Source of the DNA: a virus
Length of the DNA: 64,000 nucleotides
Direction: 5' to 3' (one strand)
Virus record (IMG/VR): IMGVR_UViG_3300022562_001814
Location: 1 to 64,000 of that record
Part shown: positions 1 through 64,000 of the stretch, piece after piece
How positions within the stretch are numbered: position 1 is the first letter of the stretch
Layout: each line of letters opens with the position of its first letter
Program-made: the position numbers and the translations under genes
Notes under the pieces: model-generated
Told to the model about the DNA's origin: nothing
What the model saw: only the letters and a program-made list of their open reading frames with translations
Database searches by the model: none

Positions 1-289
1 AAGAAATTTGTGCTATAGAATGATAATATTCTTTTGATGCATCTTGTAAATATTTTGGAAAAATTACTTCACAAAAGAAAATCCAATCAGCAATATTTTG
101 AAAAGCAAAAAAATTATTATTTTCTTTTGCTATACTATATAATATAGTTAAACTATGATTTGAATAATCAAATTCCGAATGTTTATATTTACTTAATATA
201 CTAACTATATAAGCTTTGGTTTTTTCTTGACATCTTAAAACCTCTAGTTGTTGAATAAAATAACTATTAATATTAGATGTTAGCAACAT
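1..289 (-). CDS. Hypothetical protein, 3' part off the window edge
   Basis: An open frame of 96 codons runs leftward from an ATG whose first base is at 289 and is uninterrupted to the window edge, so the C-terminus is missing. The visible part is rich in aromatic and hydrophobic residues (for example ADWIFFCEVIFPKYLQD near the end) and has no domain I recognise. It diverges from topA across only 37 bp (290-326), so that short AT-rich gap must hold any leftward and rightward start signals. No clear Shine-Dalgarno is seen before its ATG. It could be a chance open frame, but its length with no stop in such AT-rich DNA argues for a gene. Confidence 0.6.
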   Translation of the reverse strand, partial: MLLTSNINSYFIQQLEVLRCQEKTKAYIVSILSKYKHSEFDYSNHSLTILYSIAKENNNFFAFQNIADWIFFCEVIFPKYLQDASKEYYHSIAQIS

Positions 290-326
290 ATAAAATATAT
301 AATTTTATTAATGTAAAGAATAAATA

Positions 327-2093
327 ATGAAAAAATTAATAATTGTAGAATCTCCAAATAAAGTACAAACAATTCAAAAATATCTTGGAGATAAATATAT
401 AGTCCAAGCATCTAACGGACATATAGTTGATTTATCTAAAGGAGGCGAATTTGGTATAGGCGTAAATCCCAATAATAAATTCAAAACCCATTACTCTATG
501 ATACCAAATAAATTTAGATTTATAGAAAATATTATATCTAATTTAGATAATATAGAGCAAATTATTATTTGCACCGATCCAGATACTGAAGGACACGCTA
601 TTGCATGGCATATAGCCGAAAAATTAAAATATTTTAATAAACCAATTTTACGTGGAGAGTTTCATGAATTGACTGAACAAGGTATTAAAAATGGTATATC
701 TAATTTAGGTAATTTAGATTTTAATAAATTTAAAGCCCAAGAAACAAGAAGAATACTTGATCGTATAGTGGGTTTTATGGTATCTCCATTTTTAATTAAC
801 CATTATGGTATGAAATTATCTGCCGGACGTGTTCAGTCAGTGACTACCAGAATGGTGATAGAAAGAGAAAAAGAAATTTCCGAATTTAAACCACAAGAAT
901 ACTGGAATATTTCTGTTTCTTTAACAAAAGATAAAAACAATTATATTGCGAAATATTCTAAAAAAATTAAATCAAAAGATGAAGCGGAAAAAATTAAATT
1001 AGAAATTGAGTATCCAAATATATCTGAATCTGAATTTAGAGCCATTGAAGTAGTTAAAAAACCTAAGAAAGAAAACCCTCCCCCACCGTTAACTACAGCC
1101 AAAATGCAACAAGTTATGGCATCAAAATTTAGTATTGATGGAGAGCGCACAATGGCTGCGGCTCAATCATTGTATGAATCCGGATATGTAACATATATAA
1201 GAACAGATTCGGTACGAATTTCAGATGAAGCTTTATTAAATGTAAGAAATTGGTTATCAAAAAATAATTTTGAAATTCCAACAAAACCTTTCATATTTAA
1301 AAATAAAGAAGCTGCACAAAATGCACACGAGTGTATTCGTCCAACTGTATTAAATAATACGCCAGAAGTCGTTAATTTAAATGGTGATAATAGAATATTG
1401 TACGAATTAATTTGGAAACAATTTGTTTCTTCACAAATGTGTTCGGCTATTTATGATACATTAAATGTTAAAATTGAACACGCTCATTCTAAGCATAGTT
1501 TTAAACTTACCGGCAAATTACTCGTTTCTCCAGGATATTTAACGATATTAGAAAATAAAAAGGAATCTAAAACAACTCTACCTTCTTTAAATAAAAATGA
1601 TTTGTTAAAATTAACAGATGAAGAATCGATAGTGTTGGATCAAAAATTTACTCAACCCCCGGCAAGATATAATTATTCATCATTAATAGCTGAATTAGAA
1701 AATAAAGGTATAGGAAGACCTTCTACGTATGTTGATATTATTGGAAAAATAACTAATAGAAATTATGTTGAAAAACAGGGTAATACATATCATGGCACAG
1801 AACTAGGAACAAAAATAACCGATAAATTATCTCAATATTTTGAATTTATGAATTATGATTATACGGCATTACTCGAAAAACAAATGGACGATATTTCAAT
1901 TGGAAATATTGATAATATACATGTATTAAATAATTTTTATAATTCTTTTATTAAAACATTACAACAAGCCCACATAGATAATGATGGTAAAATTTGTAAA
2001 AAATGTGGAGCGCCTATGTATTTAAAAAATGGTAAAAATGATGTAAAATTTTGGGGATGCGGGCTTTACCCATTTTGTAGGGGTGTTCGGTAA
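327..2093 (+). CDS. topA: DNA topoisomerase I (type IA)
   Basis: Relaxes negatively supercoiled DNA through a transient 5'-phosphotyrosine link. The N-terminal TOPRIM domain has Glu8 in LIIVESPNK and the acidic triad D84-P-D86-T-E88 followed by GHAIAWHI (family form DxDxEGxAIAWH). The active-site tyrosine is Y290 in YVTYIRTDS, and the GIGRPSTY motif follows near residue 470. One C-terminal zinc-ribbon (CKKCG...WGCGLYPFC) ends the protein. At 588 residues it is shorter than chromosomal TopA (about 700-870), mainly because only one zinc module is present. It is the first gene of the rightward array. The protein ends cleanly after the zinc finger, so the downstream endonuclease gene does not interrupt it. 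Confidence 0.96.
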   Translation: MKKLIIVESPNKVQTIQKYLGDKYIVQASNGHIVDLSKGGEFGIGVNPNNKFKTHYSMIPNKFRFIENIISNLDNIEQIIICTDPDTEGHAIAWHIAEKLKYFNKPILRGEFHELTEQGIKNGISNLGNLDFNKFKAQETRRILDRIVGFMVSPFLINHYGMKLSAGRVQSVTTRMVIEREKEISEFKPQEYWNISVSLTKDKNNYIAKYSKKIKSKDEAEKIKLEIEYPNISESEFRAIEVVKKPKKENPPPPLTTAKMQQVMASKFSIDGERTMAAAQSLYESGYVTYIRTDSVRISDEALLNVRNWLSKNNFEIPTKPFIFKNKEAAQNAHECIRPTVLNNTPEVVNLNGDNRILYELIWKQFVSSQMCSAIYDTLNVKIEHAHSKHSFKLTGKLLVSPGYLTILENKKESKTTLPSLNKNDLLKLTDEESIVLDQKFTQPPARYNYSSLIAELENKGIGRPSTYVDIIGKITNRNYVEKQGNTYHGTELGTKITDKLSQYFEFMNYDYTALLEKQMDDISIGNIDNIHVLNNFYNSFIKTLQQAHIDNDGKICKKCGAPMYLKNGKNDVKFWGCGLYPFCRGVR

Positions 2094-2111
2094 CATTTAT
2101 GCATATAGTTA

Positions 2112-3071
2112 TTGAGAAACAAAATAGTTAGATTTTCATTAGAACAAGAAAGAGAAATAATTTCTTTATATAAAGATGGTTATGGATCGGAAATATTAGG
2201 AAAACAATACGGTGTTTCAAGTTCTCGTATATGCTTGATTCTTAAAAAATATAGTATTTCTAAAAATAATAATAAATATTTATCAGTTCTGTCTAAAAAA
2301 GAAATATATTTAATTCTTAAATTATATCAAAATGGGGCAACTGTTGGTCAATTAGCTAAAGATTTTGGCGTATACCCTAATGCTATTAAAGGAATTTTAA
2401 CTCGTAGAGGTATTAAAATTAGGCAATATACTAAACCTAAGTTTCATTTTAATGAAGATTTTTTATTGATTAATAGCGCAGAATCTGCATATTTTTATGG
2501 ATTTATATTAGGAGATGGAACTTTTAATATTAAAAGCAACACCCCTTTCATCAAAATTTCAATAAATGAATTAGATTTATCTATTTTAAAAAAATTTTGC
2601 AAATGGTTAAGTATACCGTTAAATAAATTATATTATTTTGAAAAAATAAATCAATATCAATTAGATATTAGAAGTAAATATTTGTATCATATCGCTGATA
2701 CTTGGGGGCTCGTACCAAATAAAACTTATAATCCTAAAATACCACAATTAAATGATTTAAATCTGTTAAAATATTTTATAATTGGATTAATAGATGCTGA
2801 CGGATATGTTAAGTTTATTAAAAATAAACCATATCGAATAGAATTGGTAGGTAATAAAAAAATAATGGATTGGGTAGAGTTACAATTAAGAAATTTAGGA
2901 TTTATAGGACATATCATAAGATATTCTCCTGCTAATGTAGTTTGGTCGAGGCTTGTTGTAGGTAGAAAAAATGATGTAATTGAGTTAGCTAAAATATTAA
3001 ATATAAACTCCTGCCCATTTCTTCTTAAACGAAAGTGGCACGATTTGCAAAATTTTATTCTCGGGCAGTGA
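2112..3071 (+). CDS. LAGLIDADG homing endonuclease, free-standing
   Basis: The N-terminal ~100 residues hold two helix-turn-helix-like segments (SEILGKQYGVSSSRICLIL and VGQLAKDFGVYPNAIKGIL). They are followed by two LAGLIDADG-type motifs, AYFYGFILGDGTFN and FIIGLIDADGYVKF, which in this family form the dimer-like core carrying the metal-binding acidic residues. It therefore looks like an intact double-motif DNA endonuclease with an added DNA-binding head. The only suitable start is TTG at 2112, 18 bp after the topA stop; the ATG at 2099 is in another frame. No matching intron or intein flanks are visible, so it is most likely a free-standing mobile endonuclease in the topA-bS21 gap. Confidence 0.87.
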   Translation: MRNKIVRFSLEQEREIISLYKDGYGSEILGKQYGVSSSRICLILKKYSISKNNNKYLSVLSKKEIYLILKLYQNGATVGQLAKDFGVYPNAIKGILTRRGIKIRQYTKPKFHFNEDFLLINSAESAYFYGFILGDGTFNIKSNTPFIKISINELDLSILKKFCKWLSIPLNKLYYFEKINQYQLDIRSKYLYHIADTWGLVPNKTYNPKIPQLNDLNLLKYFIIGLIDADGYVKFIKNKPYRIELVGNKKIMDWVELQLRNLGFIGHIIRYSPANVVWSRLVVGRKNDVIELAKILNINSCPFLLKRKWHDLQNFILGQ

Positions 3072-3143
3072 ATAACAAGTATATAAAACAAGGCATAGTT
3101 TTTCTGAAAATAATCAAATTTTGCAAGCTTGAAATGGATGTTG

Positions 3144-3176
3144 ATATATACATGTGTGTACACACGCGTGTGTATA
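3144..3176. repeat. Alternating purine-pyrimidine tract with two overlapping palindromes
   Basis: All 33 bases alternate purine and pyrimidine. Within them lie a 12-bp perfect palindrome (GTGTGTACACAC, 3154-3165) and an overlapping 16-bp perfect palindrome (TACACACGCGTGTGTA, 3159-3174). The tract sits 41 bp upstream of the bS21-like gene and is GC-richer than its surroundings. Such sequence can extrude as a hairpin or adopt Z-form, or it could bind a dimeric regulator. The role is inferred only. Confidence 0.7.
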
Positions 3177-3217
3177 AATTTTAATTATTAACCGAGGCGG
3201 GATGTATATCCTGATAA

Positions 3218-3634
3218 ATGCATATGAAAAAAGATTTTGAAAAAAATCGAGATCAAATCATTCAAGAGTTTCTGAAGGGAGGTGAACCAATAATAGAAAC
3301 CATTAAAAATCATTTAGATGATAGTTATTTAGATGATTTTACGCCATTAGAAGTTAAAGTCCATGGCTCTAACTTTGATAGAGCGTTTAAAACGTTTAGA
3401 GCAATAGTTCAAAAAGAAAAAATATTATCATTATATAAACAAAAACAGACATATGAAAAACCGTCTGTTAAACGTAGACGTAAAAGAAATGAAATGCGTC
3501 AAAAAAGATTAGAATTAGAATCTAAACATAGAAAAATTCTTTCAGGAGAATTTGAAAAAGAATTGAAGAAAAAACAAAAGTTAAAAGAACTTAAAAAACA
3601 ATTGAAAGAAACTCGTAGAAATGATTTAGGTTGA
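3218..3634 (+). CDS. rpsU: Ribosomal protein bS21-like protein
   Basis: Residues about 46-100 read like the small-subunit protein bS21: FDRAFKTFRAIVQKEKIL, then YEKPSVKRRRKRNEMRQKR. These match the family pattern FDxALRRFKR...G(V/I)L...R...YEKPxxxRKRxxxxxxKR in order and spacing. bS21 binds the 30S platform next to the anti-Shine-Dalgarno end of 16S rRNA and aids initiation. This copy is longer (138 versus about 70 residues). It has a 45-residue N-terminal extension and a very basic, probably helical C-terminal tail. Either ATG 3218 or ATG 3224 could be used. Phage-encoded bS21 is known from other large phages; a role in favouring phage mRNA is inference. Confidence 0.82.
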   Translation: MHMKKDFEKNRDQIIQEFLKGGEPIIETIKNHLDDSYLDDFTPLEVKVHGSNFDRAFKTFRAIVQKEKILSLYKQKQTYEKPSVKRRRKRNEMRQKRLELESKHRKILSGEFEKELKKKQKLKELKKQLKETRRNDLG

Positions 3635-3635
3635 A

Positions 3636-4031
3636 ATGAAAACAGAGCCCCAAGATAGTGCTGTGATTAAAAATCCTAATAGAAATAATTCACAAATCCC
3701 CGAGCCTTATATTCCTGAACATGTAAGGCTCGGGAGGGCTCCAATTATACAGGATTTTTCATCTTTAGATGGGGATATAATTGGAGAAGAAACTACATCG
3801 TTACCAACTAAACCAACTGAAAATGTTTCCTATACACCTAAGGTTGGTGAATTTATTCTAATGGTGTTAGGGAAAGTTATTTCTCATGGAAATGAGCAAC
3901 AGATTTTATCTGAAGCCAAGTCTATCTTATATAAAGAAAATCCTAATTTTATTAATTCTAATATATCAATAGATGATATAGTAATTCTTAAAAGAATAGG
4001 ATTGAAGGTAGGGATTTTTTTTAATGAATGA
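3636..4031 (+). CDS. Hypothetical protein
   Basis: No family recognised. The first ~65 residues are polar and proline-rich, probably disordered (PEPYIPEHVRLGRAP is a readable short patch). Residues about 65-125 form a compact predicted helical part (EFILMVLGKVISHG...EQQILSEAKSILYKE). It starts 1 bp after the bS21-like gene and overlaps the next gene by 8 bp, so it is almost certainly co-translated with both. Confidence 0.72.
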   Translation: MKTEPQDSAVIKNPNRNNSQIPEPYIPEHVRLGRAPIIQDFSSLDGDIIGEETTSLPTKPTENVSYTPKVGEFILMVLGKVISHGNEQQILSEAKSILYKENPNFINSNISIDDIVILKRIGLKVGIFFNE

Positions 4032-4611
4032 AATAAAAGAAAAAGAATCTAGGAACGCAAGTGATATTCTTCTTTCTTTAGAAGAAAAGGTTTTGGCATT
4101 AACTCAATTAATAGTTGTTAATGATATGAATAATAAATTAATTCTAGATCGTTTAAATAAATTATTAAATAATACTTCTAGCTCTTTACCAAAAGAGCAA
4201 ACAAAAATTTCGAATAAAATTATTTCAAACAATCCAATTGTTGAAGTAAATAAAAATCCAGTTTCTACTAGAAAACAAACTGTTACTGAACCGGTAGGTA
4301 AAAAAGTAAAAGAAAAATCATCCATCAAAGAAATAAAAATACCTGTAGTTCAACGTATAACAGATGGTAAAGGTAATGATTTATATTTAGCCGATGTTGT
4401 AATTACTAATGCTATTAATAAAGAACTGATGGTTAAATTAAAAACCAACGCTACAGGCAAATGGCAAACCCAATTGCCACCGGGTTCTTATAATATACAT
4501 ATATCTAAACTTATCGATGCAGAGTCCATGAATAAAATAGAATCATTACAAGTTATTGAAGTTGAATCTAAAATGAAGTCTTTACAGCTTCCTGTAGCTA
4601 TTATTAGATAA
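4024..4611 (+). CDS. Hypothetical protein with C-terminal carboxypeptidase-regulatory-like beta domain
   Basis: The N-terminal ~50 residues look like a coiled coil (EEKVLALTQLIVVNDMNNKL). A Ser/Lys/Thr-rich linker follows to about residue 105. The C-terminal ~85 residues resemble the CarboxypepD_reg / transthyretin-like fold: a 'DGKGNDLYLADVVITN' strand pair, then TNATGKWQTQLPPGSYNIHI, which fits the family rule 'T...G.f...l.pG.Y.i.i'. Such domains in phages often decorate structural proteins, but nothing here proves a virion role. The start overlaps the previous gene by 8 bp. Confidence 0.72.
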   Translation: MNEIKEKESRNASDILLSLEEKVLALTQLIVVNDMNNKLILDRLNKLLNNTSSSLPKEQTKISNKIISNNPIVEVNKNPVSTRKQTVTEPVGKKVKEKSSIKEIKIPVVQRITDGKGNDLYLADVVITNAINKELMVKLKTNATGKWQTQLPPGSYNIHISKLIDAESMNKIESLQVIEVESKMKSLQLPVAIIR

Positions 4612-4621
4612 TAGGTAAAAT

Positions 4622-4948
4622 ATGACTGATGGTTATTTTTCTAGATCTGAAAAGTTCAAAACTTGTTCTGAAAATCAAAATAAACTTAATTTAAGATTAA
4701 AAGAAATTGCTAATGAAATAGCAATATTACCGAAATTACCTCAATCGATGGAAGATTGGATAGATTCTTGGACAGATCCTTCTAAAAAAGGATTTAGTAT
4801 GTCCGCATTTAATAAACATTTGAAGATTAAAAAAGAATATTCAAAATTAATAGATAGTTCTAATTCTAATTTACGAGAAATGAAAATTTTAGTAATAGAA
4901 GAATTATTAGAAAAAATAAATAATACACTCAACAACGGCAGTGATTAA
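4622..4948 (+). CDS. Hypothetical protein
   Basis: A 108-residue, mostly helical, charged protein with no recognised domain. It contains a tryptophan-centred segment (MEDWIDSWTDPSKKGFSMS) between two helical stretches. It lies 10 bp after the previous gene, and its 3' end overlaps the HNH gene by 8 bp, consistent with translational coupling. Confidence 0.7.
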   Translation: MTDGYFSRSEKFKTCSENQNKLNLRLKEIANEIAILPKLPQSMEDWIDSWTDPSKKGFSMSAFNKHLKIKKEYSKLIDSSNSNLREMKILVIEELLEKINNTLNNGSD

Positions 4949-5444
4949 AACTTTATTACTAAATTATAATTATCAAATAATTGCTTTCATTGATGAGAAG
5001 CGAGCTATCAGGCTTTTATTTAAAAATAAAGCAGAAGTTATTTCTAATTGGATCGGTAGAAAAATTAATTCAATTAATGGATTTATAGAACATCCTGCAA
5101 CACTTAAAATGAAATATTTGGTTAATCTCAGACCAACCAAATTAACATTCTCTAGAAAATTAGTTTTAAGAAGAGATGAATATACATGCTGTTATTGTAA
5201 TAAAAAATACAAATATAATAATTTAACTATTGATCATATTATACCCAAAAGCTGTGGAGGAGAAAATTCTTTTATTAATTGCGTTACAGCGTGTATTCCC
5301 TGTAATATGAAAAAAAGAAATAGAACTCCAGAACAAGCTGGAATGGTTCTTAAAATCAAACCAAAAATACCGGATAAATTTTTATGTTATTTTCCAGGTG
5401 ACGCCGAATGGCATGATGATTGGTTATTCTTCATCTCCAATTAA
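4941..5444 (+). CDS. HNH endonuclease
   Basis: This is a classic bacterial/phage HNH nuclease of the RRDxxxCxYC type. KLVLRRDEYTCCYCNKKY is followed by LTIDHIIPKSCGGENSF (the DH of the HNH core), then NCVTACIPCNMKKRNRTPEQAGM (C-x2-C and N). The two CxxC pairs bind zinc, and the His of DH is catalytic in the family. The start is GTG at 4941, overlapping the upstream stop. It is probably a free-standing mobile endonuclease, but a role in genome processing cannot be excluded. Confidence 0.87.
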   Translation: MIKTLLLNYNYQIIAFIDEKRAIRLLFKNKAEVISNWIGRKINSINGFIEHPATLKMKYLVNLRPTKLTFSRKLVLRRDEYTCCYCNKKYKYNNLTIDHIIPKSCGGENSFINCVTACIPCNMKKRNRTPEQAGMVLKIKPKIPDKFLCYFPGDAEWHDDWLFFISN

Positions 5445-5591
5445 ATCTATAACAATTTTGTGTATTTCTTTTTCTTCTTTCTCTTCTTCAATATTGACAT
5501 ATAATTTATCAATATTTAAATATATTTGTTCGTCAGCTAAATTGTTTTGTTCTTTGTGTTTTTCATAAAGAAAATCCCAAAAATTAGACAT
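5424..5591 (-). CDS. Small acidic protein on the opposite strand
   Basis: A 55-residue leftward gene starting at the ATG whose first base is 5591 (MSNFWDFLYEKHKEQ...). It is preceded on its own strand by GGTGATAA, a good Shine-Dalgarno match. The C-terminal third is very acidic (NIEEEKEEKEIHK). It fills the only gap between the HNH gene and the zinc-ribbon gene and overlaps the HNH 3' end tail to tail by 21 bp. Function unknown. A longer version starting at 5606 is possible but lacks the ribosome site. Confidence 0.55.
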   Translation of the reverse strand: MSNFWDFLYEKHKEQNNLADEQIYLNIDKLYVNIEEEKEEKEIHKIVIDLIGDEE

Positions 5592-5628
5592 ATTTATCAC
5601 CAACAATATATCATATTATGAGTACAAA

Positions 5629-5835
5629 ATGCTATGTTTAACTTGTTCTAAATTATCAGTATTATCTAGTAAAAGAATTTGCTTACGATGTAAAGGTGGG
5701 ATATATAATAATATGTCTGTTGTATGTGATAATTGTTCAAATAAAGAACAATTATGTTCTATTTGTTTAAAAAAAATATTTAATTCAAATAATAGAATAA
5801 GACCAAAATCAAATTGTAGTAGTTGTGGTAAATAA
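5629..5835 (+). CDS. Small cysteine-rich (zinc-ribbon-like) protein
   Basis: Sixty-eight residues with five CxxC pairs (CLTC, CLRC, CDNC, CSIC, CSSC), enough for two or more zinc sites of a ribbon or RING-like kind. There is no other recognisable signature. Its TAA stop shares one base with the ATG of the deformylase gene, so the two are translationally coupled and may act together. Confidence 0.72.
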   Translation: MLCLTCSKLSVLSSKRICLRCKGGIYNNMSVVCDNCSNKEQLCSICLKKIFNSNNRIRPKSNCSSCGK

Positions 5836-6365
5836 TGATTATAAATGATGAAAATATTTTAAGATCTTCAAATAAAGATGTGGAGCCTGAAGAAGCTGAA
5901 GCTCTTATTAAGACCTTGGAAAAAGAATTAAATTATTCTTTTTTGATGGGTAGACCTGGTATTGGATTGGCTTGTCCACAAATCGGAATAAACAAAAAAG
6001 CAGCCATAGTAAGAATTAATACAAATGGAGTTTATGATTTATCTGTAAATTTGATTAATGCTAAAATTGAAAAAGGATATAATCCTTTTATTTTTAAAAA
6101 CGAAGGATGTTTATCATTTCCCGATCAATTAAATGATACGACTAGATATCAAGAAATACATGTTATTAATAATGCTGTTAAGCCACATGCATTTATTGCA
6201 ACAGGATTATTTGCTGTAGCTATTCAGCATGAATTAGATCATTTAAATGGTATATTGTTTTTTGATAGGATTGTTAAAAAAAATGTAGCCTCTAAAATGA
6301 GACCAAATGATTTATGTATTTGTGGATCAGGTATTAAATATAAACGTTGTTGTAAATTAAAGTGA
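5835..6365 (+). CDS. def: Peptide deformylase with C-terminal SEC-C zinc motif
   Basis: Removes the N-terminal formyl group from nascent proteins. All three signature motifs are present: GIGLACPQIG (motif 1), EGCLSFP with metal-ligand Cys92 (motif 2), and QHELDH with His132, Glu133 and His136 (motif 3). The C-terminal ~25 residues form a SEC-C motif (LCICGSGIKYKRCC), the zinc module best known from the end of SecA and from some ribosome-associated proteins. Phage deformylases are known and are usually minimal; a SEC-C tail on one is unusual and may help docking to the ribosome or SecB/SecY machinery (inference). It starts on the last base of the upstream zinc-ribbon gene. Confidence 0.95.
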   Translation: MIINDENILRSSNKDVEPEEAEALIKTLEKELNYSFLMGRPGIGLACPQIGINKKAAIVRINTNGVYDLSVNLINAKIEKGYNPFIFKNEGCLSFPDQLNDTTRYQEIHVINNAVKPHAFIATGLFAVAIQHELDHLNGILFFDRIVKKNVASKMRPNDLCICGSGIKYKRCCKLK

Positions 6366-6372
6366 GAAAAAT

Positions 6373-6564
6373 ATGGAAAATCCAAAAGAAATGTTATTAA
6401 TAGAAACTGTCGTTAAAATGGCTGCTATTCAAAAAATTATGATTAGAAAAGGTTTGTGCACTGAAGATGAAATTTATAATGAAATGACTACAATATCTAA
6501 AGAATTAGTAGAGCAGCTCAGAGCAACTATCCCGGAAATTTTCACTCCCAACGCTCAAAATTAG
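6373..6564 (+). CDS. Small hypothetical protein
   Basis: Sixty-three residues, predicted helical (TVVKMAAIQKIMIRKGLCTE...ISKELVEQLRATIPEIF). No family recognised. It lies 7 bp after the deformylase gene and is probably in the same transcript. Confidence 0.62.
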   Translation: MENPKEMLLIETVVKMAAIQKIMIRKGLCTEDEIYNEMTTISKELVEQLRATIPEIFTPNAQN

Positions 6565-6592
6565 TGATATATAAGCTGTATAGGAGAATCGT

Positions 6593-6847
6593 ATGACAAA
6601 AGAAAAACAAACAACATCTCAGCAATCAGTCTCTAAAACAATTTGGGCAGAGATTAAAGACAAAGATATTGATGTATTTGCAATGGTATCTAAAGTATCT
6701 GATTATTGTGAATATATAGATATTGATGAAAAAAAATGCTATTTAGTATGTAAAGCTACCGCTGTTCTTCCTGCTTTAGAGATGGCTTTAGGCAGTAATT
6801 ATAAATGTAATTCATCTGATAAATATATTGTTATAGAAAAGGTATAA
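6593..6847 (+). CDS. Small hypothetical protein
   Basis: Eighty-four residues with a good ribosome site (TAGGAGAATCGT before the ATG). A short Ser/Gln-rich head precedes a compact alpha/beta-looking region (DIDVFAMVSKVSDYCEYIDI...CYLVCKATAVLPALEMALG). No family recognised. It ends 1 bp before the next gene. Confidence 0.65.
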   Translation: MTKEKQTTSQQSVSKTIWAEIKDKDIDVFAMVSKVSDYCEYIDIDEKKCYLVCKATAVLPALEMALGSNYKCNSSDKYIVIEKV

Positions 6848-6848
6848 T

Positions 6849-7295
6849 ATGCCATTTGATGACGACGATGATACTGAAATTAAAGGACCTGTAAGGAAAA
6901 TAAGTCTTAAAAAAGTTAACCCACCACAACCAGAACGTCCAAGTACAAAAGAAATATTTGAACAACAGGCAGAACAAAAATTTTCTCAAATTGAAGATTA
7001 TAAACAAAAAATATGGGATTTATCTATTAAATATAAATCTTTTATAGAAAGTAAAATACTTCCTGAAAACCGTGGTCCAATTACTTCTAATCTAGAAAAA
7101 GAAGTTTTAGATAAATTGGTTCAATTATCACTTGATATGAATGAAGATGAAACCCAAGAACAGGGTGTCGGTAGTACAGCATTATGCATGCTGCTTATGA
7201 AATGTATGTTAATTCAACGCGATATTATAAATTCTCTAAATTTTAAATTAGAACAAATAGAACAAAAAATTAAAACTAATGACAAAAATATCTAA
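6849..7295 (+). CDS. Hypothetical protein
   Basis: A 148-residue protein with an acidic N-terminus (MPFDDDDDTEIKG), a proline-containing linker and a mostly helical body (QKIWDLSIKYKSFIESKILPE; LCMLLMKCMLIQRDIINSLN). No recognised domain. It is packed directly behind the previous gene. Confidence 0.65.
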   Translation: MPFDDDDDTEIKGPVRKISLKKVNPPQPERPSTKEIFEQQAEQKFSQIEDYKQKIWDLSIKYKSFIESKILPENRGPITSNLEKEVLDKLVQLSLDMNEDETQEQGVGSTALCMLLMKCMLIQRDIINSLNFKLEQIEQKIKTNDKNI

Positions 7296-7449
7296 AGATC
7301 TTATATTGAATATGATCACAGAAGAAAAAAATTTTTATTCTTCTTATTTGTCGTTATGTAGTTACTATAAGGTGGAACCCGATCCAATTGCAACAACCAA
7401 ATGTTCATCAAAACTGGAAATACTAGAACATATTCTGAAGTTGATGTAG
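7279..7449 (+). CDS. Possible small overlapping gene
   Basis: A 56-codon ATG-to-TAG frame (MTKISKDLILNMITEEKNFY...) that bridges the end of the previous gene (17-bp overlap) and the start of the primase zinc-domain gene (49-bp overlap). Without it, about 100 bp would be left uncovered in an otherwise gapless array. The sequence has normal phage-like composition (for example EIL-EHIL-KLM at its end). There is no recognised family and no strong ribosome site. Confidence 0.4.
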   Translation: MTKISKDLILNMITEEKNFYSSYLSLCSYYKVEPDPIATTKCSSKLEILEHILKLM

Positions 7450-7961
7450 TTCAACAAACAATAAATAAAGCCAATAGTGTAAATTTATTGGATATTTTTA
7501 ATATTTATGATATAAATATTAATATTTATAGTAGAAAAATAAATTGTCCTTTTCCGTTTCATAAAAACGGGCAAGAAAAATCAGCATCATTTTATCATTA
7601 TAATGATAATAATAGTTTCTATTGTTTTGGTTGTAAAACAGGTGGTAAGCCGGTTGATTTTATATCTATGTATGAAGGTATTAGCAGATATAGTGCTGCC
7701 TTAGCTATTATAAATAATTTTGATACTTATGAAATAGAAAATGTTGAAAATAATATTGTAAATTATTCTAAAATTTATTTAGAATTTTCACATCTGATTA
7801 GATCGTTTATTATTAAAAATAAAGATAATGAAAAAGCTATTATATATGCTGAATATATATGTTCGGCTTTTGATAGTGTTAGATCTAAATATGTGTTAGA
7901 TCCAAATGGGTTAAATATAATATTTAGTAAACTTAAAAGAAAATTAGAAGAATTTAAATAA
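7401..7961 (+). CDS. DnaG-type primase zinc-binding (CHC2) domain protein
   Basis: Residues about 20-100 match the zinc-binding head of DnaG-family primases. An N-terminal 'VDVVQQTINKANSVNLLDIF' helix is followed by CPFPFHKNGQEKSASF, then FYCFGCKTGGKPVDFI (C..H..CxxC ligands). In DnaG this head selects the template start site and is joined to the TOPRIM core. Here the protein stops after 186 residues with only helical sequence behind the zinc domain. The catalytic core lies separately at 26275-27036. The start is the ATG at 7401; an upstream in-frame stop at 7368 rules out a longer form. It is probably a trans-acting subunit of a split primase. Confidence 0.82.
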   Translation: MFIKTGNTRTYSEVDVVQQTINKANSVNLLDIFNIYDININIYSRKINCPFPFHKNGQEKSASFYHYNDNNSFYCFGCKTGGKPVDFISMYEGISRYSAALAIINNFDTYEIENVENNIVNYSKIYLEFSHLIRSFIIKNKDNEKAIIYAEYICSAFDSVRSKYVLDPNGLNIIFSKLKRKLEEFK

Positions 7962-7972
7962 TATAATATTAT

Positions 7973-7992
7973 ACACAATAAATTTATTGTGT
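7973..7992. promoter_or_regulatory. Perfect 20-bp palindrome upstream of sbcD
   Basis: ACACAATAAATTTATTGTGT is a perfect 20-bp inverted repeat ending 11 bp before the sbcD ATG and just ahead of its AAAGG ribosome site. It could be an operator for a dimeric repressor or an mRNA hairpin beside the ribosome site. No run of T follows, so it is not a standard terminator. Confidence 0.55.
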
Positions 7993-8003
7993 GAAAGGTT
8001 AAA

Positions 8004-9191
8004 ATGAACTTATTAATTGTGGGCGATGTGCACCTCGGGAAGGGCCAGAATTTGGGGCGACAATCTATTGGATCCGCGCTTAACAGTAGAATTATTGATC
8101 AAATTAATTTATTGGACTGGGTGTATGATATTGCTGTTAATAAAAATATTAAACATATTATTCTAACCGGAGATGTATTTGAAGATCCTAAGCCTCATTA
8201 TAATCTGGTTGTGTTGTTTTTAGATTGGTTACAAAAATGTTCCGACTATAATATTCATGTCCATATTGTTGCTGGTAATCACGATATTTTGCGTAGTGGA
8301 CAATTCATTACTTCCCCATTAGATATTATATCTTCAGCAGATATTCAAAATGTTTTTGTTTATAAAAAATTAAATACTTTACATTTAGAAAATGTATCAA
8401 TAACATTTCTTCCGTTTAGAGATCGTAGATCCTTTAATACTGATTCAAATAGTGAAGCAATTTCTTTGCTTAGACAACAAATATTATATGAAAGTTCTAT
8501 TATTGATAATTTGAATTTAAAAATACTAATTGGTCATTTAGCTTTAGAAGGAGCCATTCCTGTTGGATATGAATTAGATGAATTAACCAATGAATTACAT
8601 TGTCCAATTGATATGTTTAAAAGGTATGATTATGTATTAATGGGACATGTTCATAAATTTCAATTTTTATCCGATGATTTAAATATAGGTCACATAGGTA
8701 GTTTGGATATATCTGATTTTGGAGAAGCAGATCAACAAAAATATATAGCTATAATTTCTCCAGATCAAAACGATAATAAAATAGATTATATACAAATACC
8801 AACTCGCCCATTAAAACATATTGTAATTAAATTAGAAGATAATATTAATGTAACCCAATTTATTGAAGAAAATTTGAGTAAATATGCAGATGAATTAAAC
8901 AATGCTATTGTGAAAGTATCAATTATTTTGCCAGCAAATTATTCATTATCCATAGATAGAAATTTAATAGAAAAATATATTTACAGCATGGGCGCATTTC
9001 ATATTTCTAAGATATCAGAAGAAAAAACTTTCGTTTCATTGAAAAAACAAATTAATGAATCGATAGATAATTCTGTAAATGAATTATCTGCCATTAAAAC
9101 GTATTCTTCTTTAGTGGATGAAAAAATTAGAATAGATTTTATTAATCTAGCTTCTACTATTGTTCAAGAATATAAGGAAAATTTAAAATAA
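8004..9191 (+). CDS. sbcD: SbcD/Mre11-type DNA repair nuclease (T4 gp47-like)
   Basis: Mn-dependent phosphoesterase subunit of the SbcCD/Mre11-Rad50 end-processing nuclease. Calcineurin-like metallophosphatase motifs occur in order: GDVHLG (D8, H10), LTGDVFEDP, VAGNHDILRSG, LIGHLALEG, then LMGHVHKFQ and IGHIGSLDISDFGE. At 395 residues it has the family's usual size, with a C-terminal capping/Rad50-binding part. It shares one base with the following sbcC gene, as expected for subunits made together. In phages this pair processes ends for recombination-dependent replication and helps degrade host DNA. Confidence 0.94.
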   Translation: MNLLIVGDVHLGKGQNLGRQSIGSALNSRIIDQINLLDWVYDIAVNKNIKHIILTGDVFEDPKPHYNLVVLFLDWLQKCSDYNIHVHIVAGNHDILRSGQFITSPLDIISSADIQNVFVYKKLNTLHLENVSITFLPFRDRRSFNTDSNSEAISLLRQQILYESSIIDNLNLKILIGHLALEGAIPVGYELDELTNELHCPIDMFKRYDYVLMGHVHKFQFLSDDLNIGHIGSLDISDFGEADQQKYIAIISPDQNDNKIDYIQIPTRPLKHIVIKLEDNINVTQFIEENLSKYADELNNAIVKVSIILPANYSLSIDRNLIEKYIYSMGAFHISKISEEKTFVSLKKQINESIDNSVNELSAIKTYSSLVDEKIRIDFINLASTIVQEYKENLK

Positions 9192-11365
9192 TGCAGCCTA
9201 TTAATTTATATATTAAAGATTTTTGTGGGCATTCAGAAACTACATTTTCGTTTAATGATTTTTCTAGTGCCCTAGTAATAGGTATAGTAAAAGATAATGA
9301 CAGATTTTCTAATGGTGCTGGGAAAAGCACTATATTTAATGCAATTGAATATGTTTTATTCAATGAAATACATTTTTCTTCATTAGAAAAAATAATAAGA
9401 GATGGATGTGATTTAGCAAAAGTTGAATTAGAATTTTATTCTTCCCTTAATAAAGAAGTTTATAAAATTATACGATCTAATAGTCGTAAAACCGGAACAG
9501 ATGTTAGATTATTTAGACAATTAGATAATAATTGGGAAGATCTAACACAGCGTAGAATATCTGATACCGAAAAAGAAATTGTTAAAATTATAGGATTTAA
9601 CTATAAGGCTTTTTGTGCATCGGTATTATTTAATCAATCTGGATCAGAAAATAATGTTCAAAAAGACTTTGGTAATTTGCCAGCTCTTACTCCAGAAAAA
9701 AGAAAATCCGTACTACGTGAAGTTTTACAATTAAATGTATATTCAAATTATGAGAAAATAGCAAAAAATAAATATGGCAAAATTTCTTCTGAATTAGAAA
9801 AACAAAAAATTATTATCTCTACTTTAGGAGATCCAACAAAAGATATTGTGGAATTAGAAAAATCTCACAAGAATATTTCTAAAATATTAGAAGAAAATAA
9901 TAATTCTTTAAATAAAATAAAAACAGAATTATCAGAAAATCAATTAAAATTTTCAATTCTATCAGAAAAAACATCTAATAGATTAAATAAAATTTCTCAT
10001 TTAGAATCACAAATTAGTGAAAATAAAAAACAAATTATTAAATATGAAGAATATTTAAATGATTTAAATCAAAAAGTTAATGAATTACCAACCGCCGCCG
10101 ACCAGGTTAAATCACAGATTAATCAGATTAATGATAATATTAAAAATATAAATATCGACAAAGATCAAATTATTGATATTCAATCAAAATTAAAATCGTT
10201 GACAGAAGTTGATTATAGTCAAATCACTCAGATTCAAATTTTGAATGCAAAAATTAAAGAATTTAAAAAACCAATTACCGATGATAAAGTGTGTACACAT
10301 TGTCATCAAGTGGTTTCACAAGAGCATAAAGAAAAATGGCTGATTTCGTCAAAACAACAAATTATTGATTTAGAAAATGAAAAATCTGAATTAATGAAAA
10401 AAAATAAATCAAATTTAAATGAAAAAAATAAATTACAATTAGAACTGGATTCCTCGCGTAAATTGGAATCAAACAAAGTAAATTTACAAGAAAAATTAAA
10501 ATATTTGCAATCTGATTTGACTAACAAAAGAGAATTATATTCTAATTATTCAAAATTAATTAAAGAACATTCTAATCTTCTAGAATTAAAAAATAAAGAA
10601 TTACAAAATTTGTTACAAGAATTAAATAAGGAAAAGGCACAAGATGATGAAGAGGTTTTATTAAATGTAAATAAATTTAAATTATTATTAATAAAACTTG
10701 ATAAAGAAAAAGTATCTTTAGAAGATAAAATTAAAACTAATATTAGTGAACAGGCAGTAATACAGCATAAAATATCTCAAAGTAAAAAAAATATAATAAA
10801 AATACAAGAATTAAATGATTCTATTTCTAGTTTAGAAAAATCATTAATTTTACATTCTAAAGTCGTGCAAGCTTTCGGCTCTAATGGTATTCCTTCATTA
10901 ATTACACATAGTATTTTAGATGAATTGCAAGAAGAATGTAATAAATGGTTATTAAAATTGAGACCGGGTCTTCAATTACAATTTGTTGTTATAAATGATA
11001 AAAATAACAAAGAAAAAGAAGATACTTTAGATATTCTATATTTTATAGATGGTTCTCAAAGAGAATATAAGCAATTATCTGGAGCCCAAAAAATTATTGT
11101 ATCTTTATCTATTAAATTATCTATTCTTTTTATTATGAATAAAAGATTAGGTATAGATATAAAACTAATGTTGTTGGATGAAGTAGATCAGGCATTAGAT
11201 GATGGTGGTACCGAAATATTTTCTGAAATAATTAAAATTATTCAGAACGATCTTAAAATTTTAGTAATAACTCATAATGATGAATTAAAACATAAGTTTT
11301 CACATGCTATTTTGGTAGAACAAGATGAAAATAATGTATCAAAAGGAAAATTAATTAATTGGTGA
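9191..11365 (+). CDS. sbcC: SbcC/Rad50-type ATPase (T4 gp46-like)
   Basis: ABC-type SMC-like ATPase partner of SbcD. Walker A is FSNGAGKSTIFNAIEYVLF near residue 40. Long coiled coils flank a zinc hook, C368-T-H-C371. The ABC signature is LSGAQKIIVSLSIKLS, and Walker B plus the D-loop is KLMLLDEVDQALDDGG near residue 660. A late HND motif (VITHNDE) is the switch histidine. At 724 residues the coiled coils are shorter than in E. coli SbcC (over 1,000 residues) and nearer T4 gp46. It overlaps sbcD by one base. Confidence 0.95.
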   Translation: MQPINLYIKDFCGHSETTFSFNDFSSALVIGIVKDNDRFSNGAGKSTIFNAIEYVLFNEIHFSSLEKIIRDGCDLAKVELEFYSSLNKEVYKIIRSNSRKTGTDVRLFRQLDNNWEDLTQRRISDTEKEIVKIIGFNYKAFCASVLFNQSGSENNVQKDFGNLPALTPEKRKSVLREVLQLNVYSNYEKIAKNKYGKISSELEKQKIIISTLGDPTKDIVELEKSHKNISKILEENNNSLNKIKTELSENQLKFSILSEKTSNRLNKISHLESQISENKKQIIKYEEYLNDLNQKVNELPTAADQVKSQINQINDNIKNINIDKDQIIDIQSKLKSLTEVDYSQITQIQILNAKIKEFKKPITDDKVCTHCHQVVSQEHKEKWLISSKQQIIDLENEKSELMKKNKSNLNEKNKLQLELDSSRKLESNKVNLQEKLKYLQSDLTNKRELYSNYSKLIKEHSNLLELKNKELQNLLQELNKEKAQDDEEVLLNVNKFKLLLIKLDKEKVSLEDKIKTNISEQAVIQHKISQSKKNIIKIQELNDSISSLEKSLILHSKVVQAFGSNGIPSLITHSILDELQEECNKWLLKLRPGLQLQFVVINDKNNKEKEDTLDILYFIDGSQREYKQLSGAQKIIVSLSIKLSILFIMNKRLGIDIKLMLLDEVDQALDDGGTEIFSEIIKIIQNDLKILVITHNDELKHKFSHAILVEQDENNVSKGKLINW

Positions 11366-11366
11366 A

Positions 11367-11954
11367 ATGATGTTAAAAATTGCTTTATCTGGAAAAGCTG
11401 GAAGTGGAAAAAATACTGTCGCTAATATAATCTCTGATTATTTTGCTTTAAAACCACATGAAACCTATATATATGCCTTTGCCAATCCTATTAAAAAAAT
11501 AATAGAAGTAGCTTTCCCTGAATGTGATCTAGAATCTTTGTATGGTAATTCTGAATTAAGACAAAAAAATATTATATGCGATATTAATAGGTATTATATT
11601 TCTACCGAATTACCTACGTATAGACAAGCGGCAGTTGATTTAGGCAAATGGGGTAGGAAGTACTCTCCTCGTTTTTGGATTTGGCATGCTATGAGAGCTT
11701 ATGATCTAAATAAAGGTAATAAACTTTTTATCATTAGTGATCTTAGATTTCCAGAAGAATACGAATGGGTTAAATCAGAAAATTTTGTACTTTGTAGATT
11801 AAAAAGAAATAATTCTCATAAAATTGATGATATTTCTGAACATATTCAAGATCAATTGCCAGATAATTTATTTGATTTTGTTATTGAAAATAACTCATCT
11901 TTAGATGTATTAAAAACACAAATACATGAAATGATTAGAAATATGTGTCCATAG
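11367..11954 (+). CDS. Deoxynucleoside monophosphate kinase (T4 gp1-like)
   Basis: Phosphorylates dNMPs to feed phage DNA synthesis. The P-loop is GKAGSGKNTVA at residues 9-19. The region AFANPIKKIIEVAFP and the later RQAAVDLGKWGRKYSPRFWIWHA are typical of phage dNMP kinases, as is FIISDLRFPEEYEWVK (a DxRFPxE motif). It starts 1 bp after the sbcC stop; the second codon is also ATG, so the start may be 11370. Placement with the recombination and replication genes fits a role in nucleotide supply. Confidence 0.88.
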   Translation: MMLKIALSGKAGSGKNTVANIISDYFALKPHETYIYAFANPIKKIIEVAFPECDLESLYGNSELRQKNIICDINRYYISTELPTYRQAAVDLGKWGRKYSPRFWIWHAMRAYDLNKGNKLFIISDLRFPEEYEWVKSENFVLCRLKRNNSHKIDDISEHIQDQLPDNLFDFVIENNSSLDVLKTQIHEMIRNMCP

Positions 11955-11981
11955 TATAATTATTTGGCATTTAATGGAATT

Positions 11982-12302
11982 ATGCAATCAGATAATAACA
12001 TAAAAAAATTATTTATAAATAAATACTCTGCTGTTGGGGAGGAAAAGTTTTATAAATTTTTAATTACTTATGCTCTTAATAGAATAGTAGATTTTTCTGA
12101 TAAAAATAATGATAAAAAATATAATCCAGCTTTAGAGCTTTTAGATTATTATGATATGTTTTTGAAATTATATAGACGTGAAGGAGAAGATATTTATTTA
12201 GATTTAGCTAAACAATTTAGAAGAGCTGCTCACAAAATTTATAGAATAATTCTTAAAAAGAAATTATCTGATAAAAATAATAAATTTTTAAATTTAGTAT
12301 AA
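11982..12302 (+). CDS. Hypothetical protein
   Basis: A basic, helical protein of about 106 residues with no recognised family. A longer frame opens with TTG at 11964, but the ATG at 11982 (MQSDNNIKKLF...) is the more natural start. The readable core is KFYKFLITYALNRIVDF and the C-terminus is lysine-rich. It ends 1 bp before the next gene. Confidence 0.65.
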   Translation: MQSDNNIKKLFINKYSAVGEEKFYKFLITYALNRIVDFSDKNNDKKYNPALELLDYYDMFLKLYRREGEDIYLDLAKQFRRAAHKIYRIILKKKLSDKNNKFLNLV

Positions 12303-12303
12303 T

Positions 12304-13296
12304 ATGACTGTTATTAGCATTTCTGTAACTGAATCATCTGAACAATTAATTGCTGGGTTTCCTAAAACCGTTGCGCTAGAAACCAATATAGCTTCTACGA
12401 TTTTTTATACAATCGATGGTTCTGAGCCAACTAATTTATCATTAGTGTATTTAGATCCAATTGTATTGCCAACAGATGAATTATATTTTATAATTAAGGT
12501 ATTTGCTACTAATGGTATTGATTCTTCTCCCATTATTACATTAGAATATTCTACTAATATTCTTGAAAATGCAAGAATTCCGCATGCCACTGTTAGTAAT
12601 TTATCAAATAATAATTTATATTCATTATATCCTTTTGGGACAAATTCTCCTACTCAAATATTTGATTATCTTAATAGTGCAAATGCGGGAACTACTGTTA
12701 ATAGCCCAGAAATCCCAGATATAACTTTCGGATATGATGCTGATGGATATGGTATCGGAGCAGATCGTCCTTTAGATAATTATTTAAATATATATTCTAC
12801 AACTAATAAATTAAATCAAACCATAGATAATATTGGTAATTTGCCAGGAAAAGTTACCATTATTGGTAGAAGAACCGCTTTAGAATATAATCCAGAGGAA
12901 AGTAACCGTTCAGATGCTCTTTTTGATGCAAAAGCAATGGTAATTTTTCAAGATATAACAACCGAAGATCCTAGCAATCCTCCTCAAATTAATCCACAAT
13001 ATTTCTCGTTAGAGAATTTAGAAATTGTTAAAGATGGAGCTCCACTCAGAGCAAGTGGATTAGATGGTCCCACTATTACTGGCTCTTTTTTAAGATCCCA
13101 TTATAATCCAAGAACACAAATGGTTACATCTTATTATCGTGACAGTAGTACCAATCGTTGGATTATTTCAACGGCTCCTTATGAACCTAAGCAAAATGAT
13201 CCTGGTAATTGGTCAACTATGGTATTTTCAAGAAATGATCAAGGGGCAGGAAAAGTATTCGCTTGGAATTTATTTAGATACAGAACACTTACCTAA
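12304..13296 (+). CDS. Probable surface/structural protein with chitobiase-C-terminal-like domain
   Basis: The first ~85 residues match the CHB_HEX_C (chitobiase C-terminal) beta-sandwich pattern: STIFYTIDGSEPT, then a tyrosine and PI-x-LP, then FIIKVFATN. These small modules often occur on extracellular or virion proteins that meet polysaccharide. The remaining ~240 residues are beta-rich and unrecognised (GRRTALEYNPEESNRSDALF; WIISTAPYEPKQNDPG). It stands out among replication genes, which suggests either a moron-like insertion or a minor virion component. Confidence 0.65.
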   Translation: MTVISISVTESSEQLIAGFPKTVALETNIASTIFYTIDGSEPTNLSLVYLDPIVLPTDELYFIIKVFATNGIDSSPIITLEYSTNILENARIPHATVSNLSNNNLYSLYPFGTNSPTQIFDYLNSANAGTTVNSPEIPDITFGYDADGYGIGADRPLDNYLNIYSTTNKLNQTIDNIGNLPGKVTIIGRRTALEYNPEESNRSDALFDAKAMVIFQDITTEDPSNPPQINPQYFSLENLEIVKDGAPLRASGLDGPTITGSFLRSHYNPRTQMVTSYYRDSSTNRWIISTAPYEPKQNDPGNWSTMVFSRNDQGAGKVFAWNLFRYRTLT

Positions 13297-13352
13297 ATTA
13301 TTTATTAATATTAAATTATTTACTTCTATTGGCTTGATATAGAAAGACTGGA

Positions 13353-14138
13353 ATGTCAAATTTTATCAAGCTATCGGTCTCAAAAACTGCTACTTTTCAA
13401 AGCTGTAAGGCAAAATATAAGTTTGCTTATATTCAAAAACTTCCTAGAAAAGAATGGGAATATCATTTATTTGGTAGATTTGTTCATAGAGTTTTAGAAT
13501 TATTTCATTTGTCATTTATTAATGGTTCAAATAATTCTTATAATGAAGAAATGTCAAACTCTTTTAATACTGCTTTAGAAGAATTTAAAAATAAACTTAA
13601 TTTAACAGCTAAAGATGAAGCTTTTCAAATTTTAAGTATTTATCTTAAAAAAATAAATAAAGAAGAAATTGCTAAAGTCCTAGATGTAGAAAAAACATTT
13701 AATTTAATAATTAATGAGGGACTTACTTTAACAGGAATGATAGATAGAGTGCAATTAGATGAAGACGGCATCTATCATATTATAGATTATAAAACAAGTA
13801 AATCGTCCGCTTATCTAAAAAATGATGTATTACAATTATTAACATACGCATATGTTATATATATGGAACATCCAGAACTTACAAAAGTTAGGGTTTCATA
13901 TATTATGTTGCGACAAAATTGTGAATTTATTACAAAAGAATTTGATTTAAAAGAGATCTTGTCTGTCAAAAATATATATGAAAAATATGCCGAAGAAATG
14001 TTAAATGAAGAAGAATTTAAGCCGAAACCTCAAGTTCTTTGTCGTTTCTGTGATTATTCTAATGTATGTGAAGAGGGAAAGGAATTTATATCTAAACAAT
14101 ATATTGCAGGACCTATAAAATATACTAAAAAAATGTAG
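13353..14138 (+). CDS. PD-(D/E)XK exonuclease, Cas4/RecB/AddB-like, with Fe-S cysteines
   Basis: An N-terminal SKTATFQSCKAKYKFAYIQK carries Cys18. The nuclease core follows: EYHLFGRFVHRVLELFH (motif with His), LTGMIDRVQLDEDG (Asp) and YHIIDYKTSKS (D-Y-K, motifs II/III). QLLTYAYVIY completes it (motif QxxxY). The C-terminus has CRFCDYSNVC. Cys18 plus these three cysteines are the four ligands of the 4Fe-4S cluster typical of Cas4/AddB-type nucleases. At 261 residues it is a single-domain enzyme with no helicase part. It probably resects DNA ends during recombination together with SbcCD and the RecA-like protein. Confidence 0.88.
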   Translation: MSNFIKLSVSKTATFQSCKAKYKFAYIQKLPRKEWEYHLFGRFVHRVLELFHLSFINGSNNSYNEEMSNSFNTALEEFKNKLNLTAKDEAFQILSIYLKKINKEEIAKVLDVEKTFNLIINEGLTLTGMIDRVQLDEDGIYHIIDYKTSKSSAYLKNDVLQLLTYAYVIYMEHPELTKVRVSYIMLRQNCEFITKEFDLKEILSVKNIYEKYAEEMLNEEEFKPKPQVLCRFCDYSNVCEEGKEFISKQYIAGPIKYTKKM

Positions 14139-14189
14139 CAAATGTGATTTGAAAAGAAATTTAAAAATACTAAATAGATTGGAATTAAA

Positions 14190-15452
14190 ATGTTAATTGA
14201 AGTTAAAGAAATAGAATATTGTAGATTAAACGTTAAATTTGAAGGTGACGAAGAAAACGTTAAAAATAAAGAATATGAAATGTTACAACATTTTAAACAA
14301 GGTAAAGTCCCAGGTTTTAGAGAAGGTAAGGCGACAACAGAAGCTGTTAAATTTCATTTTAAAAATCAGATCAACGAAGCTGTTAAAAATGAATTAGCTT
14401 ATCAAGCCTTTCAAACGGTTATAGCTGAAAAAAATATTAAACCATTTGGACAGCCACAATTTCTCGCTATTAATTTAGATGGTTCTAAATTTAAATGTGA
14501 ATTTTGTGTTAATCAGGTTCCTAATATTGAATTATCTCAATATAAAAATTTTGAATTACCAAAGGGGACTACGCCCAATTCGATAGAAATGTCGGAAAAA
14601 ATATTACAAGAATTAAGAGTTAGAAATGGTGAAACACTACCTTTCTCCGATGAAGACTTTATTCAATTAGGTGATACGGCAATTATTAATTATATAGGTT
14701 ACTTGCCTGGCGAAGAAGTGCCAACAATTAAAAAAGATGGAGAAATTTTTGTAGTTGGAAAAGCTCATGCAGATGCTTTTAATGATAACATATTGGGTAT
14801 GAAATTAGGTGAATCTAGAGAATTTACTACAATTCTTTCTTTGGATTCGGCCGCTCAGCATATTGCTGGAAAAGAAGTACGTTTTGTAATTGAATTAGCT
14901 ATGGCATCAAAATCTGAGCCCGCGCCTTTAGATGATGAATTGGCAACCAAAGTTGGATGTAAAAATCTCGAAGAGCTAAATAATATAGTTCAAGGCATGT
15001 CTTCTAATAGAGTTAAAGAATTAGAGACCAAATATTTATCTGATCAAGTTGCCGCTAGACTATTAGAAAGTCATAATTTTGAATTACCATCTTGGTTAAC
15101 AAGTTTTGAAGCTAAATTATTTGCAAAACAACAAGGTCATGCGTGGGAATCTTTATCTGATGAACACAAGAGTAATTTTCTTAAAATGGCAGAACAAAAT
15201 GTTAAATTATCTATTATTTTAGATAAAGTGCGGGAAATAGAACCCGATGCACAATTAACAGATGAAGAAGTATTTTCTATTATTAAACAGAGCATATCAA
15301 AATATAAAACAATGCTTAACATGGCAGATAAATCAGATGAAGAGGTATTAAGTAAAATAGCTGAATCAGGATATACGAATGCTTTAATTTCTCAAGTTAG
15401 AGATGATGCAACTATGGATTTTATAATTAAAAATTCTTCTATCTTAGAATAA
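14190..15452 (+). CDS. tig: Trigger factor-like ribosome-associated chaperone
   Basis: The whole trigger factor architecture is visible. The ribosome-binding domain carries the signature loop VPGFREGKA at residues 40-48 (E. coli GFRxGKxP at about the same position), which docks on uL23 at the exit tunnel. A FKBP-like domain follows (about residues 150-240: LGDTAIINYIGYLPGEEVP, ILGMKLGESREF, VRFVIELAMA). The long helical C-terminal arms follow (APLDDELATKVG-x-N-LEEL is a family hallmark). Length 420 against 432 in E. coli. It binds nascent chains, so a phage copy would protect or select phage proteins. Trigger factor is rare in phages as far as I know. Confidence 0.92.
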   Translation: MLIEVKEIEYCRLNVKFEGDEENVKNKEYEMLQHFKQGKVPGFREGKATTEAVKFHFKNQINEAVKNELAYQAFQTVIAEKNIKPFGQPQFLAINLDGSKFKCEFCVNQVPNIELSQYKNFELPKGTTPNSIEMSEKILQELRVRNGETLPFSDEDFIQLGDTAIINYIGYLPGEEVPTIKKDGEIFVVGKAHADAFNDNILGMKLGESREFTTILSLDSAAQHIAGKEVRFVIELAMASKSEPAPLDDELATKVGCKNLEELNNIVQGMSSNRVKELETKYLSDQVAARLLESHNFELPSWLTSFEAKLFAKQQGHAWESLSDEHKSNFLKMAEQNVKLSIILDKVREIEPDAQLTDEEVFSIIKQSISKYKTMLNMADKSDEEVLSKIAESGYTNALISQVRDDATMDFIIKNSSILE

Positions 15453-15464
15453 TGAGGTAATCAA

Positions 15465-15755
15465 ATGAAAGACAAACATTTCCCAGAAAAATATAAAAAG
15501 AAATTAGATAATTTTGCTCAAGGGTATATGGATAATGTAGATTCTTCTGACACGGAAGAGATTAAAAAATTAATTTTATCTTCTGAAAGAAATTTATATG
15601 AAATTGAATACGAAAAAGATAATAATCCAAAAATTTTGAAAATGAAAGAGGATCTTAAGGCAGAAATGTCTCCATTTACAGAGGCAAAACACACCGAAAC
15701 GGCTAAAATTAAATATTGTCTTTTCACGTTAGAGGGTCGTGGAGTTCGTATTTGA
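15465..15755 (+). CDS. Hypothetical protein
   Basis: A 96-residue, strongly charged helical protein (EIKKLILSSERNLYEIEYEK; KMKEDLKAEMSPF). A good AGG ribosome site precedes the ATG. No family is assigned. Such small charged proteins often sit beside recombination genes in T4-like phages, but that is context only. The stop overlaps the TTG start of the next gene. Confidence 0.7.
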   Translation: MKDKHFPEKYKKKLDNFAQGYMDNVDSSDTEEIKKLILSSERNLYEIEYEKDNNPKILKMKEDLKAEMSPFTEAKHTETAKIKYCLFTLEGRGVRI

Positions 15756-16036
15756 TTAAAATAAGTAAAAAAGAATTACAGGCTTGTTGTGGTAAAAAAC
15801 AAATAATTTGGAAATTAAATATTCCAATCAAAAAAGATTACTTGTCTATACTACAACAGGCTGGATTTCATTATGTAAAAACATATTTTGATGCCGGAAT
15901 GATGTATATTGAAGATAAAAATTTAATAGCTACTGGAATTTTTGGTTTAAATGAAATTACTGTTAAATGTAAAACTAAAGAATGTACAGATAGTGCAACT
16001 AAATTGGAACAAATAATTTTAACCAAATTTAATTAA
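15752..16036 (+). CDS. Hypothetical protein, TTG start
   Basis: The frame opens further upstream, but TTG at 15752 is the better start: GGAG sits 7 bases ahead, and the TTGA overlaps the upstream TGA stop. The product is then 94 residues (MIKISKKELQACCGKKQ...). It looks like a small alpha/beta protein (KKDYLSILQQAGFHYVKTYF; LIATGIFGLNEITVKCK). No family recognised. It shares one base with the M41 protease gene downstream. Confidence 0.68.
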   Translation: MIKISKKELQACCGKKQIIWKLNIPIKKDYLSILQQAGFHYVKTYFDAGMMYIEDKNLIATGIFGLNEITVKCKTKECTDSATKLEQIILTKFN

Positions 16037-16680
16037 TGAATGTTGTTAAAAAACAAGCTCATGATTATGAATTAATTGCTATGAGTTGGCATGAAGCTGC
16101 TCATACAATTTGTGGTTTATACAATTTCACTAAAATTTATAATGTTCATGTTATGTCAGATAAACACACAAATGGCAATACATTATATGAAATATGTGAT
16201 CCAGATAATATTGAAAATAAATTATTAGCTAAAATATTATTAATATTTGAAGTACAAACATTATATGCCGGATTAGTGGGTGAAAAACTTTATTATAAAG
16301 AAATATGTGGTTCTGATAATTTTCCTATGCATCTTCGTATCGGTTCATCTAACGATATTCAAGATGCTGCTAGAATTATTCATAAATATAATTTAGCAAA
16401 TCCTGGTAAAGCTAGGTTTTTGTTTAAAAAACAAGTCCAAAATGATACTAAAAATATTTTAACAGAATATTGGGACGATATTAGATTAGTGGCGCACGTC
16501 CTTTATAAAAATAAAGAATTAGAATATGATGAATTAAAATATTTCTTAACAAGAAAATCTATTAATAAAGAATTTTGGAGAGATAGATTTAAATATATAA
16601 AGCTTATTTATGGAGGTAATGAATTAGATGAAAAATATTTAAAAGATATAATTTTACAAAATTCCGTTATTATTATGTAA
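16036..16680 (+). CDS. Stand-alone M41 (FtsH-type) zinc metalloprotease domain
   Basis: Residues 16-30 carry the FtsH-like zinc motif MSWHEAAHTICGLYN (His19, Glu20, His23). About 80 residues later GLVGEKLYYKE and GSSNDIQDAARIIHKYN match the FtsH segment 'GGRxAEE...GAsnDixxAT', whose Asp (Asp107 here) is the third zinc ligand. There is no AAA+ ATPase domain and no membrane segment, so it is only the ~210-residue peptidase part. It could act on already unfolded chains or borrow a host ATPase. It lies between the trigger factor and polymerase genes, overlapping its neighbour by one base. Confidence 0.8.
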   Translation: MNVVKKQAHDYELIAMSWHEAAHTICGLYNFTKIYNVHVMSDKHTNGNTLYEICDPDNIENKLLAKILLIFEVQTLYAGLVGEKLYYKEICGSDNFPMHLRIGSSNDIQDAARIIHKYNLANPGKARFLFKKQVQNDTKNILTEYWDDIRLVAHVLYKNKELEYDELKYFLTRKSINKEFWRDRFKYIKLIYGGNELDEKYLKDIILQNSVIIM

Positions 16681-16689
16681 TATTACCTG

Positions 16690-16743
16690 TTTTAACAAAT
16701 GGAATATATAAACCATAGAACTACTTGTTAGGCTTTGTTAAAA
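16690..16743. repeat. Inverted repeat upstream of dnaE
   Basis: TTTTAACAAA at 16690-16699 is repeated as its exact reverse complement at 16734-16743, 34 bp apart, in the 85-bp gap before the DNA polymerase gene. This is one of the larger gaps in the replication region, so the arms could be operator half-sites or part of a promoter region. In AT-rich DNA a chance 10-bp match is also possible. Confidence 0.4.
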
Positions 16744-16765
16744 TACAATATTGTGAGAGGTTCAA

Positions 16766-19700
16766 ATGAGTTTTGTTAGTTTACACAATCATTCTTATTA
16801 TTCTATTCTTGATGCTTTGCCATCACCTAAAGAACTTTTTCGTAGGGCTAAAGAATTAAATCAACCCGCCCTTGCTTTAACAGATCATGGTTCGTTCGCC
16901 GGCGCTTGGGATGCATATAAGGCATCAAAAGAAACTGGTGTTAAATTAATTATTGGATCTGAATTTTATTTTTTATCTGATGCTTCTAAAAAAGATGAAA
17001 AAGTTAGACACATAATTTTATTAGCTAAAAATAATTCTGGTTATAGAAATTTATTATCTTTAAATAGATCAGGATTTGACAATCCTATTATTACTGGTAG
17101 GAAAGTTATTCCAATTATTGATTGGAATCTATTATCTAAATATTCTGATGGGGTTATTTGCCTAACGGCTTGTGGTAATGGTATAATTGGACAGCATATC
17201 AATGCAAAAAATTTTGCTGCGGCAGAAAATGATATCAAACATCTTATAGATATTTTTGGAACCGATAATTTGGGTATAGAGGTTCAACCACACGCTTTAA
17301 GTAGGCAGGCAACGCTTTATCACAATGGTATTAATCAGGTTTTTACTAATTTTCATTTAATAAAATTAGCAGAAAAATTTAATCTTAAAGTAGTACCAAC
17401 AACAAATACTCATTATCTTAAAAAAGAACATGCTCCCATGCATGATGTATTATTAGCAATTGGTGCTATGCAACCAATTTATTCTAATGCAAGATTAAAA
17501 TATCCGGTACATGAATTTTATCTTAAATCATATGAAGAAGTAAAAGCATTTTTTGCTAGAAATTTTGGCGATTCCTTTGCCGAAGAAATTTGTAAAAACT
17601 CATTATATTTTGCTGACAAATGCGAAGAGCCAGATTGGATTGATCCTAAATTTTCTAATCCATATGGAAAAGAATTGCCAGTTTTTGCTGTTAAAGAAAC
17701 AAGTGATTATGATAAATTTCAAGATTGGTTAGTCAAACAGTCGGATAAAATACAAAAATTGTCGGAAGATTCGGCTTATCTAAGATTTAAATGTTATGAG
17801 GCTTTTGATCTTAAATTTAAGAATAAATTATCGCTTATAAAGCACAAAGAATATATTGAAAGAATAGAAGAAGAGCTATCTGTTTTAGATTATCAGGGAT
17901 TTAGCTCATATATGTTAATTGTTGCAGATTATATTAATTGGGCAAGAAAAAATAATATTGGAATAGGTCCTGGTAGAGGGAGCGTTGGGGGCTGTTTTAT
18001 TGCATATTTGCTAGGAATTCATAAAGCAGATTCCATACGATATGGACTTATTTTTCCAAGATTTCAAAATAGAGAACGTTCCAGCCCACCAGATATCGAT
18101 CAAGATATAGCAGCTTCAGATAGAGAAAAGGTCATATCATATATTCAACAAAAATATGGACAAGATAAAGTAGCTTTCGTTTCTAATTTTAGTCGTATTA
18201 CTCCCAAAGTTTACGCAAGAGATATTGCAAGATCTTTAGAATTTGGCGGGAACAGAAAAGAAGCTGTTAATATTGGGAATTCAATTGCTGATTCAATTTC
18301 TAAAGAATCTAAAAATTCAATAGATTTTAATGATCTTAAATTAAGTCCTTTATTTATGGAATATGTAAAAAGATATCCTAATCTTGCTTCTAATTCTGAA
18401 ATTTTAGGTAAAATTAGAAATTTTTCTACTCATGCAGCCGCACTCGTTATTTCTAATAGACCTCTTATAGGGTTAGTTCCGGTTAGAAAAGATAAAGATG
18501 GGCATCAAGCTTTAGAATATGAAAAATATAATACAGAAGAAAATGGTCTTCTTAAAATAGATGTTTTGGGATTATCAACTTTGGATTTGATAGAACAAAC
18601 TATTTTACTTATTAATAAAAACAAAAAGAATAAACCAATATCTTTAGAAGATATTGATTTTGAAGATTATGATAAAAAAACATATGATCTTATTTCTAAA
18701 GGAGATACTTACGGGGTATTTCAATTAGGAACAAGTGCCGGTACTATTGATTTATGTAAAAAAATAAAACCTAAAAATATAGAAGATTTGGCAATTATTA
18801 CAACTTTGGCCCGCCCCGCCGCCAAAAATATTATAGATGATTTTATTAAAACACGAGAAGGTAAGCGTGAATTTAAATTATTACATCCTTCATTAAGAAA
18901 TGCTTTTGAAAAAACATATGGGTTTGGTTTGTTTGATGAATCAATTTTACAACTAGGTAAAGATGTAGCTGGTTGGTCTCTTAATGAATCTGATCGTATT
19001 AGAAAAATGATTAAGGAAAAAGGTAAAGATCCAAATAAAGCCAAAAAACTAAGAGAAGAATTTATTGATGGTGCAATCAAAAATGGTATTGGTCGAACCA
19101 TGGCATCTAAAATTTGGGATGAAGAAATTAATAAATTCCAAGGGTATACATTTAATAAATCACATGCCGTACTATATTCTTTTATTTCATATATTACGGC
19201 TTATTTAAAGGCCCATTATCCTGTAGAATTTTTACTAGCTAATTTAATAGCTGAAAATAATTCTAATACCCCAGATGCAGAGGAAAATATAGATAAAGCT
19301 AAAATGGAATTACGTAGATATGGAGTTAATATACTTCCTCCAGATATTAATAAATCTGAAATGGAATATCAATTATTGAATAATAATACGTTATTGACCG
19401 GATTAGATGCTTTAAAATATGTAGGACATGATGCTATTCAAGACATTATTAATAAAAGACCGTTTACTAGTTTTGATGATTTTATGTTAAGAGTAGATAC
19501 AAGAAAAGTAAGATCTTCAGCAATTCAGGCGTTAGCTGCAAGCGGGTGCTTAGATATTTTTAATATTACAAGAAGATCTATTTATTTATATTGTTCTGAT
19601 TATCGTAAAAAATTACAAGTTTGGCTCAAAAAACATGATCCTAAAACTGAAAAATTTAATTTTCCTTGGCCAAATGAATCTGAATGGTCTAAATCAGAAT

Positions 19701-20284
19701 TATTTGCTTTAGAAAAACATTATTTAGGAGAAGCTTTTATTTGTCCTAAAAAAGAAGCATTCGGAACCTTCTTTTTTACAAAAACACATGCTAATATTTC
19801 AACAATTAAATTAAGTAAAAATAGAACATTTTTACCATCAATTAAAGCTGAAATTAAAACAATTTTTGAATTAAAAATAAAAAAGGAAAATAGTAGGTTA
19901 ATAGGCCAGGAAATGGCTAAAGTTGGTATAGAAGACGAATTTGGAATTCAATGTAATTTAACTATATTTCCCGATCGTTGGCAAGAAGTTAAAAAAAGAA
20001 TGAAAATTAATGGTAAAGGGAAAGCGTATTTTGAACCTGGATGTGTTATTCATTTTGCCGGAACTTGTAATTTATATGAAAATGAAATGGGTGTTATTTT
20101 AGAAACATTATTAGAAAGTATGCCTCCTCCAGCGCTTCCACGTGATTTAAAAGCTAGAAAAGTTGCTATTAAAGATTCTGTAACTATCTCGGAAAATTCT
20201 GATTTAATTACCGAGTTAGAAGATCAGTTATTTACAGAAGGTCTTATAGATTTGGATGAAGATCCGTTTTCTTTGGATATATAA
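16766..20284 (+). CDS. dnaE: DNA polymerase III alpha subunit (C-family DnaE)
   Basis: Replicative polymerase of bacterial C-family type. The PHP domain is at the N-terminus (VSLHNHSYYSILD; LALTDHGSFAGAWDA; IGSEFYF; TTNTHYL). The palm has GIGPGRGSVGGCFIAYLLGI, the catalytic pair D443/D445 in PPDIDQDI, and the third Asp D599 in LKIDVLGLSTLD. FSTHAAALVIS and FNKSHAVLYSFISY are further DnaE hallmarks. A helix-hairpin-helix and an OB-like part (VGIEDEFGIQCNLTIFPDRW) follow. At 1172 residues it is full length. It sits alone behind an 85-bp gap with a GAGAGG ribosome site, and the neighbouring ssb, recA and primase genes belong to the same replication set. Confidence 0.96.
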   Translation: MSFVSLHNHSYYSILDALPSPKELFRRAKELNQPALALTDHGSFAGAWDAYKASKETGVKLIIGSEFYFLSDASKKDEKVRHIILLAKNNSGYRNLLSLNRSGFDNPIITGRKVIPIIDWNLLSKYSDGVICLTACGNGIIGQHINAKNFAAAENDIKHLIDIFGTDNLGIEVQPHALSRQATLYHNGINQVFTNFHLIKLAEKFNLKVVPTTNTHYLKKEHAPMHDVLLAIGAMQPIYSNARLKYPVHEFYLKSYEEVKAFFARNFGDSFAEEICKNSLYFADKCEEPDWIDPKFSNPYGKELPVFAVKETSDYDKFQDWLVKQSDKIQKLSEDSAYLRFKCYEAFDLKFKNKLSLIKHKEYIERIEEELSVLDYQGFSSYMLIVADYINWARKNNIGIGPGRGSVGGCFIAYLLGIHKADSIRYGLIFPRFQNRERSSPPDIDQDIAASDREKVISYIQQKYGQDKVAFVSNFSRITPKVYARDIARSLEFGGNRKEAVNIGNSIADSISKESKNSIDFNDLKLSPLFMEYVKRYPNLASNSEILGKIRNFSTHAAALVISNRPLIGLVPVRKDKDGHQALEYEKYNTEENGLLKIDVLGLSTLDLIEQTILLINKNKKNKPISLEDIDFEDYDKKTYDLISKGDTYGVFQLGTSAGTIDLCKKIKPKNIEDLAIITTLARPAAKNIIDDFIKTREGKREFKLLHPSLRNAFEKTYGFGLFDESILQLGKDVAGWSLNESDRIRKMIKEKGKDPNKAKKLREEFIDGAIKNGIGRTMASKIWDEEINKFQGYTFNKSHAVLYSFISYITAYLKAHYPVEFLLANLIAENNSNTPDAEENIDKAKMELRRYGVNILPPDINKSEMEYQLLNNNTLLTGLDALKYVGHDAIQDIINKRPFTSFDDFMLRVDTRKVRSSAIQALAASGCLDIFNITRRSIYLYCSDYRKKLQVWLKKHDPKTEKFNFPWPNESEWSKSELFALEKHYLGEAFICPKKEAFGTFFFTKTHANISTIKLSKNRTFLPSIKAEIKTIFELKIKKENSRLIGQEMAKVGIEDEFGIQCNLTIFPDRWQEVKKRMKINGKGKAYFEPGCVIHFAGTCNLYENEMGVILETLLESMPPPALPRDLKARKVAIKDSVTISENSDLITELEDQLFTEGLIDLDEDPFSLDI

Positions 20285-20308
20285 TATGTGAGAAAAAAGG
20301 TTTCATAT

Positions 20309-21043
20309 ATGAAATGTTATAATTGTAAATGTCAGGTTTCTTCTGATTTTAAATATGCTTTTTCTACTAATTGTTGTCCTAAATGTGGTGATTTTTTAAT
20401 GCCAGTAGAAGTAAAATCTTTGTATGTAAAAATACAAGATTTTCTTAATAAAGATAATAATGATATAGGTGATTTAATAGTATGGTTTCATTCTGAATTC
20501 ATTGCTAATAAGAATGAAAATAATTCATCACAAGTTAATGAAGAGTTGGAAGCTAAAACAGAAATTAATGAAACTATTGTTGAAGTGGGTTTAGATGAAA
20601 ATCTTGAAGATATACAAGTTCAGGAATATGCAGATGCCACTTTGATGTTTAAAAAACCCAAACATTCTCCTAAAAAAATTCAGACCCAAAAAGAACAATC
20701 TCTACTTTCACAAGAAAGAACTAATCTCTTTGCTAAAAGAGCCGGTCTAGATAAACTAGATCAAAATAAAAATAAATATGACAATATTATTAAAGATATT
20801 CAATCTAGTTCTGATGATTCATTAAATGATGATATGGGGTATTCAGAATATAATTCTGATGAAACGTATGAAGAATTTGAGTCTCCCAACTCGTCCCCTT
20901 TATCTAGACAAGAAATTCAATCTGTTGCTAATTTATTTGATACCCCCGAACAATCAACTGATTTTAATGAAATACAAAAAATCCAAAAATTGGAACAATT
21001 AGCTATTACTGGTTCTGTTGGAGTAATTAGGAGATCTGAATAA
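20309..21043 (+). CDS. Zinc-ribbon protein with disordered acidic tail
   Basis: Starts best at ATG 20309, since AAAAAAGG lies 8 bases ahead; a GTG at 20288 would give a longer form. An N-terminal ribbon (KCYNCKCQ...CCPKCGD) is followed by a ~25-residue helix (SLYVKIQDFLNK). A long polar, acidic and probably unstructured region (QSSSDDSLNDDMGYSEYNSD) completes the protein. No family recognised. Position behind dnaE suggests a replication or transcription accessory role, as inference only. Confidence 0.68.
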   Translation: MKCYNCKCQVSSDFKYAFSTNCCPKCGDFLMPVEVKSLYVKIQDFLNKDNNDIGDLIVWFHSEFIANKNENNSSQVNEELEAKTEINETIVEVGLDENLEDIQVQEYADATLMFKKPKHSPKKIQTQKEQSLLSQERTNLFAKRAGLDKLDQNKNKYDNIIKDIQSSSDDSLNDDMGYSEYNSDETYEEFESPNSSPLSRQEIQSVANLFDTPEQSTDFNEIQKIQKLEQLAITGSVGVIRRSE

Positions 21044-21355
21044 ATGGATCCTCAAATAAGAATTATAGATAATAAAAGAATTTTATTAACTCAAGAAGAA
21101 TGGGATTATTATCAATCTATCTGTAAATCTTATGATAAACAAAATTTCAAAGGCGAAGATTTATTTAAAGGATTATTTGAAAGTAATAATGAAGGTATTA
21201 TTACTTTTATTAAACCACCTAGTTCTAAATATACGAGCATGGAAGTATTTTTATATATTGTAGCTATTTTTCAACACCAGCATATGAGATTAATGTATAA
21301 ACAATTACAATCTTTAGTAAAAGAAGTAAAAACTTTAAAAGAAAAGAAAGATTAA
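21044..21355 (+). CDS. Hypothetical protein
   Basis: A 103-residue protein with no recognised family. It has an alpha/beta start (RIIDNKRILLTQEEWDYYQS) and a C-terminal helical stretch ending in a coiled-coil-like LQSLVKEVKTLKEKKD. It begins on the base after the previous stop. Confidence 0.68.
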   Translation: MDPQIRIIDNKRILLTQEEWDYYQSICKSYDKQNFKGEDLFKGLFESNNEGIITFIKPPSSKYTSMEVFLYIVAIFQHQHMRLMYKQLQSLVKEVKTLKEKKD

Positions 21356-21359
21356 TTTA

Positions 21360-21779
21360 ATGAATCAGGAAGAATTAGAAAAATTATTAAATACCTGTTT
21401 AAATGAATTGACTGTAGTTCACCAAGGAGAATGTTCTACTGAGCGCGCCGAAAGAAACGCCGCTTTATTTTTGGAGGCTCAATTTAGATTGTCAGAATAT
21501 TTATCTGGCACCGAACTTCAAGCCAAACGTGTTAAATATGAGATAGAAAGAGTTGCTTCTCAAAAATATTTTGAATATAAAAGTGGAGCACTCGGTAATG
21601 AAAAAAAATTAACCGAAGCCGCCTTAGAACATGCAATATCTAAAGATGATGAAATATTTAAAATGAAAGAAGATATGATTCTAAAAGAATCGGAATATAA
21701 AAAATGGAATTATATAATGAATATTTTGTCCAATGGACATATAATGTATCGTGGCATGTCTCGTAGAGATAATATATGA
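21360..21779 (+). CDS. Hypothetical protein
   Basis: A 139-residue helical, charged protein (AERNAALFLEAQFRLSEYLS; TEAALEHAISKDDEIFKMKE). No recognised domain. Spacing from the previous gene is 4 bp. Its TGA stop overlaps the ATG of a decayed HNH-like gene (ATGA). Confidence 0.7.
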   Translation: MNQEELEKLLNTCLNELTVVHQGECSTERAERNAALFLEAQFRLSEYLSGTELQAKRVKYEIERVASQKYFEYKSGALGNEKKLTEAALEHAISKDDEIFKMKEDMILKESEYKKWNYIMNILSNGHIMYRGMSRRDNI

Positions 21780-21980
21780 ATAAAAAATGTTCTAAATGTA
21801 AAATCATTAAAAATTTCAATGATTTTACTCCATATCAATGCTTCTATGGAAGATGAAAATTTCAAAAAATGTTGGTCATTAGATAATTTAAGACCTTTAA
21901 ATTCTAAACAAAATATATTAGATGGTTCTAATCGAATTAGATATAGTAAAAAAAAGATAAAAGGAAAATTATGGTTGTAA
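21776..21980 (+). pseudogene. Remnant of an HNH-like homing endonuclease
   Basis: The 26-codon frame from ATG 21776 reads MNKKCSKCKIIKNFNDF, the usual zinc-knuckle head of small phage HNH enzymes, and stops at 21854. A second frame in another phase (21846-21980) reads MEDENFKKCWSLDNLRPLNS then KQNILDGS, the usual tail of the same enzymes ('cwslxNLrPLxxxxNxxKg'). The middle, including the HNH catalytic His-Asn part, is missing. This looks like an internally deleted and frame-shifted endonuclease squeezed in just before recA. Confidence 0.68.
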
Positions 21981-22975
21981 AAGAAAAAGTATCTACAAAT
22001 ACAGAAAATAAAAACAATTTAATTGCCGGACTAGATATTGAGAAGTTAGTACAAAAAGCTAAAGAGAGTTATTCTAAAAAAGATAAAGGACTTGCAAAGC
22101 AATTATCAACTGGTGCCACCATCCTAAGACCATCAGATGATAAAGATTTCGTTGTATGGACTAAAGGCGATCATTGGAAAGCCTTAACCAATCTTAAAGG
22201 ATTACCGTTTGGACGTATAGTTCAAATATCTGGAAAACCCGATAGTGGCAAATCCACTCATGCCATGGCATTTATGAAATTTGCTCAAGATCAAGATGTG
22301 CTCGTTATTTTATGGGATAGTGAAAGAAAATTTGGTAGAAAACGTTTTGATGAAAAAATGGATGGTAATTCAGATAAATTGCTAGTTGTTGATACTAACA
22401 AAATTATTGATGGTGCAAGAGCAGTTGCACAATTTGTGCATGCCGCTAAAGAAATGAATCCAGATGTCAAAATTTTGATCGTTTGGGATAGTGTTGGCGC
22501 TTCTTTAAATTCTACAGAAGATAGAGAAGATGATGAAGAATTTTCACAGCAGCCAGGGGTTTCGGCAAAAGAGAATTCATATGCAATCAAAAAATTTAAC
22601 AAATTAGCTAATAAATATAGAGACAAAGAAACTGGCGAAGAAAGTATTGCTACTTTAGTAATTAATCAAACATATGCTTCAATTGGTATGGGTGCCCCAG
22701 CTCAAATTGAAAAAGGCGGCTCCGAAATTTATTATTTATCTAGCGTTATAGTTCAATTATCACGTAAAAAAGATTTGAATAGAGTTCGTGGTGGTGATAA
22801 ATATAAATATGGTATTGTTTCACGTGCCAAAGTTAAGAAAAATCATTTATTCGAAGGAGATGAATGTATTAGCGAATTGGATTTGGTAATTTCAGCCGAT
22901 GGTGTTCATCTCGCTAATGATGTCAAAAACTTTGATGATATTAAAGGTTGGGATGATGAAGAGGGAGACGAATAA
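21971..22975 (+). CDS. recA: RecA/UvsX-family recombinase
   Basis: Strand-exchange ATPase. Walker A is SGKPDSGKSTHAMAF (from Gly88). It is followed by VLVILWDSERKFG, and Walker B is ILIVWDSVGAS, then LVINQTYASIGMGAPAQIEKGG (the loop 2 area) and a SRKK...VKKNH basic part. At 334 residues it lies between RecA (about 350) and T4 UvsX (390). The sequence is divergent from host RecA and closer in style to phage recombinases. Together with SbcCD, the Cas4-like nuclease, SSB and the RuvC-like enzyme it gives a near-complete recombination set. The next gene starts on the last base of its stop. Confidence 0.92.
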   Translation: MVVKEKVSTNTENKNNLIAGLDIEKLVQKAKESYSKKDKGLAKQLSTGATILRPSDDKDFVVWTKGDHWKALTNLKGLPFGRIVQISGKPDSGKSTHAMAFMKFAQDQDVLVILWDSERKFGRKRFDEKMDGNSDKLLVVDTNKIIDGARAVAQFVHAAKEMNPDVKILIVWDSVGASLNSTEDREDDEEFSQQPGVSAKENSYAIKKFNKLANKYRDKETGEESIATLVINQTYASIGMGAPAQIEKGGSEIYYLSSVIVQLSRKKDLNRVRGGDKYKYGIVSRAKVKKNHLFEGDECISELDLVISADGVHLANDVKNFDDIKGWDDEEGDE

Positions 22976-23274
22976 TGCCTATAATTGATATTACACCCAC
23001 AAGCTCACGCATACATGAACGTCCGGTTAAAATAACTCCAATTTATTTAATAACAGAAGTATTATCAAGCGGTACACGCTGGTTGGCCGTTAAATTAGAT
23101 GAGTCTAACAATGTTATCAAGTTTGTTGGGGTAGAGCTAAAAAAAAGTGAAAAACGTGTAGAAGAAAATTATCAAGAAATTTTAAATTCTGCGGACAAGA
23201 CGTTATATAAGGAAGTGTGGTTGCCTTGGCACCAAATTAATTCAATACAAAATCTTATTTTTAAACAAAAATAG
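22975..23274 (+). CDS. Hypothetical protein
   Basis: A 99-residue, one-domain alpha/beta protein (VKITPIYLITEVLSSGTRWL; WLPWHQINSIQNLIF). No family recognised. It is coupled by a one-base overlap to the recA-like gene, so it could be a recombination accessory factor; that is context only. Confidence 0.7.
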   Translation: MPIIDITPTSSRIHERPVKITPIYLITEVLSSGTRWLAVKLDESNNVIKFVGVELKKSEKRVEENYQEILNSADKTLYKEVWLPWHQINSIQNLIFKQK

Positions 23275-23292
23275 TAATTAAGGAGAAATAAA

Positions 23293-23577
23293 ATGAAAAA
23301 AGTATTAACAAATCCAGAAGTAGTACAAACAGTTCGTACCCGTGTTCTTTCGCTTCTTCAACGCCGTAAAGGTCGTTGGCAAGGCACAATGACAGATTTG
23401 CTTGTTGCAATTAGTGGGCGACAAGTACCTGCAATTTGGCCAGGATCTGCATCTGCTTTACGCAGAGTTGTAAATAAAGTTGTTCCAGCAATTCGTCGTG
23501 AAGGATATAAAGTTCAATTCACACGTACACCAGATCATGATCGTAGACGTGTAGTTAGTTTTACTCGTGTCCGTTAA
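23293..23577 (+). CDS. Small basic winged-helix-like DNA-binding protein, probably abundant
   Basis: A 94-residue, arginine-rich protein. The pattern GRWQGTMTDLLVAI...WPGSASALRRVVNKVVPAIRREGY-x-VQF resembles the winged-helix tail found on some phage/plasmid primases and replication proteins ('gxWxGtatELLxaL...wPxsxxxLsrrLxrxxpxLrxxGi'). Here it is a free-standing gene. It has a strong AAGGAG ribosome site. Its C-rich codons (CGT for Arg, CTT, GTT, ACC) are unlike those of its neighbours and shared with the capsid gene. This suggests high expression. It lies between recA and ssb, so replication or nucleoid binding is likely. Confidence 0.72.
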   Translation: MKKVLTNPEVVQTVRTRVLSLLQRRKGRWQGTMTDLLVAISGRQVPAIWPGSASALRRVVNKVVPAIRREGYKVQFTRTPDHDRRRVVSFTRVR

Positions 23578-23654
23578 TTAGTAATAATAATCCATTAAAT
23601 AAGATCGAATAAATATCTTTTATGATTAAATGATCGGAAAAATAAGGAAAATAA

Positions 23655-24341
23655 ATGACAACATTAAAACATGGAGAAATGGCTTGGAATGATGAATCTA
23701 TTGGTACTGATGACCGTAAAGGAAAAAGTAAAGATCGTTATCTTAAATTAAAGCCAGGCTCAAATCTAATTAGAGTATTAACATTACCACATCAATATTT
23801 TCAACACAAATACACTTTTGATGGTGAAAAGGGTTATGGACATCGCATAGATTGTTCAGCCAAACACGGGTTTTGTCCGGTCTGTGCCAAAGGTAACAAA
23901 CCTAAAAAACGATGGTTGTTGGGCGTTATTGATAGATCAACAAATTCATATAAAATTTTAGATGTAGGTTGGTCTATTTTAAGTGATATTCATACTTATG
24001 CAAGTGATGATGATTGGGGCGATCCTATACAATATGATTTTGATATTGTAGTTAATCCTAATGGTGGTCCAATAGGTTATTATAAAGCTGTTGCAAAGCC
24101 TAAAAGACCTCTTTCTGCACAAGATTTAGTGCTAAAAGAGCAAGTTAATCTTGAATACTTGGAAAGTAGGTGTTCACCTCCTGAACCAGGACAAGTTGAA
24201 GAACGATTGAATTCTTTAATGGAAGATTTTCTTAAAGGCGGTAGTTCTGGACAAGTTGAAAAACCGGTTACTTTTTCTTCTAATAGTGAAGATAGTGATT
24301 TTCCAGATAGTGATGCAAAAGCAATTAATTCTCCTTTCTAA
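23655..24341 (+). CDS. ssb: Single-stranded DNA-binding protein (T4 gp32-like)
   Basis: Residues about 25-110 follow the phage gp32-type layout: YLKLKPGSNLIRVLTLPH, then a zinc-like cluster CSAKHGFCPVCAKG, then WLLGVIDRSTNSYKILDVG (OB strands). The C-terminus is acidic and ends in SPF, like the DIPF tip of SSBs that recruits partner proteins. Good SD (TAAGGAAAATAA). The gene is followed directly by a strong terminator, so it ends the transcript that includes recA. Confidence 0.88.
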   Translation: MTTLKHGEMAWNDESIGTDDRKGKSKDRYLKLKPGSNLIRVLTLPHQYFQHKYTFDGEKGYGHRIDCSAKHGFCPVCAKGNKPKKRWLLGVIDRSTNSYKILDVGWSILSDIHTYASDDDWGDPIQYDFDIVVNPNGGPIGYYKAVAKPKRPLSAQDLVLKEQVNLEYLESRCSPPEPGQVEERLNSLMEDFLKGGSSGQVEKPVTFSSNSEDSDFPDSDAKAINSPF

Positions 24342-24358
24342 GAATAATTATTGATTGT

Positions 24359-24393
24359 AAAAGGAGAGATGGAATTCCATCTCTCCTTTTTTT
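24359..24393 (+). terminator. Rho-independent terminator after ssb
   Basis: A perfect stem (AAAGGAGAGATGG / CCATCTCTCCTTT) with an AATT loop is followed by a run of T. It lies 17 bp after the ssb stop. Confidence 0.93.
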
Positions 24394-24419
24394 ATATCTT
24401 TTGATATATAAAAGATATA
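24393..24419. promoter_or_regulatory. 10-bp inverted repeat touching the ruvC-like start codon
   Basis: TATATCTTTT (24393-24402) and AAAAGATATA (24410-24419) are exact reverse complements with a 7-bp loop. The right arm ends on the base before the ATG at 24420. No Shine-Dalgarno is present in this gap, so the structure may control initiation or serve as an operator. Chance in AT-rich DNA is possible. Confidence 0.45.
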
Positions 24420-24986
24420 ATGAAAATAATGTCTTTTGATGTTTCTAGCTCGACAATAGGCTGGGCGGTATTTAATATTAAAAATAATAAAATAAATCTT
24501 TTTGATTCTGGGTTTTTTAAACCTATCAAAAAAAATAATATTTTTGAAAATCTTTCTTATGTGAGAGAGCAGATAAAAAATTTATTAGATGAATATAATC
24601 CAGATGAAATAGCTATTGAAGAGATTGCAAGATTTATGCCAAAATTAAGTTCTGCTAATACTATTATCGTGTTAGCATTGTATAATAGAATGGTCGGTTT
24701 AACAGTTTTTGATCATTTAAAAAAAATTCCTTATTTATATAATGTTATGACGATTCGACATAGTATTAAATTATCTAAAGAATTACCCAAAAAAGAAGAA
24801 ATTCCTGAACTTGTAGAAACGATTTTAAATATTACTTTACCAAGAAAATACACCAAAAATGGAATCATCAAATCCGAATTATATGATGAAGCTGATGCGA
24901 TTGCGTGTGGGCTTTGTCACTGGGTGAAAACTAATAATTTACCTTTAATTAAAATAACATCAAGTAAAGTCAGGAAGAAAAAATGA
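24420..24986 (+). CDS. ruvC: RuvC-like Holliday junction resolvase / RNase H-fold nuclease
   Basis: RNase H-fold resolvase. Asp7 lies in MSFDVSSSTIGWAVF (first catalytic Asp with the RuvC 'D-x-S-x-x-x-G-W/Y' pattern). The second motif is EIAIEEIARF (Glu). The end motif is YDEADAIACGL (family DxxDAxA), giving the fourth acidic residue. At 188 residues it matches RuvC (about 170). In the cell it would resolve branched DNA before packaging. It directly follows the ssb terminator, and its stop overlaps the dnaJ start by 4 bp. Confidence 0.87.
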   Translation: MKIMSFDVSSSTIGWAVFNIKNNKINLFDSGFFKPIKKNNIFENLSYVREQIKNLLDEYNPDEIAIEEIARFMPKLSSANTIIVLALYNRMVGLTVFDHLKKIPYLYNVMTIRHSIKLSKELPKKEEIPELVETILNITLPRKYTKNGIIKSELYDEADAIACGLCHWVKTNNLPLIKITSSKVRKKK

Positions 24987-25966
24987 AAATTCAAGAAGCT
25001 TATAAGGTATTAGAAAGCTCATCAGATATTTCAGATGAAGATTTAAAAATTAAATATAAAGATATGGCAAAGAAATATCATCCTGATATTTATAAAAAGG
25101 AACCAGATAAATTTAAAAAAATTAATGAAGCTTATCAATTTATTTTAGATTATAGAAAAAATCCTGAAAAATATGAACCTAATATGAAAAATGGATTTTG
25201 GGGTAGGGTTCCTGATATAGCTAATGATTTTTTTATTAATTTTGGTTTTGAAAATGAGTGGTCTAAACCAAAAGAAATTAAACCAATATTTGTTTCTATC
25301 AATTTAAATTTTAAAGAATCGGTTTTAGGATGCAGCAAAGAAATTAATTATACTAGAAATATTAAATGTAAAGACTGTCAGGGAGCTGGTATTAAACGTA
25401 AGGGTAATGGTTGTGAAACGTGTGACGGGTTTGGTAGATCAACTATTAACAATAAAGGAATGATTTTTCAAACAAAATGTTCAAAATGTCAAGGTAAAAA
25501 TGTCACGCAAAATACTTGTGATAAATGTAAAGGCAAATGTGTAATTAATGAAAATAAACAAGGAAATATTCACGTTCCAGCCGGCATTAAAAATGAAGAA
25601 ATATTAAGAGTTAATGGTGCTGGAAACTTTGTGGGAAGAACTTTTTTTGCTGATGAATATACAGATTTACATATCAAGGTACATGTTAAGTCATACAAGG
25701 ATATGTATATAGAAAATAATAATGTTATTTCAAAATTAAATATTTCATTATTGGAGGCTTTAGAGGGCAAAGAACAAGAAATAGAAACTATTTATGGTAA
25801 TAAGAATGTTACTATTCCACCTAAAACTAAACATTTAGATCAAATTAAAATTCCTAAATGTGGTGTTAATAATACTAACGGAATGCATGTAATTAAATTA
25901 TTTATCGAATATCCTCAAGATGTAACAGATATAATTGGAGTACTTAAAAATGATGTTCATAATTAA
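24983..25966 (+). CDS. dnaJ: DnaJ (Hsp40) co-chaperone
   Basis: The J-domain occupies residues 1-55 with HPD at 33-35 (MAKKYHPDIYKK), the DnaK-stimulating motif. A glycine/aromatic linker follows, then four CxxC zinc repeats (CKDCQGAG, CETCDGFG, CSKCQGK, CDKCKGK; family CxxCxGxG). C-terminal substrate-binding beta domains complete the protein (VPAGIKNEEILRVNGAGN; LNISLLEALEGKEQEI). At 327 residues it is shorter than E. coli DnaJ (376), mostly in the G/F region. No DnaK gene is seen, so it presumably recruits host DnaK to phage proteins or replication complexes. Confidence 0.93.
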   Translation: MKIQEAYKVLESSSDISDEDLKIKYKDMAKKYHPDIYKKEPDKFKKINEAYQFILDYRKNPEKYEPNMKNGFWGRVPDIANDFFINFGFENEWSKPKEIKPIFVSINLNFKESVLGCSKEINYTRNIKCKDCQGAGIKRKGNGCETCDGFGRSTINNKGMIFQTKCSKCQGKNVTQNTCDKCKGKCVINENKQGNIHVPAGIKNEEILRVNGAGNFVGRTFFADEYTDLHIKVHVKSYKDMYIENNNVISKLNISLLEALEGKEQEIETIYGNKNVTIPPKTKHLDQIKIPKCGVNNTNGMHVIKLFIEYPQDVTDIIGVLKNDVHN

Positions 25967-26288
25967 TTGTGATAATAAAGGTTGCATGAAACCACAGGCA
26001 GCTCAACTTAATGTATTATCTGATGAAGTAATATGTATTGAATGTGGAAAGTCTATTACTAATATTAGTTCTTTTGCTAAAAGACAACTTAAATCAATGG
26101 GACAAACGACTAAAAATAAAAAATCCACAGAAACTTATTCAGTTAAATGTCAAGCCTGTGAAGCTATCGGTATGCCGGTATTTAAAAATAATCAATTTAT
26201 ATGTAAATCTTGTCAAAAGGAAATTACTAATTTAAGTGATCCTTTTAAAATTCTTTTAATGAAAGTCATTAGAAATGAAAATTTTTGA
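25950..26288 (+). CDS. Double zinc-ribbon protein
   Basis: Two CxxC-pair ribbons are seen: CDNKGCMKPQ...CIECGKSI and CQACEAIGMP...CKSCQKEI. Each precedes an 'ITN(I/L)S' segment, so the protein looks like an internal duplication. ATG 25950 is preferred because GGAG lies 10 bases ahead; a longer TTG form (25935) is possible. It overlaps dnaJ and the primase core gene (14 bp), so its product might serve as a zinc partner of that TOPRIM protein or as a transcription factor. Confidence 0.72.
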   Translation: MMFIINCDNKGCMKPQAAQLNVLSDEVICIECGKSITNISSFAKRQLKSMGQTTKNKKSTETYSVKCQACEAIGMPVFKNNQFICKSCQKEITNLSDPFKILLMKVIRNENF

Positions 26289-27036
26289 ACAACTAATTCC
26301 AATTTGTTCCAATTTACTATATGAACATCCTTTAGCAGTTAATGCCTTAAATTATCTCAATAAAAGATTATCTAAAAATATACAAAGAAAATTTAATTTT
26401 GGATTTTTCCCTTCACAGGAACAGTTAAATATTTTATTTTCTTTTATAGATAAAAAAATATTATTAGATAATGAATTGTTGTATGAAGATTCTAATTCTG
26501 GAATAGCTCATAATATTTTTACTTCCCCACTTCAACATCATAATTTAATTTTACCTTATAAAGATGTATATGGAAAAATTATAGCCATCGTTGGTCGTTC
26601 CTTATTGGAAGATTCACAAAGAAATATCTTAGGAATCGCGAAATATAAAAACACTTCCTTTAAAAAAAGCAAACATTTATTTGGATTATATGAAGCTAAG
26701 AAATCTATTCTAGATTTAGGGCATGTTTATATTGTAGAAGGACAATTTGATTGTATTCAGGCACACAACCATAATATACAAAATATTGTAGCCTTAGGTT
26801 CTTCCAATATGTCATTAGAACAATTAATTTTATTATTACGTTACACAAATGATTTAAGATTAATTTTAGATAATGATGAAGCTGGGGAAATGGGTAGAAA
26901 TAGAATATTAGAAAAATACGGTAAATATACTAATATATGTAATCGATATGTGCCAAGTGGATTTAAAGATTTGGATGAATTTCTTAAAGAAGAAACATCA
27001 ATTACAGAATTAGAAACATGTTTAAACAAAAAATAA
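26275..27036 (+). CDS. dnaG: DnaG-type primase catalytic (TOPRIM) core
   Basis: The N-terminal fold of the DnaG core is recognisable: ALNYLNKRLS, KFNFGFFPSQEQLN, ILPYKDVYGKIIAIVGRSL and KSKHLFGLYEAKKS. The TOPRIM follows: VYIVEGQFDCIQAHN (Glu), IVALGSSNMS, and LRLILDNDEAGEMGRNRI (DxD). There is no zinc head and no helicase-binding tail, giving 253 residues against about 580 for host DnaG. The zinc head is encoded at 7401-7961. It makes RNA primers for the DnaE polymerase if the two parts work together. Confidence 0.86.
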   Translation: MKIFEQLIPICSNLLYEHPLAVNALNYLNKRLSKNIQRKFNFGFFPSQEQLNILFSFIDKKILLDNELLYEDSNSGIAHNIFTSPLQHHNLILPYKDVYGKIIAIVGRSLLEDSQRNILGIAKYKNTSFKKSKHLFGLYEAKKSILDLGHVYIVEGQFDCIQAHNHNIQNIVALGSSNMSLEQLILLLRYTNDLRLILDNDEAGEMGRNRILEKYGKYTNICNRYVPSGFKDLDEFLKEETSITELETCLNKK

Positions 27037-27079
27037 TATAATTATTAAAAGATGCAGATATATATTTTAATGTATAATA

Positions 27080-28006
27080 ATGAGTAAATTCAATAAAATT
27101 CCAAATAGATCTGATCACTATCAAAATATTTTATTAGAGATAGCATATCCACACGAACTTTTAGATATCTTTCCAGACAGCGATTCTATTTACAAAAAAC
27201 TTAATCCATTTTCTTATAATGATGAAATAGCTGAACTTCATGATCTTTTAAATAAAGAGTTATGGCGTATTATAGAAGATCATTTAACAGATAGACAAAA
27301 ACAGGTCGTTAAATTATATGCATCTGGTAAAACTCAAATTGAAATTGCAAAAATATTGGGAGTTAATCAGTCATCTATTACAAAATGTTTATCAGGTGAT
27401 ACTTTAATTTATACTAGCGCAGGTAATGCTAAACTTGGCGATTTATGGTTAGGGTGGGAGTGGAATCCATATACAATAATGAACTATCAAGTAGCTTGTA
27501 TGGATCGGAAACTTAACATTAAATACAATACAATTAATAATGTGATTTGTCAAGGAGAAAAGCCTATATTAGAAATTACAACTATTTCCGGAAAAACTAT
27601 CAAAGCAACCCCAGATCATAAATTTTACACCGCACAGGGGTGGGTAGAACTACAAACAATAATAGAAAATAATCTACAGTTAGCAATACTTAATGATATT
27701 CCGACAAAATTAGATGATATTGGTCCGGAGATCGGGTGGGAAAATATTATTAAATATGAAAATAAATCAAATGAGGTTGTGTTTGATTTAAGTATGAAAG
27801 CACCAAATCATAATTTTATTGCAAATGGAATAATAACACATAATTGTATAAATGGTAATGTTGATTACAAAAATAAAGATAGTAAAGGAAAACCAATTAC
27901 TTATGGTGGTGTTAAGTTAAAATTACAGAAAATAGCTAAAGAAGATAAAGTAATTAACGAAATTTTACAAAAAATTGCTGATATTAGAGATAATGATCCA
28001 TTCTAA
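27080..28006 (+). CDS. Sigma-region-4/LuxR-like helix-turn-helix protein interrupted by a mini-intein
   Basis: The host protein (extein, about 155 residues) has a helix-turn-helix like sigma region 4: LTDRQKQVVKLYASGKTQIE, then IAKILGVNQSSITK. An in-frame intein occupies residues 103-255. After splicing, SITK joins CINGNVDYKNKDSKG, which continues to a lysine-rich helical C-terminus (LQKIAKEDKVINEILQKIAD). It could be a phage transcription regulator. The insertion lies at the recognition helix, so the protein is presumably inactive until spliced. Confidence 0.83.
   Translation: MSKFNKIPNRSDHYQNILLEIAYPHELLDIFPDSDSIYKKLNPFSYNDEIAELHDLLNKELWRIIEDHLTDRQKQVVKLYASGKTQIEIAKILGVNQSSITKCLSGDTLIYTSAGNAKLGDLWLGWEWNPYTIMNYQVACMDRKLNIKYNTINNVICQGEKPILEITTISGKTIKATPDHKFYTAQGWVELQTIIENNLQLAILNDIPTKLDDIGPEIGWENIIKYENKSNEVVFDLSMKAPNHNFIANGIITHNCINGNVDYKNKDSKGKPITYGGVKLKLQKIAKEDKVINEILQKIADIRDNDPF
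27386..27844 (+). mobile_element. Mini-intein (153 residues, no endonuclease)
   Basis: Block A CLSGDTLIYTSAGNAKLGDL starts at Cys103. Block B is TIKATPDHKFYTAQGW (TxxH). Blocks F/G are VFDLSMKAPNHNFIANGIIT ending in HN, and the +1 residue is Cys256. All residues needed for splicing are present. The length of 153 residues leaves no room for a homing endonuclease, so it is a splicing-only mini-intein. Confidence 0.92.
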
Positions 28007-28543
28007 AATAATAATTAAAGTATATTTATTAACAAATATTTGTAATAATAAAATTTATATTGGGCAAACCCTTTAAAATATTCAAAAAGAATGCAAAATA
28101 ATGGATCTGGATATAAGAATTCAATATATCTGTATTCTGCACTCCAAAATATGGATTAGATAATTTTGTATATACAACATATTGAAAATGGGCATCTCAT
28201 GAAAGGTAAGAAACATACTGAAGTAGCTAAAAAACTTATAAGTGATAAATTAAAAAATAAATCTCATTCGAAAGAACGTATAAAAAAACGTCGACAATCG
28301 CGTATGGAATCTCAAGAAATTCAAAATCAAGTTATAATTGATTATAAATCCGGTATGACAATTAAAGCTATTAAAGAAAAATATGGGTTTGGTGGTAATG
28401 GAAAAATTTATCGTATATTAGATGCTAATAATGTAGAACGATTAAATAATTTTACAAAATGGACCGGAAAAACTCATAGTATTGAAACTAAAATAAAAAT
28501 GAGTAAAGCTCGCAAGAAATATTTTAAAAATCATAATAAATAA
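27993..28543 (+). pseudogene. Decayed GIY-YIG homing endonuclease (with NUMOD3-like tail)
   Basis: From ATG 27993 the frame reads VYLLTNICNNKIYIGQT, a clear GIY-YIG N-terminus, then stops at 28074. The next frames carry its continuation (KYSKRMQNNGSGYKNSIYLY, then LDNFVYTTY) with further shifts and stops. The last, open part (28166-28543) has the NUMOD3-like MKGKKHTEVAKKLISDKLKN motif and a helix-turn-helix segment (MTIKAIKEKYGFGGNGKIYR). The sum is a SegB-type endonuclease broken by at least two frameshifts. Only the 125-codon tail could still be made as protein. Confidence 0.85.
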
Positions 28544-28631
28544 GTGATTGTAATAAAATTATCAAGTATATGCAATTATTGCTAATAACTATTATTTTCA
28601 TATTTCTCTGAAATCTCTCTTTGGAGTTAGA

Positions 28632-29087
28632 ATGCCTAAATTTTCAGTTAATTATGACCAAGTAGTAGACATGACATCAAAAAAATCATATAAACTCTCC
28701 GATGTCAATGATAAAATTGAAAAAATTGCTTTTGATGTTGTGCGATTTAAAGATGGCCCACAAGATGAACTATGGCAAATTCAGAGCACAGATGATGGCG
28801 ATTATATTATTGCAATATACTCTGATGAAGAAAAAATATCTACCGCTAGCGTGCAAGATTGGTCAGTAGTTATTAAAAATTCTGATTTGCATTTCTTTTA
28901 TAAAAAGGATCATATTTGCAAAGTTGCCTCTAAAACGCTTGGATTTAATGATCAGGATTTAGTGTTAGCAAAAAGATATTTGCCGTCAAAATTGTCAGAA
29001 AACAAGAATTTGGTAAATTCGTTATTAAAGTCTGTAGATTCTAATTCTCTTAAAAATATATTAGCAAAATATCCGGAGCTTGTATAA
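28632..29087 (+). CDS. Hypothetical protein, first of the virion-assembly block
   Basis: A 151-residue protein with a good ribosome site (TTTGGAGTTAG). The first ~100 residues look beta-rich (DELWQIQSTDDGDYIIAIYS; DWSVVIKNSDLHFFYKK) and the rest is helical. No family recognised. Its stop overlaps the next start by one base, so the two proteins are probably made in fixed ratio. Confidence 0.7.
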   Translation: MPKFSVNYDQVVDMTSKKSYKLSDVNDKIEKIAFDVVRFKDGPQDELWQIQSTDDGDYIIAIYSDEEKISTASVQDWSVVIKNSDLHFFYKKDHICKVASKTLGFNDQDLVLAKRYLPSKLSENKNLVNSLLKSVDSNSLKNILAKYPELV

Positions 29088-30727
29088 TGTCTAACGCTCA
29101 TCAATCATTACATGATTTAGTTAAATTATCCCAATCTTTATCTAAATTTGTTGAAGATAATGAAAAAATTTCATTACCTTTATTTACCGCTAAACTTACT
29201 ACGGCACAACAAAATTATCCAGAAGATTATACTATAGGAATGATGTCTACTGTAGTAGGAAGAATGGCTAATTCTGATAAATTATTTATTTCTAGAGCTG
29301 AAATAAAAGATTTATATGAAAAATTCTATAGTAGAAATAATAAATTTGCTAATGTTTTTGAAGAAGAATTAGGACGTCCCGCCAATATATCTCAAACTAC
29401 AGCACAATCTGTAGAAGATAATCATTTTGATCCTATGCAAGAGGCAATTGATACTTTAATAGATCCTGTACTTGCTAGTTCATTAGATCAATTATTTGGT
29501 GGTAATAAAGTTAAAAATTATAGCGAACGTTCAGCCAAAATGGCTTTAAATGCTTGTAATAATAAATTTAAAGAATTAGGATTTAGTGTACAATCGGAAG
29601 TATTATGCAGTAAAAATAATGTTTTTATTTGTTCGGTTGCATTTGAAACTCCTCGCGGTTCAACTTCAGTATTTGTGCCAGTTGAAACTATTGATAATCA
29701 GGTTTATTCTCCTTCAGTTTTTGTAGGTAATACTGGGTCAGAAGAAATTTCTAAAGAAGCTATAGTAGCATATTTAACATCTAAAGCAGGTGAAAAGCTT
29801 TCCTTAAGAGCAGAAGAAATTTTAGAAGCTGCAATTATTGCTAAAGGTGCTGATGAAGAAATCAGTGATGTTGATATAGCTGTTACCAAATTAAATGCCC
29901 AAAAGGAAAATACCGTTGATTATTTAGCTCCACAAGTGTTGGGAGTAGAAATTAAATCCGAAAATCCTAATTTAATGCTCAATTTGCCCGTGAGTGAAGA
30001 CCCGGAAATATCTTCAATCGCAAGAACATTTGAATCAGAGCTTGGATTCGCGAATTTTAAATTTGGATCAGTATTAATTAGAAGAGGCCACGATTTAATT
30101 TCTAATGAATTAGAAAAATGCGGTGTAAATACCTATAGTATTGCCGTTCATGATAGTAATGATGATTCAATTATTTATTCTGTTGCTGTTAATGGTGGTT
30201 CTGTAGCTTTTAAAGTACCACTTAAGATAGAAAATAAAAATATACTCCCACCTTCTATTGTTCTATGCAATGGTTCTGTAAAATCATTTGATAAAACCTC
30301 TATTGCAAATCTTTTACATGAAGAAGGATTTGATAGAGTTGCATCTTTATCGGCATCACCATTATATGGCTTGAAAGCATCAGAATTAGTTAATATTGTA
30401 AGAACTGCCGTCTCTGAAGAAAATTATATTAAAGCCGAAGATGCTTTAAATATTTTGGCAAACTCTGACGATGAAAAAGCATATTCAGTAGCTTTGAATG
30501 TTTTTAAACAAAGTTTAGCTAAACAAGAGATAGCTTCTGAAGAAGTTAATAAATGTTCCATGATTGTTCGTACTAAACATAGTCAATATGATATGTGTGG
30601 ACATACAGGATTACCTCTTCATAAAACATATCAAGACAAAAATGGGCATTGTCAACCCATATATCGTAAAGGTATGGATGAAAGCTATGAAGGCGCAACA
30701 TTTATGAATAGTAAAATTTATCTATAG
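29087..30727 (+). CDS. Hypothetical protein, probable virion component
   Basis: A 546-residue protein without a recognised domain. The N-terminal ~130 residues are helical (SLHDLVKLSQSLSKFVED; FISRAEIKDLYEKFYSRNNK). The middle shows two similar alpha/beta segments, for example FVCSVAFE-like FICSVAFETPRGSTSVFVPV and IIYSVAVNGGSVAFKVPLKI, suggesting an internal duplication. The C-terminus has a small Cys/His cluster (DMCGHTGLPLHKTYQDKNGH). Location between genes of the packaging block suggests a virion or assembly role. Confidence 0.7.
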   Translation: MSNAHQSLHDLVKLSQSLSKFVEDNEKISLPLFTAKLTTAQQNYPEDYTIGMMSTVVGRMANSDKLFISRAEIKDLYEKFYSRNNKFANVFEEELGRPANISQTTAQSVEDNHFDPMQEAIDTLIDPVLASSLDQLFGGNKVKNYSERSAKMALNACNNKFKELGFSVQSEVLCSKNNVFICSVAFETPRGSTSVFVPVETIDNQVYSPSVFVGNTGSEEISKEAIVAYLTSKAGEKLSLRAEEILEAAIIAKGADEEISDVDIAVTKLNAQKENTVDYLAPQVLGVEIKSENPNLMLNLPVSEDPEISSIARTFESELGFANFKFGSVLIRRGHDLISNELEKCGVNTYSIAVHDSNDDSIIYSVAVNGGSVAFKVPLKIENKNILPPSIVLCNGSVKSFDKTSIANLLHEEGFDRVASLSASPLYGLKASELVNIVRTAVSEENYIKAEDALNILANSDDEKAYSVALNVFKQSLAKQEIASEEVNKCSMIVRTKHSQYDMCGHTGLPLHKTYQDKNGHCQPIYRKGMDESYEGATFMNSKIYL

Positions 30728-30734
30728 GATTAAA

Positions 30735-31478
30735 ATGGCAGGTCTTAATTTTCAACCAGATGATGCAGAAATAATTAATTTAGCAGAAAAATTTTGCGCA
30801 CGTATAATGCAAAATATTAAACGTGGTCTTGCTAATCCTGATTTAGAAGATAAAGTAACGGATGTATTTAATTCATTGAATGATACATATATGTTATCTA
30901 ATATTTTGGATACTGGTGATAGCAATGATGTTAATAATGTTTTTGCTACATTAACATCAGAAAAATTAGAAGAAATGGCTGCTGTAGCAGCTGCTTTTGA
31001 TGAGTCTGGTGATGATATATTAAAACGTCAAGCATCTGTTCTTGATGAAATTTTACATACATTGGCTTCTCCTAAAGATTATATTTTTAATTTTAAAAAA
31101 GCAGAAGATGAAAAATTAGAAGAATTAAAAAAAAAGTATAAAAACGTCAAAGAAGAATTAGACGAAAATATAGGTGTAAAAGAAGCTTTAGATGCAATTA
31201 AAGAAAGTCCTGTTAATAAAACATATCGACCATTAGAAGCTCCTTTAAGCACGAGAACATGTATCGATCATCCTGGCGCTCAATTATCAAGAATCGGTGA
31301 TAATACGTGGCAATGTAGCCTTGATCACAAAGTATATAATTTTGAAACCGGATTTAATACACTCCACGGTGATAAAGTTCCAGGAGGCTCTGTAAGTGAA
31401 CAAACACCTAAATATTTTCAAGATGGACATCAAATGTTCGATAGTCGAGATGGTAGATTAGGTTTGTTTAGAGAGTAA
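30735..31478 (+). CDS. Hypothetical protein with C-terminal Cys/His motif
   Basis: A 247-residue protein. The N-terminal two thirds are helical and acidic (EIINLAEKFCARIMQNIKRG; DEILHTLASPKDYIFN). The last ~75 residues carry TCIDHPGAQLSRIGDNTWQC then SLDHKVYNFE, a C-x-x-H ... C-x-x-x-H arrangement that may hold zinc. No family is named. It lies 8 bp after the previous gene. Confidence 0.7.
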   Translation: MAGLNFQPDDAEIINLAEKFCARIMQNIKRGLANPDLEDKVTDVFNSLNDTYMLSNILDTGDSNDVNNVFATLTSEKLEEMAAVAAAFDESGDDILKRQASVLDEILHTLASPKDYIFNFKKAEDEKLEELKKKYKNVKEELDENIGVKEALDAIKESPVNKTYRPLEAPLSTRTCIDHPGAQLSRIGDNTWQCSLDHKVYNFETGFNTLHGDKVPGGSVSEQTPKYFQDGHQMFDSRDGRLGLFRE

Positions 31479-31496
31479 TGAAACATTGTAAATGAT

Positions 31497-31862
31497 ATGT
31501 CTAAAAGAAAGACTACATATATCTTTATAAAAGAAGCTACCGAAATTCACGGTAATAAATATAGTTATATAGAAACTAAATACAAGAATAATAATACTAA
31601 AGTTATTATTATATGTAATATTTGTGGATATAAATTTAAACAATTGCCAATTAATCATATTAATGCAAAGCAGGGATGTAAAAAATGCGCCGCCTCGCAA
31701 CGTGGAATTAATAGAAGAAAAACAAAAGAAAATTTTATTAAAGAAGCTAATAAAAAACATTGTCATAAATATAATTATTATGAATTTTATGGTGATTATT
31801 GGCACGGAAATCTGAATAAATTCCCACCCAATAAAATAAACAAAGGCGTAAATGAAAAATAA
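31497..31862 (+). pseudogene. Truncated DUF723/VSR-like mobile endonuclease
   Basis: The product reads as a repeat of the DNA-binding domain found in phage endonucleases (FIKEATEIHGNKYSYIETKY ... VIIICNICGYKFKQLP ... GCKKCAAS). A second copy begins (FIKEANKKHCHKYNY). It jumps straight into YYEFYGDYWHGNLNKFPPNK, normally part of the VSR-like nuclease domain ('IEFyGdyWHGn'). The rest of the second repeat and most of the nuclease are missing, so it is best read as an internally deleted endonuclease. The 3' end overlaps the next gene by 11 bp. Confidence 0.66.
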
Positions 31863-32613
31863 TAGTCTTAATAAAATTATAAATCATCCCGATAAAGATG
31901 AGCTAATATCTAAATTAACATTAAATATAAGTCCAAAAGAAATAAATTCTTGGTTAAAAGACAAATATGAGCAAGTTGGAGATGCCCAATTAATAATTGG
32001 AATTTCATCTTTAAAACAATTTAAAGATGAATATCTTGATGCGTACAAGGCGATACAGGCAGATGCTATAGCATTATATCAATATAATATGGAACCAAGC
32101 GCCTCATCTGATCCATTATCACTAATTAATTCTAATAAAGAATATAAACGTATGCTTCAACAATATTTAGAGCAGGAGGTCGATCTAAAAGTTTTAATGA
32201 AAGAGATGATTGTTGCTGTTAGAGCTAGAATTGAGCAGTTGTTTGTTTTAGTTCAACAAAATCCAGCTAATACCAAACCTGATTATGTATTAATACAGTG
32301 GTTTCAGACACTTACAAATTTATTAGAAAAACAAGAGACTATTATTAATGGTAGTCCTGATAAAATTATACAACAAAATAATATTAATATACAAATTTTA
32401 GATCAACATATTCACGTATTTCATAAAGTAATTCGAGATGTAATTGCTAGATTAGATTATGAGACATCCTTATTATTTGTTGATATTCTTAATGAAGAAT
32501 TAAAAAAATTAAAACCAATGTCAGATAGCCCTCTTCCAATTGATGTTAGGCTTGCTGAGGCTCATAAATTAGAAGAAAAGCTTTCTAATCAATTAGATAG
32601 TCCATCATCTTAA
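31852..32613 (+). CDS. Possible terminase small subunit
   Basis: A 253-residue helical protein. An N-terminal segment (ISPKEINSWLKDKYEQVGDA ... LIIGISSLKQFKDEYLDA) looks like a DNA-binding HTH. A long central coiled-coil/helical part follows (VDLKVLMKEMIVAVRARIEQ). Location at the head of the packaging genes, about 4.6 kb before the large terminase, plus size and layout fit a small terminase that recognises phage DNA. No signature motif proves this, so the assignment rests on context. Confidence 0.5.
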   Translation: MKNNSLNKIINHPDKDELISKLTLNISPKEINSWLKDKYEQVGDAQLIIGISSLKQFKDEYLDAYKAIQADAIALYQYNMEPSASSDPLSLINSNKEYKRMLQQYLEQEVDLKVLMKEMIVAVRARIEQLFVLVQQNPANTKPDYVLIQWFQTLTNLLEKQETIINGSPDKIIQQNNINIQILDQHIHVFHKVIRDVIARLDYETSLLFVDILNEELKKLKPMSDSPLPIDVRLAEAHKLEEKLSNQLDSPSS

Positions 32614-32660
32614 TTGTTTTAATGCAGGCATTATTTTAGTATTTTCTTGAGGTTTACCTA

Positions 32661-34247
32661 ATGAAACGTGCCTATCCTAATTTTGCTCCTGATAGTGTAT
32701 TTACCAAGCCGTCATATAATTTAAATAAATGGCTTGAAGCGATGCGTGAAATTTATTCCCAAGTACATTACGGTAATCTATTTAAAGATGCTTTTGGCAG
32801 CGTAACATCTGGATGGGATAAAGTAGAAAAACGAGATTTTTCAAATTGGCTTTCTTATTATCAATCGGGCGACCAAAGTAAATATAAAAAAGCAAATTTT
32901 TATGTTAATGATAATATTCCAGGATATTTTTTACCTAATCCAAAACCTGTCGTTCCGCCCGCTATTCCTAATTTAAGCGAACCCACATCTTTGGTTGAAA
33001 ATACTTTACCTACTCAAGTATCTCAAGAACAAAAACGTAAATTAATGGAAGAACAAAGAAAAAAAATTATTGGTAGATTAAATGCAGCCATCAAGCATTT
33101 AACTTCATATGAAGGGCATTTGTTAGCTGGTGGGGAATTTGATAAATTACTAACCAGTATGTATGAATTATTAAGACAAATACAAACTGTTAATAAAATC
33201 AGTCTTTCTAATCAATTATATTATGATCTAATTACACGTCAAGTTAATAAATTAAATAATAATGGATTTAATAAATCCGCACAATTTTTGATTAAATTAG
33301 CTCAAATGCCCGGCGTTCCATTAGAGCCTGGTGTTCCGGGTAAATTAGATTTTCCTCAAGGAGAAATACCAATAGCTTCTCAACAATCTGATGGTGTTGC
33401 TGGCTCATTACCAAATAATATTCCGCCCGCAGCAGTTGTTCCGGCTTCTGATAAATCAGAAGAAAAGGATCCGTTAGATGAATTATTAGATAATTTAGAT
33501 ACTGCCGGGCTAACCGATAGTAATTTAACTGAAGATGAGAGTGAAGATGAGAAAGAGGAAGAGGAAGAAATTGAATTTATTCTTCCTGAAGATGTTGATG
33601 ATCTAGAGATAATTTTAGATGAAGATGATTTATTTGTAGAAGCTCAAATTCAACCACCACATTTAACTAATGAACAAAAATTAGAAGCTGAATTACCTGA
33701 AGTCCCTGAATTAGAACATTCAGAGCCCGCTAAAAATATCGACGCAATCATAGATAACGCATTGTCAAATATAACAATTAAAGATGTAGTTAAAAAAATA
33801 GAAAATGTTAATGCTATATTTCAAAATAGAACAATTGCAAGGGAACTTTCTATTATTGATTTGATGTTATCTACATTAGGTTTATCAAGTTATTTTAATA
33901 ATCTTAGTGAAATTATTCAAAAAAACCACGAAGCTTCAAATTATTCTATCTCACGTTTGTCAGATATATTAATGAAATTACGTGGAGCAATGACAGATGA
34001 TACATTGCCCGAACAAGAACATGAAAATTTAAATCCTGAAATTCAAAAAGTACAAGAAAATTTGGAACGCGCTAAAGAAAAAGAAAATTCTCGCAAAGAA
34101 ATGAGAAAACAATTACAAGAAGAAGCGCTCGATGAAGAAATGAATGACAAAACATCTAAGCCCGAATTACCAACTACAATTCCGCCGCCCGCTACTCAAT
34201 CTCCAAAAGAAGAAATAGCACAAGCCCCAACTCAAATAATACAATAA
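32661..34247 (+). CDS. Hypothetical virion/assembly protein
   Basis: A 528-residue protein with a short ordered head (NLNKWLEAMREIYSQVHYGN) and proline-rich linkers. A KxAQ-type motif cluster occurs near residue 205 (NKSAQFLIKLAQMPGVP). A very acidic central part (about residues 265-340, DESEDEKEEEEEIEF-like) follows, with a helical C-terminal third. Ribosome site TTGAGGTTTACCTA. No known family. Acidic, disordered composition resembles scaffold or core proteins. Confidence 0.68.
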   Translation: MKRAYPNFAPDSVFTKPSYNLNKWLEAMREIYSQVHYGNLFKDAFGSVTSGWDKVEKRDFSNWLSYYQSGDQSKYKKANFYVNDNIPGYFLPNPKPVVPPAIPNLSEPTSLVENTLPTQVSQEQKRKLMEEQRKKIIGRLNAAIKHLTSYEGHLLAGGEFDKLLTSMYELLRQIQTVNKISLSNQLYYDLITRQVNKLNNNGFNKSAQFLIKLAQMPGVPLEPGVPGKLDFPQGEIPIASQQSDGVAGSLPNNIPPAAVVPASDKSEEKDPLDELLDNLDTAGLTDSNLTEDESEDEKEEEEEIEFILPEDVDDLEIILDEDDLFVEAQIQPPHLTNEQKLEAELPEVPELEHSEPAKNIDAIIDNALSNITIKDVVKKIENVNAIFQNRTIARELSIIDLMLSTLGLSSYFNNLSEIIQKNHEASNYSISRLSDILMKLRGAMTDDTLPEQEHENLNPEIQKVQENLERAKEKENSRKEMRKQLQEEALDEEMNDKTSKPELPTTIPPPATQSPKEEIAQAPTQIIQ

Positions 34248-34251
34248 ATTT

Positions 34252-35025
34252 ATGCCTATTAAAACGCTTTTACAATTACTTTATAAAGTATCAATGGAAA
34301 AAGGCGTTAGTCATCCTTTAATAGTTGGTGGTGTACCTAGAGATAAATTATTAGGTTTATCTAATTCATCTTTTAGTGATATTGATATTACAACTGGCGA
34401 TGAAACTATTTTTTATTTAGCAAAGGAATTTGGTTTTGAATTACGTAAAATCCAACCTGTTACTATAAAACAAGCTTTAGATGGACATGTTTCTCTTTAT
34501 TTAAAAGATATTAAAATAGATTTTTCAAGCCATTTTCTTGTTCCTGATATTGTAAATATATTAAAAAATCAGGGCATTAGAAATCCTTCCAATATGTTAC
34601 AAGAATTATATAGTAGAGATTTTTTTTGTAATACATTATTAATGTCTTTAGATTTTAAAAAAATAAAAGATTTAACAGGAGAAGCTGTCAAAGATTTGAA
34701 AAATAAAACTATTAGAACTTGTTTAGCTCCAGAATTGACCTTTAAACATAATACCAATAGAATTGTTAGAGTTTTATATTTATCCGCTAAATTAGATTTC
34801 AATGTTGATAATTCTATCATTGAATGGATTAAAAATAATCAAAATTTTATGTTACAGTCTAAAACATCATATCTAATAAAAAATTTAGATAAAGCAATGA
34901 CTATAGATTCTGATAGAACTTTATATTTAATAAATAAAATGGATTTATGGAAATATATTCCAATAACAGATAAATTATTACCATATTATAATAAAAGACA
35001 CAGGTTTAATAATGTTAGAAAATAA
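34252..35025 (+). CDS. CCA-adding enzyme / poly(A) polymerase-like nucleotidyltransferase
   Basis: Class II tRNA nucleotidyltransferase head. LIVGGVPRDKLLGLSNSSFS-DIDITTGD matches the 'GGxVRDxLLG...DxD' catalytic motif, with both Asp present. RDFFCNTLLM matches 'RDFTxNA'. KDLTGEAVKDLKNKTIRTC matches 'xDpxGGxxDLxxxxiR', and NRIVRVLYLSAKL matches 'RxlRaxRfaxxl'. At 257 residues the body and tail domains are short against about 400 in cellular enzymes. It may repair or add the CCA end of tRNAs or extend another RNA. Placement among virion genes is unexpected. Confidence 0.83.
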   Translation: MPIKTLLQLLYKVSMEKGVSHPLIVGGVPRDKLLGLSNSSFSDIDITTGDETIFYLAKEFGFELRKIQPVTIKQALDGHVSLYLKDIKIDFSSHFLVPDIVNILKNQGIRNPSNMLQELYSRDFFCNTLLMSLDFKKIKDLTGEAVKDLKNKTIRTCLAPELTFKHNTNRIVRVLYLSAKLDFNVDNSIIEWIKNNQNFMLQSKTSYLIKNLDKAMTIDSDRTLYLINKMDLWKYIPITDKLLPYYNKRHRFNNVRK

Positions 35026-35194
35026 ATTATCTCAATGGAGAACTAATTATGATTATCCTTATGAGGGTTTATATACTAATTTAAATAAATATAAATCTGT
35101 AATAGAGTTTAGAAAAAAGAGAAGATTAAAAAGAAAAAAAGATATACAAAATATACTTAATAGTCGACCAGATAGATATAAATCAGAAAAATGA
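35012..35194 (+). CDS. Small basic hypothetical protein
   Basis: Sixty residues, highly basic in the second half (EFRKKRRLKRKKDIQNILNS). It overlaps the nucleotidyltransferase gene by 14 bp and the next gene by 4 bp, forming a tightly coupled trio. Possibly RNA- or DNA-binding by composition only. Confidence 0.62.
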   Translation: MLENKLSQWRTNYDYPYEGLYTNLNKYKSVIEFRKKRRLKRKKDIQNILNSRPDRYKSEK

Positions 35195-35682
35195 AAAAAA
35201 TTAGAAAACTTGCAATTATTAGAGATAATGAAAATAGTCCGTGTCCTTTTGGGTTACCAATTACGGTTGCATGCCATTCTGTAGGTAATGCGGTAGATAA
35301 AATGCAAGTTTTAAATTTTGATGCACCTGATTCTCAAATAAAATTAGAAAATCAAAAAATTTGGCAAGATAATATTGAGAATAAAAAATGTAAATATGCC
35401 GCCCATTTATTTAAAAATAAAACAAAAGTTGTAGATTGTGATTTTGGTGATACGGCAGCTGGGTTATCACAAGATGGTGTTTTTACGGCTCTACCATATT
35501 ACAATGATTTATTTGAAGGATTAGGAATGAGTGGTTTATTAACTTATCCTCCAGCCGGAGATGGTGATATGCCTCAAATTCGTAATTTATATTATGGAAT
35601 GCAAGGTTGGGCACATAAAAGGCATTTTAAATCGATTTTAAGACAGGGATTATTAAAAGCCCTACATTCTATTAAAAGCTAA
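35191..35682 (+). CDS. Hypothetical protein
   Basis: A 163-residue protein. A Cys-containing N-terminus (CPFGLPITVACHSVG) is followed by KKCKYAAHLF and VVDCDFGDTAAGLSQDG. The spaced cysteines could bind metal. The C-terminus has a tyrosine/glycine-rich segment (YYNDLFEGLGMSGLLTYPPA). No family recognised. The ATGA overlap with the upstream small basic gene indicates co-translation. Confidence 0.68.
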   Translation: MKKIRKLAIIRDNENSPCPFGLPITVACHSVGNAVDKMQVLNFDAPDSQIKLENQKIWQDNIENKKCKYAAHLFKNKTKVVDCDFGDTAAGLSQDGVFTALPYYNDLFEGLGMSGLLTYPPAGDGDMPQIRNLYYGMQGWAHKRHFKSILRQGLLKALHSIKS

Positions 35683-35728
35683 TAATCTTGTATATCCTTG
35701 AATTATTCTATTAATTTAGAGGTTTTTA

Positions 35729-36574
35729 ATGCCCATGTACAAGATTGCACAATTTAATAATGCAGATGATTTAACCGTTGATCTACCGGAAAATGATGAC
35801 GAACAAGTCGTTTTTTATACGGATTTGCCAACAACTGAAGAAGTTGTGGAAATGCATGAACCAATTGAAAAAGAAGTGTCATTTGCCTTACCATTTTTGC
35901 CAGGCGCTGAAGATTTACCAGAAATTTCTGGAGAAGATTTAGAAGTTTCTGAAGATGAAGATTCTGATAAAGACAAAGATAAAGAAAAAAATGAAGTTAG
36001 TCCAAAAGAATTTGTTAATTGGATGCAAAGCTATTTGGAAAAAATTCCCAAACATAAAGGTGAAACTGTTGGTTTAGAACGTGCATTATCCTACCTAAAA
36101 CGTGGCATGGGAATGTTATCTAAAATTTTACAACAAGATTTTGATGGAGAAATAGACATTTCAAAAGCAGAAGATGCTAGAATTGAAATGGAAAATGGAA
36201 TTGATAGATTGGAAAAAGAATTACATAAACGCAGAAAAAAAGCATCTGTGGAAGATAATTCTCTTACTAAAGAAGCACAAAAACTTCCAGCAGTTGGTGG
36301 AATAATAGTCACCGTTCCTATTCTTATTTCTCGTATTGCAAGAGTATGTATTAATGGTACTATTTATGGCGGTAAATCTATTGAAGATTTATTTCATCGC
36401 CAAGCAGAAAAATATAAATTAACAGATCGTGAAAAAGTTGAAGTGATTCAATTAATTACTGACATGGGGTATCCGGTATCACAATTAGATCGTGGATTCT
36501 TAGTTGATGATAAAGAAGAATACAAACGACCATCCACAAACAACTATGATTACCCGGCTAATTATAGTTCATAA
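35729..36574 (+). CDS. Hypothetical virion/assembly protein
   Basis: A 281-residue protein starting MPMYKIAQFNNADD, one of the K-x-A-Q N-termini shared in this block. An acidic linker (VSEDEDSDKDKDKEK) precedes a helical domain (FVNWMQSYLEKIPKH; GLERALSYLKRGMGML). A second motif SLTKEAQKLPAVGG begins a C-terminal ~95-residue domain. The layout suggests two domains separated at a possible processing site. No family recognised. Confidence 0.68.
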   Translation: MPMYKIAQFNNADDLTVDLPENDDEQVVFYTDLPTTEEVVEMHEPIEKEVSFALPFLPGAEDLPEISGEDLEVSEDEDSDKDKDKEKNEVSPKEFVNWMQSYLEKIPKHKGETVGLERALSYLKRGMGMLSKILQQDFDGEIDISKAEDARIEMENGIDRLEKELHKRRKKASVEDNSLTKEAQKLPAVGGIIVTVPILISRIARVCINGTIYGGKSIEDLFHRQAEKYKLTDREKVEVIQLITDMGYPVSQLDRGFLVDDKEEYKRPSTNNYDYPANYSS

Positions 36575-36582
36575 GGATTTTT

Positions 36583-37146
36583 ATGTCAAATAAATATAAT
36601 TCACGATATTTGCCAGTAGTATCACGAGACGAATCATTTACTGAGCAAACGTCTTCGTCTCCTTGGTGTGATGAATTTTTGAAAAATTATAATCAAAGCT
36701 CAACGTCAAATTCTATTTATGATGAAATATCTGCTATACTTAATAATAGTAAATCTAAATTTTCTAGTGTTGAAGAAGCGGTAAAAGATTTAAAAGAACG
36801 AACCGGGTTAGATATTTATTTAGAGTCATTTGCTTCAATAAAAGAACCAGAAATATTTAAAAAAATTCCAGAAATGAGAATATTTATTGAAAATTATATT
36901 GAAGATCATCCGGGAACCTCCATTGAATCAGTAGTTTATGAAATTCTAAATAAAGATCATTTTAAAGAACAATTACCGGATAATTCCGATGTTGAAAATG
37001 AAGTAAAGCAATTTATTAATAATAAATTATCTGATGTTTATGTAACTTTGCCAGATAATATAAATATGCATGTTGGAAAAGTTGATCAATCAAGCGAAAA
37101 TGAAGTTGATGATCCTTTAAAAATATGTGAACCCAATAAAGTTTAA
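36583..37146 (+). CDS. Hypothetical protein
   Basis: A 187-residue, acidic and mostly helical protein (SIYDEISAILNNSKSKFSSV; FIENYIEDHPGTSIESVVYE). A good AAGG site precedes it. It is located immediately upstream of the large terminase gene. No recognised domain. Confidence 0.67.
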   Translation: MSNKYNSRYLPVVSRDESFTEQTSSSPWCDEFLKNYNQSSTSNSIYDEISAILNNSKSKFSSVEEAVKDLKERTGLDIYLESFASIKEPEIFKKIPEMRIFIENYIEDHPGTSIESVVYEILNKDHFKEQLPDNSDVENEVKQFINNKLSDVYVTLPDNINMHVGKVDQSSENEVDDPLKICEPNKV

Positions 37147-37181
37147 TATTACATATCATATGTGATATAGATATTAATGTT

Positions 37182-39023
37182 ATGCCAGATGACACGTTTG
37201 ATAAAATTAAAAATTCTATATTAAATTTAGATCCTGTTGTCTGGGCACAAAATAATTTAACTTTAGATGGCAAACCTTTTAGATTAGTTGAAACTGGGTA
37301 TAAACCAATTGTTGATATATTACGTTATATTTGCGTTAAGGGATTAGATAGAAATTCTAAACCTGTTATTTGGGTAAAAGGACGTCAGGTAGCAGGAACA
37401 ACAACAGCTGGTGTAAGCTCTTTATATATGTTAGCTTCAGAGATATTCGGTAACGAATATAGTCCGCCTATTAGAGTTGTACATTTGTGGCCAACGCTAG
37501 ATCGAGCAGCTGCTTATTCTAAAACAAAATTAGCTGCTATGATAGACAATTCTGTTATGGTGGACGATCCTTCTGGAAAAAAAGGTAAAAAACCGTTAGT
37601 TAGATCTTTATTAGATACATCTTCTCCCACCAATGATAATATACAATTTAAACAATTTAAAGGTGGTAATCATATTTGGATTGAATCTGCCGGATTAGAT
37701 GGTTCTAGATTACGCGGTAAGACAGCAGATGTATTATTGATTGATGAGTGCCAGGAAATTCCTGGAACAGCCATAGCCAATGCAACAAAAATTTTAACTA
37801 AAGCACAATACGGTGTTTTAGGTGAAGGTATGCAAATGTATTTTGGTACACCTTTACAACGTGGTTCTGAATTTTGGAATCTTTGGCAAAAGTCCTCACA
37901 ACAATATTATCATCTTGGTTGTGAAAAATGTGCAAAATATTTTCCACTCTATACTCCAGGATCTGATGAATGGGAATCCATTTGGTTATATGAAAATATA
38001 GTTAAATGTACACATTGCGGTTGCGAACAAGATAGAATGGAAGGAGTTAATAGAGGCAAATGGATTCCAATTAAAGATCCAGAAGATGCTAAATTTATTG
38101 GATTTCATTTAAATCAACTTTATTTACCAGAATTTACTAAAGAAAAAATTTTAGATCAAAAGCCAGGTAATTCGGCAATTAATACTGAAAGAACTTATCA
38201 AAATGAAGTTCTAGGTGAATTTTTTCAAGGAGAAGCCGGTATTATTACTCCAGAGGAAATCAGAAATATATGTGGAGATCCTAAAAGAAAATTTAGAGGT
38301 ACAGTTGGTCCTAACGAAGAGATTATAACCTTTTTAGGTATAGATATTGGTGCTAAAGCCGATTTAGAACAATTGGTTAATTCAGATAAAGTAAAAAGAC
38401 AAGGACAAAGTTATAGTACTGCTGTAGTATTATCTTTAACTGGTCCTGGCAGACTTTCAATTGAGTATGCTTTTAAATTTAAAAGAAATGATTTAGCTAG
38501 TAAAAAAAGTGTATTAGATGAAACAATAAAAAGATACAGATGTAAATTAGCAATATGTGATATTGGTTATGCCCATGATTTTAATGAAATTATGCAAACC
38601 GAATATGGCGATATGTTCATTGCTTCACAGGCTTCAGGTAAAGTAAATAATAAAGTAAAATATAATGGTGATATTTTTCCAAAAGTTGTTTCTTTCGAAA
38701 GAGATTTTTGGATAATGGAACTTTATGAGCAAATGAAAAAAGGATTAATAAGATTTCCTTTAGGCAGTTATGAACAAATTGCTTGGTTAATACAACATTG
38801 TTCAAATATGGAAATTAAGCCAAGTGTTTCTAGAAGCGGTGATGTAAGTCCACACTACATAAAATCGGATGTAAATGATGGATTTATGGCATTATTAAAT
38901 GCCTATATTGCTTATAAATTTTATATTTCTAAAGGATTTCAAATAATTAATCCATTGTTACAAGATGTTTCGGCGAAAGCTAAAAATAAACCATCTGTAA
39001 TAGCGGTATATTCTGATAGGTAA
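37182..39023 (+). CDS. terL: Terminase large subunit
   Basis: ATP-driven DNA packaging motor and nuclease. The ATPase N-terminal part has the Walker A region IWVKGRQVAGTTTAGVSSLY (Gly67-Thr75), lacking the usual lysine. Walker B is DVLLIDECQEIPG and the coupling motif is MQMYFGTPLQRGSEFW. A CxxC...CxxC zinc-ribbon insert follows (CEKCAKYFP, CTHCGCEQDR). The C-terminal RNase H-fold nuclease begins FLGIDIGAKADLE and continues LAICDIGYAHDFNE. Length 613. The portal gene starts 4 bp downstream. The zinc insert recalls the lambda gpA branch of terminases. Confidence 0.9.
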   Translation: MPDDTFDKIKNSILNLDPVVWAQNNLTLDGKPFRLVETGYKPIVDILRYICVKGLDRNSKPVIWVKGRQVAGTTTAGVSSLYMLASEIFGNEYSPPIRVVHLWPTLDRAAAYSKTKLAAMIDNSVMVDDPSGKKGKKPLVRSLLDTSSPTNDNIQFKQFKGGNHIWIESAGLDGSRLRGKTADVLLIDECQEIPGTAIANATKILTKAQYGVLGEGMQMYFGTPLQRGSEFWNLWQKSSQQYYHLGCEKCAKYFPLYTPGSDEWESIWLYENIVKCTHCGCEQDRMEGVNRGKWIPIKDPEDAKFIGFHLNQLYLPEFTKEKILDQKPGNSAINTERTYQNEVLGEFFQGEAGIITPEEIRNICGDPKRKFRGTVGPNEEIITFLGIDIGAKADLEQLVNSDKVKRQGQSYSTAVVLSLTGPGRLSIEYAFKFKRNDLASKKSVLDETIKRYRCKLAICDIGYAHDFNEIMQTEYGDMFIASQASGKVNNKVKYNGDIFPKVVSFERDFWIMELYEQMKKGLIRFPLGSYEQIAWLIQHCSNMEIKPSVSRSGDVSPHYIKSDVNDGFMALLNAYIAYKFYISKGFQIINPLLQDVSAKAKNKPSVIAVYSDR

Positions 39024-39027
39024 ACAA

Positions 39028-41946
39028 ATGACAGAAGAACAAAATAAATTTATTCCACCAGTTACTCCAACTATGTATAAAGCCGTCTCTGAATATCGTC
39101 GAGCTGAATTAGAAGGAGAGGTTAATAGGGGTTTATTTAGAGACGGTTCAACTAGAACTAAAGAATCTAATTTATCTCCAGCATCATATGCTGTACCCGG
39201 CGCTGTCAAATATGCTCAAAGTTATGAAGCTTCAGCTGCTAATTCATTTAAAGGTGGGGTAGGTAATACAACTCAACAAATACCTGAAGTATATTCCCCT
39301 TTATGGTTAACTAGTAATTTAAATTTACCTCGTGACCGGGCAACAATGAATGCTTGGTGCCGTAGTTTTTATGCTTTAAATCCTATTGTACAAAATGCTA
39401 TTAATTTACACAGTACATATCCAATTAGTAAATTAAACATTAAATGTCCTAACAAAAAAGTAGAGAATTTATTTAATGAACAAATAGAAGAATTAGGATT
39501 AATGAATATATGTTCACAAGCAGCTCAAGAATATTGGCTATTGGGTGAAGCGGTTGTTTACGGAGAATTAGATGAAAGAAATGCCAAATGGTCAAGATTA
39601 CTTATTCAAAACCCTGATTATATAGTTATTAAAAGATCAGTTATAGCTAATGAGCCTATAATTATGTTAAGACCTGATGAAAATTTAAGACGTATTTGTA
39701 TGTCAAATTTGCCGTCAGATATTGAACAACGTAAACAACTTAATGAAACTATTATTGAATACGTAAGAAGAGGGCAAAATATTCCTTTAGATAATTTGTA
39801 TGTTTCTCATTTGGCTAGAAAAATTAGCCCCTATGAAGTAAGAGGTACTGGTCTTCCGGTAAGTGTTTTTCGTTCATTAATGTTGTTCGACTTAATTAAA
39901 GAATGCAAATTCGCTCAGGCCCAAGATATGATTAATCCTATGCGTATTATTAAAATTGGTGGCGGTACGGCTGATTATCGAGCTAATCCTGTCGATTTAG
40001 ATGCTTGGAGAGAGGTTTGGGCCTGTCACGACGAAGATACTGAGGTTCTTACTAATAATGGTTTTAAAAAAATTACAGAAATAACTTCATTTGAAGAAGA
40101 CAATAATTTAATATCTAATATTAAATGTAATGATAATATAAAGATAGCTTGTTTTAATCCTAATAACGAGAGATTAGAATATTATAAACCACTAGAAACT
40201 CATATTTATAATTATAGTGGTGAAATGTATCACTTCCATAATAAAAAAGTTGATGTAAAGGTTACACCAAATCACGATATGTGGGTTTCAACAAAAGAGG
40301 TTTATTATCACGGCTCATCTGAGTCGAGAGAAGAAAAGTGGAGCGAATGGAGAAAAGTAAAGGCAGAAGATATAAAACTATCTTATGGGAACAAATTTAG
40401 ATCAACGGTTAATTGGGTGGGTGAAGAGCCGAGTGAAGTTGATATTATTGGAAATAAAGTGCCAATTGAATTATATTTAAAATATCTTGGATATCTTATT
40501 AGCGAAGGCTCGTTAGTTAAATATGGTAAATATAAATTTACTACCCAATATTGTCAAACTCATTCTAAATATTATGAGGAAATGAGAGATACAGCCAATG
40601 AAATGGCTTTATTTTTAAATAAATATTGTTATGAATACAAAGATTATAGGTCTACTTATACAAATAATTGTAAAGATATTAGTTCATTTATATTTAATGG
40701 TAAAGATATATTTGATCATTTTAAATCTGAAATATCAACTGATGGAAATTCCACATCTTTATTTAAAAAGTTGCCAAAATGGGTATTAACCTTGTCCCCA
40801 AGATTATTAAAAATATTGTTAAATGCAGCTTGTCAAGGCGATGGTTCATTTAAATTAAATAAAAACAATACTGTTGGATATGAGTATTATACCACTTCTA
40901 AAGAATTGTCAGATAATATATATGAGATAGCATTTAAAGCCGGCTATGCCCCAGTGTTATCAACTAGCCAAGATAAAAGAGATAATAGAAATCTTATTTA
41001 TAGGATTAGATGGTCAGAAAATATAAGTGGTAAATATCCGTATATTTATAAATATTCAACGAATTCAAATACAAAAGAAAAGAAAGATACCTTTAATAAA
41101 GAAATTTATAACGGTAAAGTATGGTGTTTTACAGTTCCTACCGGATTATTTATTACACGGAGAAATGGTAAAATAACAATTCAAGGTAATAGCGCGACAG
41201 CTGATAAAAATTTCAAAATTTTTACTCACGACGCTGTCAACGTTGAAACTGTTGGCGCCGGGCAAGGCATTTACGATACTAGTAATGATTTTACTCAATT
41301 ACTTAAAGAAATGTATGCTGGATTGATGGTTCCACAAATTATTATTGAAGGCGGTGGAGATATTACATATGCTAATGCTGGAGTATCATTAGATGTATTA
41401 CGTCAACGTTATATGCAATTTAGAAATATGATGGCAGCTTGGTTGCGTAAGAAAATTTTTCAACCTATTGCTAAATTAAATGAATTCTACGATTATGTAG
41501 ATGGAGAGAAGGTTCTTATTATTCCGGAAGTTGATTGGAATCATATGAGTCTTTTTGATCTTGAATCATATGTGCAAACCTTACGTGATTTAACAACTGG
41601 AGAACAAGGTGGTAAGCGAGTTTCTGTACATACATTATATCGTTCTTTAGGTCTTGAATGGGAAGAAGAACGTCGTAAAATTCGTAAAGAAGATATCGCT
41701 GAAGCAATTAGAAAAAAAGAGCAGGCTTCTTTGGATAAAATGACACTTAATGAATTAAGAACTTTAAATGAAGAAGATGAAATTCCGGAAATTTTAGAAA
41801 CCCCATTACCTGGCGAAAGTCCTTACGATACTGGTTCGTCAGGTGCCGAAGGCGGTCCTGGTGGTCCTGGCGGGTTGCCGGGCTTGGAGCCCGGAGCTGC
41901 TCCTCCAGAAATGCCAGCTCCACCTATACCTCCTCCAACTCCTTAA
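39028..41946 (+). CDS. Portal protein interrupted by an endonuclease-bearing intein
   Basis: Dodecameric portal through which DNA enters the head. The extein is 583 residues: LPRDRATMNAWCRSFYALNP, then ISKLNIKCPN, ALNPIVQNAINLHSTYP, and QAAQEYWLLGEAVVYGELD are typical of phage portals placed directly after terL. After the intein, FKIFTHDAVNVETVGAGQGI then LKEMYAGLMVPQIIIEGG and LRQRYMQFRNMMAAWLRKKI finish the clip and stem. The C-terminus is Gly/Pro-rich. The intein (residues 333-721) splits a surface stretch: REVWA | SATADKNF. Splicing should restore an ordinary portal. Confidence 0.88.
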   Translation: MTEEQNKFIPPVTPTMYKAVSEYRRAELEGEVNRGLFRDGSTRTKESNLSPASYAVPGAVKYAQSYEASAANSFKGGVGNTTQQIPEVYSPLWLTSNLNLPRDRATMNAWCRSFYALNPIVQNAINLHSTYPISKLNIKCPNKKVENLFNEQIEELGLMNICSQAAQEYWLLGEAVVYGELDERNAKWSRLLIQNPDYIVIKRSVIANEPIIMLRPDENLRRICMSNLPSDIEQRKQLNETIIEYVRRGQNIPLDNLYVSHLARKISPYEVRGTGLPVSVFRSLMLFDLIKECKFAQAQDMINPMRIIKIGGGTADYRANPVDLDAWREVWACHDEDTEVLTNNGFKKITEITSFEEDNNLISNIKCNDNIKIACFNPNNERLEYYKPLETHIYNYSGEMYHFHNKKVDVKVTPNHDMWVSTKEVYYHGSSESREEKWSEWRKVKAEDIKLSYGNKFRSTVNWVGEEPSEVDIIGNKVPIELYLKYLGYLISEGSLVKYGKYKFTTQYCQTHSKYYEEMRDTANEMALFLNKYCYEYKDYRSTYTNNCKDISSFIFNGKDIFDHFKSEISTDGNSTSLFKKLPKWVLTLSPRLLKILLNAACQGDGSFKLNKNNTVGYEYYTTSKELSDNIYEIAFKAGYAPVLSTSQDKRDNRNLIYRIRWSENISGKYPYIYKYSTNSNTKEKKDTFNKEIYNGKVWCFTVPTGLFITRRNGKITIQGNSATADKNFKIFTHDAVNVETVGAGQGIYDTSNDFTQLLKEMYAGLMVPQIIIEGGGDITYANAGVSLDVLRQRYMQFRNMMAAWLRKKIFQPIAKLNEFYDYVDGEKVLIIPEVDWNHMSLFDLESYVQTLRDLTTGEQGGKRVSVHTLYRSLGLEWEEERRKIRKEDIAEAIRKKEQASLDKMTLNELRTLNEEDEIPEILETPLPGESPYDTGSSGAEGGPGGPGGLPGLEPGAAPPEMPAPPIPPPTP
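40024..41190 (+). mobile_element. Intein with LAGLIDADG homing endonuclease (389 residues)
   Basis: Starts at Cys333 (block A CHDEDTEVLTNNGFKKITEI). Block B is VDVKVTPNHDMWVS. DOD/LAGLIDADG motifs are YLKYLGYLISEGSLVKYGKY and LLNAACQGDGSFKLNKNN. The C-terminal splicing block is VWCFTVPTGLFITRRNGK...QGN, followed by extein Ser722. The residue before the terminal Asn is Gly instead of His, as in other phage inteins ending '(R)RNGK...GNS'. The endonuclease motifs look intact. Confidence 0.93.
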
Positions 41947-41958
41947 TTAAATATACAT

Positions 41959-41998
41959 CGAACTCAATAATTTTGTATTCTTCTGAATTATAAGTTCG
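41959..41998. promoter_or_regulatory. Imperfect inverted repeat before gene 42007
   Basis: CGAACTCAATAATT and AATTATAAGTTCG form a near-perfect 13-bp stem around a 13-base loop in the 60-bp gap between the portal gene and the next gene. It ends just before the GAGG ribosome site. It could be a weak attenuator or mRNA processing hairpin; there is no T-run. Confidence 0.4.
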
Positions 41999-42006
41999 AG
42001 GTATAA

Positions 42007-43962
42007 ATGCATAAGCGAGCGCAAAAAAGAACACGTCGTAGTAAGTTTTGGGAAGCCGTATATTTGCCCGGAAAGGGTTTAGAATTAATTCATCCAGAAT
42101 TTAGAAAAATTATGGATGATATGCGTAAGACGGATAAATTAATTCGTGATATGGTAGATCCTGTTAAACCGCTTGTAAGATCCATGCGCTCGCATTTACG
42201 TAGAAGAGATTATTTAGGGGCAGCTGTTTATATAGCAGATTTTCATGCACGCATGAGACATGCGATGCATTTTTTAGATAAATTTATTAACAGTATGGTA
42301 TCTGGTGAAAAAGAATTCTTATTAAGAAGATTTAAACATCCTTCAAAAGAAAAACTTTTCCAATATAACCCAAAAGCAACTTTAGAAGATGTTAAAAGAG
42401 CTGAAGAATTATATGGTCAATTATTAAAAGAAGCTGGCATTTTTGATAAAATCAAAGATGTCGGCACATATACATCTGATTTATTTACTAATATGTTTGG
42501 ACCAGAATCTAGCGCTCGTAGATTAATGGAAAAAAGATTTTCATCTTCTTTTCTTAAAGAAATGAAAGAAGCAACTTCCGATTTAGTTAATGCCGCTGAA
42601 GAATTTATGAATAAATTACTAACTTCTTTAGATAAAATGGAATCAGGCGTATCAAATCGTAATGTAGATTTATATAAAGAACATGCAAAAGAGCTTATTA
42701 GTGAATTTAAAAATTTTCATAAATTATATGTTTCCTATGATAAAAAGTTTTTGCAACCATTAAAAGAAAAACAAGCTTTAATGGATGCTGAAACAAGAGC
42801 TGTAGAAGAAGCTGAACAAAACCGCAAACAACAAGAAGAAAATGCAAAATTAGAACAATTAAGACAAAAAGAATTAGCCGAAATTGAAGAAGCCAGACGT
42901 TCTCCATTCGTTACCCCTTATGTTGAATCGCCTGAAAAACCAACATTACAATCAAAACCTATATCTGAATTTAAAGGTCCAGATTATGAAGAACCGACCA
43001 TTGATGAGTGGAAGGCAAAAGAAGAGTGGAAAACCAAACAGGAGCCGAGTACTGAAGAAGAAAAAATGATTGAAGAAATTGGTAATAGAGCGGAAAGATC
43101 TAAAAAATCTTCTTTATTTATTGATAATATTAATAAATTTGCTTCACAAGATAATGTATTTGATCTATTAAATGAAATTATATCTTATTCAGAAAATATA
43201 GAAAATGAAGATCCTGAAATAAGTGACAAGTTATTATCTGTAGCAAATGATATTATTAATACATATAAAACTGCAGGTATTTTTGATTTTTTAAAAGATA
43301 AAACAAAAAATCAACCCGTTGAACCAGAAAAAAAAACAGAAAAATTAGAACAAAAAACTCAACCTAAAAAAGAACGTCCACAAGAATTAACAGAAGAATA
43401 TAAAAATTTATATACTCCCAAAAAACTTGATTTACCTAATGGTAGAGTAGATAAAGCTTATACAGATGTATCTGTATTAAAAAATATTACTCCAAATAAA
43501 ATGAGAATTACATTAGATACAAGTAGACATCTCATAAATATTTTTATTAAACGTTTAAGTGCAGTTAAAAATATTGATAATATAGAACCATTTATTAATT
43601 CATTTGAATTAAATTTAAGTCCTATTTTAAAACAAGCTGTTTACGATGGATGGGTTGTATCAAGTGATAGTGTATCAGATTCATTTAATCCTAGAGACAA
43701 ATATCTTGAAATATATACCAGATTAGATTTATCAAAAATCGATCCAAAACTAATGGGCACCGCAAAATTACATGTTGCCTGTAGATTATCTGCGGATAAA
43801 GAAATACTTACTATTCGTGGTATTAAAAAACATTTTGATATAGTTAATTTAAAATCTGTTGAAGAAATGGAACAAGAGGCGGAGGCGGCCGCAGAAGCAG
43901 AAGAATATGATGAACCCGACTATGGTGACTATAACGATTACACTTCACAATATGATGAATAA
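42007..43962 (+). CDS. Large hypothetical virion protein
   Basis: A 651-residue protein without a known family. It starts MHKRAQKRTRRSKFWEAVYL, with a basic helical N-terminal domain (HLRRRDYLGAAVYIADFHAR). A coiled coil with a KQQEENAKLEQLRQKELAE stretch follows near residue 285. Two further KxAG segments occur (LLKEAGIFDKIKDVGTYTSD, then TYKTAGIFDFLKDKTK). The C-terminal ~170 residues form a probable alpha/beta domain (NITPNKMRITLDTSRHLINI). The segmented layout with motif-flanked parts suggests proteolytic processing. Its stop overlaps the next start by one base. Confidence 0.7.
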   Translation: MHKRAQKRTRRSKFWEAVYLPGKGLELIHPEFRKIMDDMRKTDKLIRDMVDPVKPLVRSMRSHLRRRDYLGAAVYIADFHARMRHAMHFLDKFINSMVSGEKEFLLRRFKHPSKEKLFQYNPKATLEDVKRAEELYGQLLKEAGIFDKIKDVGTYTSDLFTNMFGPESSARRLMEKRFSSSFLKEMKEATSDLVNAAEEFMNKLLTSLDKMESGVSNRNVDLYKEHAKELISEFKNFHKLYVSYDKKFLQPLKEKQALMDAETRAVEEAEQNRKQQEENAKLEQLRQKELAEIEEARRSPFVTPYVESPEKPTLQSKPISEFKGPDYEEPTIDEWKAKEEWKTKQEPSTEEEKMIEEIGNRAERSKKSSLFIDNINKFASQDNVFDLLNEIISYSENIENEDPEISDKLLSVANDIINTYKTAGIFDFLKDKTKNQPVEPEKKTEKLEQKTQPKKERPQELTEEYKNLYTPKKLDLPNGRVDKAYTDVSVLKNITPNKMRITLDTSRHLINIFIKRLSAVKNIDNIEPFINSFELNLSPILKQAVYDGWVVSSDSVSDSFNPRDKYLEIYTRLDLSKIDPKLMGTAKLHVACRLSADKEILTIRGIKKHFDIVNLKSVEEMEQEAEAAAEAEEYDEPDYGDYNDYTSQYDE

Positions 43963-45050
43963 TGTATAAAAAAGCACAAACATCAATTAATTTATCACAT
44001 GATAGGGCTCGCCAAATTTTAAAGGAAGCCTATGTTAAATTGTTTCATAAAGAGCCTTCTGATGGTGAATTGAATTTTGGGTTAGCTACTGCATTTTTTG
44101 AATCAGGATATGGTCGCGCCGGCGCCGCTAATTGGGCTAAACCTGGGCAATTTGCCAGATGGGCTAGAGAAGGATTATATAATTGGGGAGCTTTAGAGAC
44201 TAGCATTGCGGGTCCAGAAAAAACTTTCGCAAAGTTTAAATCGATGGGACTACACCCTGTTAAAAAATTAGGACGTGATGCCGGACGTCCTGTTTATTTT
44301 TATTTATTTCCTAGTGATTTAGAAGCTGCCCAAGCTTTTTTATTATCATGGGGAAGACCTGATACATTAAAGGCAGCAGCTACTGGTTCACCAAAGGCTG
44401 TTGCTGCTTCTATGAAAAACCATGGGTATTATGAAGGATTTTGGGTTCCACCTGGTAATCCACAAAACAAAAAAATACCACCATTTAAAGAGGCTGGTAG
44501 TAAAGAAGAAGCAGAACGTAATAACATTAGAGATTATGCTAAAGCGCTAAATAGACATGTCGCGACAGTTGTACCCAACAATATCCCAACAACAATTGAA
44601 CCAGAATCGCCACCCTCAGATAATTTTTCTATAGCTGGTATTTTAAATAAAATAAAAAACTTACTTTCACAATTTATATTTGCCTCACAAAAAAATAATT
44701 ATTTAATATCTATAGGCTCCTCATCTGATTATTATTCTTCAATGGAGTATGCAAGAATTCTTGCACAAGCTTTAAATGAATATTTAAATGCCAAATCTAA
44801 AATACATACCGATACCAATAATATAGAAATAGAATGTAGTATTAATGGGGATAAAAAAATAGTATTTATGGCAATTAAAGAATTATCGGAAAATTTAGCA
44901 GAAGTTTTTAAATATGCAACAAAACATATTTCTAATATAGAGCCTTTTATTTTGGTAAATGCTGACTTGAAATCTGATTTACCATTATTGCATCCTAAAA
45001 AAGCCGATCTCTATAATAGAATATTTTATCTTAAATCTGTGAGAAAATAA
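43962..45050 (+). CDS. Lysozyme/transglycosylase-like virion protein
   Basis: After MYKKAQTSIN, residues about 15-120 resemble a lysozyme-superfamily fold: LNFGLATAFFESGYGRAGAA (ES-x-x-G catalytic Glu motif), then LYNWGALETSIAGPEKTF (typical 'NxGA' substrate loop). The C-terminal half is helical and unrelated (YARILAQALNEYLNAKSKIH). It probably cuts peptidoglycan during entry as an internal virion protein; substrate specificity cannot be read. It shares one base with its upstream and downstream neighbours. Confidence 0.68.
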   Translation: MYKKAQTSINLSHDRARQILKEAYVKLFHKEPSDGELNFGLATAFFESGYGRAGAANWAKPGQFARWAREGLYNWGALETSIAGPEKTFAKFKSMGLHPVKKLGRDAGRPVYFYLFPSDLEAAQAFLLSWGRPDTLKAAATGSPKAVAASMKNHGYYEGFWVPPGNPQNKKIPPFKEAGSKEEAERNNIRDYAKALNRHVATVVPNNIPTTIEPESPPSDNFSIAGILNKIKNLLSQFIFASQKNNYLISIGSSSDYYSSMEYARILAQALNEYLNAKSKIHTDTNNIEIECSINGDKKIVFMAIKELSENLAEVFKYATKHISNIEPFILVNADLKSDLPLLHPKKADLYNRIFYLKSVRK

Positions 45051-45385
45051 TGAGTAAATTAGCAGGATTATTACCAAAACTAAAAGGGGAATTAGTGGAA
45101 GTTTCTGTTGGTGATGATTATGAAGATATTGTTTTAAGTGATACTACCAAAAAAGTTAATGGAGTAATTTTTGGAGTTTTAGAAGATATTGTAGATGATT
45201 TTATGATTCTTAATTCTTTATATGTTAATAAAGATGGAGAAATAAAAACCGGAAATATCGTATATATAAATATTTTTCAAATAAAAATATTTACTAAAAT
45301 TAAATCACAAGGCTCATTAAATGATGTCTTATTAAGCTCTGCTCATAGTAGAAGAATAAAACAACTTTTGGGTCTTAATGAATAA
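45050..45385 (+). CDS. Small beta-rich hypothetical protein
   Basis: A 111-residue protein (MSKLAGLLPKLKGELVEVSV...). The sequence GVIFGVLEDIVDDFMILNSL then IVYINIFQIKIFTKI looks like a small five-strand barrel of the Sm/SH3 general type, but no true Hfq or Sm signature is present. It overlaps the next gene by 8 bp. Unknown role. Confidence 0.65.
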   Translation: MSKLAGLLPKLKGELVEVSVGDDYEDIVLSDTTKKVNGVIFGVLEDIVDDFMILNSLYVNKDGEIKTGNIVYINIFQIKIFTKIKSQGSLNDVLLSSAHSRRIKQLLGLNE

Positions 45386-46076
45386 TATCATAATTAATGC
45401 TAAGATATTTGAAGAACTTTGTGAAATATCTAGTATAGATCTATTTAAAATTGCTATTATTAGAAAAATACCAAAAGGTTATTGGGGTATTTTTTCAGAG
45501 GAAGGAAAATTATTAGGAAAATTCAAAACTAAACGAAAAGCTGTTAAAAGATTAAAGCAAATAGAATATTTTAAAAAACATAAAAAGAAAAAAGCATCTA
45601 TTGAAGGCGATACATATTCGTCTGTTTTAAGAGAGTTAAATGATAAATATCCTGAAAAAATCATTCAACAATTTAAAAAAGTATTTAAAGAAGAATTTGA
45701 TAATGCTTTAATTGAAGGAAAAGAAAATCCAGAAGAAATTGCTTTAGATAGCGCTTTACAATTAATTGATGAATTAGATCGAGAATTATCCAAAACGGCT
45801 TCAGCAATTGAAATGGGAGATCCTATTTATGCGGGCAAATATATAGCTGAAATTATTAAATTTTTAATGAGAAGAATTTCCCCCGAAAGAAGACAAAAAT
45901 CGATTCATGGTCTTAAGAAAAAAATTTATTCATTAAATGAATATGATATTTCAAATAAAAAAATGCCAGCTTCATCAAGTTTGGGGCAAGCAATTTCTTT
46001 AACAAAAAATTTATTAATGATGCATTCTCCACAATATGTTAGGTCGGTGCTTAATAGTGTAGTGGAGCATTTATGA
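45378..46076 (+). CDS. Hypothetical protein
   Basis: A 232-residue protein. The N-terminal ~55 residues contain GYWGIFSEEGKLLGKFKTKR then AVKRLKQIEYFKKHKKKK, a small beta hairpin followed by a basic helix. The remainder is helical (LRELNDKYPEKIIQQFKKVF) with an ELSKTASAIEMGD segment in the middle. No family recognised. ATG overlaps the previous gene and the stop overlaps the phosphatase start. Confidence 0.67.
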   Translation: MNNIIINAKIFEELCEISSIDLFKIAIIRKIPKGYWGIFSEEGKLLGKFKTKRKAVKRLKQIEYFKKHKKKKASIEGDTYSSVLRELNDKYPEKIIQQFKKVFKEEFDNALIEGKENPEEIALDSALQLIDELDRELSKTASAIEMGDPIYAGKYIAEIIKFLMRRISPERRQKSIHGLKKKIYSLNEYDISNKKMPASSSLGQAISLTKNLLMMHSPQYVRSVLNSVVEHL

Positions 46077-46834
46077 TTAAAAATTTTCATTTTGTTAGAG
46101 ATCATTTGTGGCGTGGTAGCGCTCCAACACCAGAAGACGTTATAGCTTTACATAAAGAATTGGGCATTCAACATATCATATCTTTAGATGAATTATCCGG
46201 AGAAAATATTTCTAATATATGTAAAAAATTAAATATTAAACAAACTATTATTCCTTTAGATTCTAATCTTCGAAGTGTGAAATATTTATTAAAGCATAAT
46301 ATACATTCATTAATAAATAATGATGTTCCTACATTTGTGCACTGTAGAAGAGGTAAAGATCGTACTGGTTTATTTCTTGCTTTATGTCGTTGTATTTTAG
46401 ACAAATGGGATTGTAAAAAAGCTATTAAAGAGGCAGAAAAATTAGGTTTCGGTACTGGACTAGAATATCCGTTAGAAAAATTTTATATCAAATTAATAAA
46501 ACGTGCCTGCACTCATCATCAAGATGATAATCATCTTGATGATATTAGAAGTAACATAGCAGATTTAAATAGAGAATATCGTGATTATACTTTAGATAGC
46601 TTATATCCATTATCATGGTCTCCTTATACCGATATTTCTACGAGATATTATCCAGGTTCACAAATGTATAAAGAATATCCTGAACAATATGTAACGAGAG
46701 AAGAATATGGTTTAAAAGGTATTAATAATAAGACACAAGATTCTAATATGATTCCACAAGTTGGCATTTATGATGCAAATACTCAAATAACTAATTTTGT
46801 TGGACCAAGTTTGGTTGGGGGCGGATTTGTCTAA
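46073..46834 (+). CDS. Dual-specificity / protein tyrosine phosphatase
   Basis: Cysteine-based phosphatase. An N-terminal WRGSAPTPEDVIALHKELGI and IQHIISLDELSG are typical of DSP-type enzymes. The P-loop is VHCRRGKDRTGLFLAL, with nucleophile Cys91 and Arg97 (HCx5R). A following KAIKEAEKLGFG helix completes the domain by residue ~145. The last ~110 residues (YPLSWSPYTDISTRYYPGSQ) are Tyr/Pro-rich and unrecognised. Substrate unknown: phosphotyrosine, phospholipid or nucleotide are all possible. It lies among virion genes, so it might be packaged and delivered to the host. Confidence 0.86.
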   Translation: MIKNFHFVRDHLWRGSAPTPEDVIALHKELGIQHIISLDELSGENISNICKKLNIKQTIIPLDSNLRSVKYLLKHNIHSLINNDVPTFVHCRRGKDRTGLFLALCRCILDKWDCKKAIKEAEKLGFGTGLEYPLEKFYIKLIKRACTHHQDDNHLDDIRSNIADLNREYRDYTLDSLYPLSWSPYTDISTRYYPGSQMYKEYPEQYVTREEYGLKGINNKTQDSNMIPQVGIYDANTQITNFVGPSLVGGGFV

Positions 46835-47459
46835 AAAAAGAACATATGCTTTTATGATGAATTATCAAATTTCTGATAATGAAAAACGTCAAGCCTCACA
46901 ACTAATGCGATGGTTAAATTATTCTATAGAAAAACTTGATCAATGTGATGATCATCTTAATTTAATTTATACACCATTTAAAAAAAATACTCAAATACCA
47001 GTTGATCGTATATTTGAAAATAGATTTTATTTAAGACAGTTTAGAGATAAAATAGTAGAAAATTTTAATAATTTTAAAAAAATCGCTTTTAAATCTTATG
47101 TTTTAATGCAGCATTTTATTTCTGACACTCAAACAGAGAAATTAATTAAATCTTTTGTTGCATCAGTTGAAGATATAGAGGTTCAGGTTAACAGAGTAGT
47201 AGATTTATTTTCAAATTTAAAATCTGATGAATTTCCTCAAGCTATCGTTACTGGTATTGAAAATATTAAAAAAGAAATAGCACAATACAAACAAATTGTG
47301 GATGAAAGAATTTTAACTCATTTACAAAATAACATTTTAGCTAGAAATTGGGTTGATAATATTAGTGATGAGTTACAAGAAAAAGTAGAAAAGAAGTCTC
47401 CATTAGTAATGAGATTAATGGGAGATCGTATGAAAATGTTAAAAGAACCGGAATATTAA
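46827..47459 (+). CDS. Helical hypothetical protein, TTG start
   Basis: TTG at 46827 is preferred: GGGGGCGG lies just ahead and the codon overlaps the end of the phosphatase gene. An earlier TTG at 46797 lacks such a site. The product is then 210 residues and nearly all helical (QASQLMRWLNYSIEKLDQCD; SVEDIEVQVNRVVDLFSNLK). Coiled-coil type, no family recognised. Confidence 0.68.
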   Translation: MSKKRTYAFMMNYQISDNEKRQASQLMRWLNYSIEKLDQCDDHLNLIYTPFKKNTQIPVDRIFENRFYLRQFRDKIVENFNNFKKIAFKSYVLMQHFISDTQTEKLIKSFVASVEDIEVQVNRVVDLFSNLKSDEFPQAIVTGIENIKKEIAQYKQIVDERILTHLQNNILARNWVDNISDELQEKVEKKSPLVMRLMGDRMKMLKEPEY

Positions 47460-47502
47460 GCAATATCAAAGCATTTATTTGAACAAATATTAACGAGGAT
47501 AT

Positions 47503-47643
47503 ATGATTACCAAATATAGCAACGTAGAAGCGATTAATATTGTAGAGCCAATTGATCTCGTTAATGAAGATACAAAGCGTAAATTAGACAACTTAAAAGA
47601 TTCAAAATCCGATGAGGATTCTGAAATAGACAAAAAAGATTAG
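47503..47643 (+). CDS. Small acidic protein, 46 residues
   Basis: A short gene filling the gap before the protease/scaffold gene: ATG 47503 to TAG 47641, with GAGG five bases ahead. The product (MITKYSNVEAINIVEPIDLV...) ends in a strongly charged tail (DSKSDEDSEIDKKD). It ends 7 bp before the next start. Its good ribosome site and exact fit make it likely real. Function unknown; location suggests a head-assembly role. Confidence 0.62.
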   Translation: MITKYSNVEAINIVEPIDLVNEDTKRKLDNLKDSKSDEDSEIDKKD

Positions 47644-47650
47644 GATATTA

Positions 47651-50600
47651 ATGTTTACTAAAATAGGCGAATTATCAGAAATTAGTTCAAATAATGTTCA
47701 ATCTGTAGAATCGGTATTGGCAGAATTAAATGATACTGATATTAATGAACATTTTAGAAAATTTGCAACTCAATTAAAAAGAATTGCTCCCAAAGCTGAT
47801 GATTTTCTTTATTTTAGCTGTGTAATGATGACTGCCGCTGAAGCTTCAGCTTTAAATTCTGACGGAACCCCCAAATTATCTAAAGATGGTAGTCCTATTA
47901 AAGTTAGTTGGGAAGTATCTCCTTCAGGTTCTTGGAAATGGGTTAGCAATGATCCGTCCATTCAAGCTTATAAAAATCATAATGGTGATATATTTGCTGA
48001 AGCAGAATTATTAAAAGCTTATAAAAAATGGGTTGGAAAGCCTCTTTGTATTGATCATAAATCAGATTCTGTAGATGCTATTAGAGGTATTATATTAGAT
48101 ACTTATTATGATCGTTTAAATAAAAAAGTAATAGCATTATGTGCTTTAGATAAAATATCATATCCAGAATTAGCTCGCGGTATTACTAGTGGTTATAAAA
48201 CCTCAGTATCAATGGGTACGAGAGTTGGTAAGGCTATATGTTATGATTGTGGGCAAGTTGCTACGGCAGAACGTGAATTTTGTCAACATATGCGGTCTAA
48301 ATCTTGTTATGGGGAAATAAATGTTGATTTAGATCCGATAGAACTTTCAATAGTGGTTAATGGAGCTGATCCCCAGGCTAAAATTCGTACAATTTTAGCT
48401 GCAGCTAATGATTTACGTCACAATATTGAAAATAAAGAAGAAGAAATTAATAAACTTTCAACTAACCACGCTTCGGCGTCAAAGTTTAAAGAATTAGAAG
48501 AAGATTTAAAAAAAATATCTGATAAGTTAGCTGATTTAAAAGCGGATTTAGAACAAGAAGATAATGCTTCAGCTAATGATGCTCCTTACGGACAATCAGG
48601 TGATTTAAATATGAAAGAGTCGGATTTACCAAACACTGATCAAAGTTTAAGTTTTCCGGCTAGATTAGCATCTAATAATAATGCATTAATAAGTGAATTG
48701 CAAGATTTGCGAAATTCTGTTAATGCTATGGAAAAGAGTTTAGTTACTTTATCGCATAAAATCAAAGAGGAAATTATGTCTGTTAATTCAAATAATGGTA
48801 TAAACAAAGAAGGTTATTTTCAAGGTGCTGGCGGAGCAAACGAACCCGCCCCTCATCAAGTTAAATATCCAAAAGAACCAATGAATGAACAACTTCGTCA
48901 AACTGGCGATAAACATATGTTAGGCGTTGATAATATGGGTTCAGTTGATAGTATGTTTCCCGGCGATAAAGAAAAGAAAGAATTAGTACAACGCGCTGAA
49001 ATCGAAGAACGCGCTATGCGCCGTGCTGCCGCTCTTCAAAAAGCCAAGGAGAACCTAATGAAATCAAAAGAGGCATATTTCCAGGGCGGCGGAGATGTTA
49101 ATGAGCCCACCCCTGGCAAACCAAAATACACCAAAGATCCTTTGAATGAAAGAGATCGTGAAAAAGAAGATAAACAAATGGTTGGTAAAAAACCATTCCC
49201 AGATGTAGGTGATGTTGAAGATCTCTATCCAGAAGATAAGAAAAAGAAAGAATTACTTCAACGCGCTTCACTTAAAGCTAAATTCGTTAGAGTTGCTGGT
49301 GAAGATGGCGCTCAAGATATGGGGCAAAGCGGATGGCAAGTATCTCGTGATGGTGAAGTATTATTTACAGCCACAGTAGATGAAATTACTGGTGGCAATG
49401 TTGAAGGTTTATATGATGTAGTTGCTAGCAAAGAATTTGCAACTAAACTTTTGGAAAAAGTTTATAAAGTTGGGGCAGATAAAGCTGCTAAACTTTATAA
49501 AGGCGCACAGGCTGTCGCCGATGTTGGTATGCCTCCAGTTGCTGATGCAGGTGGACCCGCTCCGGTTCCCGCTATGGATATGGCTCCAGTAGGTGGAGCA
49601 GGAGTTCCTGCTAATGATTTTGAAGCGGCTCCTGAACACGAAGCTGCTCCCGAAGCAGAAGGTGATCCTAAAGAAGTTGCTCTTAAATTAGCTGAAGAAA
49701 TGCGTGATCGTGCTTCAGATTTATTGGAGGCAGTTAGAGTGTTAACTGGTGAACAAACTGAAATGGGTGAATTAGAAGGTTTAACTGAAAAAGCAGCTTC
49801 TCAAGAATTAAAGCCACTCGTTAAAATGAAGAAAACACTTAATGCTTCACTAATTGTTGGTATGAAACAAGCAATTGCTGAACTTCACGAACACCAAGAA
49901 GAATTGAATCTTATTAGTGATATCCTTGATGAAGGAACACATAATGATTACACAGATACAGTTATTGATGAAGCTATAGTTGATGCAAAACATGCTTTAG
50001 CAGATGTTAGAGATTTAATGTTAGCGTTTGTTAAATATGCTCGTGGTTCTGAACAACTTGTTAAACAAGCTCAATCTTTAGATATGTCAATGGGTGATGA
50101 TATGGCTATGGATGATGATATGTCCGTAGATGATGATATGTCAATGGGTGACGACATGGCTGTGGATGATGATATGGGTATGGATGATGATATGTCGATG
50201 GCTATGGATATGGATAAAGATGATGAAGAATGTGATACAGCTATGGATGATGATATGGCTGAATCCGATGAAAATGAAGTAATGGTTGATGTAGACCCTA
50301 GTTCATTACAAGGCAAAAAAATTGAATTAAAATCAGCTCAACTTAATTCAAAAGAAGCTCGCGCAGAACTTCGTGCAAAATTGGCTGCAGAGGCACTTAA
50401 ATTTTCTCCAATGTTAGATGAAGCTAATAGATTAGCTGATGGACAAACTGAACTTGACGTTAAACCATCTGATAATTTAGGCAGAGTTGAAACATTGCCA
50501 GAACAACACAAAGTTATGCTCGATGTCGCTGAAGCTCCTCCAAAAGTTCGTAAAGGTGCTGCACGTCTAGATACACTTATTAAACAAAAGAAAGTTGCTG

Positions 50601-51043
50601 TTACAGATCTAGATACTCTTGTTGCACAAGGATTAGATTCAGAAGTTGTTAAATACTGGAAACAATTCTATGGCGAAGCTGGTAAAGAGGGTTCCGAATT
50701 TGCTTCAGATCTTCTTAAAGAACATGCCAAAGCTCAAGTTGATGAAGAGGTTAGTAAATTTAAAATTAAAATTTCTCGTGCTTATGAGCTTACCAATGAA
50801 ATGGTACGTCGTGGACTTGTAGCTGATGAACGCGCCGCAATCACTGCTCAAGTTGATGATATGATGTCCTGGAACGACGAGGGTTTTGAGGCTATGAAAC
50901 GCGTTGTTAATAAACATCCATTAAAAAAATCAGCTTCATTTCCTCAAGTAGGTATGATAGGTTCAGGCGAGCCGGTCTCGCAAGTTCAAGAATTTAGTTT
51001 ACAAGATGCTTTAGACCAGGCTTTTGCTAATCGTAGATTCTAA
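47651..51043 (+). CDS. Prohead protease fused to acidic scaffold-like region
   Basis: A 1130-residue protein. The first ~260 residues look like a phage head-maturation protease of the S78/U9-type group: KPLCIDHKSDSVDAIRGIIL (His136), GYKTSVSMGTRVG (Ser187 the likely nucleophile) and a CYDCGQVATAEREFCQHM cysteine cluster. Then a helical linker (residues 260-370) and two copies of a ~90-residue block starting EGYFQGAGGANEP (Tyr389) and EAYFQGGGDVNEP (Tyr476). Residues ~811-880 are an Asp-Met-rich repeat. A helical C-terminus follows. In-frame starts with good ribosome sites at 48776 and 49058 could give separate scaffold forms, as in lambda C/Nu3. The catalytic assignment is inference. Confidence 0.78.
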   Translation: MFTKIGELSEISSNNVQSVESVLAELNDTDINEHFRKFATQLKRIAPKADDFLYFSCVMMTAAEASALNSDGTPKLSKDGSPIKVSWEVSPSGSWKWVSNDPSIQAYKNHNGDIFAEAELLKAYKKWVGKPLCIDHKSDSVDAIRGIILDTYYDRLNKKVIALCALDKISYPELARGITSGYKTSVSMGTRVGKAICYDCGQVATAEREFCQHMRSKSCYGEINVDLDPIELSIVVNGADPQAKIRTILAAANDLRHNIENKEEEINKLSTNHASASKFKELEEDLKKISDKLADLKADLEQEDNASANDAPYGQSGDLNMKESDLPNTDQSLSFPARLASNNNALISELQDLRNSVNAMEKSLVTLSHKIKEEIMSVNSNNGINKEGYFQGAGGANEPAPHQVKYPKEPMNEQLRQTGDKHMLGVDNMGSVDSMFPGDKEKKELVQRAEIEERAMRRAAALQKAKENLMKSKEAYFQGGGDVNEPTPGKPKYTKDPLNERDREKEDKQMVGKKPFPDVGDVEDLYPEDKKKKELLQRASLKAKFVRVAGEDGAQDMGQSGWQVSRDGEVLFTATVDEITGGNVEGLYDVVASKEFATKLLEKVYKVGADKAAKLYKGAQAVADVGMPPVADAGGPAPVPAMDMAPVGGAGVPANDFEAAPEHEAAPEAEGDPKEVALKLAEEMRDRASDLLEAVRVLTGEQTEMGELEGLTEKAASQELKPLVKMKKTLNASLIVGMKQAIAELHEHQEELNLISDILDEGTHNDYTDTVIDEAIVDAKHALADVRDLMLAFVKYARGSEQLVKQAQSLDMSMGDDMAMDDDMSVDDDMSMGDDMAVDDDMGMDDDMSMAMDMDKDDEECDTAMDDDMAESDENEVMVDVDPSSLQGKKIELKSAQLNSKEARAELRAKLAAEALKFSPMLDEANRLADGQTELDVKPSDNLGRVETLPEQHKVMLDVAEAPPKVRKGAARLDTLIKQKKVAVTDLDTLVAQGLDSEVVKYWKQFYGEAGKEGSEFASDLLKEHAKAQVDEEVSKFKIKISRAYELTNEMVRRGLVADERAAITAQVDDMMSWNDEGFEAMKRVVNKHPLKKSASFPQVGMIGSGEPVSQVQEFSLQDALDQAFANRRF
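48776..51043 (+). CDS. Predicted nested scaffold product (in-frame internal start)
   Basis: ATG 48776 lies in frame with the larger gene and has AGAGG five bases ahead; it would give 755 residues (MSVNSNNGINKEGYFQG...). A second in-frame ATG at 49058 has a perfect AAGGAG six bases ahead and would give 661 residues (MKSKEAYFQGGG...). Both start just before a YFQG(A/G)GG repeat, so each product would begin with that motif. Both lack the protease domain. Phage head genes of this kind often make scaffold this way. Expression is predicted only. Confidence 0.5.
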   Translation: MSVNSNNGINKEGYFQGAGGANEPAPHQVKYPKEPMNEQLRQTGDKHMLGVDNMGSVDSMFPGDKEKKELVQRAEIEERAMRRAAALQKAKENLMKSKEAYFQGGGDVNEPTPGKPKYTKDPLNERDREKEDKQMVGKKPFPDVGDVEDLYPEDKKKKELLQRASLKAKFVRVAGEDGAQDMGQSGWQVSRDGEVLFTATVDEITGGNVEGLYDVVASKEFATKLLEKVYKVGADKAAKLYKGAQAVADVGMPPVADAGGPAPVPAMDMAPVGGAGVPANDFEAAPEHEAAPEAEGDPKEVALKLAEEMRDRASDLLEAVRVLTGEQTEMGELEGLTEKAASQELKPLVKMKKTLNASLIVGMKQAIAELHEHQEELNLISDILDEGTHNDYTDTVIDEAIVDAKHALADVRDLMLAFVKYARGSEQLVKQAQSLDMSMGDDMAMDDDMSVDDDMSMGDDMAVDDDMGMDDDMSMAMDMDKDDEECDTAMDDDMAESDENEVMVDVDPSSLQGKKIELKSAQLNSKEARAELRAKLAAEALKFSPMLDEANRLADGQTELDVKPSDNLGRVETLPEQHKVMLDVAEAPPKVRKGAARLDTLIKQKKVAVTDLDTLVAQGLDSEVVKYWKQFYGEAGKEGSEFASDLLKEHAKAQVDEEVSKFKIKISRAYELTNEMVRRGLVADERAAITAQVDDMMSWNDEGFEAMKRVVNKHPLKKSASFPQVGMIGSGEPVSQVQEFSLQDALDQAFANRRF

Positions 51044-51054
51044 TAGGAAATATT

Positions 51055-51657
51055 ATGAAAAATGATGCAAATACAATTGCAGCCTCAATGGATGCGATAT
51101 TACAAGATCCCGACCACAAAAAACTTTTTTCTTCTTCAACTATTCTTGAAAAATTAGCTTTCAAGAGAACTGCAGATGAAGAAGTTTCTACAGAAATAGA
51201 AATTGAATTTGCAGATGAAATGGCAACTTCTCTTGAAACCGAGGCATCAGAAAAAAGTGGCGGGGTTAGTTGCGATTCTAAAAAAGAGGCTATTAAAATG
51301 GGTGATAATTTATTTAAATCGGCTTTTGATGCATTACTTCAGGCTTCGGATGATTTAGAAGAAGCCGGATTTGAAGAATTATCTGTAAATGCATTAATAC
51401 TTGCTAATAGTTTGGTTGTAGAAGCTAAAGCTAAAAAAGATCCAAAAGCTAAAGAAAAAGCGGAGAAAGAAAAAGCTGCTAAAGAAAAAGCTGCTAAAGA
51501 AAAAGCCAAAGCTAAAGCAAAAGCAGAGAAAGAAAAAGCGTTAGCTAAAGCTAAAGCTGAAAAAGAAAAAGCCGCTACAGAAAAAGCTAAAGCTAAGGCT
51601 AAAGCTGAAAAAGAAAAAGCATTAGCCAAGGCAAAAGCTGATAAAAAGAGCAAATAA
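51055..51657 (+). CDS. Head-core-like protein with long Lys/Ala/Glu helical tail
   Basis: A 200-residue protein. The first ~120 residues are acidic and helical (MDAILQDPDHKKLFSSSTIL; DNLFKSAFDALLQASDDLEE). The last ~75 are an almost pure Ala-Lys-Glu repeat (AKAKAEKEKALAKAKAEKEK-type), which should form a single charged helix and could bind DNA or other head proteins. It lies between the scaffold gene and a related K-rich protein, overlapping the latter by one base. Histone-H1-like by composition only. Confidence 0.7.
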   Translation: MKNDANTIAASMDAILQDPDHKKLFSSSTILEKLAFKRTADEEVSTEIEIEFADEMATSLETEASEKSGGVSCDSKKEAIKMGDNLFKSAFDALLQASDDLEEAGFEELSVNALILANSLVVEAKAKKDPKAKEKAEKEKAAKEKAAKEKAKAKAKAEKEKALAKAKAEKEKAATEKAKAKAKAEKEKALAKAKADKKSK

Positions 51658-52172
51658 TGTTCATTAAAAAATCTTTTGTCGATGAAATTGCCAATGCGAT
51701 GGAATGTCAATTAGTTGACGGCGTTATTAATAAACAGGCTGAAACAGATGTTAAAATTGTTAAAGCAGCTGAATATTTGCACGCCGCGGCAGAAATTTGT
51801 GATGAAAACGGCTTATCAGCTCAAGCCGAAGTAATTACTGCTATTTTAGAATCTTTAGCTGCTAAAAAATCTAAAAAAAAACCTAAAAAAACCCAAAAAC
51901 CAGTAAAATCTAAAAAAACCCCTAAATCCAAAATTAAAAAAGAATTAACCAGTGAAAAAATGGTTAATAATTTAAAAGAAAAGGGCTGGGTTTTTGATGC
52001 TGACGATATGGACCATAATTGTGCTGATGAAAATTGTGCAGTCTGTGGAGATTCTATGTTAGCTGATGATGAAGAAATATATTCAATGTTAAAAGATTTT
52101 AAAAAAGATCTAAATTCTGATTTTGAAGATGAAGATGATTTTGATTTAGAAATTCATAATCCTTACGTCTAA
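51657..52172 (+). CDS. Head-core-like protein with basic centre and acidic end
   Basis: A 171-residue protein. The helical N-terminus has IVKAAEYLHAAAEICDENGL, resembling in style the helical part of its upstream neighbour. A basic linker (AKKSKKKPKKTQKPVKSKKT) follows. The C-terminal ~80 residues carry a small C-x4-C-x2-C group (HNCADENCAVCGDSM) that may hold zinc, then a very acidic tail. No known family. It probably works with the previous protein in head assembly. Confidence 0.68.
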   Translation: MFIKKSFVDEIANAMECQLVDGVINKQAETDVKIVKAAEYLHAAAEICDENGLSAQAEVITAILESLAAKKSKKKPKKTQKPVKSKKTPKSKIKKELTSEKMVNNLKEKGWVFDADDMDHNCADENCAVCGDSMLADDEEIYSMLKDFKKDLNSDFEDEDDFDLEIHNPYV

Positions 52173-52245
52173 AATTTTGCATAAATTTTTTATGCTTGAT
52201 ATATATCTTAATAAGATTGAATAATTTATACAAAAGGCGGATACC

Positions 52246-52938
52246 ATTCTTAGACTTGTAAGTGTTGGCAACAGTTTACCCTATTCTTGGCCGTTGGAAT
52301 TATCAGCAACATTTCAGCCGGGTCAAATTGCTCAATTAACGGCACAAGGTAATGCGGTTGTTGCCACTGTTTCCAACGGAACAGCGCCATTAGGTATTAT
52401 TGATGATATTAAAACCAAAGCTTTTACAGCTGTATCTTGGGATGAAACGGTAATTGTTCAGGCAACTGGGGTTCCCGGACCAAATAATACTTTAATTACT
52501 ACTACAGATATTAAAGTTGAACTAGATAATCCAAATATTTTCCCAGAGAGTTTCGTATCAATTCCAGTAAGTGTACAATTAATTCCTCGTAATGGCGTAA
52601 TAGTTTTTCCAGCAGGAACACAATTAAATCTTGATGATGGGGGTGGTGGTACTCCTAATGCTATTAAAACAAATGTAAGATATACTTATCAAATTCCTAA
52701 TATTATTGGTGATGATAGTACTGCTGGCTCTAATAGAATTACTGTATGGTTTCAACGTGGTATTTATCAAACTGATGTTTTTGATACTGCCGCAACTTAT
52801 CCGTTAAATGCAAATTTATTTGTAAATGAAAACGGTATGTTGACAACTAAACAACCTACAGTAAATTATCCAAGCGTGGCTTTAGTTACTTCGCCGCCGT
52901 CCCCACTCTTCCCCTGGTTAGAATTTTTATTTTTATAA
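52246..52938 (+). CDS. Probable capsid decoration / head structural protein, ATT start
   Basis: The reading frame has no ATG near its natural beginning. The best start is ATT at 52246, five bases after a strong AAAAGGCGG site, giving MLRLVSVGNSLPYSWPLELS. The shorter TTG form (52294) has no ribosome site. The ~230-residue product is beta-rich with Gly/Thr/Val loops (GTAPLGIIDDIKTKAFTAVS; NRITVWFQRGIYQTDVFDTA). Its layout, including a 'NENGMLTT' segment, recalls the protein at 59104 (TTDGKLTPQG). It is probably a capsid-surface or head-fibre protein. Confidence 0.66.
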   Translation: MLRLVSVGNSLPYSWPLELSATFQPGQIAQLTAQGNAVVATVSNGTAPLGIIDDIKTKAFTAVSWDETVIVQATGVPGPNNTLITTTDIKVELDNPNIFPESFVSIPVSVQLIPRNGVIVFPAGTQLNLDDGGGGTPNAIKTNVRYTYQIPNIIGDDSTAGSNRITVWFQRGIYQTDVFDTAATYPLNANLFVNENGMLTTKQPTVNYPSVALVTSPPSPLFPWLEFLFL

Positions 52939-53041
52939 CCGAACTTTATCATATTATAAAAGATCAGCTGAAAAGATAGGTAAAGATTTTGGTGTTACCG
53001 AAAAAGTGATAGTTAGAGTAAGGAAAGAAAACAAGAAGTAA
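52934..53041 (+). pseudogene. Fragment of mobile endonuclease (C-terminal HTH)
   Basis: This frame, open to a TAA at 53039, reads YNRTLSYYKRSAEKIGKDFG then VTEKVIVRVRKENKK. It is a helix-turn-helix like the NUMOD-type tails of homing endonucleases. No start codon and no upstream catalytic part remain, since the decoration gene ends at its left edge. It is probably the last trace of an inserted endonuclease. Confidence 0.45.
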
Positions 53042-53096
53042 CCAGTTAATTATTACTATTTTGGCATTCCTTCGAAGACTGTCTCGGAGCTTGTCA

Positions 53097-54248
53097 ATGA
53101 CATATACATTAAAAGATCTTAAACATTTAGAAGTAATCGCCGAATTAGAGAAAAAAGAACCTATGCCTGAAAAACAAATTAATTTAAATTTGTTTACGGA
53201 TAATAAACCAAAAGCGCAAGGAACTCAAGAAAAAATTCTCACTCTTTGCGCTAAGCTTAGAAAAGAAGGATTTGACAAACAAGCTAATGCTTTAGAAAAT
53301 AAATTTATGTCTTATAAAATGGCTACCACTCATTTATATAGAGCGATAGATGAAGACGGAGAAGATGTCATCAATTCTGCTCATCCAGATGGTGAAGTTA
53401 AAGTAGAAGATGCTGATAATGATTTAGGCGTTGTCGAAACCGGATTAACACAACATAAAAAAATAGTTGATATTATTAATAAAAAACCAACTGGTAAATT
53501 AGCCAAATATGTTTTAGAATGTCAAGAAATTTTAAAACAAGGACAAGCTACAATGGGAGTATATACTCTATATAAATTATATCAATCAGCTAAACAGTTA
53601 TGGGGAGACTTAGTTGAAAAAGCGGAAGTTGTTAAATCAAAATTAGATTCTTTATCTTCTGACGGAGATGCAAGAAAAAATCCAAAATTAATAGAATTAA
53701 TTTCTGATGCTAAAGTTGAAATAACATCTGTTATAAGTGATAAGGCTTTTTTTGAATCTGTTGGTATGAGTGGTGCAGAATCAGGAATTTCTGGTGGAGA
53801 AATCGATCGTCATTTAAATGATTTAAATAAATTAAAAGAAAAATTAACAGATCTTAAAAAAGAAATAGACAGAACATTTACGGCCTTAACTCGAGGTATT
53901 AAAGGTAAATTATATCATTATACATTTAGCACTATTTTTAAAGAAGCAAAAGAAAGTATTCAAAACTTTGAAGAAGAATTATATTTAATGCTGCACACGT
54001 TATCAAATATGAAAGAAAAAAATTCTCCAACAGTTGTCACAAATAGTATAGATACTTCTATAAATCAATTGAATGTCTGGTCTAATTCTTTAAATCAAAG
54101 AACAGATCTTAATGATGAAATGAAAACCAAAATTAATGTTTGGATTCAAGCTCAAATTCAAGAAATGAAAGATAATGCAAATAATCCAGAAAAATTGAAA
54201 GAATTATTAAAAGAGAATGAAAATTTTAAAGCAGCCTGGAAATTATAA
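53097..54248 (+). CDS. Hypothetical virion protein
   Basis: ATG 53097 (MTYTLKDLKHLEVIAELEKK) is preferred because GGAG lies 7 bases ahead; a TTG at 53061 would add 12 residues. The 383-residue product is helical with a conserved-looking patch HLYRAIDEDGEDVINSAHPD and GLTQHKKIVDIINKKPTGKL. A helical region with coiled-coil character follows (DRHLNDLNKLKEKLTDLKKE). No named family. It overlaps the next gene by one base. Confidence 0.69.
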   Translation: MTYTLKDLKHLEVIAELEKKEPMPEKQINLNLFTDNKPKAQGTQEKILTLCAKLRKEGFDKQANALENKFMSYKMATTHLYRAIDEDGEDVINSAHPDGEVKVEDADNDLGVVETGLTQHKKIVDIINKKPTGKLAKYVLECQEILKQGQATMGVYTLYKLYQSAKQLWGDLVEKAEVVKSKLDSLSSDGDARKNPKLIELISDAKVEITSVISDKAFFESVGMSGAESGISGGEIDRHLNDLNKLKEKLTDLKKEIDRTFTALTRGIKGKLYHYTFSTIFKEAKESIQNFEEELYLMLHTLSNMKEKNSPTVVTNSIDTSINQLNVWSNSLNQRTDLNDEMKTKINVWIQAQIQEMKDNANNPEKLKELLKENENFKAAWKL

Positions 54249-55459
54249 TGATTTTTAAATTTTCCCAAAAACCAACTATGCCAATTCCAGATGGAACGAC
54301 ATCTAATGTTTCTGTTCAAACAAAACCACAAATGCCAGTTCCAGATGGAACGACATCTGAACCAATGGGTGTTAAAGATATGTTTGGACAAGTTTGGCCT
54401 GTAAATTCTAATATGGGGAAGATGCTTGTTAACACGGCTATTAGTCAAGGCACCAAACCTGATTATGTATATAATATCGAACAAGCTGTAAGCCCCGCCC
54501 AGACTCCATCTTCCGTTTCTGTTCATGATTTACCTCCGGTAAAAAGAACACCTATTAATGTTAAAATTCCTGCCGTTGCAGAAATGCAACAAGCGATAAT
54601 CGCTTTATCTAAAGATATTGCATCCCAAGATGTTTTACATAGCGCAAAAACAGATGGTAATTTACAGCAAATAGAAGGTGCTGATCCATTTTTAAATTTT
54701 CTTGTTACAAACTATATGCAAGCCGCCCCCAAAACCGGACAACAAGTTGTTAGCGGTGATATGGGTATGCCTATCAAACAAGAAACTACCACCAAATTAG
54801 AAAATTTTAAAGGTATGTTAAATACTTTAAAAAATATAGGTTCTCGAGGTTCTGAACAAACTCCAGATGGTATTTGGGGTTTTAGAACTAATAATGCTTT
54901 AAATAATATCTATGCGCTCGCATACACGCTTATGCACGTACAAAAAGATATAAATATCGAACCAAGTATTTATACTGAAGAAGATTTAATTGAATTACAC
55001 GACAATATTCCCGAAGATAGTAAGGTATTAACCACAGATCAAAAAGTTTTAAGCGCTATTGTTATTACAAAAAATCTTAATAAATTTAGAGCGGTATATG
55101 ATAGCTTTAGAGAAAAAGTATTAAATAACCCAACTTTAAAATCAAAAATCACTCAAGAACAACCCCTTTTAATTAAAAAACCGGTTTCTTCCACTACACC
55201 GTTATCACAATATGAACGTGATTTATATTCAAAATACAAAACAACAGAATTAAATACAATTGTAAATGGTCAAACAGTAACTGTAATGCCTTTTAATTTA
55301 TTCAATATTGATAATTTTAAAAAATATTTAAAAAGCAAAGCGCCTATTATAGGTTTATCAAAAGAAGAATTAGATGCCATTCAAAAATCTACTCCAGAAG
55401 GACAAATGTTAGTTAATAAATTTTTGACAGAAATTGCTAATAGTATGGGGCAGGAATAA
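54248..55459 (+). CDS. Hypothetical virion protein with N-terminal duplicated motif
   Basis: A 403-residue protein. The N-terminus repeats MPIPDGTTS / MPVPDGTTS within 20 residues, a tandem DNA duplication at about 54279-54357. It continues with a helical domain, including GSRGSEQTPDGIWGFRTNNA, which recalls the 'DGxxGxxTxxAl' pattern of peptidoglycan-binding-like domains. That would fit a virion protein, but the match is weak. The stop overlaps the next start by one base. Confidence 0.66.
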   Translation: MIFKFSQKPTMPIPDGTTSNVSVQTKPQMPVPDGTTSEPMGVKDMFGQVWPVNSNMGKMLVNTAISQGTKPDYVYNIEQAVSPAQTPSSVSVHDLPPVKRTPINVKIPAVAEMQQAIIALSKDIASQDVLHSAKTDGNLQQIEGADPFLNFLVTNYMQAAPKTGQQVVSGDMGMPIKQETTTKLENFKGMLNTLKNIGSRGSEQTPDGIWGFRTNNALNNIYALAYTLMHVQKDINIEPSIYTEEDLIELHDNIPEDSKVLTTDQKVLSAIVITKNLNKFRAVYDSFREKVLNNPTLKSKITQEQPLLIKKPVSSTTPLSQYERDLYSKYKTTELNTIVNGQTVTVMPFNLFNIDNFKKYLKSKAPIIGLSKEELDAIQKSTPEGQMLVNKFLTEIANSMGQE

Positions 55460-56175
55460 TGACATTTTTGCATCAAGATGATATTTTAGGTGAATTAATC
55501 ATTAAATCGGGTGCTTTTAATGAATTGATCAAACAAGCTCAACAAACTAATAATGATCTTAAATTACTTACAACTAAATTGTTAAATAATTTAATGAATC
55601 AAGCCGTTCAAGCCGGACCGGGAACAAAAATTTATACCGGTGATTTGGTAAGTTTAGATAAGTTTTTAAATTATCTTTATTCTCATCAAAATGAAGAACA
55701 ATTTGATAATCAAGCTATAGTATATAAAGAAGATGGGGCAAAACTACCTCCTAATCCAGAAGAATATATTAAATTTCATGGATTTTTAGTATCGCCTGCA
55801 GGGTTTTGGTCTAAAATACATGAATTAGAAAATTTAGCTGAAAAACCAGAAAATAATTTATTAAAACCTTTTATTAAAAATTTAAAAGATTCTGGCGCAC
55901 AAACATTTGGTGAGGACACTTCTCAAACTATATCTCCTAATGAAATTCTAGAACGCGGCATCAATCCTGAACAAAACGGACAAACTGCCAAACCATCCGG
56001 AGCAGGACAAGCAGGACAAGCAGGACAAGCAGGACAAGCAGGACAAGCAGGACAAGCAGGACAAGCAGGACAAGCAGGACAAGCAGGACAAGCAGGACAA
56101 GCAGACAAGCAGAAATTGTACCAGTCTCATATAAAGCACAACAAGCCGCTCAACAAGAGCTTACGCAAAATTTAA
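55459..56175 (+). CDS. Virion protein N-terminal part with Gly-Gln-Ala repeat; frame lost after the repeat
   Basis: A 238-codon frame with an ordered N-terminal ~175 residues (GELIIKSGAFNELIKQAQQT; YIKFHGFLVSPAGFWSKIHE). It then has 11 exact copies of Ala-Gly-Gln and a short frame-shifted end. The last repeat unit lacks one G (GCAGACAA instead of GCAGGACAA), which throws the ribosome out of frame and gives a 24-residue nonsense tail to the TAA at 56173. Restoring one base joins it to the frame ending at 56648 for a ~396-residue protein. This is either a real frameshift mutation, an assembly error at the repeat, or recoding. Confidence 0.75.
   Translation: MTFLHQDDILGELIIKSGAFNELIKQAQQTNNDLKLLTTKLLNNLMNQAVQAGPGTKIYTGDLVSLDKFLNYLYSHQNEEQFDNQAIVYKEDGAKLPPNPEEYIKFHGFLVSPAGFWSKIHELENLAEKPENNLLKPFIKNLKDSGAQTFGEDTSQTISPNEILERGINPEQNGQTAKPSGAGQAGQAGQAGQAGQAGQAGQAGQAGQAGQAGQADKQKLYQSHIKHNKPLNKSLRKI
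56002..56100 (+). repeat. 11 tandem copies of the 9-bp unit GCAGGACAA
   Basis: Eleven exact copies (99 bp) in phase with the reading frame, each encoding Ala-Gly-Gln. A twelfth, one-base-short copy (GCAGACAA) follows at 56101. Copy-number change by slippage would keep the frame, but the missing base does not. Confidence 0.96.
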
Positions 56176-56282
56176 AAAATCTTAGCACTAATTTACCTTT
56201 TCAACGAGATGATGTAATTAGACCGTATGATTTACAATCTTTTATTAATAATGTAAGCAAGATAGTATCTGCGTATCCCGGA

Positions 56283-56648
56283 ATGAATGAATCTTTAAAA
56301 AATGAATTTATTCAATTTACCAATACAATGTCAGGGACTATTAATGCTTGGGAAGGATTCATTAATAAAAACGCAAGTAAATATCCTCAAGTAAAATCTT
56401 TTCAAACTCAAGTTCCGTATAATAGATCGGCTAATGCTGAAGCAACATTATCCCAAATTTTTGGAGATACTCCAAATGCTAGAACAGCAGCTCAGATTTT
56501 ATTAAGAATGATAATTTTAGTTAATCAAACTTTATTAAGTTTGCGTCAAATAGAAGGTCTTAATCAAAGATTAAGTCCAGAAGTTGTGTCTGAACAAGTT
56601 AAAAGAGCACAAAACTTCATATATAATTTACAAGCTTTTGTCGGATAA
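56283..56648 (+). CDS. C-terminal part of the frameshifted virion protein
   Basis: The frame is open from about 56110 (VPVSYKAQQAAQQELTQNL...) with no ATG until 56283, so upstream sequence is clearly coding. It has helical content (IRPYDLQSFINNVSKIVSAY; ARTAAQILLRMIILVNQTLL; VSEQVKRAQNFIYNLQAFVG). As written, translation can only restart at ATG 56283, giving 121 residues. More likely it is the C-terminal half of the gene starting at 55459, split by the one-base loss at the repeat end. Confidence 0.65.
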   Translation: MNESLKNEFIQFTNTMSGTINAWEGFINKNASKYPQVKSFQTQVPYNRSANAEATLSQIFGDTPNARTAAQILLRMIILVNQTLLSLRQIEGLNQRLSPEVVSEQVKRAQNFIYNLQAFVG

Positions 56649-56651
56649 TGA

Positions 56652-57722
56652 ATGAATAAATCAGATAAACAATTTATTTTACAGACAATGCAGATTGAAC
56701 GGCTACTCCATGATCCATCTATGGATAAAACTGCTCAAGATTTTTTGTCTGGAGTTGTATCTGATATTAAAAATAAAGTTACTGGACTTAAATCAGTAGA
56801 AGATGTTTTAGGGTTTTTAGTGCCAGGAATATTTTGGACATTAGGATTTAAAAAATTATCTCTTGTATATACGGTAGCGGAAGCACTTGGATTTAATTTT
56901 TCTGATTTTTTAAGTTCAATTAGAGAAAAATTAAAACCAATTTTAGAAGATTTGTTTGCAGGAAAACAAACAGAAGCTTCAACTATTTCAAATATAGTAG
57001 CACAAAGTGCAAGCGAAGCAACAACTGATAATGTTGATCCGGAAAAATTTCAAAAAGCTGTTACATCTAGTTCTTTGAAAAATATGTTAGTAATTCAAGG
57101 ATTAATATTAGGTTTAGCAAAAAAAGCACGTCGCTCTTCTTCTACTTTAGAAGAAAAAATAAGAGAATTAGCTCAGTCTACTTTAGGGCGTAGAGCAAGA
57201 TCTGGTGTAGTAGGAATAATTGTTAGAGTATTTTCTTGGATTATTACAGTTATATTAATAAGTCTTGGATTAGGTGTTGGCGGTTCTGTTATTTCTAATT
57301 TAGTTAAAAGTAGATCAGAAGAAACTGGAGAAACCGAAGGAAATAAAGATCAAACGATAACACCAGCTTCAACTCAAGTACCCGTCCCTGAAAATGAACC
57401 AAATGTTAAATTATATTTAAATCCACAAGCCGATCAATCATTACTTACAACAACTTATAATGATTCAAGTCATGTATGGTTATTGCAACTTCCAATCACC
57501 CAAATACATGAGCTTTTAATTAAATGGGCTCAAGAATTATATCCAAATTTAAATAATAAATCTGCATTTGAATCAAGTAGTGTATTTAATCGTACATTAA
57601 GAATGTTTAAAGATAGAAATAAAGGTTCGGAACAATTAAATCTTATTGCTGTGCCTCAACCATTTAAATCAATAAAAGAAATTGTTGATAGTTTCGCTGC
57701 AGATGTAGCTTCTCATATGTAA
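56652..57722 (+). CDS. Membrane-associated hypothetical virion protein
   Basis: A 356-residue protein. Two hydrophobic stretches are visible: DVLGFLVPGIFWTLGF (about residue 55) and VVGIIVRVFSWIITVILISL then GLGVGGSVI (about residue 190), the second a good transmembrane helix. A DKTAQDFLSG segment near residue 25 carries the KxAQ-type motif. The C-terminal ~120 residues are soluble (VWLLQLPITQIHELLIKWAQ). It could be an internal or tail protein that enters the host membrane at infection; inferred only. Confidence 0.66.
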   Translation: MNKSDKQFILQTMQIERLLHDPSMDKTAQDFLSGVVSDIKNKVTGLKSVEDVLGFLVPGIFWTLGFKKLSLVYTVAEALGFNFSDFLSSIREKLKPILEDLFAGKQTEASTISNIVAQSASEATTDNVDPEKFQKAVTSSSLKNMLVIQGLILGLAKKARRSSSTLEEKIRELAQSTLGRRARSGVVGIIVRVFSWIITVILISLGLGVGGSVISNLVKSRSEETGETEGNKDQTITPASTQVPVPENEPNVKLYLNPQADQSLLTTTYNDSSHVWLLQLPITQIHELLIKWAQELYPNLNNKSAFESSSVFNRTLRMFKDRNKGSEQLNLIAVPQPFKSIKEIVDSFAADVASHM

Positions 57723-57734
57723 TGAAGGAATATT

Positions 57735-59021
57735 ATGCCTCGTATGAAATCTGAAATTTTTGAAAATTATTCTCTTATAGCCGATCGTGTAGGTTTAACT
57801 AAATTAGCTGAAGATTCTGCTGAATTAGAAAAATATAAAAATGACGCTGAAGCTAGGGCAGGATCTGATGATATTTCAACCATTGAAGCTCTTTATGGGG
57901 TGAAACCAGATGGACAAAATTATGAATGGAATATAATGGAAATTGCTCATCCAAAATCTGTTATTATTGCACCATCTTATGATAAAATAAATGGATTAGT
58001 AGAAAATAATATAGAACGAAATAGAATTATGAGTAATATTGCTCTTAAACCAACTACTGGTAATCATGCCAATCCTAAATATGCCCAACAAGAATTAATT
58101 ATGGAATTAGTGCGTGTCGGCAATGAAATGGATTCAAGAAATAATGAAGAATTATATAAACTTGCCGATGAATGTTTAATTAATTTACAAAAAGAAGCTT
58201 GGTCTTGGGAAGATGTGGAACAATTTTTTAAAGAAAAAAGCCAAGATGCCCCCGGTATTGGCGAAGGTGCTGCTGCTGGTGCGAGTATTGGCGCAACTAT
58301 TGGTGGATTATTGACTGCTTGGACCGGTGCAGGTATGTTGGCTGGAATTCCGGCTGGCGCAGCAACTGGTGCTGTTATCGGCGGGTTAATTGCCGCCATT
58401 ACTAAAACGGCTCCTCAAGTACAAAATGTTGCTTTAAATGCCGTAGAAGTTTCCGATCAATTAAAAGATTTACGTAAAAAGGTCCCAGAAAGTGAAGCAT
58501 TTTTTCAAGTAATTGATGAAGAATTAAATTCTTTAAGTGCAGCTGCTAATCGATATCAGGCAGCATTAAATACTCTTAAAGGTCACATGTTACAAAAACA
58601 AGATTCAACATCAGATCAATCAGAAGTAACAGAAGCTACTAAACAATTTTTAGAACATGTTGCGATTATCAAAAGTATTCATGGAGAATTTTCACGTAGA
58701 GCTAAAGCCGGCGCTTTTGCCAAAGCTAAACCTGGAAAAGCAATTGCTCCACTTTATTGGTTTATAGCTGATGATGTTGAAGACGTAGAAGATGCGTTTA
58801 CTGCTTTAGAAAATGCAATAGATAGATTAGAAAATGCCACGCAAACGGGTGTACAACAAGCAGCTAAATCCGCCCCAAAATCTTCGCAACCGATTAATCA
58901 ACCAACACAACCAACACAACCAACACAACCAACACAACCAACACAACCAACACAACCAACACAAACATCACCAGAACAAGAACAAGACAAAGGTGAAGAA
59001 TTTTTGCAAGCAATTGAATAA
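57735..59021 (+). CDS. Hypothetical virion protein with glycine-zipper and Gln-Pro-Thr repeat
   Basis: A 428-residue protein. The head is soluble (IFENYSLIADRVGLTKLAED). A glycine-zipper hydrophobic segment follows around residues 175-225 (GEGAAAGASIGATIGGLLTA, then GIPAGAATGAVIGGLIAAIT), a type that can insert into membranes. A helical part is followed by a Q-P-T tandem repeat near the end (from nt 58902). Together with the previous gene it may form a membrane-penetrating pair. No known family. Confidence 0.69.
   Translation: MPRMKSEIFENYSLIADRVGLTKLAEDSAELEKYKNDAEARAGSDDISTIEALYGVKPDGQNYEWNIMEIAHPKSVIIAPSYDKINGLVENNIERNRIMSNIALKPTTGNHANPKYAQQELIMELVRVGNEMDSRNNEELYKLADECLINLQKEAWSWEDVEQFFKEKSQDAPGIGEGAAAGASIGATIGGLLTAWTGAGMLAGIPAGAATGAVIGGLIAAITKTAPQVQNVALNAVEVSDQLKDLRKKVPESEAFFQVIDEELNSLSAAANRYQAALNTLKGHMLQKQDSTSDQSEVTEATKQFLEHVAIIKSIHGEFSRRAKAGAFAKAKPGKAIAPLYWFIADDVEDVEDAFTALENAIDRLENATQTGVQQAAKSAPKSSQPINQPTQPTQPTQPTQPTQPTQPTQTSPEQEQDKGEEFLQAIE
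58902..58964 (+). repeat. 7 tandem copies of the 9-bp unit CCAACACAA
   Basis: Seven exact copies (63 bp) encoding Pro-Thr-Gln in frame within the C-terminus of the gene at 57735. It has the same unit length and a similar style to the repeat at 56002, but here the frame stays open. Confidence 0.95.
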
Positions 59022-59103
59022 AATAAAATAAATATATCAATACTATAATATATAGTTAGCATTAGCAAGACCCAGATGTAAGAAATTAATTTAGGATAAT
59101 AAA

Positions 59104-59754
59104 ATGGCTTTAATACTTTTAAATAATGTTGGTCAACCATTTGGCCAATTCGACGGATATGATAATCTTTCACCTCTTGGCGGCGAAGTTGCAAAACTTG
59201 TTCCTTACGCTACAAGTGGTTCAGATCTTCATGCCAAAGATATTGAAGATGGTTATGCAGTTTCAGGCTCACCTCTTTCACAACAAGTTCGTCCAGTTGT
59301 TACATTAACATTAACTGGTTCTGAAACTGAAGGATTATTCCTTTGTGATGAAGGTGTTGCAAATTATGGTACACTTTTTGGTTCAGTTGTTGGTGGGACA
59401 GCTGGTCAAGTTGTAAGTGGTGGTGCGGTTCTTGGACCTAACACAATGACAGGTTCAGGTAAAGTAACACTCTGGAAAAATCCAGGTCTTTATGGCGTTA
59501 CACTTGATGCGCTTAGCTCAAACCTTCAACCAACCGCTAACTTAACTGTTGGTACTCAATTAACCTATACAACTGATGGTAAATTGACTCCACAAGGTGC
59601 TGGCGACGACGCTGGTGGTCCAACAATTGCTTCATTAGTTGAATTCTCGACTGGTGATACATTGGTTACTACACCGCGCTCCTTAACAAGAGTTGGTGTT
59701 CTAGGTGGACAACTTGAATTCAAATATGCTGTAATTAACTTACACCTCGTATAA
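59104..59754 (+). CDS. Probable capsid decoration protein, highly expressed
   Basis: A 216-residue, beta-rich protein with many Gly/Thr/Val/Ser residues (VRPVVTLTLTGSETEGLFLC; TGSGKVTLWKNPGLYGVTLD; GTQLTYTTDGKLTPQGAGDD). The codon choice is markedly C- and GC-richer than in neighbours and matches the capsid gene, as expected for an abundant virion protein. It has its own 82-bp leader, a TTAGGATAA ribosome site, and a strong terminator behind it, so it is probably a separate transcript. Decoration or tail-tube protein are both possible; the former is favoured by position near the capsid gene. Confidence 0.7.
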   Translation: MALILLNNVGQPFGQFDGYDNLSPLGGEVAKLVPYATSGSDLHAKDIEDGYAVSGSPLSQQVRPVVTLTLTGSETEGLFLCDEGVANYGTLFGSVVGGTAGQVVSGGAVLGPNTMTGSGKVTLWKNPGLYGVTLDALSSNLQPTANLTVGTQLTYTTDGKLTPQGAGDDAGGPTIASLVEFSTGDTLVTTPRSLTRVGVLGGQLEFKYAVINLHLV

Positions 59755-59777
59755 TAGTTAATTAAGTAGTTCAAGAT

Positions 59778-59821
59778 AAAAAAGCCTCGGTACTTAGTAT
59801 CGGGGCTTTTAGTTATTTTTT
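59778..59821 (+). terminator. Rho-independent terminator after gene 59104
   Basis: Stem AAAAGCCTCG / CGGGGCTTTT (one G-T pair) with an ~11-base loop, followed by AGTTATTTTTTT. It starts 24 bp after the stop. Confidence 0.88.
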
Positions 59822-59833
59822 TGGTATGTTAAT

Positions 59834-60436
59834 ATGGATATTTTAAAGTTAGCAAAATTAGCAGATAAATTTGCCGCAATAACAAAATATCAGTATCTAT
59901 ATCATATTCGATCACCAGATTTCAAAGGTAAATTTTTATATCCATTATCTGAGTTAGCTGAAATAGATAAAAGGCTTTATAATAAATCTTTTAATAAATA
60001 CAAGGGCAGAGAAGATTGGATTAATCGTGAAATACCTTTATTAAATTGTAAAGCAACTGACGTAGTTAATTTATCAACTATTAATCCGATAAAACTTTTT
60101 GCTGTAGAAATATTACTTAATATAGAAAAAATAGAAGACAAACAAATATTTAAAATACCGACTTCAATTTTAAAAAATCAAGAATTTGTATTATTTAGTT
60201 ATGACAAAGATCTAAATTATAAATATAAAAAACAAAATATAAATGCTTATAAAGAATGTATTCATGTTCCATTAGATACGGTAGAACATTATATAGAAAG
60301 TAAAAAAAATAAAGAAAGTCCACTTATATTCGAATATGTGCCACATGTCCTTGTTAAAGGAAAGGTGGATATTTCAACAGCAGAACTTATTGATTTTAAA
60401 TCTACGAATATAATAAATTTACTAAATGAATTTTAA
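59834..60436 (+). CDS. Hypothetical protein
   Basis: A 200-residue protein starting MDILKLAKLADKFAAITKYQ, a leader like the 'KLAxKF' N-terminus of the opposite-strand neighbour. The body, YLYHIRSPDFKGKFLYPLSE then KYKGREDWINREIPLLNC and DVVNLSTINPIKLF, has the look of an ADP-ribosyltransferase-like or related 'YHI' fold. I cannot confirm catalytic residues. It lies 12 bp after a terminator, so it needs its own promoter. It converges with the minus-strand gene behind it. Confidence 0.66.
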   Translation: MDILKLAKLADKFAAITKYQYLYHIRSPDFKGKFLYPLSELAEIDKRLYNKSFNKYKGREDWINREIPLLNCKATDVVNLSTINPIKLFAVEILLNIEKIEDKQIFKIPTSILKNQEFVLFSYDKDLNYKYKKQNINAYKECIHVPLDTVEHYIESKKNKESPLIFEYVPHVLVKGKVDISTAELIDFKSTNIINLLNEF

Positions 60437-60437
60437 T

Positions 60438-60761
60438 TTAACTATTAGGTTCGCTATTTGTTCTTCTTAAGAATTTATTAAATGCCTCTGACAAATCATT
60501 GACTGCTTTTTCTAATATGGGATTTTTATTGCTTTTATCCATACGTTTAATCACCTCCTCCATAACAGCTCTTGATCGGTTTAATTCTTCTACGATTTTT
60601 TTATCTTCTTCATCTCTTCTCTTTTTTTCAGCATCAGAAATAGCTAATGGACCGGTTGGTACAGGTGGGGGGGGTGGTAAACTTCCAGGCATCGGCATAG
60701 GAGTTTGTGCAACTTTAGAAAATTTATTTGCCAGTTTAATAAGATTAAGATATTTTTTCAT
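60438..60761 (-). CDS. Small proline-rich protein on the opposite strand
   Basis: A 107-residue leftward gene: MKKYLNLIKLANKFSKVAQT, then a proline-rich stretch (PMPMPGSLPPPPPVPTGPL), then a charged helix (KKRRDEEDKKIVEELNRSRA). GGTAA precedes the ATG on its own strand. The N-terminal KLAxKFxKVAQ motif matches other proteins in this block, which favours this strand over the overlapping plus-strand frame. It is one of only three leftward genes in the window. Confidence 0.68.
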   Translation of the reverse strand: MKKYLNLIKLANKFSKVAQTPMPMPGSLPPPPPVPTGPLAISDAEKKRRDEEDKKIVEELNRSRAVMEEVIKRMDKSNKNPILEKAVNDLSEAFNKFLRRTNSEPNS

Positions 60762-60815
60762 TTTTACCTATTATAATATTATATTATTAATATTTAAATA
60801 TTAAATGGAGGGTTA

Positions 60816-61535
60816 ATGTTTATAGCCGTTATTAATCAATCAACTTTAGTATCTAATGTAGAAGTTGATACTATGACTCAAGCCGTGCAAAAACAAATGA
60901 TTTTGCATGTTGCTCCGGCATGGAATCAATTAACGCCAAAAGTTAAATTTATCGCTGATCAAAATAAAATTCCTAAGTACGCTTGGGTTGTGGTGATATT
61001 AGATGATTCCGATCAAGCTGGTACTTTAGGTTATCATTCCGAATCAAACGGTCTTGTTTATGGGGTAGTGTTTGCTCGTCCAGTTTTAGATAATGGTGGT
61101 GTTGTTTTACGAGATACTAGACATAATCAAAATATTAGCGTTGCTTCGGTATTAAGTCATGAAGTGGTTGAAATGTTTGGAGATCGTTATGCTAACGCTT
61201 GGGTAGATGGACCTGTCATTACACAAGGCGGCGAATATGCATTAGAATTGGCTGATGCGGTTGAAGGGGATTTATATGATATCACCGCTTACAATGGAAC
61301 TCTTGTATCAGTATCTAATTTTCTTTTTCCTTCTTGGTTTAATGACCAGGCTACCGCTGATAATTTACCATTTGACTATTTAAAAAAGCTTACAAAACCA
61401 TTTGCTATGACAAGTGGTGGTTATATGATTTTACGTAAATCCGGCGCTATTTCACAAGTTTTTGGCGAAATGATGCCGGAATGGAAACAGACACTTAAGA
61501 AAAATAAAAAACGAAGAAAAATTAAGGATAAATAA
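60816..61535 (+). CDS. HExxE metalloprotease-like protein
   Basis: A 239-residue protein with a zinc-peptidase-like motif VASVLSHEVVEMFGDRYANA (His-Glu-x-x-Glu-x-x-Gly-Asp), followed by GGEYALELADAVEGDLYDIT and VSNFLFPSWFN. This layout ('HEvxE..gD...n.w ... EvaDxVE ... vSNFv.P') recurs in phage proteins with a metallopeptidase-like fold. Activity is not proven: a second His is replaced by Glu. It has a good GGAGGG ribosome site. It shares one base with the next gene. It could process head or tail proteins near the capsid gene. Confidence 0.7.
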   Translation: MFIAVINQSTLVSNVEVDTMTQAVQKQMILHVAPAWNQLTPKVKFIADQNKIPKYAWVVVILDDSDQAGTLGYHSESNGLVYGVVFARPVLDNGGVVLRDTRHNQNISVASVLSHEVVEMFGDRYANAWVDGPVITQGGEYALELADAVEGDLYDITAYNGTLVSVSNFLFPSWFNDQATADNLPFDYLKKLTKPFAMTSGGYMILRKSGAISQVFGEMMPEWKQTLKKNKKRRKIKDK

Positions 61536-62302
61536 TGTCTAATTTAACAGCGTTAGCAAATCATTTTTTTATGCTAATTAAACAAGCAGATCCTATGAAA
61601 GATCCATTGGTTAGATCTGAAAAAGTTTTACCAGAAGTTACTGAAGAAATTGATGATTTAATTAAAGATAGTTTGCAATTAGTTATTTTATTACATCGTG
61701 CTTTTGCAGACTTTAGTAATGAAGCACAAAATTTGGCTGGTGATGATAAATACTTGGCAACTAAATTATCAGAACAAGTAATTTCTGAATTAGATGAGAT
61801 AGAAGATACGTTACAAAGTCCACACCTATTAGAATTTGATTTAAATACGGAATCAACTTTAATTGATTCATTAGATAGTTCATTAAGTATGATAAGAATG
61901 GCATTGAATTTAGTTAAACCAGTACCGGTTCCAGCACCACATTATTATTCAGAATATGAAAAAGTAAGATGGGAAGGTAAGGCTCCTCCCCCTGCTTTCA
62001 AAGCATTAGATCCTAAAGTTCATAAATGGGTATCAGAATTGCAAGAAAATTTTGATAAAATGCATGATTTGGCTATGAGACAATCAGAATTTATGGAAAG
62101 ATATTTTGCTTCTAAACCAATAAGAATGACCGAACAAGAAGAAAAAAATCCAGATGAGTTTTCTTATGAAGATATACATCCAGATTATGATGATGGTCCA
62201 GAATATTTTAGTGATGAAGCTGCTTGGAATGAAATTGAAGATGATGAAGCATTAGCTAAAAGGTTAGAATTAGAAGAACAGGCAGAAAAAGAAGATTGGT
62301 AA
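61535..62302 (+). CDS. Hypothetical virion/assembly protein
   Basis: A 255-residue, acidic, helical protein. The N-terminus MSNLTALANHFFMLIKQADP carries the short leader and K-x-A motif seen in other proteins here. The centre has a PVPVPAPHYYSEYEKVRWEG linker, then a helical part and a strongly acidic end (EEQAEKEDW). No family recognised. It lies directly before the capsid gene, a usual place for scaffold or head-completion factors. Confidence 0.67.
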   Translation: MSNLTALANHFFMLIKQADPMKDPLVRSEKVLPEVTEEIDDLIKDSLQLVILLHRAFADFSNEAQNLAGDDKYLATKLSEQVISELDEIEDTLQSPHLLEFDLNTESTLIDSLDSSLSMIRMALNLVKPVPVPAPHYYSEYEKVRWEGKAPPPAFKALDPKVHKWVSELQENFDKMHDLAMRQSEFMERYFASKPIRMTEQEEKNPDEFSYEDIHPDYDDGPEYFSDEAAWNEIEDDEALAKRLELEEQAEKEDW

Positions 62303-62400
62303 TTATAAATAAATGTAACTAATAACTAATATAGAAGCATTACTTCAAGAAGCCTTAAAAGGCAGCTGGGCAACTGGCAAAAACTTTCATAGGATAAATA

Positions 62401-63417
62401 ATGTCAAATTTACTTTTTAATAACCAAGGCGAATTAAACGCCTCTTCAGTTAAAGATGCTTTAGCAACAATTTCTAAACTTGCTGCTAGTACCTTACAAG
62501 ATAACATACCATCTAATACAGGCTTAACTTCATCGGCTCCATCAGATTCAAAACGTGATGAATTAATTTCACGTGCGATGATGACCCCAGAAGGTAAAGT
62601 TGCTCTTGCACAAGCAATGGCAAATCCAATTCGTCGTAACTTGGATTATCATGGAATTGCACGTAGAGCATTAGTGGTAGATCCTCTTGCTCAAGGCGCG
62701 CTTCCAACATACGATCGTGATATCGATGTCTCAGCCGTTGTAATTTCTTCAAACGGTTCGGGACCAGAATCACGCGTCTTTGGTGAACGTATTACTGTTC
62801 CTGAATTTGAAATTTTCTCAAATCCAACAGTACGTATTGCAGAAGTTAAACGTCGTAGATTCAATGTTATTGACCGTGCAGTTCAAAAAGCTCGCCAAGA
62901 AATTATGGCTCAAGAAGACGCTAACGTATTTGCGGCTCTTGATGCAGCGGCTGCTGTTGATAACGTTCTCCAAGATATCGCTGATGCCGGTCTCTTGAAA
63001 CGCGATCTTGTTAACTTGAAACAACAAGTTGACCAATGGGACTTAGTTACAACCAAGTTCTTTATGAACATTTCTGAATTCACTGATATTTTGAAGTGGG
63101 GTTCAGGTGGTGGACAAGGTACCAACGGTGGTGAAGTTGATCCAGTTACACAACGCGAAATTCTCTTAACCGGTCTTTATGCCCGCGTTTGGGGTGCGGA
63201 TATTCTCGTTAGCAAAATCGTTCCACCAGGGACCGTTTATGCTGCTGCTGATCCAGAATTCGTCGGTGTTATGCCAGTTCGTCAAGACATCGAAGTTCTT
63301 CCAGCCGATGAACCAAAACAATTGAAACTTGGTTGGGTTGTTAATGAAATTATCGGTATTGGTATCGTTAATGCTCGTGGCGTTGCGGCCGGGCGGAAAT
63401 CAGTCGGCCCCGCGTAA
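62401..63417 (+). CDS. Major capsid protein (HK97-fold type)
   Basis: A 338-residue shell protein. A short helical N-terminus (SVKDALATISKLAASTL) is followed by a core with RVFGERITVPEFEIFSNPTV, FNVIDRAVQKARQEIMAQED (spine helix), FMNISEFTDILKWGSG, REILLTGLYARVWGADILVS and GWVVNEIIGIGIVNARGVAA (C-terminal strand). This order suits HK97-like capsids of large phages. Base composition and codon use (C-rich, highly optimal) fit the most abundant virion protein. The gene has a ~98-bp leader, an AGGATAA ribosome site and a terminator behind it, so it is expressed as a strong separate unit. No clear prohead cleavage site is assigned. Confidence 0.88.
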   Translation: MSNLLFNNQGELNASSVKDALATISKLAASTLQDNIPSNTGLTSSAPSDSKRDELISRAMMTPEGKVALAQAMANPIRRNLDYHGIARRALVVDPLAQGALPTYDRDIDVSAVVISSNGSGPESRVFGERITVPEFEIFSNPTVRIAEVKRRRFNVIDRAVQKARQEIMAQEDANVFAALDAAAAVDNVLQDIADAGLLKRDLVNLKQQVDQWDLVTTKFFMNISEFTDILKWGSGGGQGTNGGEVDPVTQREILLTGLYARVWGADILVSKIVPPGTVYAAADPEFVGVMPVRQDIEVLPADEPKQLKLGWVVNEIIGIGIVNARGVAAGRKSVGPA

Positions 63418-63459
63418 TGATTAATTAATTCAATCTTCGTATTGAGTTGATATAAAGTA

Positions 63460-63487
63460 GAGGCGGCATTAGCCGCCTTTGCTTTTT
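63460..63487 (+). terminator. Rho-independent terminator after the capsid gene
   Basis: Stem AGGCGGC / GCCGCCT with loop ATTA, followed by TTGCTTTTT. It lies 43 bp after the capsid stop. Confidence 0.9.
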
Positions 63488-63511
63488 GTATAAGCTGGTC
63501 GTTATATAATA

Positions 63512-63904
63512 GTGGTAGATAGAAAATCCAAAGTTTTAACTTTTCCAGAATTTTTACCTAAAGAATTATATAAACATTTTATACGTGGCATGATAGATGG
63601 GGATGGTTGGATTTATATTCCAACTAATAATAGGTATTGTCCTAATGTAGGATTACTTGCGACTAGAAATATTAATGATAAATTACAAGAGATTTTTAAT
63701 CAATTAGGGCTGATCTCATATCTCTGTAAAGCATATAAACAAGATATTAATGAAATGTGCGAGATACGTATTAAAAATTATAAACAGTCAAAAGTTCTGC
63801 TTGACTGACTCTATCAAGATTCTACCATTCATTTAAATCGAAAATATAAACTTTATCAAATCTTGAATGATAAATATAATAATTTGAGAGAACAAAATAA
63901 ATAA
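63512..63904 (+). pseudogene. Truncated LAGLIDADG endonuclease with in-frame TGA
   Basis: The open part (98 codons from GTG 63512) carries one LAGLIDADG-type motif, HFIRGMIDGDGWIYI. The frame is stopped by TGA at 63806-63808, yet it continues in frame with LYQDSTIHLNRKYKLYQILN to TAA 63902, the usual end of such enzymes ('lldWLYxdatixLxRKy'). So a TGG tryptophan has most likely become TGA. The first LAGLIDADG half is also missing, since a stop lies just upstream (63491). An inactive remnant behind the capsid terminator. Confidence 0.82.
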
Positions 63905-63924
63905 TAATTGTTATATAATTTATT

Positions 63925-64000
63925 ATGAAGTCTCGTAATTATTTTGATAAACATTTTACTACCCAACGCCGTTCGGAAGGCACTTATTATGATAATGATA
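63925..64000 (+). CDS. Hypothetical protein, 5' part only
   Basis: ATG 63925 opens a frame that stays open to the window edge (25 residues, MKSRNYFDKHFTTQRRSEGT...). Too short to identify. It lies 20 bp after the endonuclease remnant. Confidence 0.45.
   Translation, partial: MKSRNYFDKHFTTQRRSEGTYYDND

Follow-up and report, generated by a model that had tools for sequence, protein, structure and literature searches.

The stretch of DNA analysed here (the window) comprises bases 1–64,000 of a 200,737-base virus record belonging to an uncultivated jumbo-phage lineage. The record carries terminase, portal, capsid and tail genes and begins just before a topoisomerase gene. Five open reading frames on the plus strand encode a bS21 homologue, a peptide deformylase, a trigger factor (TF), an M41 peptidase domain and DnaJ. 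These and three conserved neighbours are as follows:

3218..3634, + strand: bS21 homologue, 138 aa, core residues 45–97, with N- and C-terminal extensions (PF01165, TIGR00030)
5835..6365, + strand: peptide deformylase with a C-terminal SEC-C motif (residues 158–173), 176 aa (PF01327, PF02810, TIGR00079)
14190..15452, + strand: trigger factor, 420 aa, three-domain fold (TIGR00115, Pfam, AlphaFold2/Foldseek)
15465..15755, + strand: small conserved protein between TF and M41, function unassigned (in 75/75 TF loci)
15716..16036, + strand: small cysteine-bearing conserved protein between TF and M41 (in 75/75 TF loci)
16036..16680, + strand: stand-alone M41 (FtsH-type) zinc peptidase domain, 214 aa, without an AAA domain (sub-threshold PF01434 match, fold, zinc site)
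16766..20284, + strand: DNA polymerase III alpha (DnaE), conserved neighbour anchoring the TF–M41 stretch (tblastn match to phage DNA polymerase III alpha)
24983..25966, + strand: DnaJ, zinc-finger type, 327 aa, sharing 4 bases with the 3′ end of RuvC (Pfam domains, motifs)

The five genes span 23 kb, where they are dispersed among some 30 genes belonging to a conserved replication/recombination block, whose members include topoisomerase, SbcCD, a PD-(D/E)XK nuclease, DnaE, RecA, SSB, RuvC and primase. With further genes at several points, the order in the lineage is topoisomerase, bS21, deformylase, SbcD, SbcC, nucleotide kinase, PD-(D/E)XK nuclease, TF, the two small genes, M41, DnaE, RecA, SSB, RuvC, DnaJ and primase. 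Other metagenomes yielded dozens of contigs with the same genes in this order, so the gene set is beyond chance; an assembly chimera was dismissed because the same block recurs in independent contigs. The stop codon of the cysteine-bearing gene overlaps the M41 start, and the other small protein (15465..15755) gave no confident Pfam or PHROG match. No tRNA, tmRNA or other Rfam family was found within the 64-kb window. The genes of the set are interleaved with replication genes, which counts against an explanation by joint action.

The proteins of the window share 54–79% sequence identity with their nearest relatives and about 30% with the farthest, and the order of RecA, DnaE and other genes is kept over this deep divergence. 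TerL and DnaE are only 24–33% identical to those of named phages, and the collection searched therefore seems to contain no cultured member of the lineage.

The ribosomal protein bS21 sits on the 30S platform. The phage homologue matches PF01165 (1.4e-14) and passes the TIGR00030 cut-off (46.9 bits; cut-off 28.95), and a homologue is present in all 40 TF-bearing records of at least 100 kb. A tblastn search of 50,697 phage records with the window protein gave no match. Phages encoding bS21, often in extended form, have been described with chaperones and Clp protease in the same genomes (PMC9723584, Chen et al. 2022; PMC7162821, Al-Shayeb et al. 2020). Like the present lineage they combine an extended bS21 with further protein-production genes, but in those phages bS21 is placed with virion genes, on the opposite strand, whereas in the lineage it belongs to the replication block and shares its strand, together with TF, the SEC-C-tailed deformylase and M41.

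Peptide deformylase works at the ribosomal exit port. The phage enzyme scores 4.8e-30 against PF01327 and 106.5 bits against TIGR00079 (cut-off 103.95, passed). Its active-site motifs GIGLACPQ, EGCLS and HELDH are intact (expected GxGxAxxQ, EGCxS and HExxH), and the catalytic residues are kept across the lineage. It shares these motifs and the deformylase domain with other phage deformylases of the cyanophage/vibriophage type, but differs from them in its C-terminal SEC-C motif, which retains the metal site CxC...C[CH] and matches PF02810 well above the cut-off (8.6e-8; 32.4 bits, cut-off 20.4). The tail is retained in most of the lineage and lost in part of a clade that has no M41. A common gain of SEC-C and M41 was considered and rejected, as L266, a member of the M41-less clade, has SEC-C without M41. 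A huge phage used as control (LR745206) has such a tail too, on a protein that resembles deformylase but whose motifs have diverged. The SEC-C motif and deformylase were not found named together in the open-access literature searched. The SecA metal-binding domain is a SEC-C motif, and in isolated form it binds to 70S ribosomes (PMC6620043); the deformylase tail is therefore a candidate ribosome tether, and by this analogy it probably makes a ribosome or nascent-chain contact.

Trigger factor acts at the exit port as well. The phage protein passes the NCBIfam TIGR00115 'tig' cut-off (3.1e-56, 191 bits; cut-off 180.2) and matches both Trigger_N (2.1e-18) and Trigger_C (7.8e-6) above the Pfam cut-offs. 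An AlphaFold2 model built with 38 relatives in the alignment has a pLDDT of 86.7, and Foldseek aligned it to ribosome-bound E. coli TF (2vrh) with a TM score of 0.71 over 434 columns. The ribosome-docking signature GFREGK is present at residues 42–47, and its strict form (GF/Y-R-x-G-K/R/H) is kept in 64 of 75 TF relatives, which diverge down to 29% identity within the lineage. The phage TF thus has the full three-domain fold, docking signature and equivalog-level match of bacterial trigger factor (tig), but it is only about 15–20% identical to solved TFs, is phage-encoded and lies beside DnaE.

Scanning with the TF sequence alone gave no viral relatives; an alignment query was required to find them. 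The alignment-based scan of IMG/VR gave 71 TF-bearing loci, on contigs of up to 480 kb. TF is followed by the two small genes and DnaE in 75/75 TF loci, with M41 in between in 63. Matches to TF by tblastn in the 50,697 phage records were few, of about 20–27% identity and on unannotated or bacterial-looking contigs, and were not counted as phage TFs. No TF fold was found among the BFVD viral structures at E ≤ 0.001. PHROG 26774, whose function is unassigned, matches the window TF at 1.2e-25, and a few unrecognised phage TFs therefore already sit in databases. A survey of Southern Ocean viruses sought trigger factor and reported none (PMC8407431), and it is not mentioned in the papers on bS21-encoding and huge phages (PMC9723584, PMC7162821). 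A phage trigger factor therefore appears to be undescribed in the open-access literature, where absence is weak evidence.

The M41 domain scores below the Pfam cut-off (PF01434, 5.5e-5, 23.5 bits; cut-off 29.9), although four relatives pass it, and reaches 15.7 bits against the FtsH model TIGR01241 (cut-off 600), matching its peptidase part only. The AlphaFold2 model, built with six relatives, has a pLDDT of 87.9, and its best Foldseek matches in the PDB are the protease domains of AFG3L2, FtsH and YME1 (E about 1e-4). The zinc site (H19, E20, H23 and D107) is invariant in 35 sequences and HExxH is kept in 63/63. The structure match and the invariant zinc ligands make the identity secure despite the sub-threshold score. 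The domain has the protease fold, HExxH and downstream Asp of the FtsH, m-AAA and i-AAA proteases, but at 214 aa it has neither their transmembrane part nor their AAA ATPase. An alignment-based IMG/VR scan found 37 M41-bearing loci. No match was obtained by tblastn in the 50,697 phage records, and a scan of bacterial and archaeal genomes for the M41 family gave only distant matches (22–32% identity), without turning up any phage contig with a host. On the TF tree (68 rows) the presence of M41 flips once, the 11 M41-less rows forming one clade with support 99.

The zinc site is complete, but the ATPase that feeds FtsH is lacking, so it is doubtful that this protein unfolds failed chains; their degradation, as the first-pass annotation had it, is conjectural. 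The domain may be an active zinc peptidase whose cleavage of peptides needs no ATP, or one that borrows or disturbs host FtsH; peptide cleavage or interplay with host FtsH would fit better than the unfolding of failed chains. Phage lambda CIII is an inhibitor of FtsH and so a precedent for a narrower reading, that the M41 domain is an interfering subunit which mixes with or blocks host FtsH, degrading no chains and sparing phage proteins. A stand-alone protease-domain fold without AAA is in line with this, as is the lack of a strict partner: an AAA ATPase gene beside bS21 occurs in four M41-less members and is missing from four M41-bearing ones, including the window. The fully conserved zinc site favours catalysis over mere blocking, and we consider interference somewhat unlikely.

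This AAA ATPase gene directly adjoins bS21 in 34 of 41 bS21 loci and is missing in the window and in G015–G017, G010, G011 and G049. Proteasome-activating nucleotidases, CDC48 and FtsH are the NCBIfam models nearest to it, but it scores far under the cut-off of each. A 'split FtsH', with the AAA gene as obligate partner of M41, was rejected, since the presence patterns do not match and no aromatic pore loop was seen by eye. ClpP genes occur in 24/28 large records of the lineage, as a tandem pair in most, and are missing in G000 and G015–G017. As the window's record begins just before the topoisomerase gene, a ClpP pair could sit past the end of the record. The five genes first listed are all real, but the list was incomplete, most relatives adding two ClpP genes and the AAA ATPase by bS21.

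DnaJ passes clients to Hsp70. The phage protein matches DnaJ_C (5e-24) and the J domain (8e-11) above the Pfam cut-offs and has an intact HPD motif and four CxxCxG repeats, while it misses the cut-off of the equivalog TIGR02349 (DnaJ_bact; 189.8, cut-off 377.2). HPD is kept in every full N-terminus examined. Hsp70 was found in none of the 28 large lineage records, so the phage DnaJ presumably works with host Hsp70. This sets the lineage apart from huge phages that encode DnaJ together with DnaK (Lak phages and the LR7565xx genomes), Hsp70 being present in 5 of 17 unrelated jumbo phages. With these domains and motifs, the curated cut-offs passed by bS21, the deformylase with its SEC-C motif and TF, and the fold and zinc site of M41, all five identities assigned in the first-pass annotation hold.

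Co-occurrence was counted in 28 lineage records of at least 112 kb, including that of the window; some are near-duplicates (e.g., G010/G011, G028/G029 and G032/G033). Profile searches found bS21, deformylase, DnaJ_C and Trigger_N in 28/28 each, and sequence comparison found M41 in 25/28 (17 by Pfam profile alone), the TF and M41 counts being partly circular because the records were chosen by TF (7) or M41 (20). The bS21 and DnaJ counts are free of this circularity, and so is that of the deformylase except for two records. bS21 was also present in 12/12 further TF-bearing records of at least 100 kb. The 17 unrelated jumbo phages contained bS21 in seven, DnaJ_C in seven and deformylase in five, but neither TF nor M41; bS21, deformylase and DnaJ occurred together in three of them (LR745206, LR756511 and LR756508). 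The families do, then, belong together, but within a single lineage. As suggested in the first-pass annotation, single members are known from large phages, namely bS21, deformylase and DnaJ (and also ClpP) (PMC7162821, PMC9723584), while the set as such was seen nowhere among the unrelated phages tested.

We favour, at about even odds (probability roughly 0.5), the reading that a fixed set of host-derived proteins in the early/replication block acts jointly on translation and on new chains. The bS21 homologue would join the host 30S platform and bias initiation toward phage mRNA. TF would dock on those ribosomes, through its GFRxGK signature, at the exit port and shield phage chains, from which the deformylase would strip the formyl group, its SEC-C tail serving as a contact to the ribosome or nascent chain. 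DnaJ would hand clients to host Hsp70, and the M41 domain would work as an active zinc peptidase in one of the two ways given above. The analysis establishes the identity of the genes, their intact catalytic and docking motifs, the folds of TF and M41, the conserved presence and order across the lineage and the lack of Hsp70. That the proteins enter ribosomes, what the tail does, which substrates they have and that the five act jointly rather than separately are what we infer, and it is plausible that the five proteins act together on nascent chains.

One alternative is that the genes are inherited bystanders, each acquired separately to its own end and kept by a stable core block, and that they share no pathway and have in common only that they are proteostasis genes. 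All carriers belong to one lineage and share one syntenic block; in effect, then, the genes co-occur through a single inherited event, which is no proof of joint function; shared inheritance of the conserved replication block explains most of it. The positions of the genes are scattered, and their neighbours SbcCD, RecA, DnaE, SSB and RuvC are as conserved as the five. Members also come and go separately: M41 is missing in one clade and SEC-C in a subclade, and the ClpP pair and AAA gene vary independently, since the subclade of the window lacks them, as do some members without M41. On the other hand, for unrelated cargo it would be much to find five genes that bear on initiation, deformylation, exit-port folding and delivery to Hsp70 in all members that look complete, and TF and M41 were not found in the other jumbo phages tested. 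On balance we think that mere bystanders are somewhat unlikely.

A stronger form of the joint-action reading would have phage-specialised ribosomes from start codon to folding, with bS21 marking them at initiation, TF and a SEC-C-tethered deformylase holding the exit port, DnaJ delivering chains to the Hsp70 of the host, and failures being cleared by the AAA-free M41 peptidase. We regard this full scheme as doubtful.

It is improbable that the chaperones instead serve replication or virion assembly, with DnaJ and TF remodelling replication or capsid complexes in the way that host DnaJ/DnaK do in lambda. TF folds proteins off the ribosome too and here adjoins the PD-(D/E)XK nuclease and DnaE, but it retains its ribosome-docking signature, and we know of no off-ribosome role for bS21 or deformylase. 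For DnaJ, which overlaps RuvC and lies near SSB and primase, a replication role would suit equally well; lambda replication is cited as dependent on DnaJ/DnaK (PMC9038755).

The set favoured here as acting jointly is real, conserved and larger than the first-pass annotation noted. To call it a module, as was done there, overstates the case, given its scatter and its confinement to one lineage. Phages are known to carry ribosomal proteins, tRNAs, factors and single chaperones. With a lineage that constantly keeps TF, deformylase, bS21 and DnaJ, virus-specialised ribosomes become a directly testable question, and two new parts, the SEC-C-tailed deformylase and the AAA-free FtsH peptidase domain, can be assayed alone.

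The gene neighbourhood of bS21 differs within the lineage. An AAA ATPase gene of ≈440 aa directly adjoins bS21 in 34 of the 41 bS21 loci (L174, L175 and others) and is absent from the window's subclade. ClpP-like genes were found in 24 of the 28 large lineage records (G005, G007, G014, G032 and others), where they sit ≈4–10 kb upstream of bS21, in most as a tandem pair. In the close relatives L014 and L015 the topoisomerase and bS21 genes adjoin each other, while in the window an endonuclease lies between them.

Features in the window and in the unrelated huge phage LR745206
2112–3071: LAGLIDADG-type endonuclease, insertion between topoisomerase and bS21
16713–16732: CCATAGAACTACTTGTTAGG, between M41 and DnaE
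27080–28006: sigma-factor-like protein, putative intein
39028–41946: portal protein, putative intein
55459–56175: protein with a long (GQA) repeat run in its C-terminal half
57735–59021: protein with low-complexity TQP repeats, resembling that (GQA) run
LR745206, 39325–39717: deformylase-like protein with SEC-C tail

The SEC-C-tailed protein of LR745206 has diverged in deformylase motifs I and II. Both the sigma-factor-like and the portal protein of the window appear to contain inteins. The TerL of the relatives L010–L013 has an interruption of ≈1 kb.

The sequence CCATAGAACTACTTGTTAGG occurs once in the window, with no copy expected by chance. It lies inside a 24-base stretch that is identical in the relative G003 (loci L020 and L032), while the flanking non-coding DNA differs, and is possibly a regulatory site between the M41 and DnaE genes.

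Follow-up and report, generated by a model that had tools for sequence, protein, structure and literature searches.

Peptide deformylases (PDFs) of phages have been described as a class without the C-terminal region by which the Escherichia coli enzyme binds the ribosome (PMC5591237). E. coli Def, a type 1B PDF, docks via a basic alpha-helix in a groove between uL22 and the L32 protein (PMC12690207). The Vp16 PDF is active in vivo without any C-domain, and a single C-terminal residue stands in for that domain in activity (PMC5591237). Large phages that carry bS21 together with a PDF, as the virus studied here does, are known from work on huge phages and pelagimyophages; the available portions of these reports mention neither a SEC-C tail nor a cluster of bS21, zinc-ribbon and PDF genes (PMC7162821, PMC6375957, PMC7029224). 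The gene described below bears on two questions: why phages carry deformylases, and how PDFs that lack the helix reach nascent chains.

The other system that invites comparison is the C-terminal metal-binding domain (MBD) of SecA, present also in YecA and YchJ, in which a basic SEC-C motif of the form CxCx8C(H/C) follows a flexible linker. A fusion of SUMO to just the SecA MBD sediments together with ribosomes, SUMO-CTT no longer does so once its metal cysteines are blocked, and the SecA CTT crosslinks to uL23 (PMC6620043). By analogy with SecA, the SEC-C motif can be regarded as a transplantable ribosome binder. Ribosome binding has been shown for the motif in SecA, whereas the SEC-C considered here sits on a deformylase rather than on an ATPase or a chaperone.

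The window analysed is a stretch of 64,000 nucleotides, positions 1 to 64,000 of the IMG/VR virus record IMGVR_UViG_3300022562_001814, which comprises 200,737 bases with 30.7% G+C. On the plus strand, an open reading frame with an ATG start (5835-6365) encodes a protein of 176 aa with two domains, Pep_deformylase on aa 5-149 (PF01327, 104.6 bits, Pfam cut-off 22.8) and SEC-C on aa 158-173 (PF02810, 32.4 bits, Pfam cut-off 20.4, E 8.6e-8). The protein also passes the NCBIfam deformylase equivalog TIGR00079 (106.5 bits, cut-off 103.95). Its catalytic domain (aa 1-146; 5835..6272, plus strand), recognized by PF01327, TIGR00079, AF2 and Foldseek, contains all three PDF catalytic motifs intact, namely GIGLACPQ (motif 1, aa 42-49; 5958-5981), EGCLS (motif 2, aa 90-94; 6102-6116) and QHELDHL (motif 3, aa 131-137; 6225-6245), all on the plus strand. 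These agree with the family motifs GxGLAxxQ, EGCLS and QHExDH and supply the Cys-His-His metal ligands and the catalytic Glu; E90, C92, H132, E133 and H136 are invariant in the alignment of the clade that we call A, and also in A2. The product is best explained as a phage deformylase that is predicted from its motifs to be catalytically competent. A fusion of a PDF that retains all catalytic residues to SEC-C had been proposed by the sequence-only reading, and the two Pfam scores and the three motifs bear it out. Neither a further deformylase gene nor a SEC-C other than the PDF tail was found in the 200,737-base record.

The phage PDF is an already known kind of enzyme, of which the SEC-C-tailed form is a new variant. 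Like the PDFs of S-SSM7 and Vp16 and the marine viral type 4 enzymes, the window protein is encoded by a phage gene, has the same fold and motifs, and lacks the ribosome-binding helix; described phage PDFs stop shortly after motif 3, whereas this one has SEC-C there. With E. coli Def it shares the core and the three motifs, and ribosome-linked action is expected in both, but Def docks by its basic helix, in place of which the window protein has a SEC-C knuckle after a short linker. In 5.39 million open full texts, PDF and SEC-C were found together only in work on Streptomyces orphan proteins that uses each term once; closed literature and domain databases may list the architecture.

The tail sequence, RPNDLCICGSGIKYKRCCKLK, can be written as C161-I-C163-GSGIKYKR-C172-C173 and carries the SecA-type SEC-C signature CxCx8C(H/C), with the CxCx8CC spacing as in SecA. 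The corresponding segment (6306..6365, plus strand) holds the PF02810 motif (aa 158-173) and, after another three residues, ends with the stop codon. Between it and the core lies a basic linker (aa 147-157; 6273..6305, plus strand), which conservation and the AF2 model show to be variable and to occupy the position of the ribosome-binding C-terminal helix of E. coli PDF. Across 34 clade-A proteins, mean majority-residue frequency is highest in SEC-C (0.82), lower in the core (0.66) and lowest in the linker (0.48), and C161, C163, K168, K170 and C172 never change; part of this set was picked by a pattern that itself includes the cysteines, and the members found by similarity agree. The conserved ligands make the tail a putative metal-binding motif. 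The clade-A alignment also retains the Asn and Lys of the SEC-C consensus. Before the Asn stands Pro, where GRN would normally have Arg, and the tail may therefore not share the binding preferences of SecA. The tail of the window protein has a net charge of +8 versus -4 for the core, and the median tail charge is +7 over 101 fused PDFs. In these fused proteins the first Cys lies 16-28 aa beyond HExDHL, the linker varies in both length and sequence, and SEC-C forms the extreme C-terminus in nearly all cases. That the tail is a product of chance or a misread frame was ruled out by its Pfam score, its retention in relatives and its conservation in clade A.

The AF2 model (mean pLDDT 92.6) has a standard PDF core, with values of about 93-98 in most blocks, and at the C-terminus a small knuckle (pLDDT 75-86). 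Its nearest solved structures in Foldseek are those of E. coli PDF (4az4/1xen) and the phage S-SSM7 PDF (3uwa). The alpha-3 helix that follows motif 3 as the C-terminal helix of type 1B enzymes is absent from the model. After the motif-3 helix, only turns at 142-145 and 151-154 and three SEC-C residues are modelled as helical, and the linker is reduced to a 4-residue turn. Phage PDFs without a ribosome-binding helix, a point that the sequence-only reading did not raise, leave an obvious role for a SEC-C tail. Given its place at the position of the helix, together with the published data on the helix, SEC-C and bS21, the simplest reading is that a SecA-type SEC-C replaces the ribosome-binding helix as the anchor of the phage deformylase, which would dock the enzyme at the exit tunnel for deformylation of nascent chains. 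We put the probability of this reading at roughly 0.6.

The same features can be read in another way, in which the tail is a metal-handling or stabilizing cap that supplies or guards Fe(II), or replaces the C-domain, with no contact to the ribosome. The SEC-C metal ligands are among the best-conserved residues in clade A, PDF is an iron enzyme, SEC-C motifs can bind iron in vivo, and iron is reported as a ligand of SecA-like MBDs (Cranford-Smith et al. 2020, as cited in PMC8076867). The replacement of a whole C-domain by one residue in the Vp16 enzyme (PMC5591237) also fits such a role. We consider the cap unlikely nonetheless: a stabilizing cap has no obvious need for the invariant K168 and K170, a linker of variable length and sequence suggests a tether more readily than a cap packed onto the core, and one member of the same clade does without any tail after motif 3. 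The ribosome anchor has its own difficulties. The Vp16 PDF works without a C-domain, which indicates that a phage PDF can do without a ribosome anchor, and deletion of the MBD from full-length SecA raised its affinity for ribosomes (PMC6620043), so that SEC-C may regulate binding rather than anchor.

The fusion is widespread in uncultured phages and nearly absent from bacteria, which makes it nearly virus-specific. A whole-protein search returned six virus loci, five of which code for proteins with 56-75% identity, and the tail is present in 5/5 of these. A profile search, sampled at the best 80 loci by similarity and thus biased towards the query, gave 79 parsed deformylases, 29 of them tailed; in 27 of 29 diverse fused relatives the tail is retained at E 0.01 or better. 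Searches at the DNA level used a pattern for HExDHL, a gap and CxCG..C, with a CAT codon for the first His and a second version with CAC. In virus contigs, many of them 200-545 kb in length, the CAT version gave 84 matches and the CAC version 49. Among 80 inspected CAT matches, 78 were in frame, and 63 of the 78 also had motifs 1 and 2 as judged by simple text patterns. Catalytic motifs are retained across the fused PDFs. Unfused virus PDFs are in many cases truncated or end in a basic helix-like tail. No cultured phage with a fused PDF was seen among the matches listed, and tblastn searches of phages with just the SEC-C tail as query, or with an alternative tail described below, gave no match, perhaps owing to masking or the shortness of the query. 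An unannotated fused PDF is encoded in LR745206.1, the 635-kb sequence of a public uncultured phage. This protein is divergent in its motifs (AAGLAANQ, EGCLT and HEINH) and ends in a C-terminal SEC-C.

Six matches to the CAT pattern came from 84,980 prokaryote genomes, a single match among them being a genuine PDF-SEC-C fusion, and the CAC pattern gave none in the 398 genomes of the Limnobacter phylum (0/398). The pattern is strict, recovering only about 40% of the fused PDFs found by similarity, and the contrast between viruses and bacteria is large even when this low recall is taken into account. Three of the six prokaryote matches (3/6) have no in-frame read-through, a fourth contains a stop codon and is not a PDF, and in a fifth the PDF ends just ahead of a separate SEC-C reading frame. 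The genuine fusion lies on a contig of 5.5 kb from a Ca. Berkelbacteria metagenome-assembled genome. There the PDF adjoins a SecA gene on the same strand whose product likewise has SEC-C at its end, and the motif may have been duplicated locally. A profile search of the same phylum recovered PDFs in 254 of 286 genomes, with one (1/286) running through SEC-C without a stop among the matches listed, which extend to 2.7e-25. For the best 25 plasmid-borne PDFs, matches reach aa 148 only, and SEC-C is not covered. With one genuine case among six, a bacterial origin of the fusion was rejected. Neither the pattern search of 84,980 genomes nor the one-phylum searches revealed PDF-SEC-C to be a common bacterial architecture, and the sequence-only reading thus withstands the refuting observation that it had named itself, a fusion common among bacterial deformylases.

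A tree of 103 deformylase cores, from which the tails were left out and in which support is mostly weak, places the window PDF in an 18-row set with a support of 99. SEC-C is present in 17 of the 18; the remaining protein (L020) stops immediately behind motif 3. Over the whole tree the presence of SEC-C changes about 10 times, a count that is slightly high, as one row (L024) was scored tail-less though SEC-C is present, and at least four changes are forced by starred branches. Seven proteins (L047, L050, L055, L067, L070, L074 and LR756508.1) carry, at the same place as SEC-C, an alternative tail, GRNDKVTIRKGDETKVLKYKK...GWEL, of the general form GRNxxVxIxxGxExKxLKxKK...GWxL. One of these, L070, neighbours the SEC-C-bearing L022 on the PDF tree, which suggests an exchange of tails. 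Together with the repeated changes, this adjacency indicates that the tail behaves as a replaceable module. In three clade-A members (L006, L017 and L018), the loop of the SEC-C knuckle is seven residues longer, CxCx15C, with the cysteines retained.

Directly upstream of the PDF, a gene on the plus strand (5629..5835) encodes a zinc-ribbon protein of 68 aa with four invariant Cys pairs, and its stop codon shares one base with the PDF start codon (TAATG). This gene is conserved in clade A, where it lies directly upstream (-48 to +4 nt) in 27 of 31 loci, or in 28 of 32 counting L010, and its product is probably a translationally coupled partner of the PDF. No such gene was found upstream of fused PDFs outside clade A. 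The 68-aa protein could be placed in no confident family, showing just a weak resemblance to CRIPT and to double zinc ribbons.

Further upstream on the same strand (3218..3634), 2.2 kb from the PDF, is a gene for the phage ribosomal protein bS21 (138 aa; PF01165, 53.9 bits, cut-off 27) with N- and C-terminal extensions. Both extensions are long, and the C-terminal one is rich in Lys and Arg. In each of the 17 clade-A records examined (17/17), a bS21 gene lies upstream of the fused PDF and on its strand, at a distance of 2.8-5.7 kb in 14 of them. The other neighbours of the PDF are DNA-metabolism genes, and the linkage of bS21 is to a cluster that also holds functions of this kind, which counts against the anchor reading. 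The record further encodes a type I methionine aminopeptidase (MetAP), outside the window at 152415-153218 of the record (TIGR00500, 183 bits, cut-off 171.35). A MetAP is present in 14 of 20 large records with a fused PDF; the two enzymes of N-terminal methionine excision therefore often occur together in such phages. A SEC-C on methionine aminopeptidase would be a cellular precedent, but the papers searched gave no support for it, and the argument here does not draw on it; the MetAP of this record has no SEC-C.

As an anchor, the SEC-C knuckle on its short, variable, basic linker would substitute for the cellular C-terminal helix and dock the PDF on the 50S subunit, close to the exit tunnel, where the neighbour for SecA is uL23. 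The docked enzyme would remove formyl groups from phage-made proteins as they emerge, and the phage MetAP would, in most such phages, then remove the methionine. The bS21 encoded in the same phage gene cluster is expected to enter host ribosomes; entry into ribosomes has been shown for phage bS21 (PMC6375957). The arrangement would presumably benefit the phage. A conserved replacement anchor would be a direct and testable answer to how helix-less PDFs find nascent chains. If the reading is correct, the tail is a minimal module of about 20 residues for putting an enzyme at the exit tunnel, in a domain architecture widely disseminated by viruses and hardly used by cells. A more elaborate version, which we regard as possible but on balance doubtful, holds that the helix was repeatedly exchanged for SEC-C or the second tail, and that this swappable docking module moves the PDF to the SecA/uL23 side of the exit tunnel, letting it act beside the host PDF, within a ribosome-remodelling kit of bS21, the zinc ribbon, PDF-SEC-C and MetAP.

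Two further roles start from the SecA MBD itself. The tail could occupy the same site as SecA (PMC6620043) and compete at the exit tunnel with SecA and with SEC-C proteins of the YchJ/YecA type, hindering host export or quality control, with deformylation secondary; early placement of phage proteins on host ribosomes is known (PMC10914614). The retention of catalytic motifs across fused PDFs shows that activity was probably selected, and MetAP, which acts downstream, is present in most of these phages; we judge this role very improbable. Alternatively, the tail might link the PDF to Sec export: were it to bind SecB, for instance, phage or host proteins destined for export would lose their formyl groups beforehand. 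SecA MBDs do bind SecB, through contact residues that belong to the motif (PMC6620043, PMC8076867), and the tail keeps the consensus Asn and Lys. Against this, no SecB gene was found in the virus record, which may be incomplete and in which Fmt and tRNA genes were likewise not detected, and there are no export genes among the PDF neighbours that were read. Moreover, the 52 species that have a SecA with MBD but no SecB (PMC6620043) show that SecB need not accompany the motif. Across the virus records scanned, the deformylase is the one protein with SEC-C: of the 20 large fused-PDF records, 18 have a single SEC-C hit above cut-off, and place and frame length identify that hit as the PDF. A link to export is accordingly quite unlikely. 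The sequence-only reading had offered two destinations for the tail, chains leaving the ribosome or chains entering secretion; domain evidence and literature favour the first, and the absence of SecB and of export neighbours speaks against the second.

The window also includes two endonuclease genes. One, of the LAGLIDADG homing type, lies at 2112-3071, directly after the topoisomerase I gene, and the other, at 4941-5444, codes for an HNH endonuclease and is a conserved member of the cluster around the PDF.

Follow-up and report, generated by a model that had tools for sequence, protein, structure and literature searches.

The trigger factor gene and its neighbourhood

The window analysed here comprises the first 64 kb of a 200,737-base IMG/VR virus record, in which a terminase is present and whose gene set, read by eye, is typical of a large phage; no tRNA genes were found within the window. 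All genes with coordinates in this paragraph lie on the plus strand. At 14190-15452, an open reading frame with an ATG start encodes a protein of 420 amino acids that Pfam, NCBIfam and its predicted fold identify as a trigger factor (TF). The gene is part of a conserved block in which Pfam recognises an SbcD-like nuclease subunit (8004-9191), an SbcC-like ATPase (9191-11365) and an Fn3_assoc-domain protein (12304-13296), the last having no phage relative in INPHARED at an E-value of 1e-5, and in which a PD-(D/E)XK nuclease (13353-14138) is the upstream neighbour of the TF gene. Downstream lie two small genes, s1 (15465-15755; 96 amino acids, beginning 12 bp after the TF gene, with no assigned function) and s2 (15716-16036; 106 amino acids as called), followed by a stand-alone M41-like zinc protease without AAA+ domain (16036-16680; 214 amino acids) and, as a conserved downstream neighbour, the DNA polymerase III alpha subunit DnaE (16766-20284; 1172 amino acids). 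The two small genes overlap each other and follow closely on the TF gene, the gaps between TF, s1, s2 and the M41-like gene being 12, -40 and -1 bp. Further afield, the window encodes a peptide deformylase with a C-terminal SEC-C-type metal knuckle (5835-6365), approximately 8 kb upstream of the TF gene, and a DnaJ-type co-chaperone (24983-25966).

Assignment of the protein to the TF family is firm. The whole protein scores 191 bits against NCBIfam TIGR00115, above the curated cut-off of 180.2, which is exceeded in 25 of the 27 records of the TF-carrying phage group. The ribosome-binding N-domain (residues ~1-112) matches Pfam Trigger_N with 67.4 bits (cut-off 22.2) and is followed by a PPIase-type domain (residues ~150-243) and then by the C-terminal arm domain, which is recognised both by Pfam Trigger_C (26.5 bits, cut-off 22.7) and by the full-length fold. 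Pfam FKBP_C has no match in the window TF, whereas 51 of 63 family members match it; in the structural model, residues ~153-244 nevertheless align with the PPIase domains of FKBP, SlyD and TF proteins, with Z-scores of about 10-12.

The AlphaFold (AF2) model of the window TF, built from an alignment of 63 sequences (the window TF and 62 relatives), reached a mean pLDDT of 91 and a pTM of 0.74, and its top Foldseek match was E. coli TF (E 4.4e-21). Alignment of the full model to the E. coli structure 1w26 with VIA-align covered 402 residues (Z 20.4) at an rmsd of 8.3 A, which, together with the pTM, indicates matching domains whose arrangement relative to one another is either different or uncertain. 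Taken alone, the N-domain superposes on 1oms with a Z-score of 13.7 and an rmsd of 2.1 A over 114 residues. An earlier note on this DNA, made from the sequence alone, had claimed a full-length TF with all three domains and had proposed comparing a predicted structure with E. coli TF; the claim is borne out, with Trigger_N and Trigger_C above their cut-offs, the PPIase domain recognised by fold, and a structural alignment that runs end to end and includes the ribosome-binding domain. Sequence identity is 17-21% to six aligned cellular TFs and 17% to 1w26. The likeness to bacterial TF (E. coli Tig, 1w26) lies in the three-domain layout, the position of the docking loop and the full-length fold, whereas the phage gene differs by its place in a replication block.

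Distribution and descent of the phage trigger factors

A scan of viral contigs with the window TF as a single protein found no relative, while a profile scan based on the docking loop found 60 viral loci and two loop-blind scans found 47 and 7. The first profile scan had the docking loop as its pattern and so gave biased loop counts, which were discarded; all loop statistics given below are drawn from loop-blind and TF-blind scans only. After removal of identical TFs, synteny was compared across 64 loci, comprising the window and 63 others. The gene order SbcD-SbcC-Fn3-nuclease-TF-s1-s2-M41-DnaE was constant among these loci, with the Fn3-type protein, the PD-(D/E)XK nuclease and DnaE each present in 63 of 64, s1 in 54, s2 in 47 and the M41-like protease in 42. 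Median gaps were 12 bp between TF and s1, -1 bp between s1 and s2, 3 bp between s2 and the protease gene, and 107 bp between the latter and DnaE. The TF is carried by many IMG/VR records, up to 481 kb in size, of one uncultured huge-phage group, and exactly one copy is present in each of the 27 whole records of the TF group. PHROG 26774, which is matched by all 63 aligned phage TFs, covers the family and is listed there without function.

We additionally carried out a census that was blind to TF, scanning with the PD-(D/E)XK nuclease and inspecting flanks of up to 10 kb per side at the resulting 55 loci. All 39 close loci, with a nuclease identity of at least 43% to that of the window, carried TF, s1, s2, the M41-like protease and DnaE. 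The coupling of TF to small genes and to a protease that the earlier note had described thus holds throughout these loci, with one correction: what it called a protease domain is a separate 214-residue ORF and not part of the TF. In the 16 sister loci (nuclease identity 30-36%), SbcD, SbcC, Fn3 and the nuclease were all present, and none of the 16 contained TF, s1, s2, the M41-like protease or a nearby deformylase at E 1e-3 within flanks of up to 10 kb. TF was also absent from all four sister records that were searched whole. A third group of loci (L061-L067) carries TF plus an extra gene between the nuclease and TF, and this extra gene is homologous to the gene directly after the nuclease in TF-less sisters (four loci compared with six sisters). 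This arrangement would be expected if TF had been inserted ahead of DnaE in a shared ancestor. Alternatively, TF may have been lost in the sister phages. Two TF-less sisters (L208:12814-18972 and L210:12802-18846) encode a protein of ~2000 amino acids where the TF-group phages have the genes from TF to DnaE.

In a tree of 101 rows (35 phage, 66 cellular), with cellular sequences from Bacteroidota, Pseudomonadota, Patescibacteria, Bacillota, Chloroflexota and others, the phage TFs formed one side of a branch with an SH-aLRT support of 99. The split was stable when the tree was reduced to 62 rows (19 phage, 43 cellular) by omitting 16 of the 35 phage rows, three long-branch and three further cellular rows, and alternate rows within three cellular groups. 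The phylogeny that had been suggested as a check therefore yields a single phage TF clade, separate from every cellular TF sampled (98/96), which would represent an old lineage that diverged outside the sampled cellular ones. Pairwise dN/dS values (NG86; 27 pair values from pairs of 72-98% identity, some rows repeating one contig) gave medians of 0.106 for the whole gene, 0.067 (the lowest) for the N-domain, 0.112 for the PPIase part and 0.121 for the C-domain, which indicates that the phage TFs evolve under purifying selection.

Scanning a genome collection revealed one further member, on a 383-kb contig in a Chitinophagales bin (L134) that also has its own TF; the bin is weak evidence of the host. 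The other 32 matches from this collection were 21-36% identical and shorter or weaker, with cellular-type loops where these were read. In INPHARED, 20 records matched the window TF, and 25 and 31 matched two other family members, all below 60% identity. Seven of the 20 were examined: six of their TFs were cellular-like in the alignment, and the five included in the tree grouped with cellular TFs. On the basis of these seven of 20 records, we presume that INPHARED lacks the phage TF family. The sole annotated record among the seven (H12) has TF in a bacterial tig-clpP-clpX context and, with clpP, clpX, metX and leuA in the flanks, resembles a bacterial contig, as would be expected if phage-labelled TFs were recent host captures or artefacts of assembly or binning. 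We reject this explanation for the family of the window, where it is extremely improbable in view of the synteny in 39 of 39 census loci, the presence of one TF copy in each of the 27 records, the separation from all sampled cellular TFs and a dN/dS of about 0.1. TF belongs to the core genes of this huge-phage group and has a single origin, which sets it apart from a one-off capture. The annotated INPHARED record, a 220-kb entry labelled as Acinetobacter phage MD-2021a (CAKLQH020000005.1), may be mislabelled, as the stretch examined carries the bacterial housekeeping genes tig, clpP, clpX, metX and leuA.

Docking loop and PPIase domain

The docking-loop motif GFREGK is encoded at 14313-14330 and occupies TF residues 42-47. 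Its E. coli counterpart, GFRKGK, occupies residues 43-48, so that the loop lies where the earlier note had placed it, offset by one residue. In the available text of PMC11725819, the share of E. coli TF that is bound to ribosomes falls from 85% to 20% when FRK is replaced by AAA. The third position of the FRK motif varies among the 138 motif-bearing cellular TFs in our alignment (P in 63, K in 51, R in 10, Q in 7, A in 5, and E and I in one each), and Glu45 of the window TF is therefore no argument against docking.

Among the 34 distinct TFs of the TF-blind census, Gly42 and Arg44 were present in all, Lys47 in 30 and Phe43 in 28, the Phe being replaced in the remaining six by Asn (three), Cys, Ser or Tyr (one each). 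When 18 TFs from the loop-blind scan were added, giving 52 distinct sequences, Arg44 was found in 52, Phe43 in 46 and the full GFRxGK string in 36. The full string was present in 108 of 140 cellular TFs compared with 20 of the 34 census phage TFs, which means that an intact loop, as had been claimed, characterises the branch of the window but not every member of the family. As judged from these alignments, it is Gly and Arg that stay constant in the phage TF loop. The natural variants with Asn, Cys or Ser in place of Phe would offer a test system for the purpose of ribosome docking. Cellular and phage TFs also differ just beyond the loop: 138 of 140 cellular sequences have Pro two places after the GK, whereas the phage proteins mostly have Ser, Thr or Asn, with Pro in 10 of 52.

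Mean column entropy was 0.65 bits in the loop, compared with 1.37 in the N-domain, 1.54 in the PPIase domain and 1.66 in the rest of the protein. Conservation of the loop could stem from domain folding instead of docking, and a related possibility is that the phage TF does its main work away from the ribosome, where it would assist the assembly of large phage proteins, in the first place its neighbours DnaE and SbcC, with the loop being kept for the fold or for a dimer. Consistent with such a role, TF is fixed within the replication block, its placement among replication genes rather than translation genes counting against a ribosomal function, and some subgroups without the loop Phe still keep TF. 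We nevertheless consider an off-ribosome chaperone unlikely, because the loop is more conserved than every domain average, Arg44 is invariant in all 52 distinct TFs, and a deformylase is linked to TF in 26 of 27 records.

For the PPIase domain, we take F168, F177, I195, F198, Y221 and F233 as the relevant residues, with positions matched to the E. coli sequence. The E. coli residues F168, F177, I195, P196, G197, F198, Y221 and F233 correspond to Y, V, A, D, A, F, S and F in the window TF, and the equivalent of Tyr221 is retained in one of 52 phage TFs compared with 75 of 140 cellular TFs. These substitutions suggest that the isomerase activity of the window TF would be weak or absent. Since the active site is partly replaced, holding or shielding of chains, and not proline isomerisation, is likely to be the main activity; the PPIase domain is dispensable in E. 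coli TF. A retained loop combined with a partly replaced active site would also fit a decoy at the tunnel exit that deprives host proteins of TF, SRP or SecA. This seems to us very improbable, as the arm domain is also under purifying selection (0.121), a constraint for which a protein that only plugged the exit would have no use.

Maturation enzymes, the M41-like protease and the proposed role

The deformylase scores 106.5 bits against TIGR00079, passing the cut-off of 103.95, and contains the motifs EGCLS and HExDH. Its C-terminus, CICGSGIKYKRCC, is a knuckle of the SEC-C type. Deformylases of the block relatives have the same kind of tail, in the strict form C-CGS-KK--KC in 14 of 30 census deformylases and as variants in the others. 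In all 26 TF-positive records that encode it, the deformylase shares the strand of TF and precedes it by 8.3-12.2 kb (computed by hand), and it was found in one of the four sister records. The E. coli deformylase binds the ribosome via its C-terminal helix. The knuckle of the phage enzyme, which we take to be of the same kind as the metal-binding domain of SecA, is possibly a ribosome tether by analogy with that domain, which binds ribosomes near uL23/uL29 according to PMC6620043. Peptide deformylase has already been reported in huge phages, in the accessible part of PMC7162821; the likeness lies in a phage-encoded ribosome-exit enzyme, and the enzyme described here differs by its C-terminal SEC-C-type knuckle and its location 8-12 kb from TF.

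The record of the window also encodes a type I methionine aminopeptidase (record positions 152,418-153,221; L009:12418-13221), which scores 183 bits against TIGR00500 (cut-off 171.35). The enzyme was present in three of the five TF-positive records examined, namely the record of the window, G139 and G157, and was not found in G144, in 20 stretches of G163 covering 400 of its 473 kb, or in the sister record G167. A scan with a three-row profile returned three loci only, owing to the narrow patterns of such a profile.

The M41-like protein scores 23.5 bits against Pfam M41, below the gathering cut-off of 29.9, and 17 of 25 members match that family at E 1e-3. Its model (pLDDT 92.7) is that of an FtsH protease domain and aligns with FtsH-family structures at Z-scores of 13-17, the match to 2ce7_F having a Z of 16.0 and an rmsd of 2.1 A over 145 residues. 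The zinc ligands, HExxH and Asp107, are invariant in all 25 aligned members, and HExxH is present at all 39 close census loci. No fused AAA+ unfoldase was found in the 214-residue ORF, where the alignment covers the protease domain only. The likeness to FtsH (peptidase M41) consists in the fold and in HExxH plus Asp, whereas the phage protein differs in having no AAA+ or membrane part, and the member in the window in falling below the Pfam cut-off. Regarding the small genes, s1 had no PHROG match in any of 18 members, and relatives of s2 are shorter (median 94 amino acids), so that the true s2 start may lie downstream of the called one; conserved Cys pairs in s2 suggest a metal knuckle.

TF, s1, s2 and the protease could form a quality-control unit in which TF, or s1 and s2, would pass unfolded chains to the protease, perhaps removing host or misfolded proteins. 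Such a unit would account for the tight packing of the four genes ahead of a 107-bp gap to DnaE, for their joint presence in 39 of 39 close census loci and joint absence from 16 of 16 sister loci, and for the invariant zinc ligands. We regard it as decidedly unlikely, given that the M41-like gene is present in only 42 of 64 loci, that TF, s1 and s2 mostly stay where it is missing, and that the protease lacks an unfoldase domain.

We propose instead that this bona fide TF, acquired once, probably docks on the host ribosome and shields phage chains beside the phage deformylase. In this scheme, the TF gene entered the phage lineage once and became a fixed core gene of the uncultured huge-phage group. 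During infection, TF would dock at the tunnel exit of the host ribosome via the N-domain loop (Arg44, and Phe43 in most members), its arm domain cradling phage nascent chains, and would act with a phage deformylase, which the metal knuckle would tether, and with a phage methionine aminopeptidase in those members that have one. Phage factors would thereby take care of the deformylation, trimming and shielding of phage proteins. Points that weigh against the scheme are the replacement of the loop Phe in six of 34 census TFs, the inconstant presence of the aminopeptidase and the large overall rmsd to E. coli TF. uL23 is the docking site of TF; ribosome binding by the phage TF, its docking at uL23, competition with host TF and an altered choice of folded chains (as the earlier note had envisaged), the substrates and cooperation with the deformylase are inferred. 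The fixed neighbourhood of TF with protein-maturing enzymes suggests that these phages tend their own newly made proteins, and a phage-encoded maturation set at the tunnel exit is likely. We are more doubtful about a wider version, a possible line at the tunnel exit consisting of the knuckle-tethered deformylase, the aminopeptidase in some members, and TF, with s1 and s2 linking TF to the FtsH-type protease, such that nascent phage proteins would be processed, folded or destroyed on host ribosomes.

A full-text literature search, in which subscription papers were mostly beyond reach, returned no report of a phage-encoded TF, which is no proof that none has been published. It did return a host TF beside a prophage (PMC6811365, in part) and the use of TF as a solubility tag (PMC12697855, in part). 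As far as the available text of the huge-phage paper PMC7162821 extends, phage-carried ribosomal proteins, initiation and elongation factors and deformylase are known, and the terms "trigger factor" and "chaperone" do not occur in its main text. Plant Tig2, as described in the accessible part of PMC11731035, is likewise a TF derivative in a new setting that retains the ribosome-binding domain; it consists of that domain only and serves plastid ribosome biogenesis, whereas the phage TF keeps all three domains. What seems to be new here is a TF of a huge-phage group that is fixed, syntenic and of a single clade, together with its link to an M41-like protease and a deformylase. With a ribosome-exit chaperone among the fixed core genes of such a group, co-translational folding would join the functions that phages take over.

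The zinc domain of the DnaJ-type co-chaperone was detected at E 1e-3 in 24 of 27 TF-positive records, above the Pfam cut-off in 11, and in none of four sister records; no HSP70 was found in the record of the window. At 27080-28006, a sigma-factor-like ORF, read by eye, apparently enters an intein-like start (CLSGDTLIYT...) and is followed by small ORFs. Homing-endonuclease-like ORFs, also read by eye, lie at 2112-3071 and, directly after a capsid-like gene, at 63512-63808. Shine-Dalgarno-like 4-mers precede 26 of 56 starts, compared with a shuffled mean of 7.6.

Follow-up and report, generated by a model that had tools for sequence, protein, structure and literature searches.

The window analysed here, the first 64,000 nucleotides of a 200.7-kb virus record, encodes a stand-alone M41 (FtsH-type) peptidase of 214 residues (positions 16036 to 16680, plus strand). 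We consider it fairly probable that this protein is a soluble, single-domain zinc peptidase capable of catalysis, acting most likely on newly made proteins beside trigger factor. The identification combines the open reading frame itself with a Pfam match, an hhalign comparison to FtsH, and an AlphaFold2 model followed by a fold search.

Motifs, domain content and fold

The reading frame is intact, running from an ATG at 16036 to a stop codon that ends at 16680. It carries the zinc motif HEAAH at residues 19–23 (16090 to 16104) and the third-ligand motif SSNDI at residues 104–108 (16345 to 16359; GSSNDI at 103–108), both on the plus strand. The third ligand itself, D107, is encoded by codon 16354–16356 and lies at the start of a helix, within the ~75–90 residues downstream of HExxH that are expected for M41. 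A loose version of this motif pair arose in none of 200,000 composition-preserving shuffles. Directly before the third-ligand helix stands a phage-specific insert, ICGSDNFPMHLR (residues 90–101; 16303 to 16338, plus strand), which shows up as a gap in the hhalign alignments to FtsH.

The boundary of the FtsH peptidase domain coincides with the start of the 214-aa frame (MNVVKKQAHDYELIAMSWHEAAH). According to Pfam and a reading of the frame, M41 is the only domain and an AAA+ motif is absent; nor does an AAA+ or membrane part adjoin the frame, which is flanked by the genes for trigger factor and two small proteins on one side and for DNA polymerase III on the other. The N-terminal transmembrane anchor of the FtsH family is likewise absent, and no transmembrane segment is evident in the protein, the 19-residue hydropathy maximum of 1.75 falling on a helix of the M41 core. 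The preliminary description had claimed that the AAA+ and membrane parts are missing, and these results bear it out.

Taken alone, the window protein matches Pfam M41 (PF01434) at 23.5 bits (E 5.5e-5), a weak score against a gathering score of 29.9, and it reaches 15.7 bits against NCBIfam TIGR01241 (FtsH), below the cut-off of 600. Because the Pfam match is weak for a single sequence, four further tests of homology were run. Relatives in G003, G099 and G107 exceed the Pfam gathering score, and all 15 members of the phage alignment A8 match Pfam M41, the best at 2.4e-7. Compared with FtsH peptidase domains by hhalign, the family gives probabilities of 97.9–98.1% (E 5e-13 to 1e-13); the alignments cover the HExxH half and the C-terminal helical bundle and place D107 on the third-ligand Asp of FtsH. 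Sequence searches of the PDB returned nothing relevant with the single window protein, marginal FtsH matches with a five-row profile, and E. coli FtsH at 1.6e-6 with a 15-row profile.

The AlphaFold2 model of the window protein has a pLDDT of 85. When it was used to search the PDB by fold, the top 22 entries were all FtsH-type chains (Z 13–17), namely the peptidase domains of FtsH, m-AAA, i-AAA and FtsHi complexes. The match to FtsH of T. maritima (2ce7) has a Z of 16.0, with 2.1 Å over 145 residues, and that to the isolated protease domain of A. aeolicus FtsH (2di4) a Z of 15.1. Thus profile comparison, predicted fold and ligand alignment uphold the earlier assignment of HEAAH and SSNDI to M41. 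As judged from this modelled fold and the profiles, the window protein is an M41-domain peptidase that stands outside the FtsH family definition, lacking the AAA+ domain and the membrane anchor.

The phage protein shares with FtsH and the m-AAA and i-AAA proteases (M41; 2ce7, 2di4) the peptidase fold, HExxH, the Asp third ligand and the C-terminal helical bundle, but not the AAA+ domain or the membrane anchor. It has ~11 extra residues, within ICGSDNFPMHLR, before the third ligand, where the FtsH loop is shorter, and only a short linker joins its third-ligand helix to the C-terminal bundle, in place of the longer segment of FtsH. A C-terminal part with an invariant Trp is also specific to the phage protein. 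Owing to the insert and the shortened segment after the third ligand, the active-site environment differs from that of FtsH.

Below the FtsH types, the fold search returned 5iqj, SpoIVFB and a remainder at Z 3.5 or less. Among small stand-alone chains in the PDB, a clear match was limited to 5iqj, a Vibrio cholerae protein of 131 aa whose function is unknown; it is shorter than the phage protein and, compared by fold, matches the M41-like part with a Z of 10.0 and 3.2 Å over 115 residues. The M50 or site-2 proteases (SpoIVFB, Z 6.0) have HExxH and part of the core in common, and a few members of the phage alignment gave weak Pfam M50 matches. However, M50 proteases are membrane-embedded and have another third-ligand motif, whereas the phage protein has the M41 motif and no evident transmembrane segment.

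Conservation among large phages

Scans of viral contigs with the M41 alignment recovered relatives at 73% to ~31% identity, all of them stand-alone. A trigger-factor alignment, independent of M41, was also used as a scan seed and yielded 56 viral contigs of up to 481 kb; M41 is a separate frame of 199–239 aa in every one. The 57 M41 sequences compared comprise 50 distinct ones, some contigs being near-duplicates, and are 21–73% identical to the window protein. H19, E20, H23 and D107 are invariant in all 57, as are G79, E83, G92 (within the insert), W146 and W181; G47 and the insert residue P97 are found in 56. The preliminary description had made its assignment depend on conserved zinc ligands in homologues, and these are present throughout. 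That the whole zinc site is conserved between such divergent sequences speaks for catalysis. The commonest HExxH variant among the relatives is HEAGH, which is the usual FtsH form, and the HEAAH of the window is a minority form.

Between the three closest copies of the gene, dN is 0.11–0.19 and dS 0.97–1.15, comparable with the polymerase gene, and these rates indicate that the M41 gene is under purifying selection. Its presence across the contigs marks it as a core gene in a clade of jumbo phages. Two contigs first found via polymerase III (L005 and L008) carry a stand-alone M41 too, while polymerase III relatives at ~32% identity or less showed no M41 within the stretches read. No second M41 and no full-length FtsH was found in the phage records searched.

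Searching 50,697 phage records by tblastn gave no match for the M41 proteins of the window, L043 and L037, and the most divergent member, L008, gave matches at E 0.1 or worse only; among the latter was a full FtsH in a record that also holds glgX, proS and lepA and resembles host DNA. A scan of genome contigs with M41 found full-length FtsH only, the nearest cellular relatives being 23–28% identical. Across 81 genomes of the Aneurinibacillus phylum, a survey of M41 returned mostly FtsH of 600–700 aa and M41 proteins of ~500 aa, along with a few short frames. A profile of the phage family, run against 101 genomes of the same phylum, hit frames of 448–694 aa only, except for one of 352 aa near a contig start.

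UniProt already includes stand-alone phage M41 proteins under automatically assigned names. One of them, A0A6J5RJ76 from an uncultured Caudovirales phage (BFVD/UniProt; 214 aa, stand-alone), matches the window protein with a TM-score of 0.91 and 36% identity and evidently belongs to the same family; its name, 'Peptidase M41 domain-containing protein', is an automatic database label. In a limited library searched for stand-alone M41, phage M41 and phage trigger factor, we found no description of the family, of its placement by trigger factor or of its activity. The main text of a huge-phage survey (PMC7162821) mentions neither FtsH nor trigger factor, and both are also unmentioned in the main text of the moraphage paper (PMC12619734).

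The gene block around the peptidase

The order trigger factor, A, B, M41, DNA polymerase III is found in 56 of 56 contigs. The place beside trigger factor proposed earlier therefore stands as a constant linkage but not as direct adjacency, two small conserved genes lying between. The trigger factor (14190 to 15452, plus strand; 420 aa) matches TIGR00115 at 3e-56 as well as Trigger_N and Trigger_C, all over cut-off, and carries the PGFR loop, the element by which cellular trigger factor docks to the ribosome. A pattern search detects the loop in 10 of 15 trigger factors, and G42 and R44 are present in every one of the 15.

Gene A (15465 to 15755, plus strand) encodes 96 aa of no known family and is present in all 56 contigs. 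Gene B (15752 to 16036, plus strand) starts with TTG and encodes 94 aa with paired cysteines (CC...CxxxC). Its AlphaFold2 model has a pLDDT of 94, and a fold search of the PDB gave no significant match, TBP-like ones at Z ~8 being background. The protein is a possible M41 partner. In the window, the stop of A and the start of B overlap as TTGA, and the TAA stop of B and the ATG of M41 as TAATG. Many relatives likewise have closely spaced or overlapping genes here, with L004 and L037 as exceptions that have a gap of more than 100 bases before M41. The start/stop overlaps probably couple A, B and M41 in the window phage.

The next gene after M41 (synteny 56/56) encodes DNA polymerase III alpha, recognised by its PHP and DnaE domains in Pfam (16766 to 20284, plus strand). 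This polymerase is enlarged or split in some relatives (L008, 6183–10223; L045, L047, L042), and that of L008 contains an intein-like segment (CLTGETRVLTKDGF...). Also encoded in the collinear block around M41 is a peptide deformylase that bears a C-terminal SEC-C zinc tail (5835 to 6365, plus strand; Pfam), and the SEC-C-like Cys tail is kept in the relatives read (L118, L119, L120, L121 and L122). The fusion of deformylase and SEC-C is unusual and could tether the enzyme near the ribosome or the SecA/SecB machinery. Downstream in the block lies a DnaJ homologue (24983 to 25966, plus strand; Pfam), also present in L005 and L008.

Elsewhere in the window, a 330-aa protein of unknown function (12304–13296) is conserved in position in all relatives read. 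A helix-turn-helix (sigma-like) frame at 27080–28006 appears to be split by a mini-intein (CLSGDTLIY...NGIITHNC), and a probable portal protein at 39028–41946 has an apparent intein with a homing-endonuclease part (HDEDTEVLTNNGF...).

Proposed activity and its alternatives

Conservation and predicted fold suggest that zinc would be held by H19 and H23 of HEAAH together with D107, and that water would be activated by E20. The FtsH peptidase is normally hexameric beneath its AAA ring. Having no such ring, the phage enzyme would not thread folded proteins and would thus cut chains that lack native structure beforehand, whether nascent, misfolded or intrinsically exposed. More tentatively than the enzymatic activity itself, we suggest that during phage takeover it may remove or trim chains whose folding fails. 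A role on nascent proteins beside trigger factor is suggested by the block shared with trigger factor, A and B, by the gene overlaps, and by the SEC-C deformylase and DnaJ. We prefer this role because chains exiting the ribosome are the targets of deformylase and trigger factor alike. On balance, M41 would act independently of ATP on non-native chains, probably around phage translation.

The synteny could, on the other hand, reflect replication or early-gene organisation and not a function shared with trigger factor, the polymerase gene being a neighbour of M41 as well. If the enzyme were instead dedicated to processing or regulation, it would cut one or a few particular proteins of phage or host, such as a host regulator or a replication protein, and trigger factor would be a mere neighbour; the position directly upstream of the polymerase in all 56 contigs would be in keeping with this. 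Single-domain peptidases without an unfoldase are often sequence-specific, and the phage-specific insert and the extra C-terminal part with the invariant W146 and W181 could form a recognition surface. We nevertheless hold this to be a serious but unlikely contender, given that trigger factor, A and B are equally invariant in the block and that no candidate substrate has been identified. It is very unlikely that the protein is a pseudo-peptidase that keeps the M41 fold only as a binding or inhibitory module: FtsHi motor complexes contain inactive M41 homologues, and chains of such complexes are among the best fold matches, but the invariance of every catalytic and ligand residue in 57 sequences is unexpected for a pseudo-enzyme. 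The chance that the frame is a truncated or mis-assembled FtsH fragment, or bacterial contamination, is negligible. Its short length is the sole point in favour of such an origin, which is refuted by the recurrence of the same separate frame, with its gene order preserved, in 56 viral contigs, the nearest cellular relatives being full-length and distant.

Supply of substrates in trans by an AAA+ unfoldase, either a ~440-aa phage AAA protein or a host FtsH ring into which M41 is inserted, seems to us quite improbable. The M41 domains of FtsH do operate under an AAA ring, and most large relatives encode such a protein (PF00004, E ~1e-19 to 1e-22) ~15–18 kb upstream of M41 on the same strand, between the TopA gene and the homologue of the window frame 3218–3634 (as in L118–L122). 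In the window record, however, the ~440-aa protein is missing and its slot holds a putative LAGLIDADG-type homing endonuclease (2112–3071); a helicase loader resembling IstB/DnaC is the record's sole PF00004 match, and a search of the record for AAA_2 proteins was negative. The AAA protein is also absent from G096 (473 kb), G102 (406 kb) and G116 (221 kb), and G004 (428 kb) gives weak, partial AAA matches only, while M41 is present in all four. Records may be incomplete, so that absence from one is weak evidence and absence from several is better. A phage-encoded unfoldase as an obligate partner was set aside, since the AAA protein is missing from the window phage and several large relatives that carry M41. 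It may cooperate with M41 and is unlikely to be required by it.

Returning to the preferred reading of a motor-free peptidase beside trigger factor, a bolder version would have trigger factor, A, B, M41 and the SEC-C-tailed deformylase form a phage unit for nascent-chain processing and quality control, with a chaperone on the ribosome, not an AAA+ ring, feeding the peptidase. We regard this version as doubtful; if true, it would amount to virus-run, ATP-independent, co-translational proteolysis by an FtsH-type peptidase.

To our knowledge, nearly all known M41 peptidases are AAA+ proteases, whose ATP hydrolysis supplies the peptidase with substrate. Here a core viral gene has preserved the M41 zinc site across wide divergence but has no motor, so that nature provides a test of whether M41 can work by itself and of how substrates are chosen when no unfoldase is present; the module is also small enough for expression and assay. 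Its constant association with a viral trigger factor suggests that phages control newly made proteins, an aspect of giant-phage takeover that has received little study.
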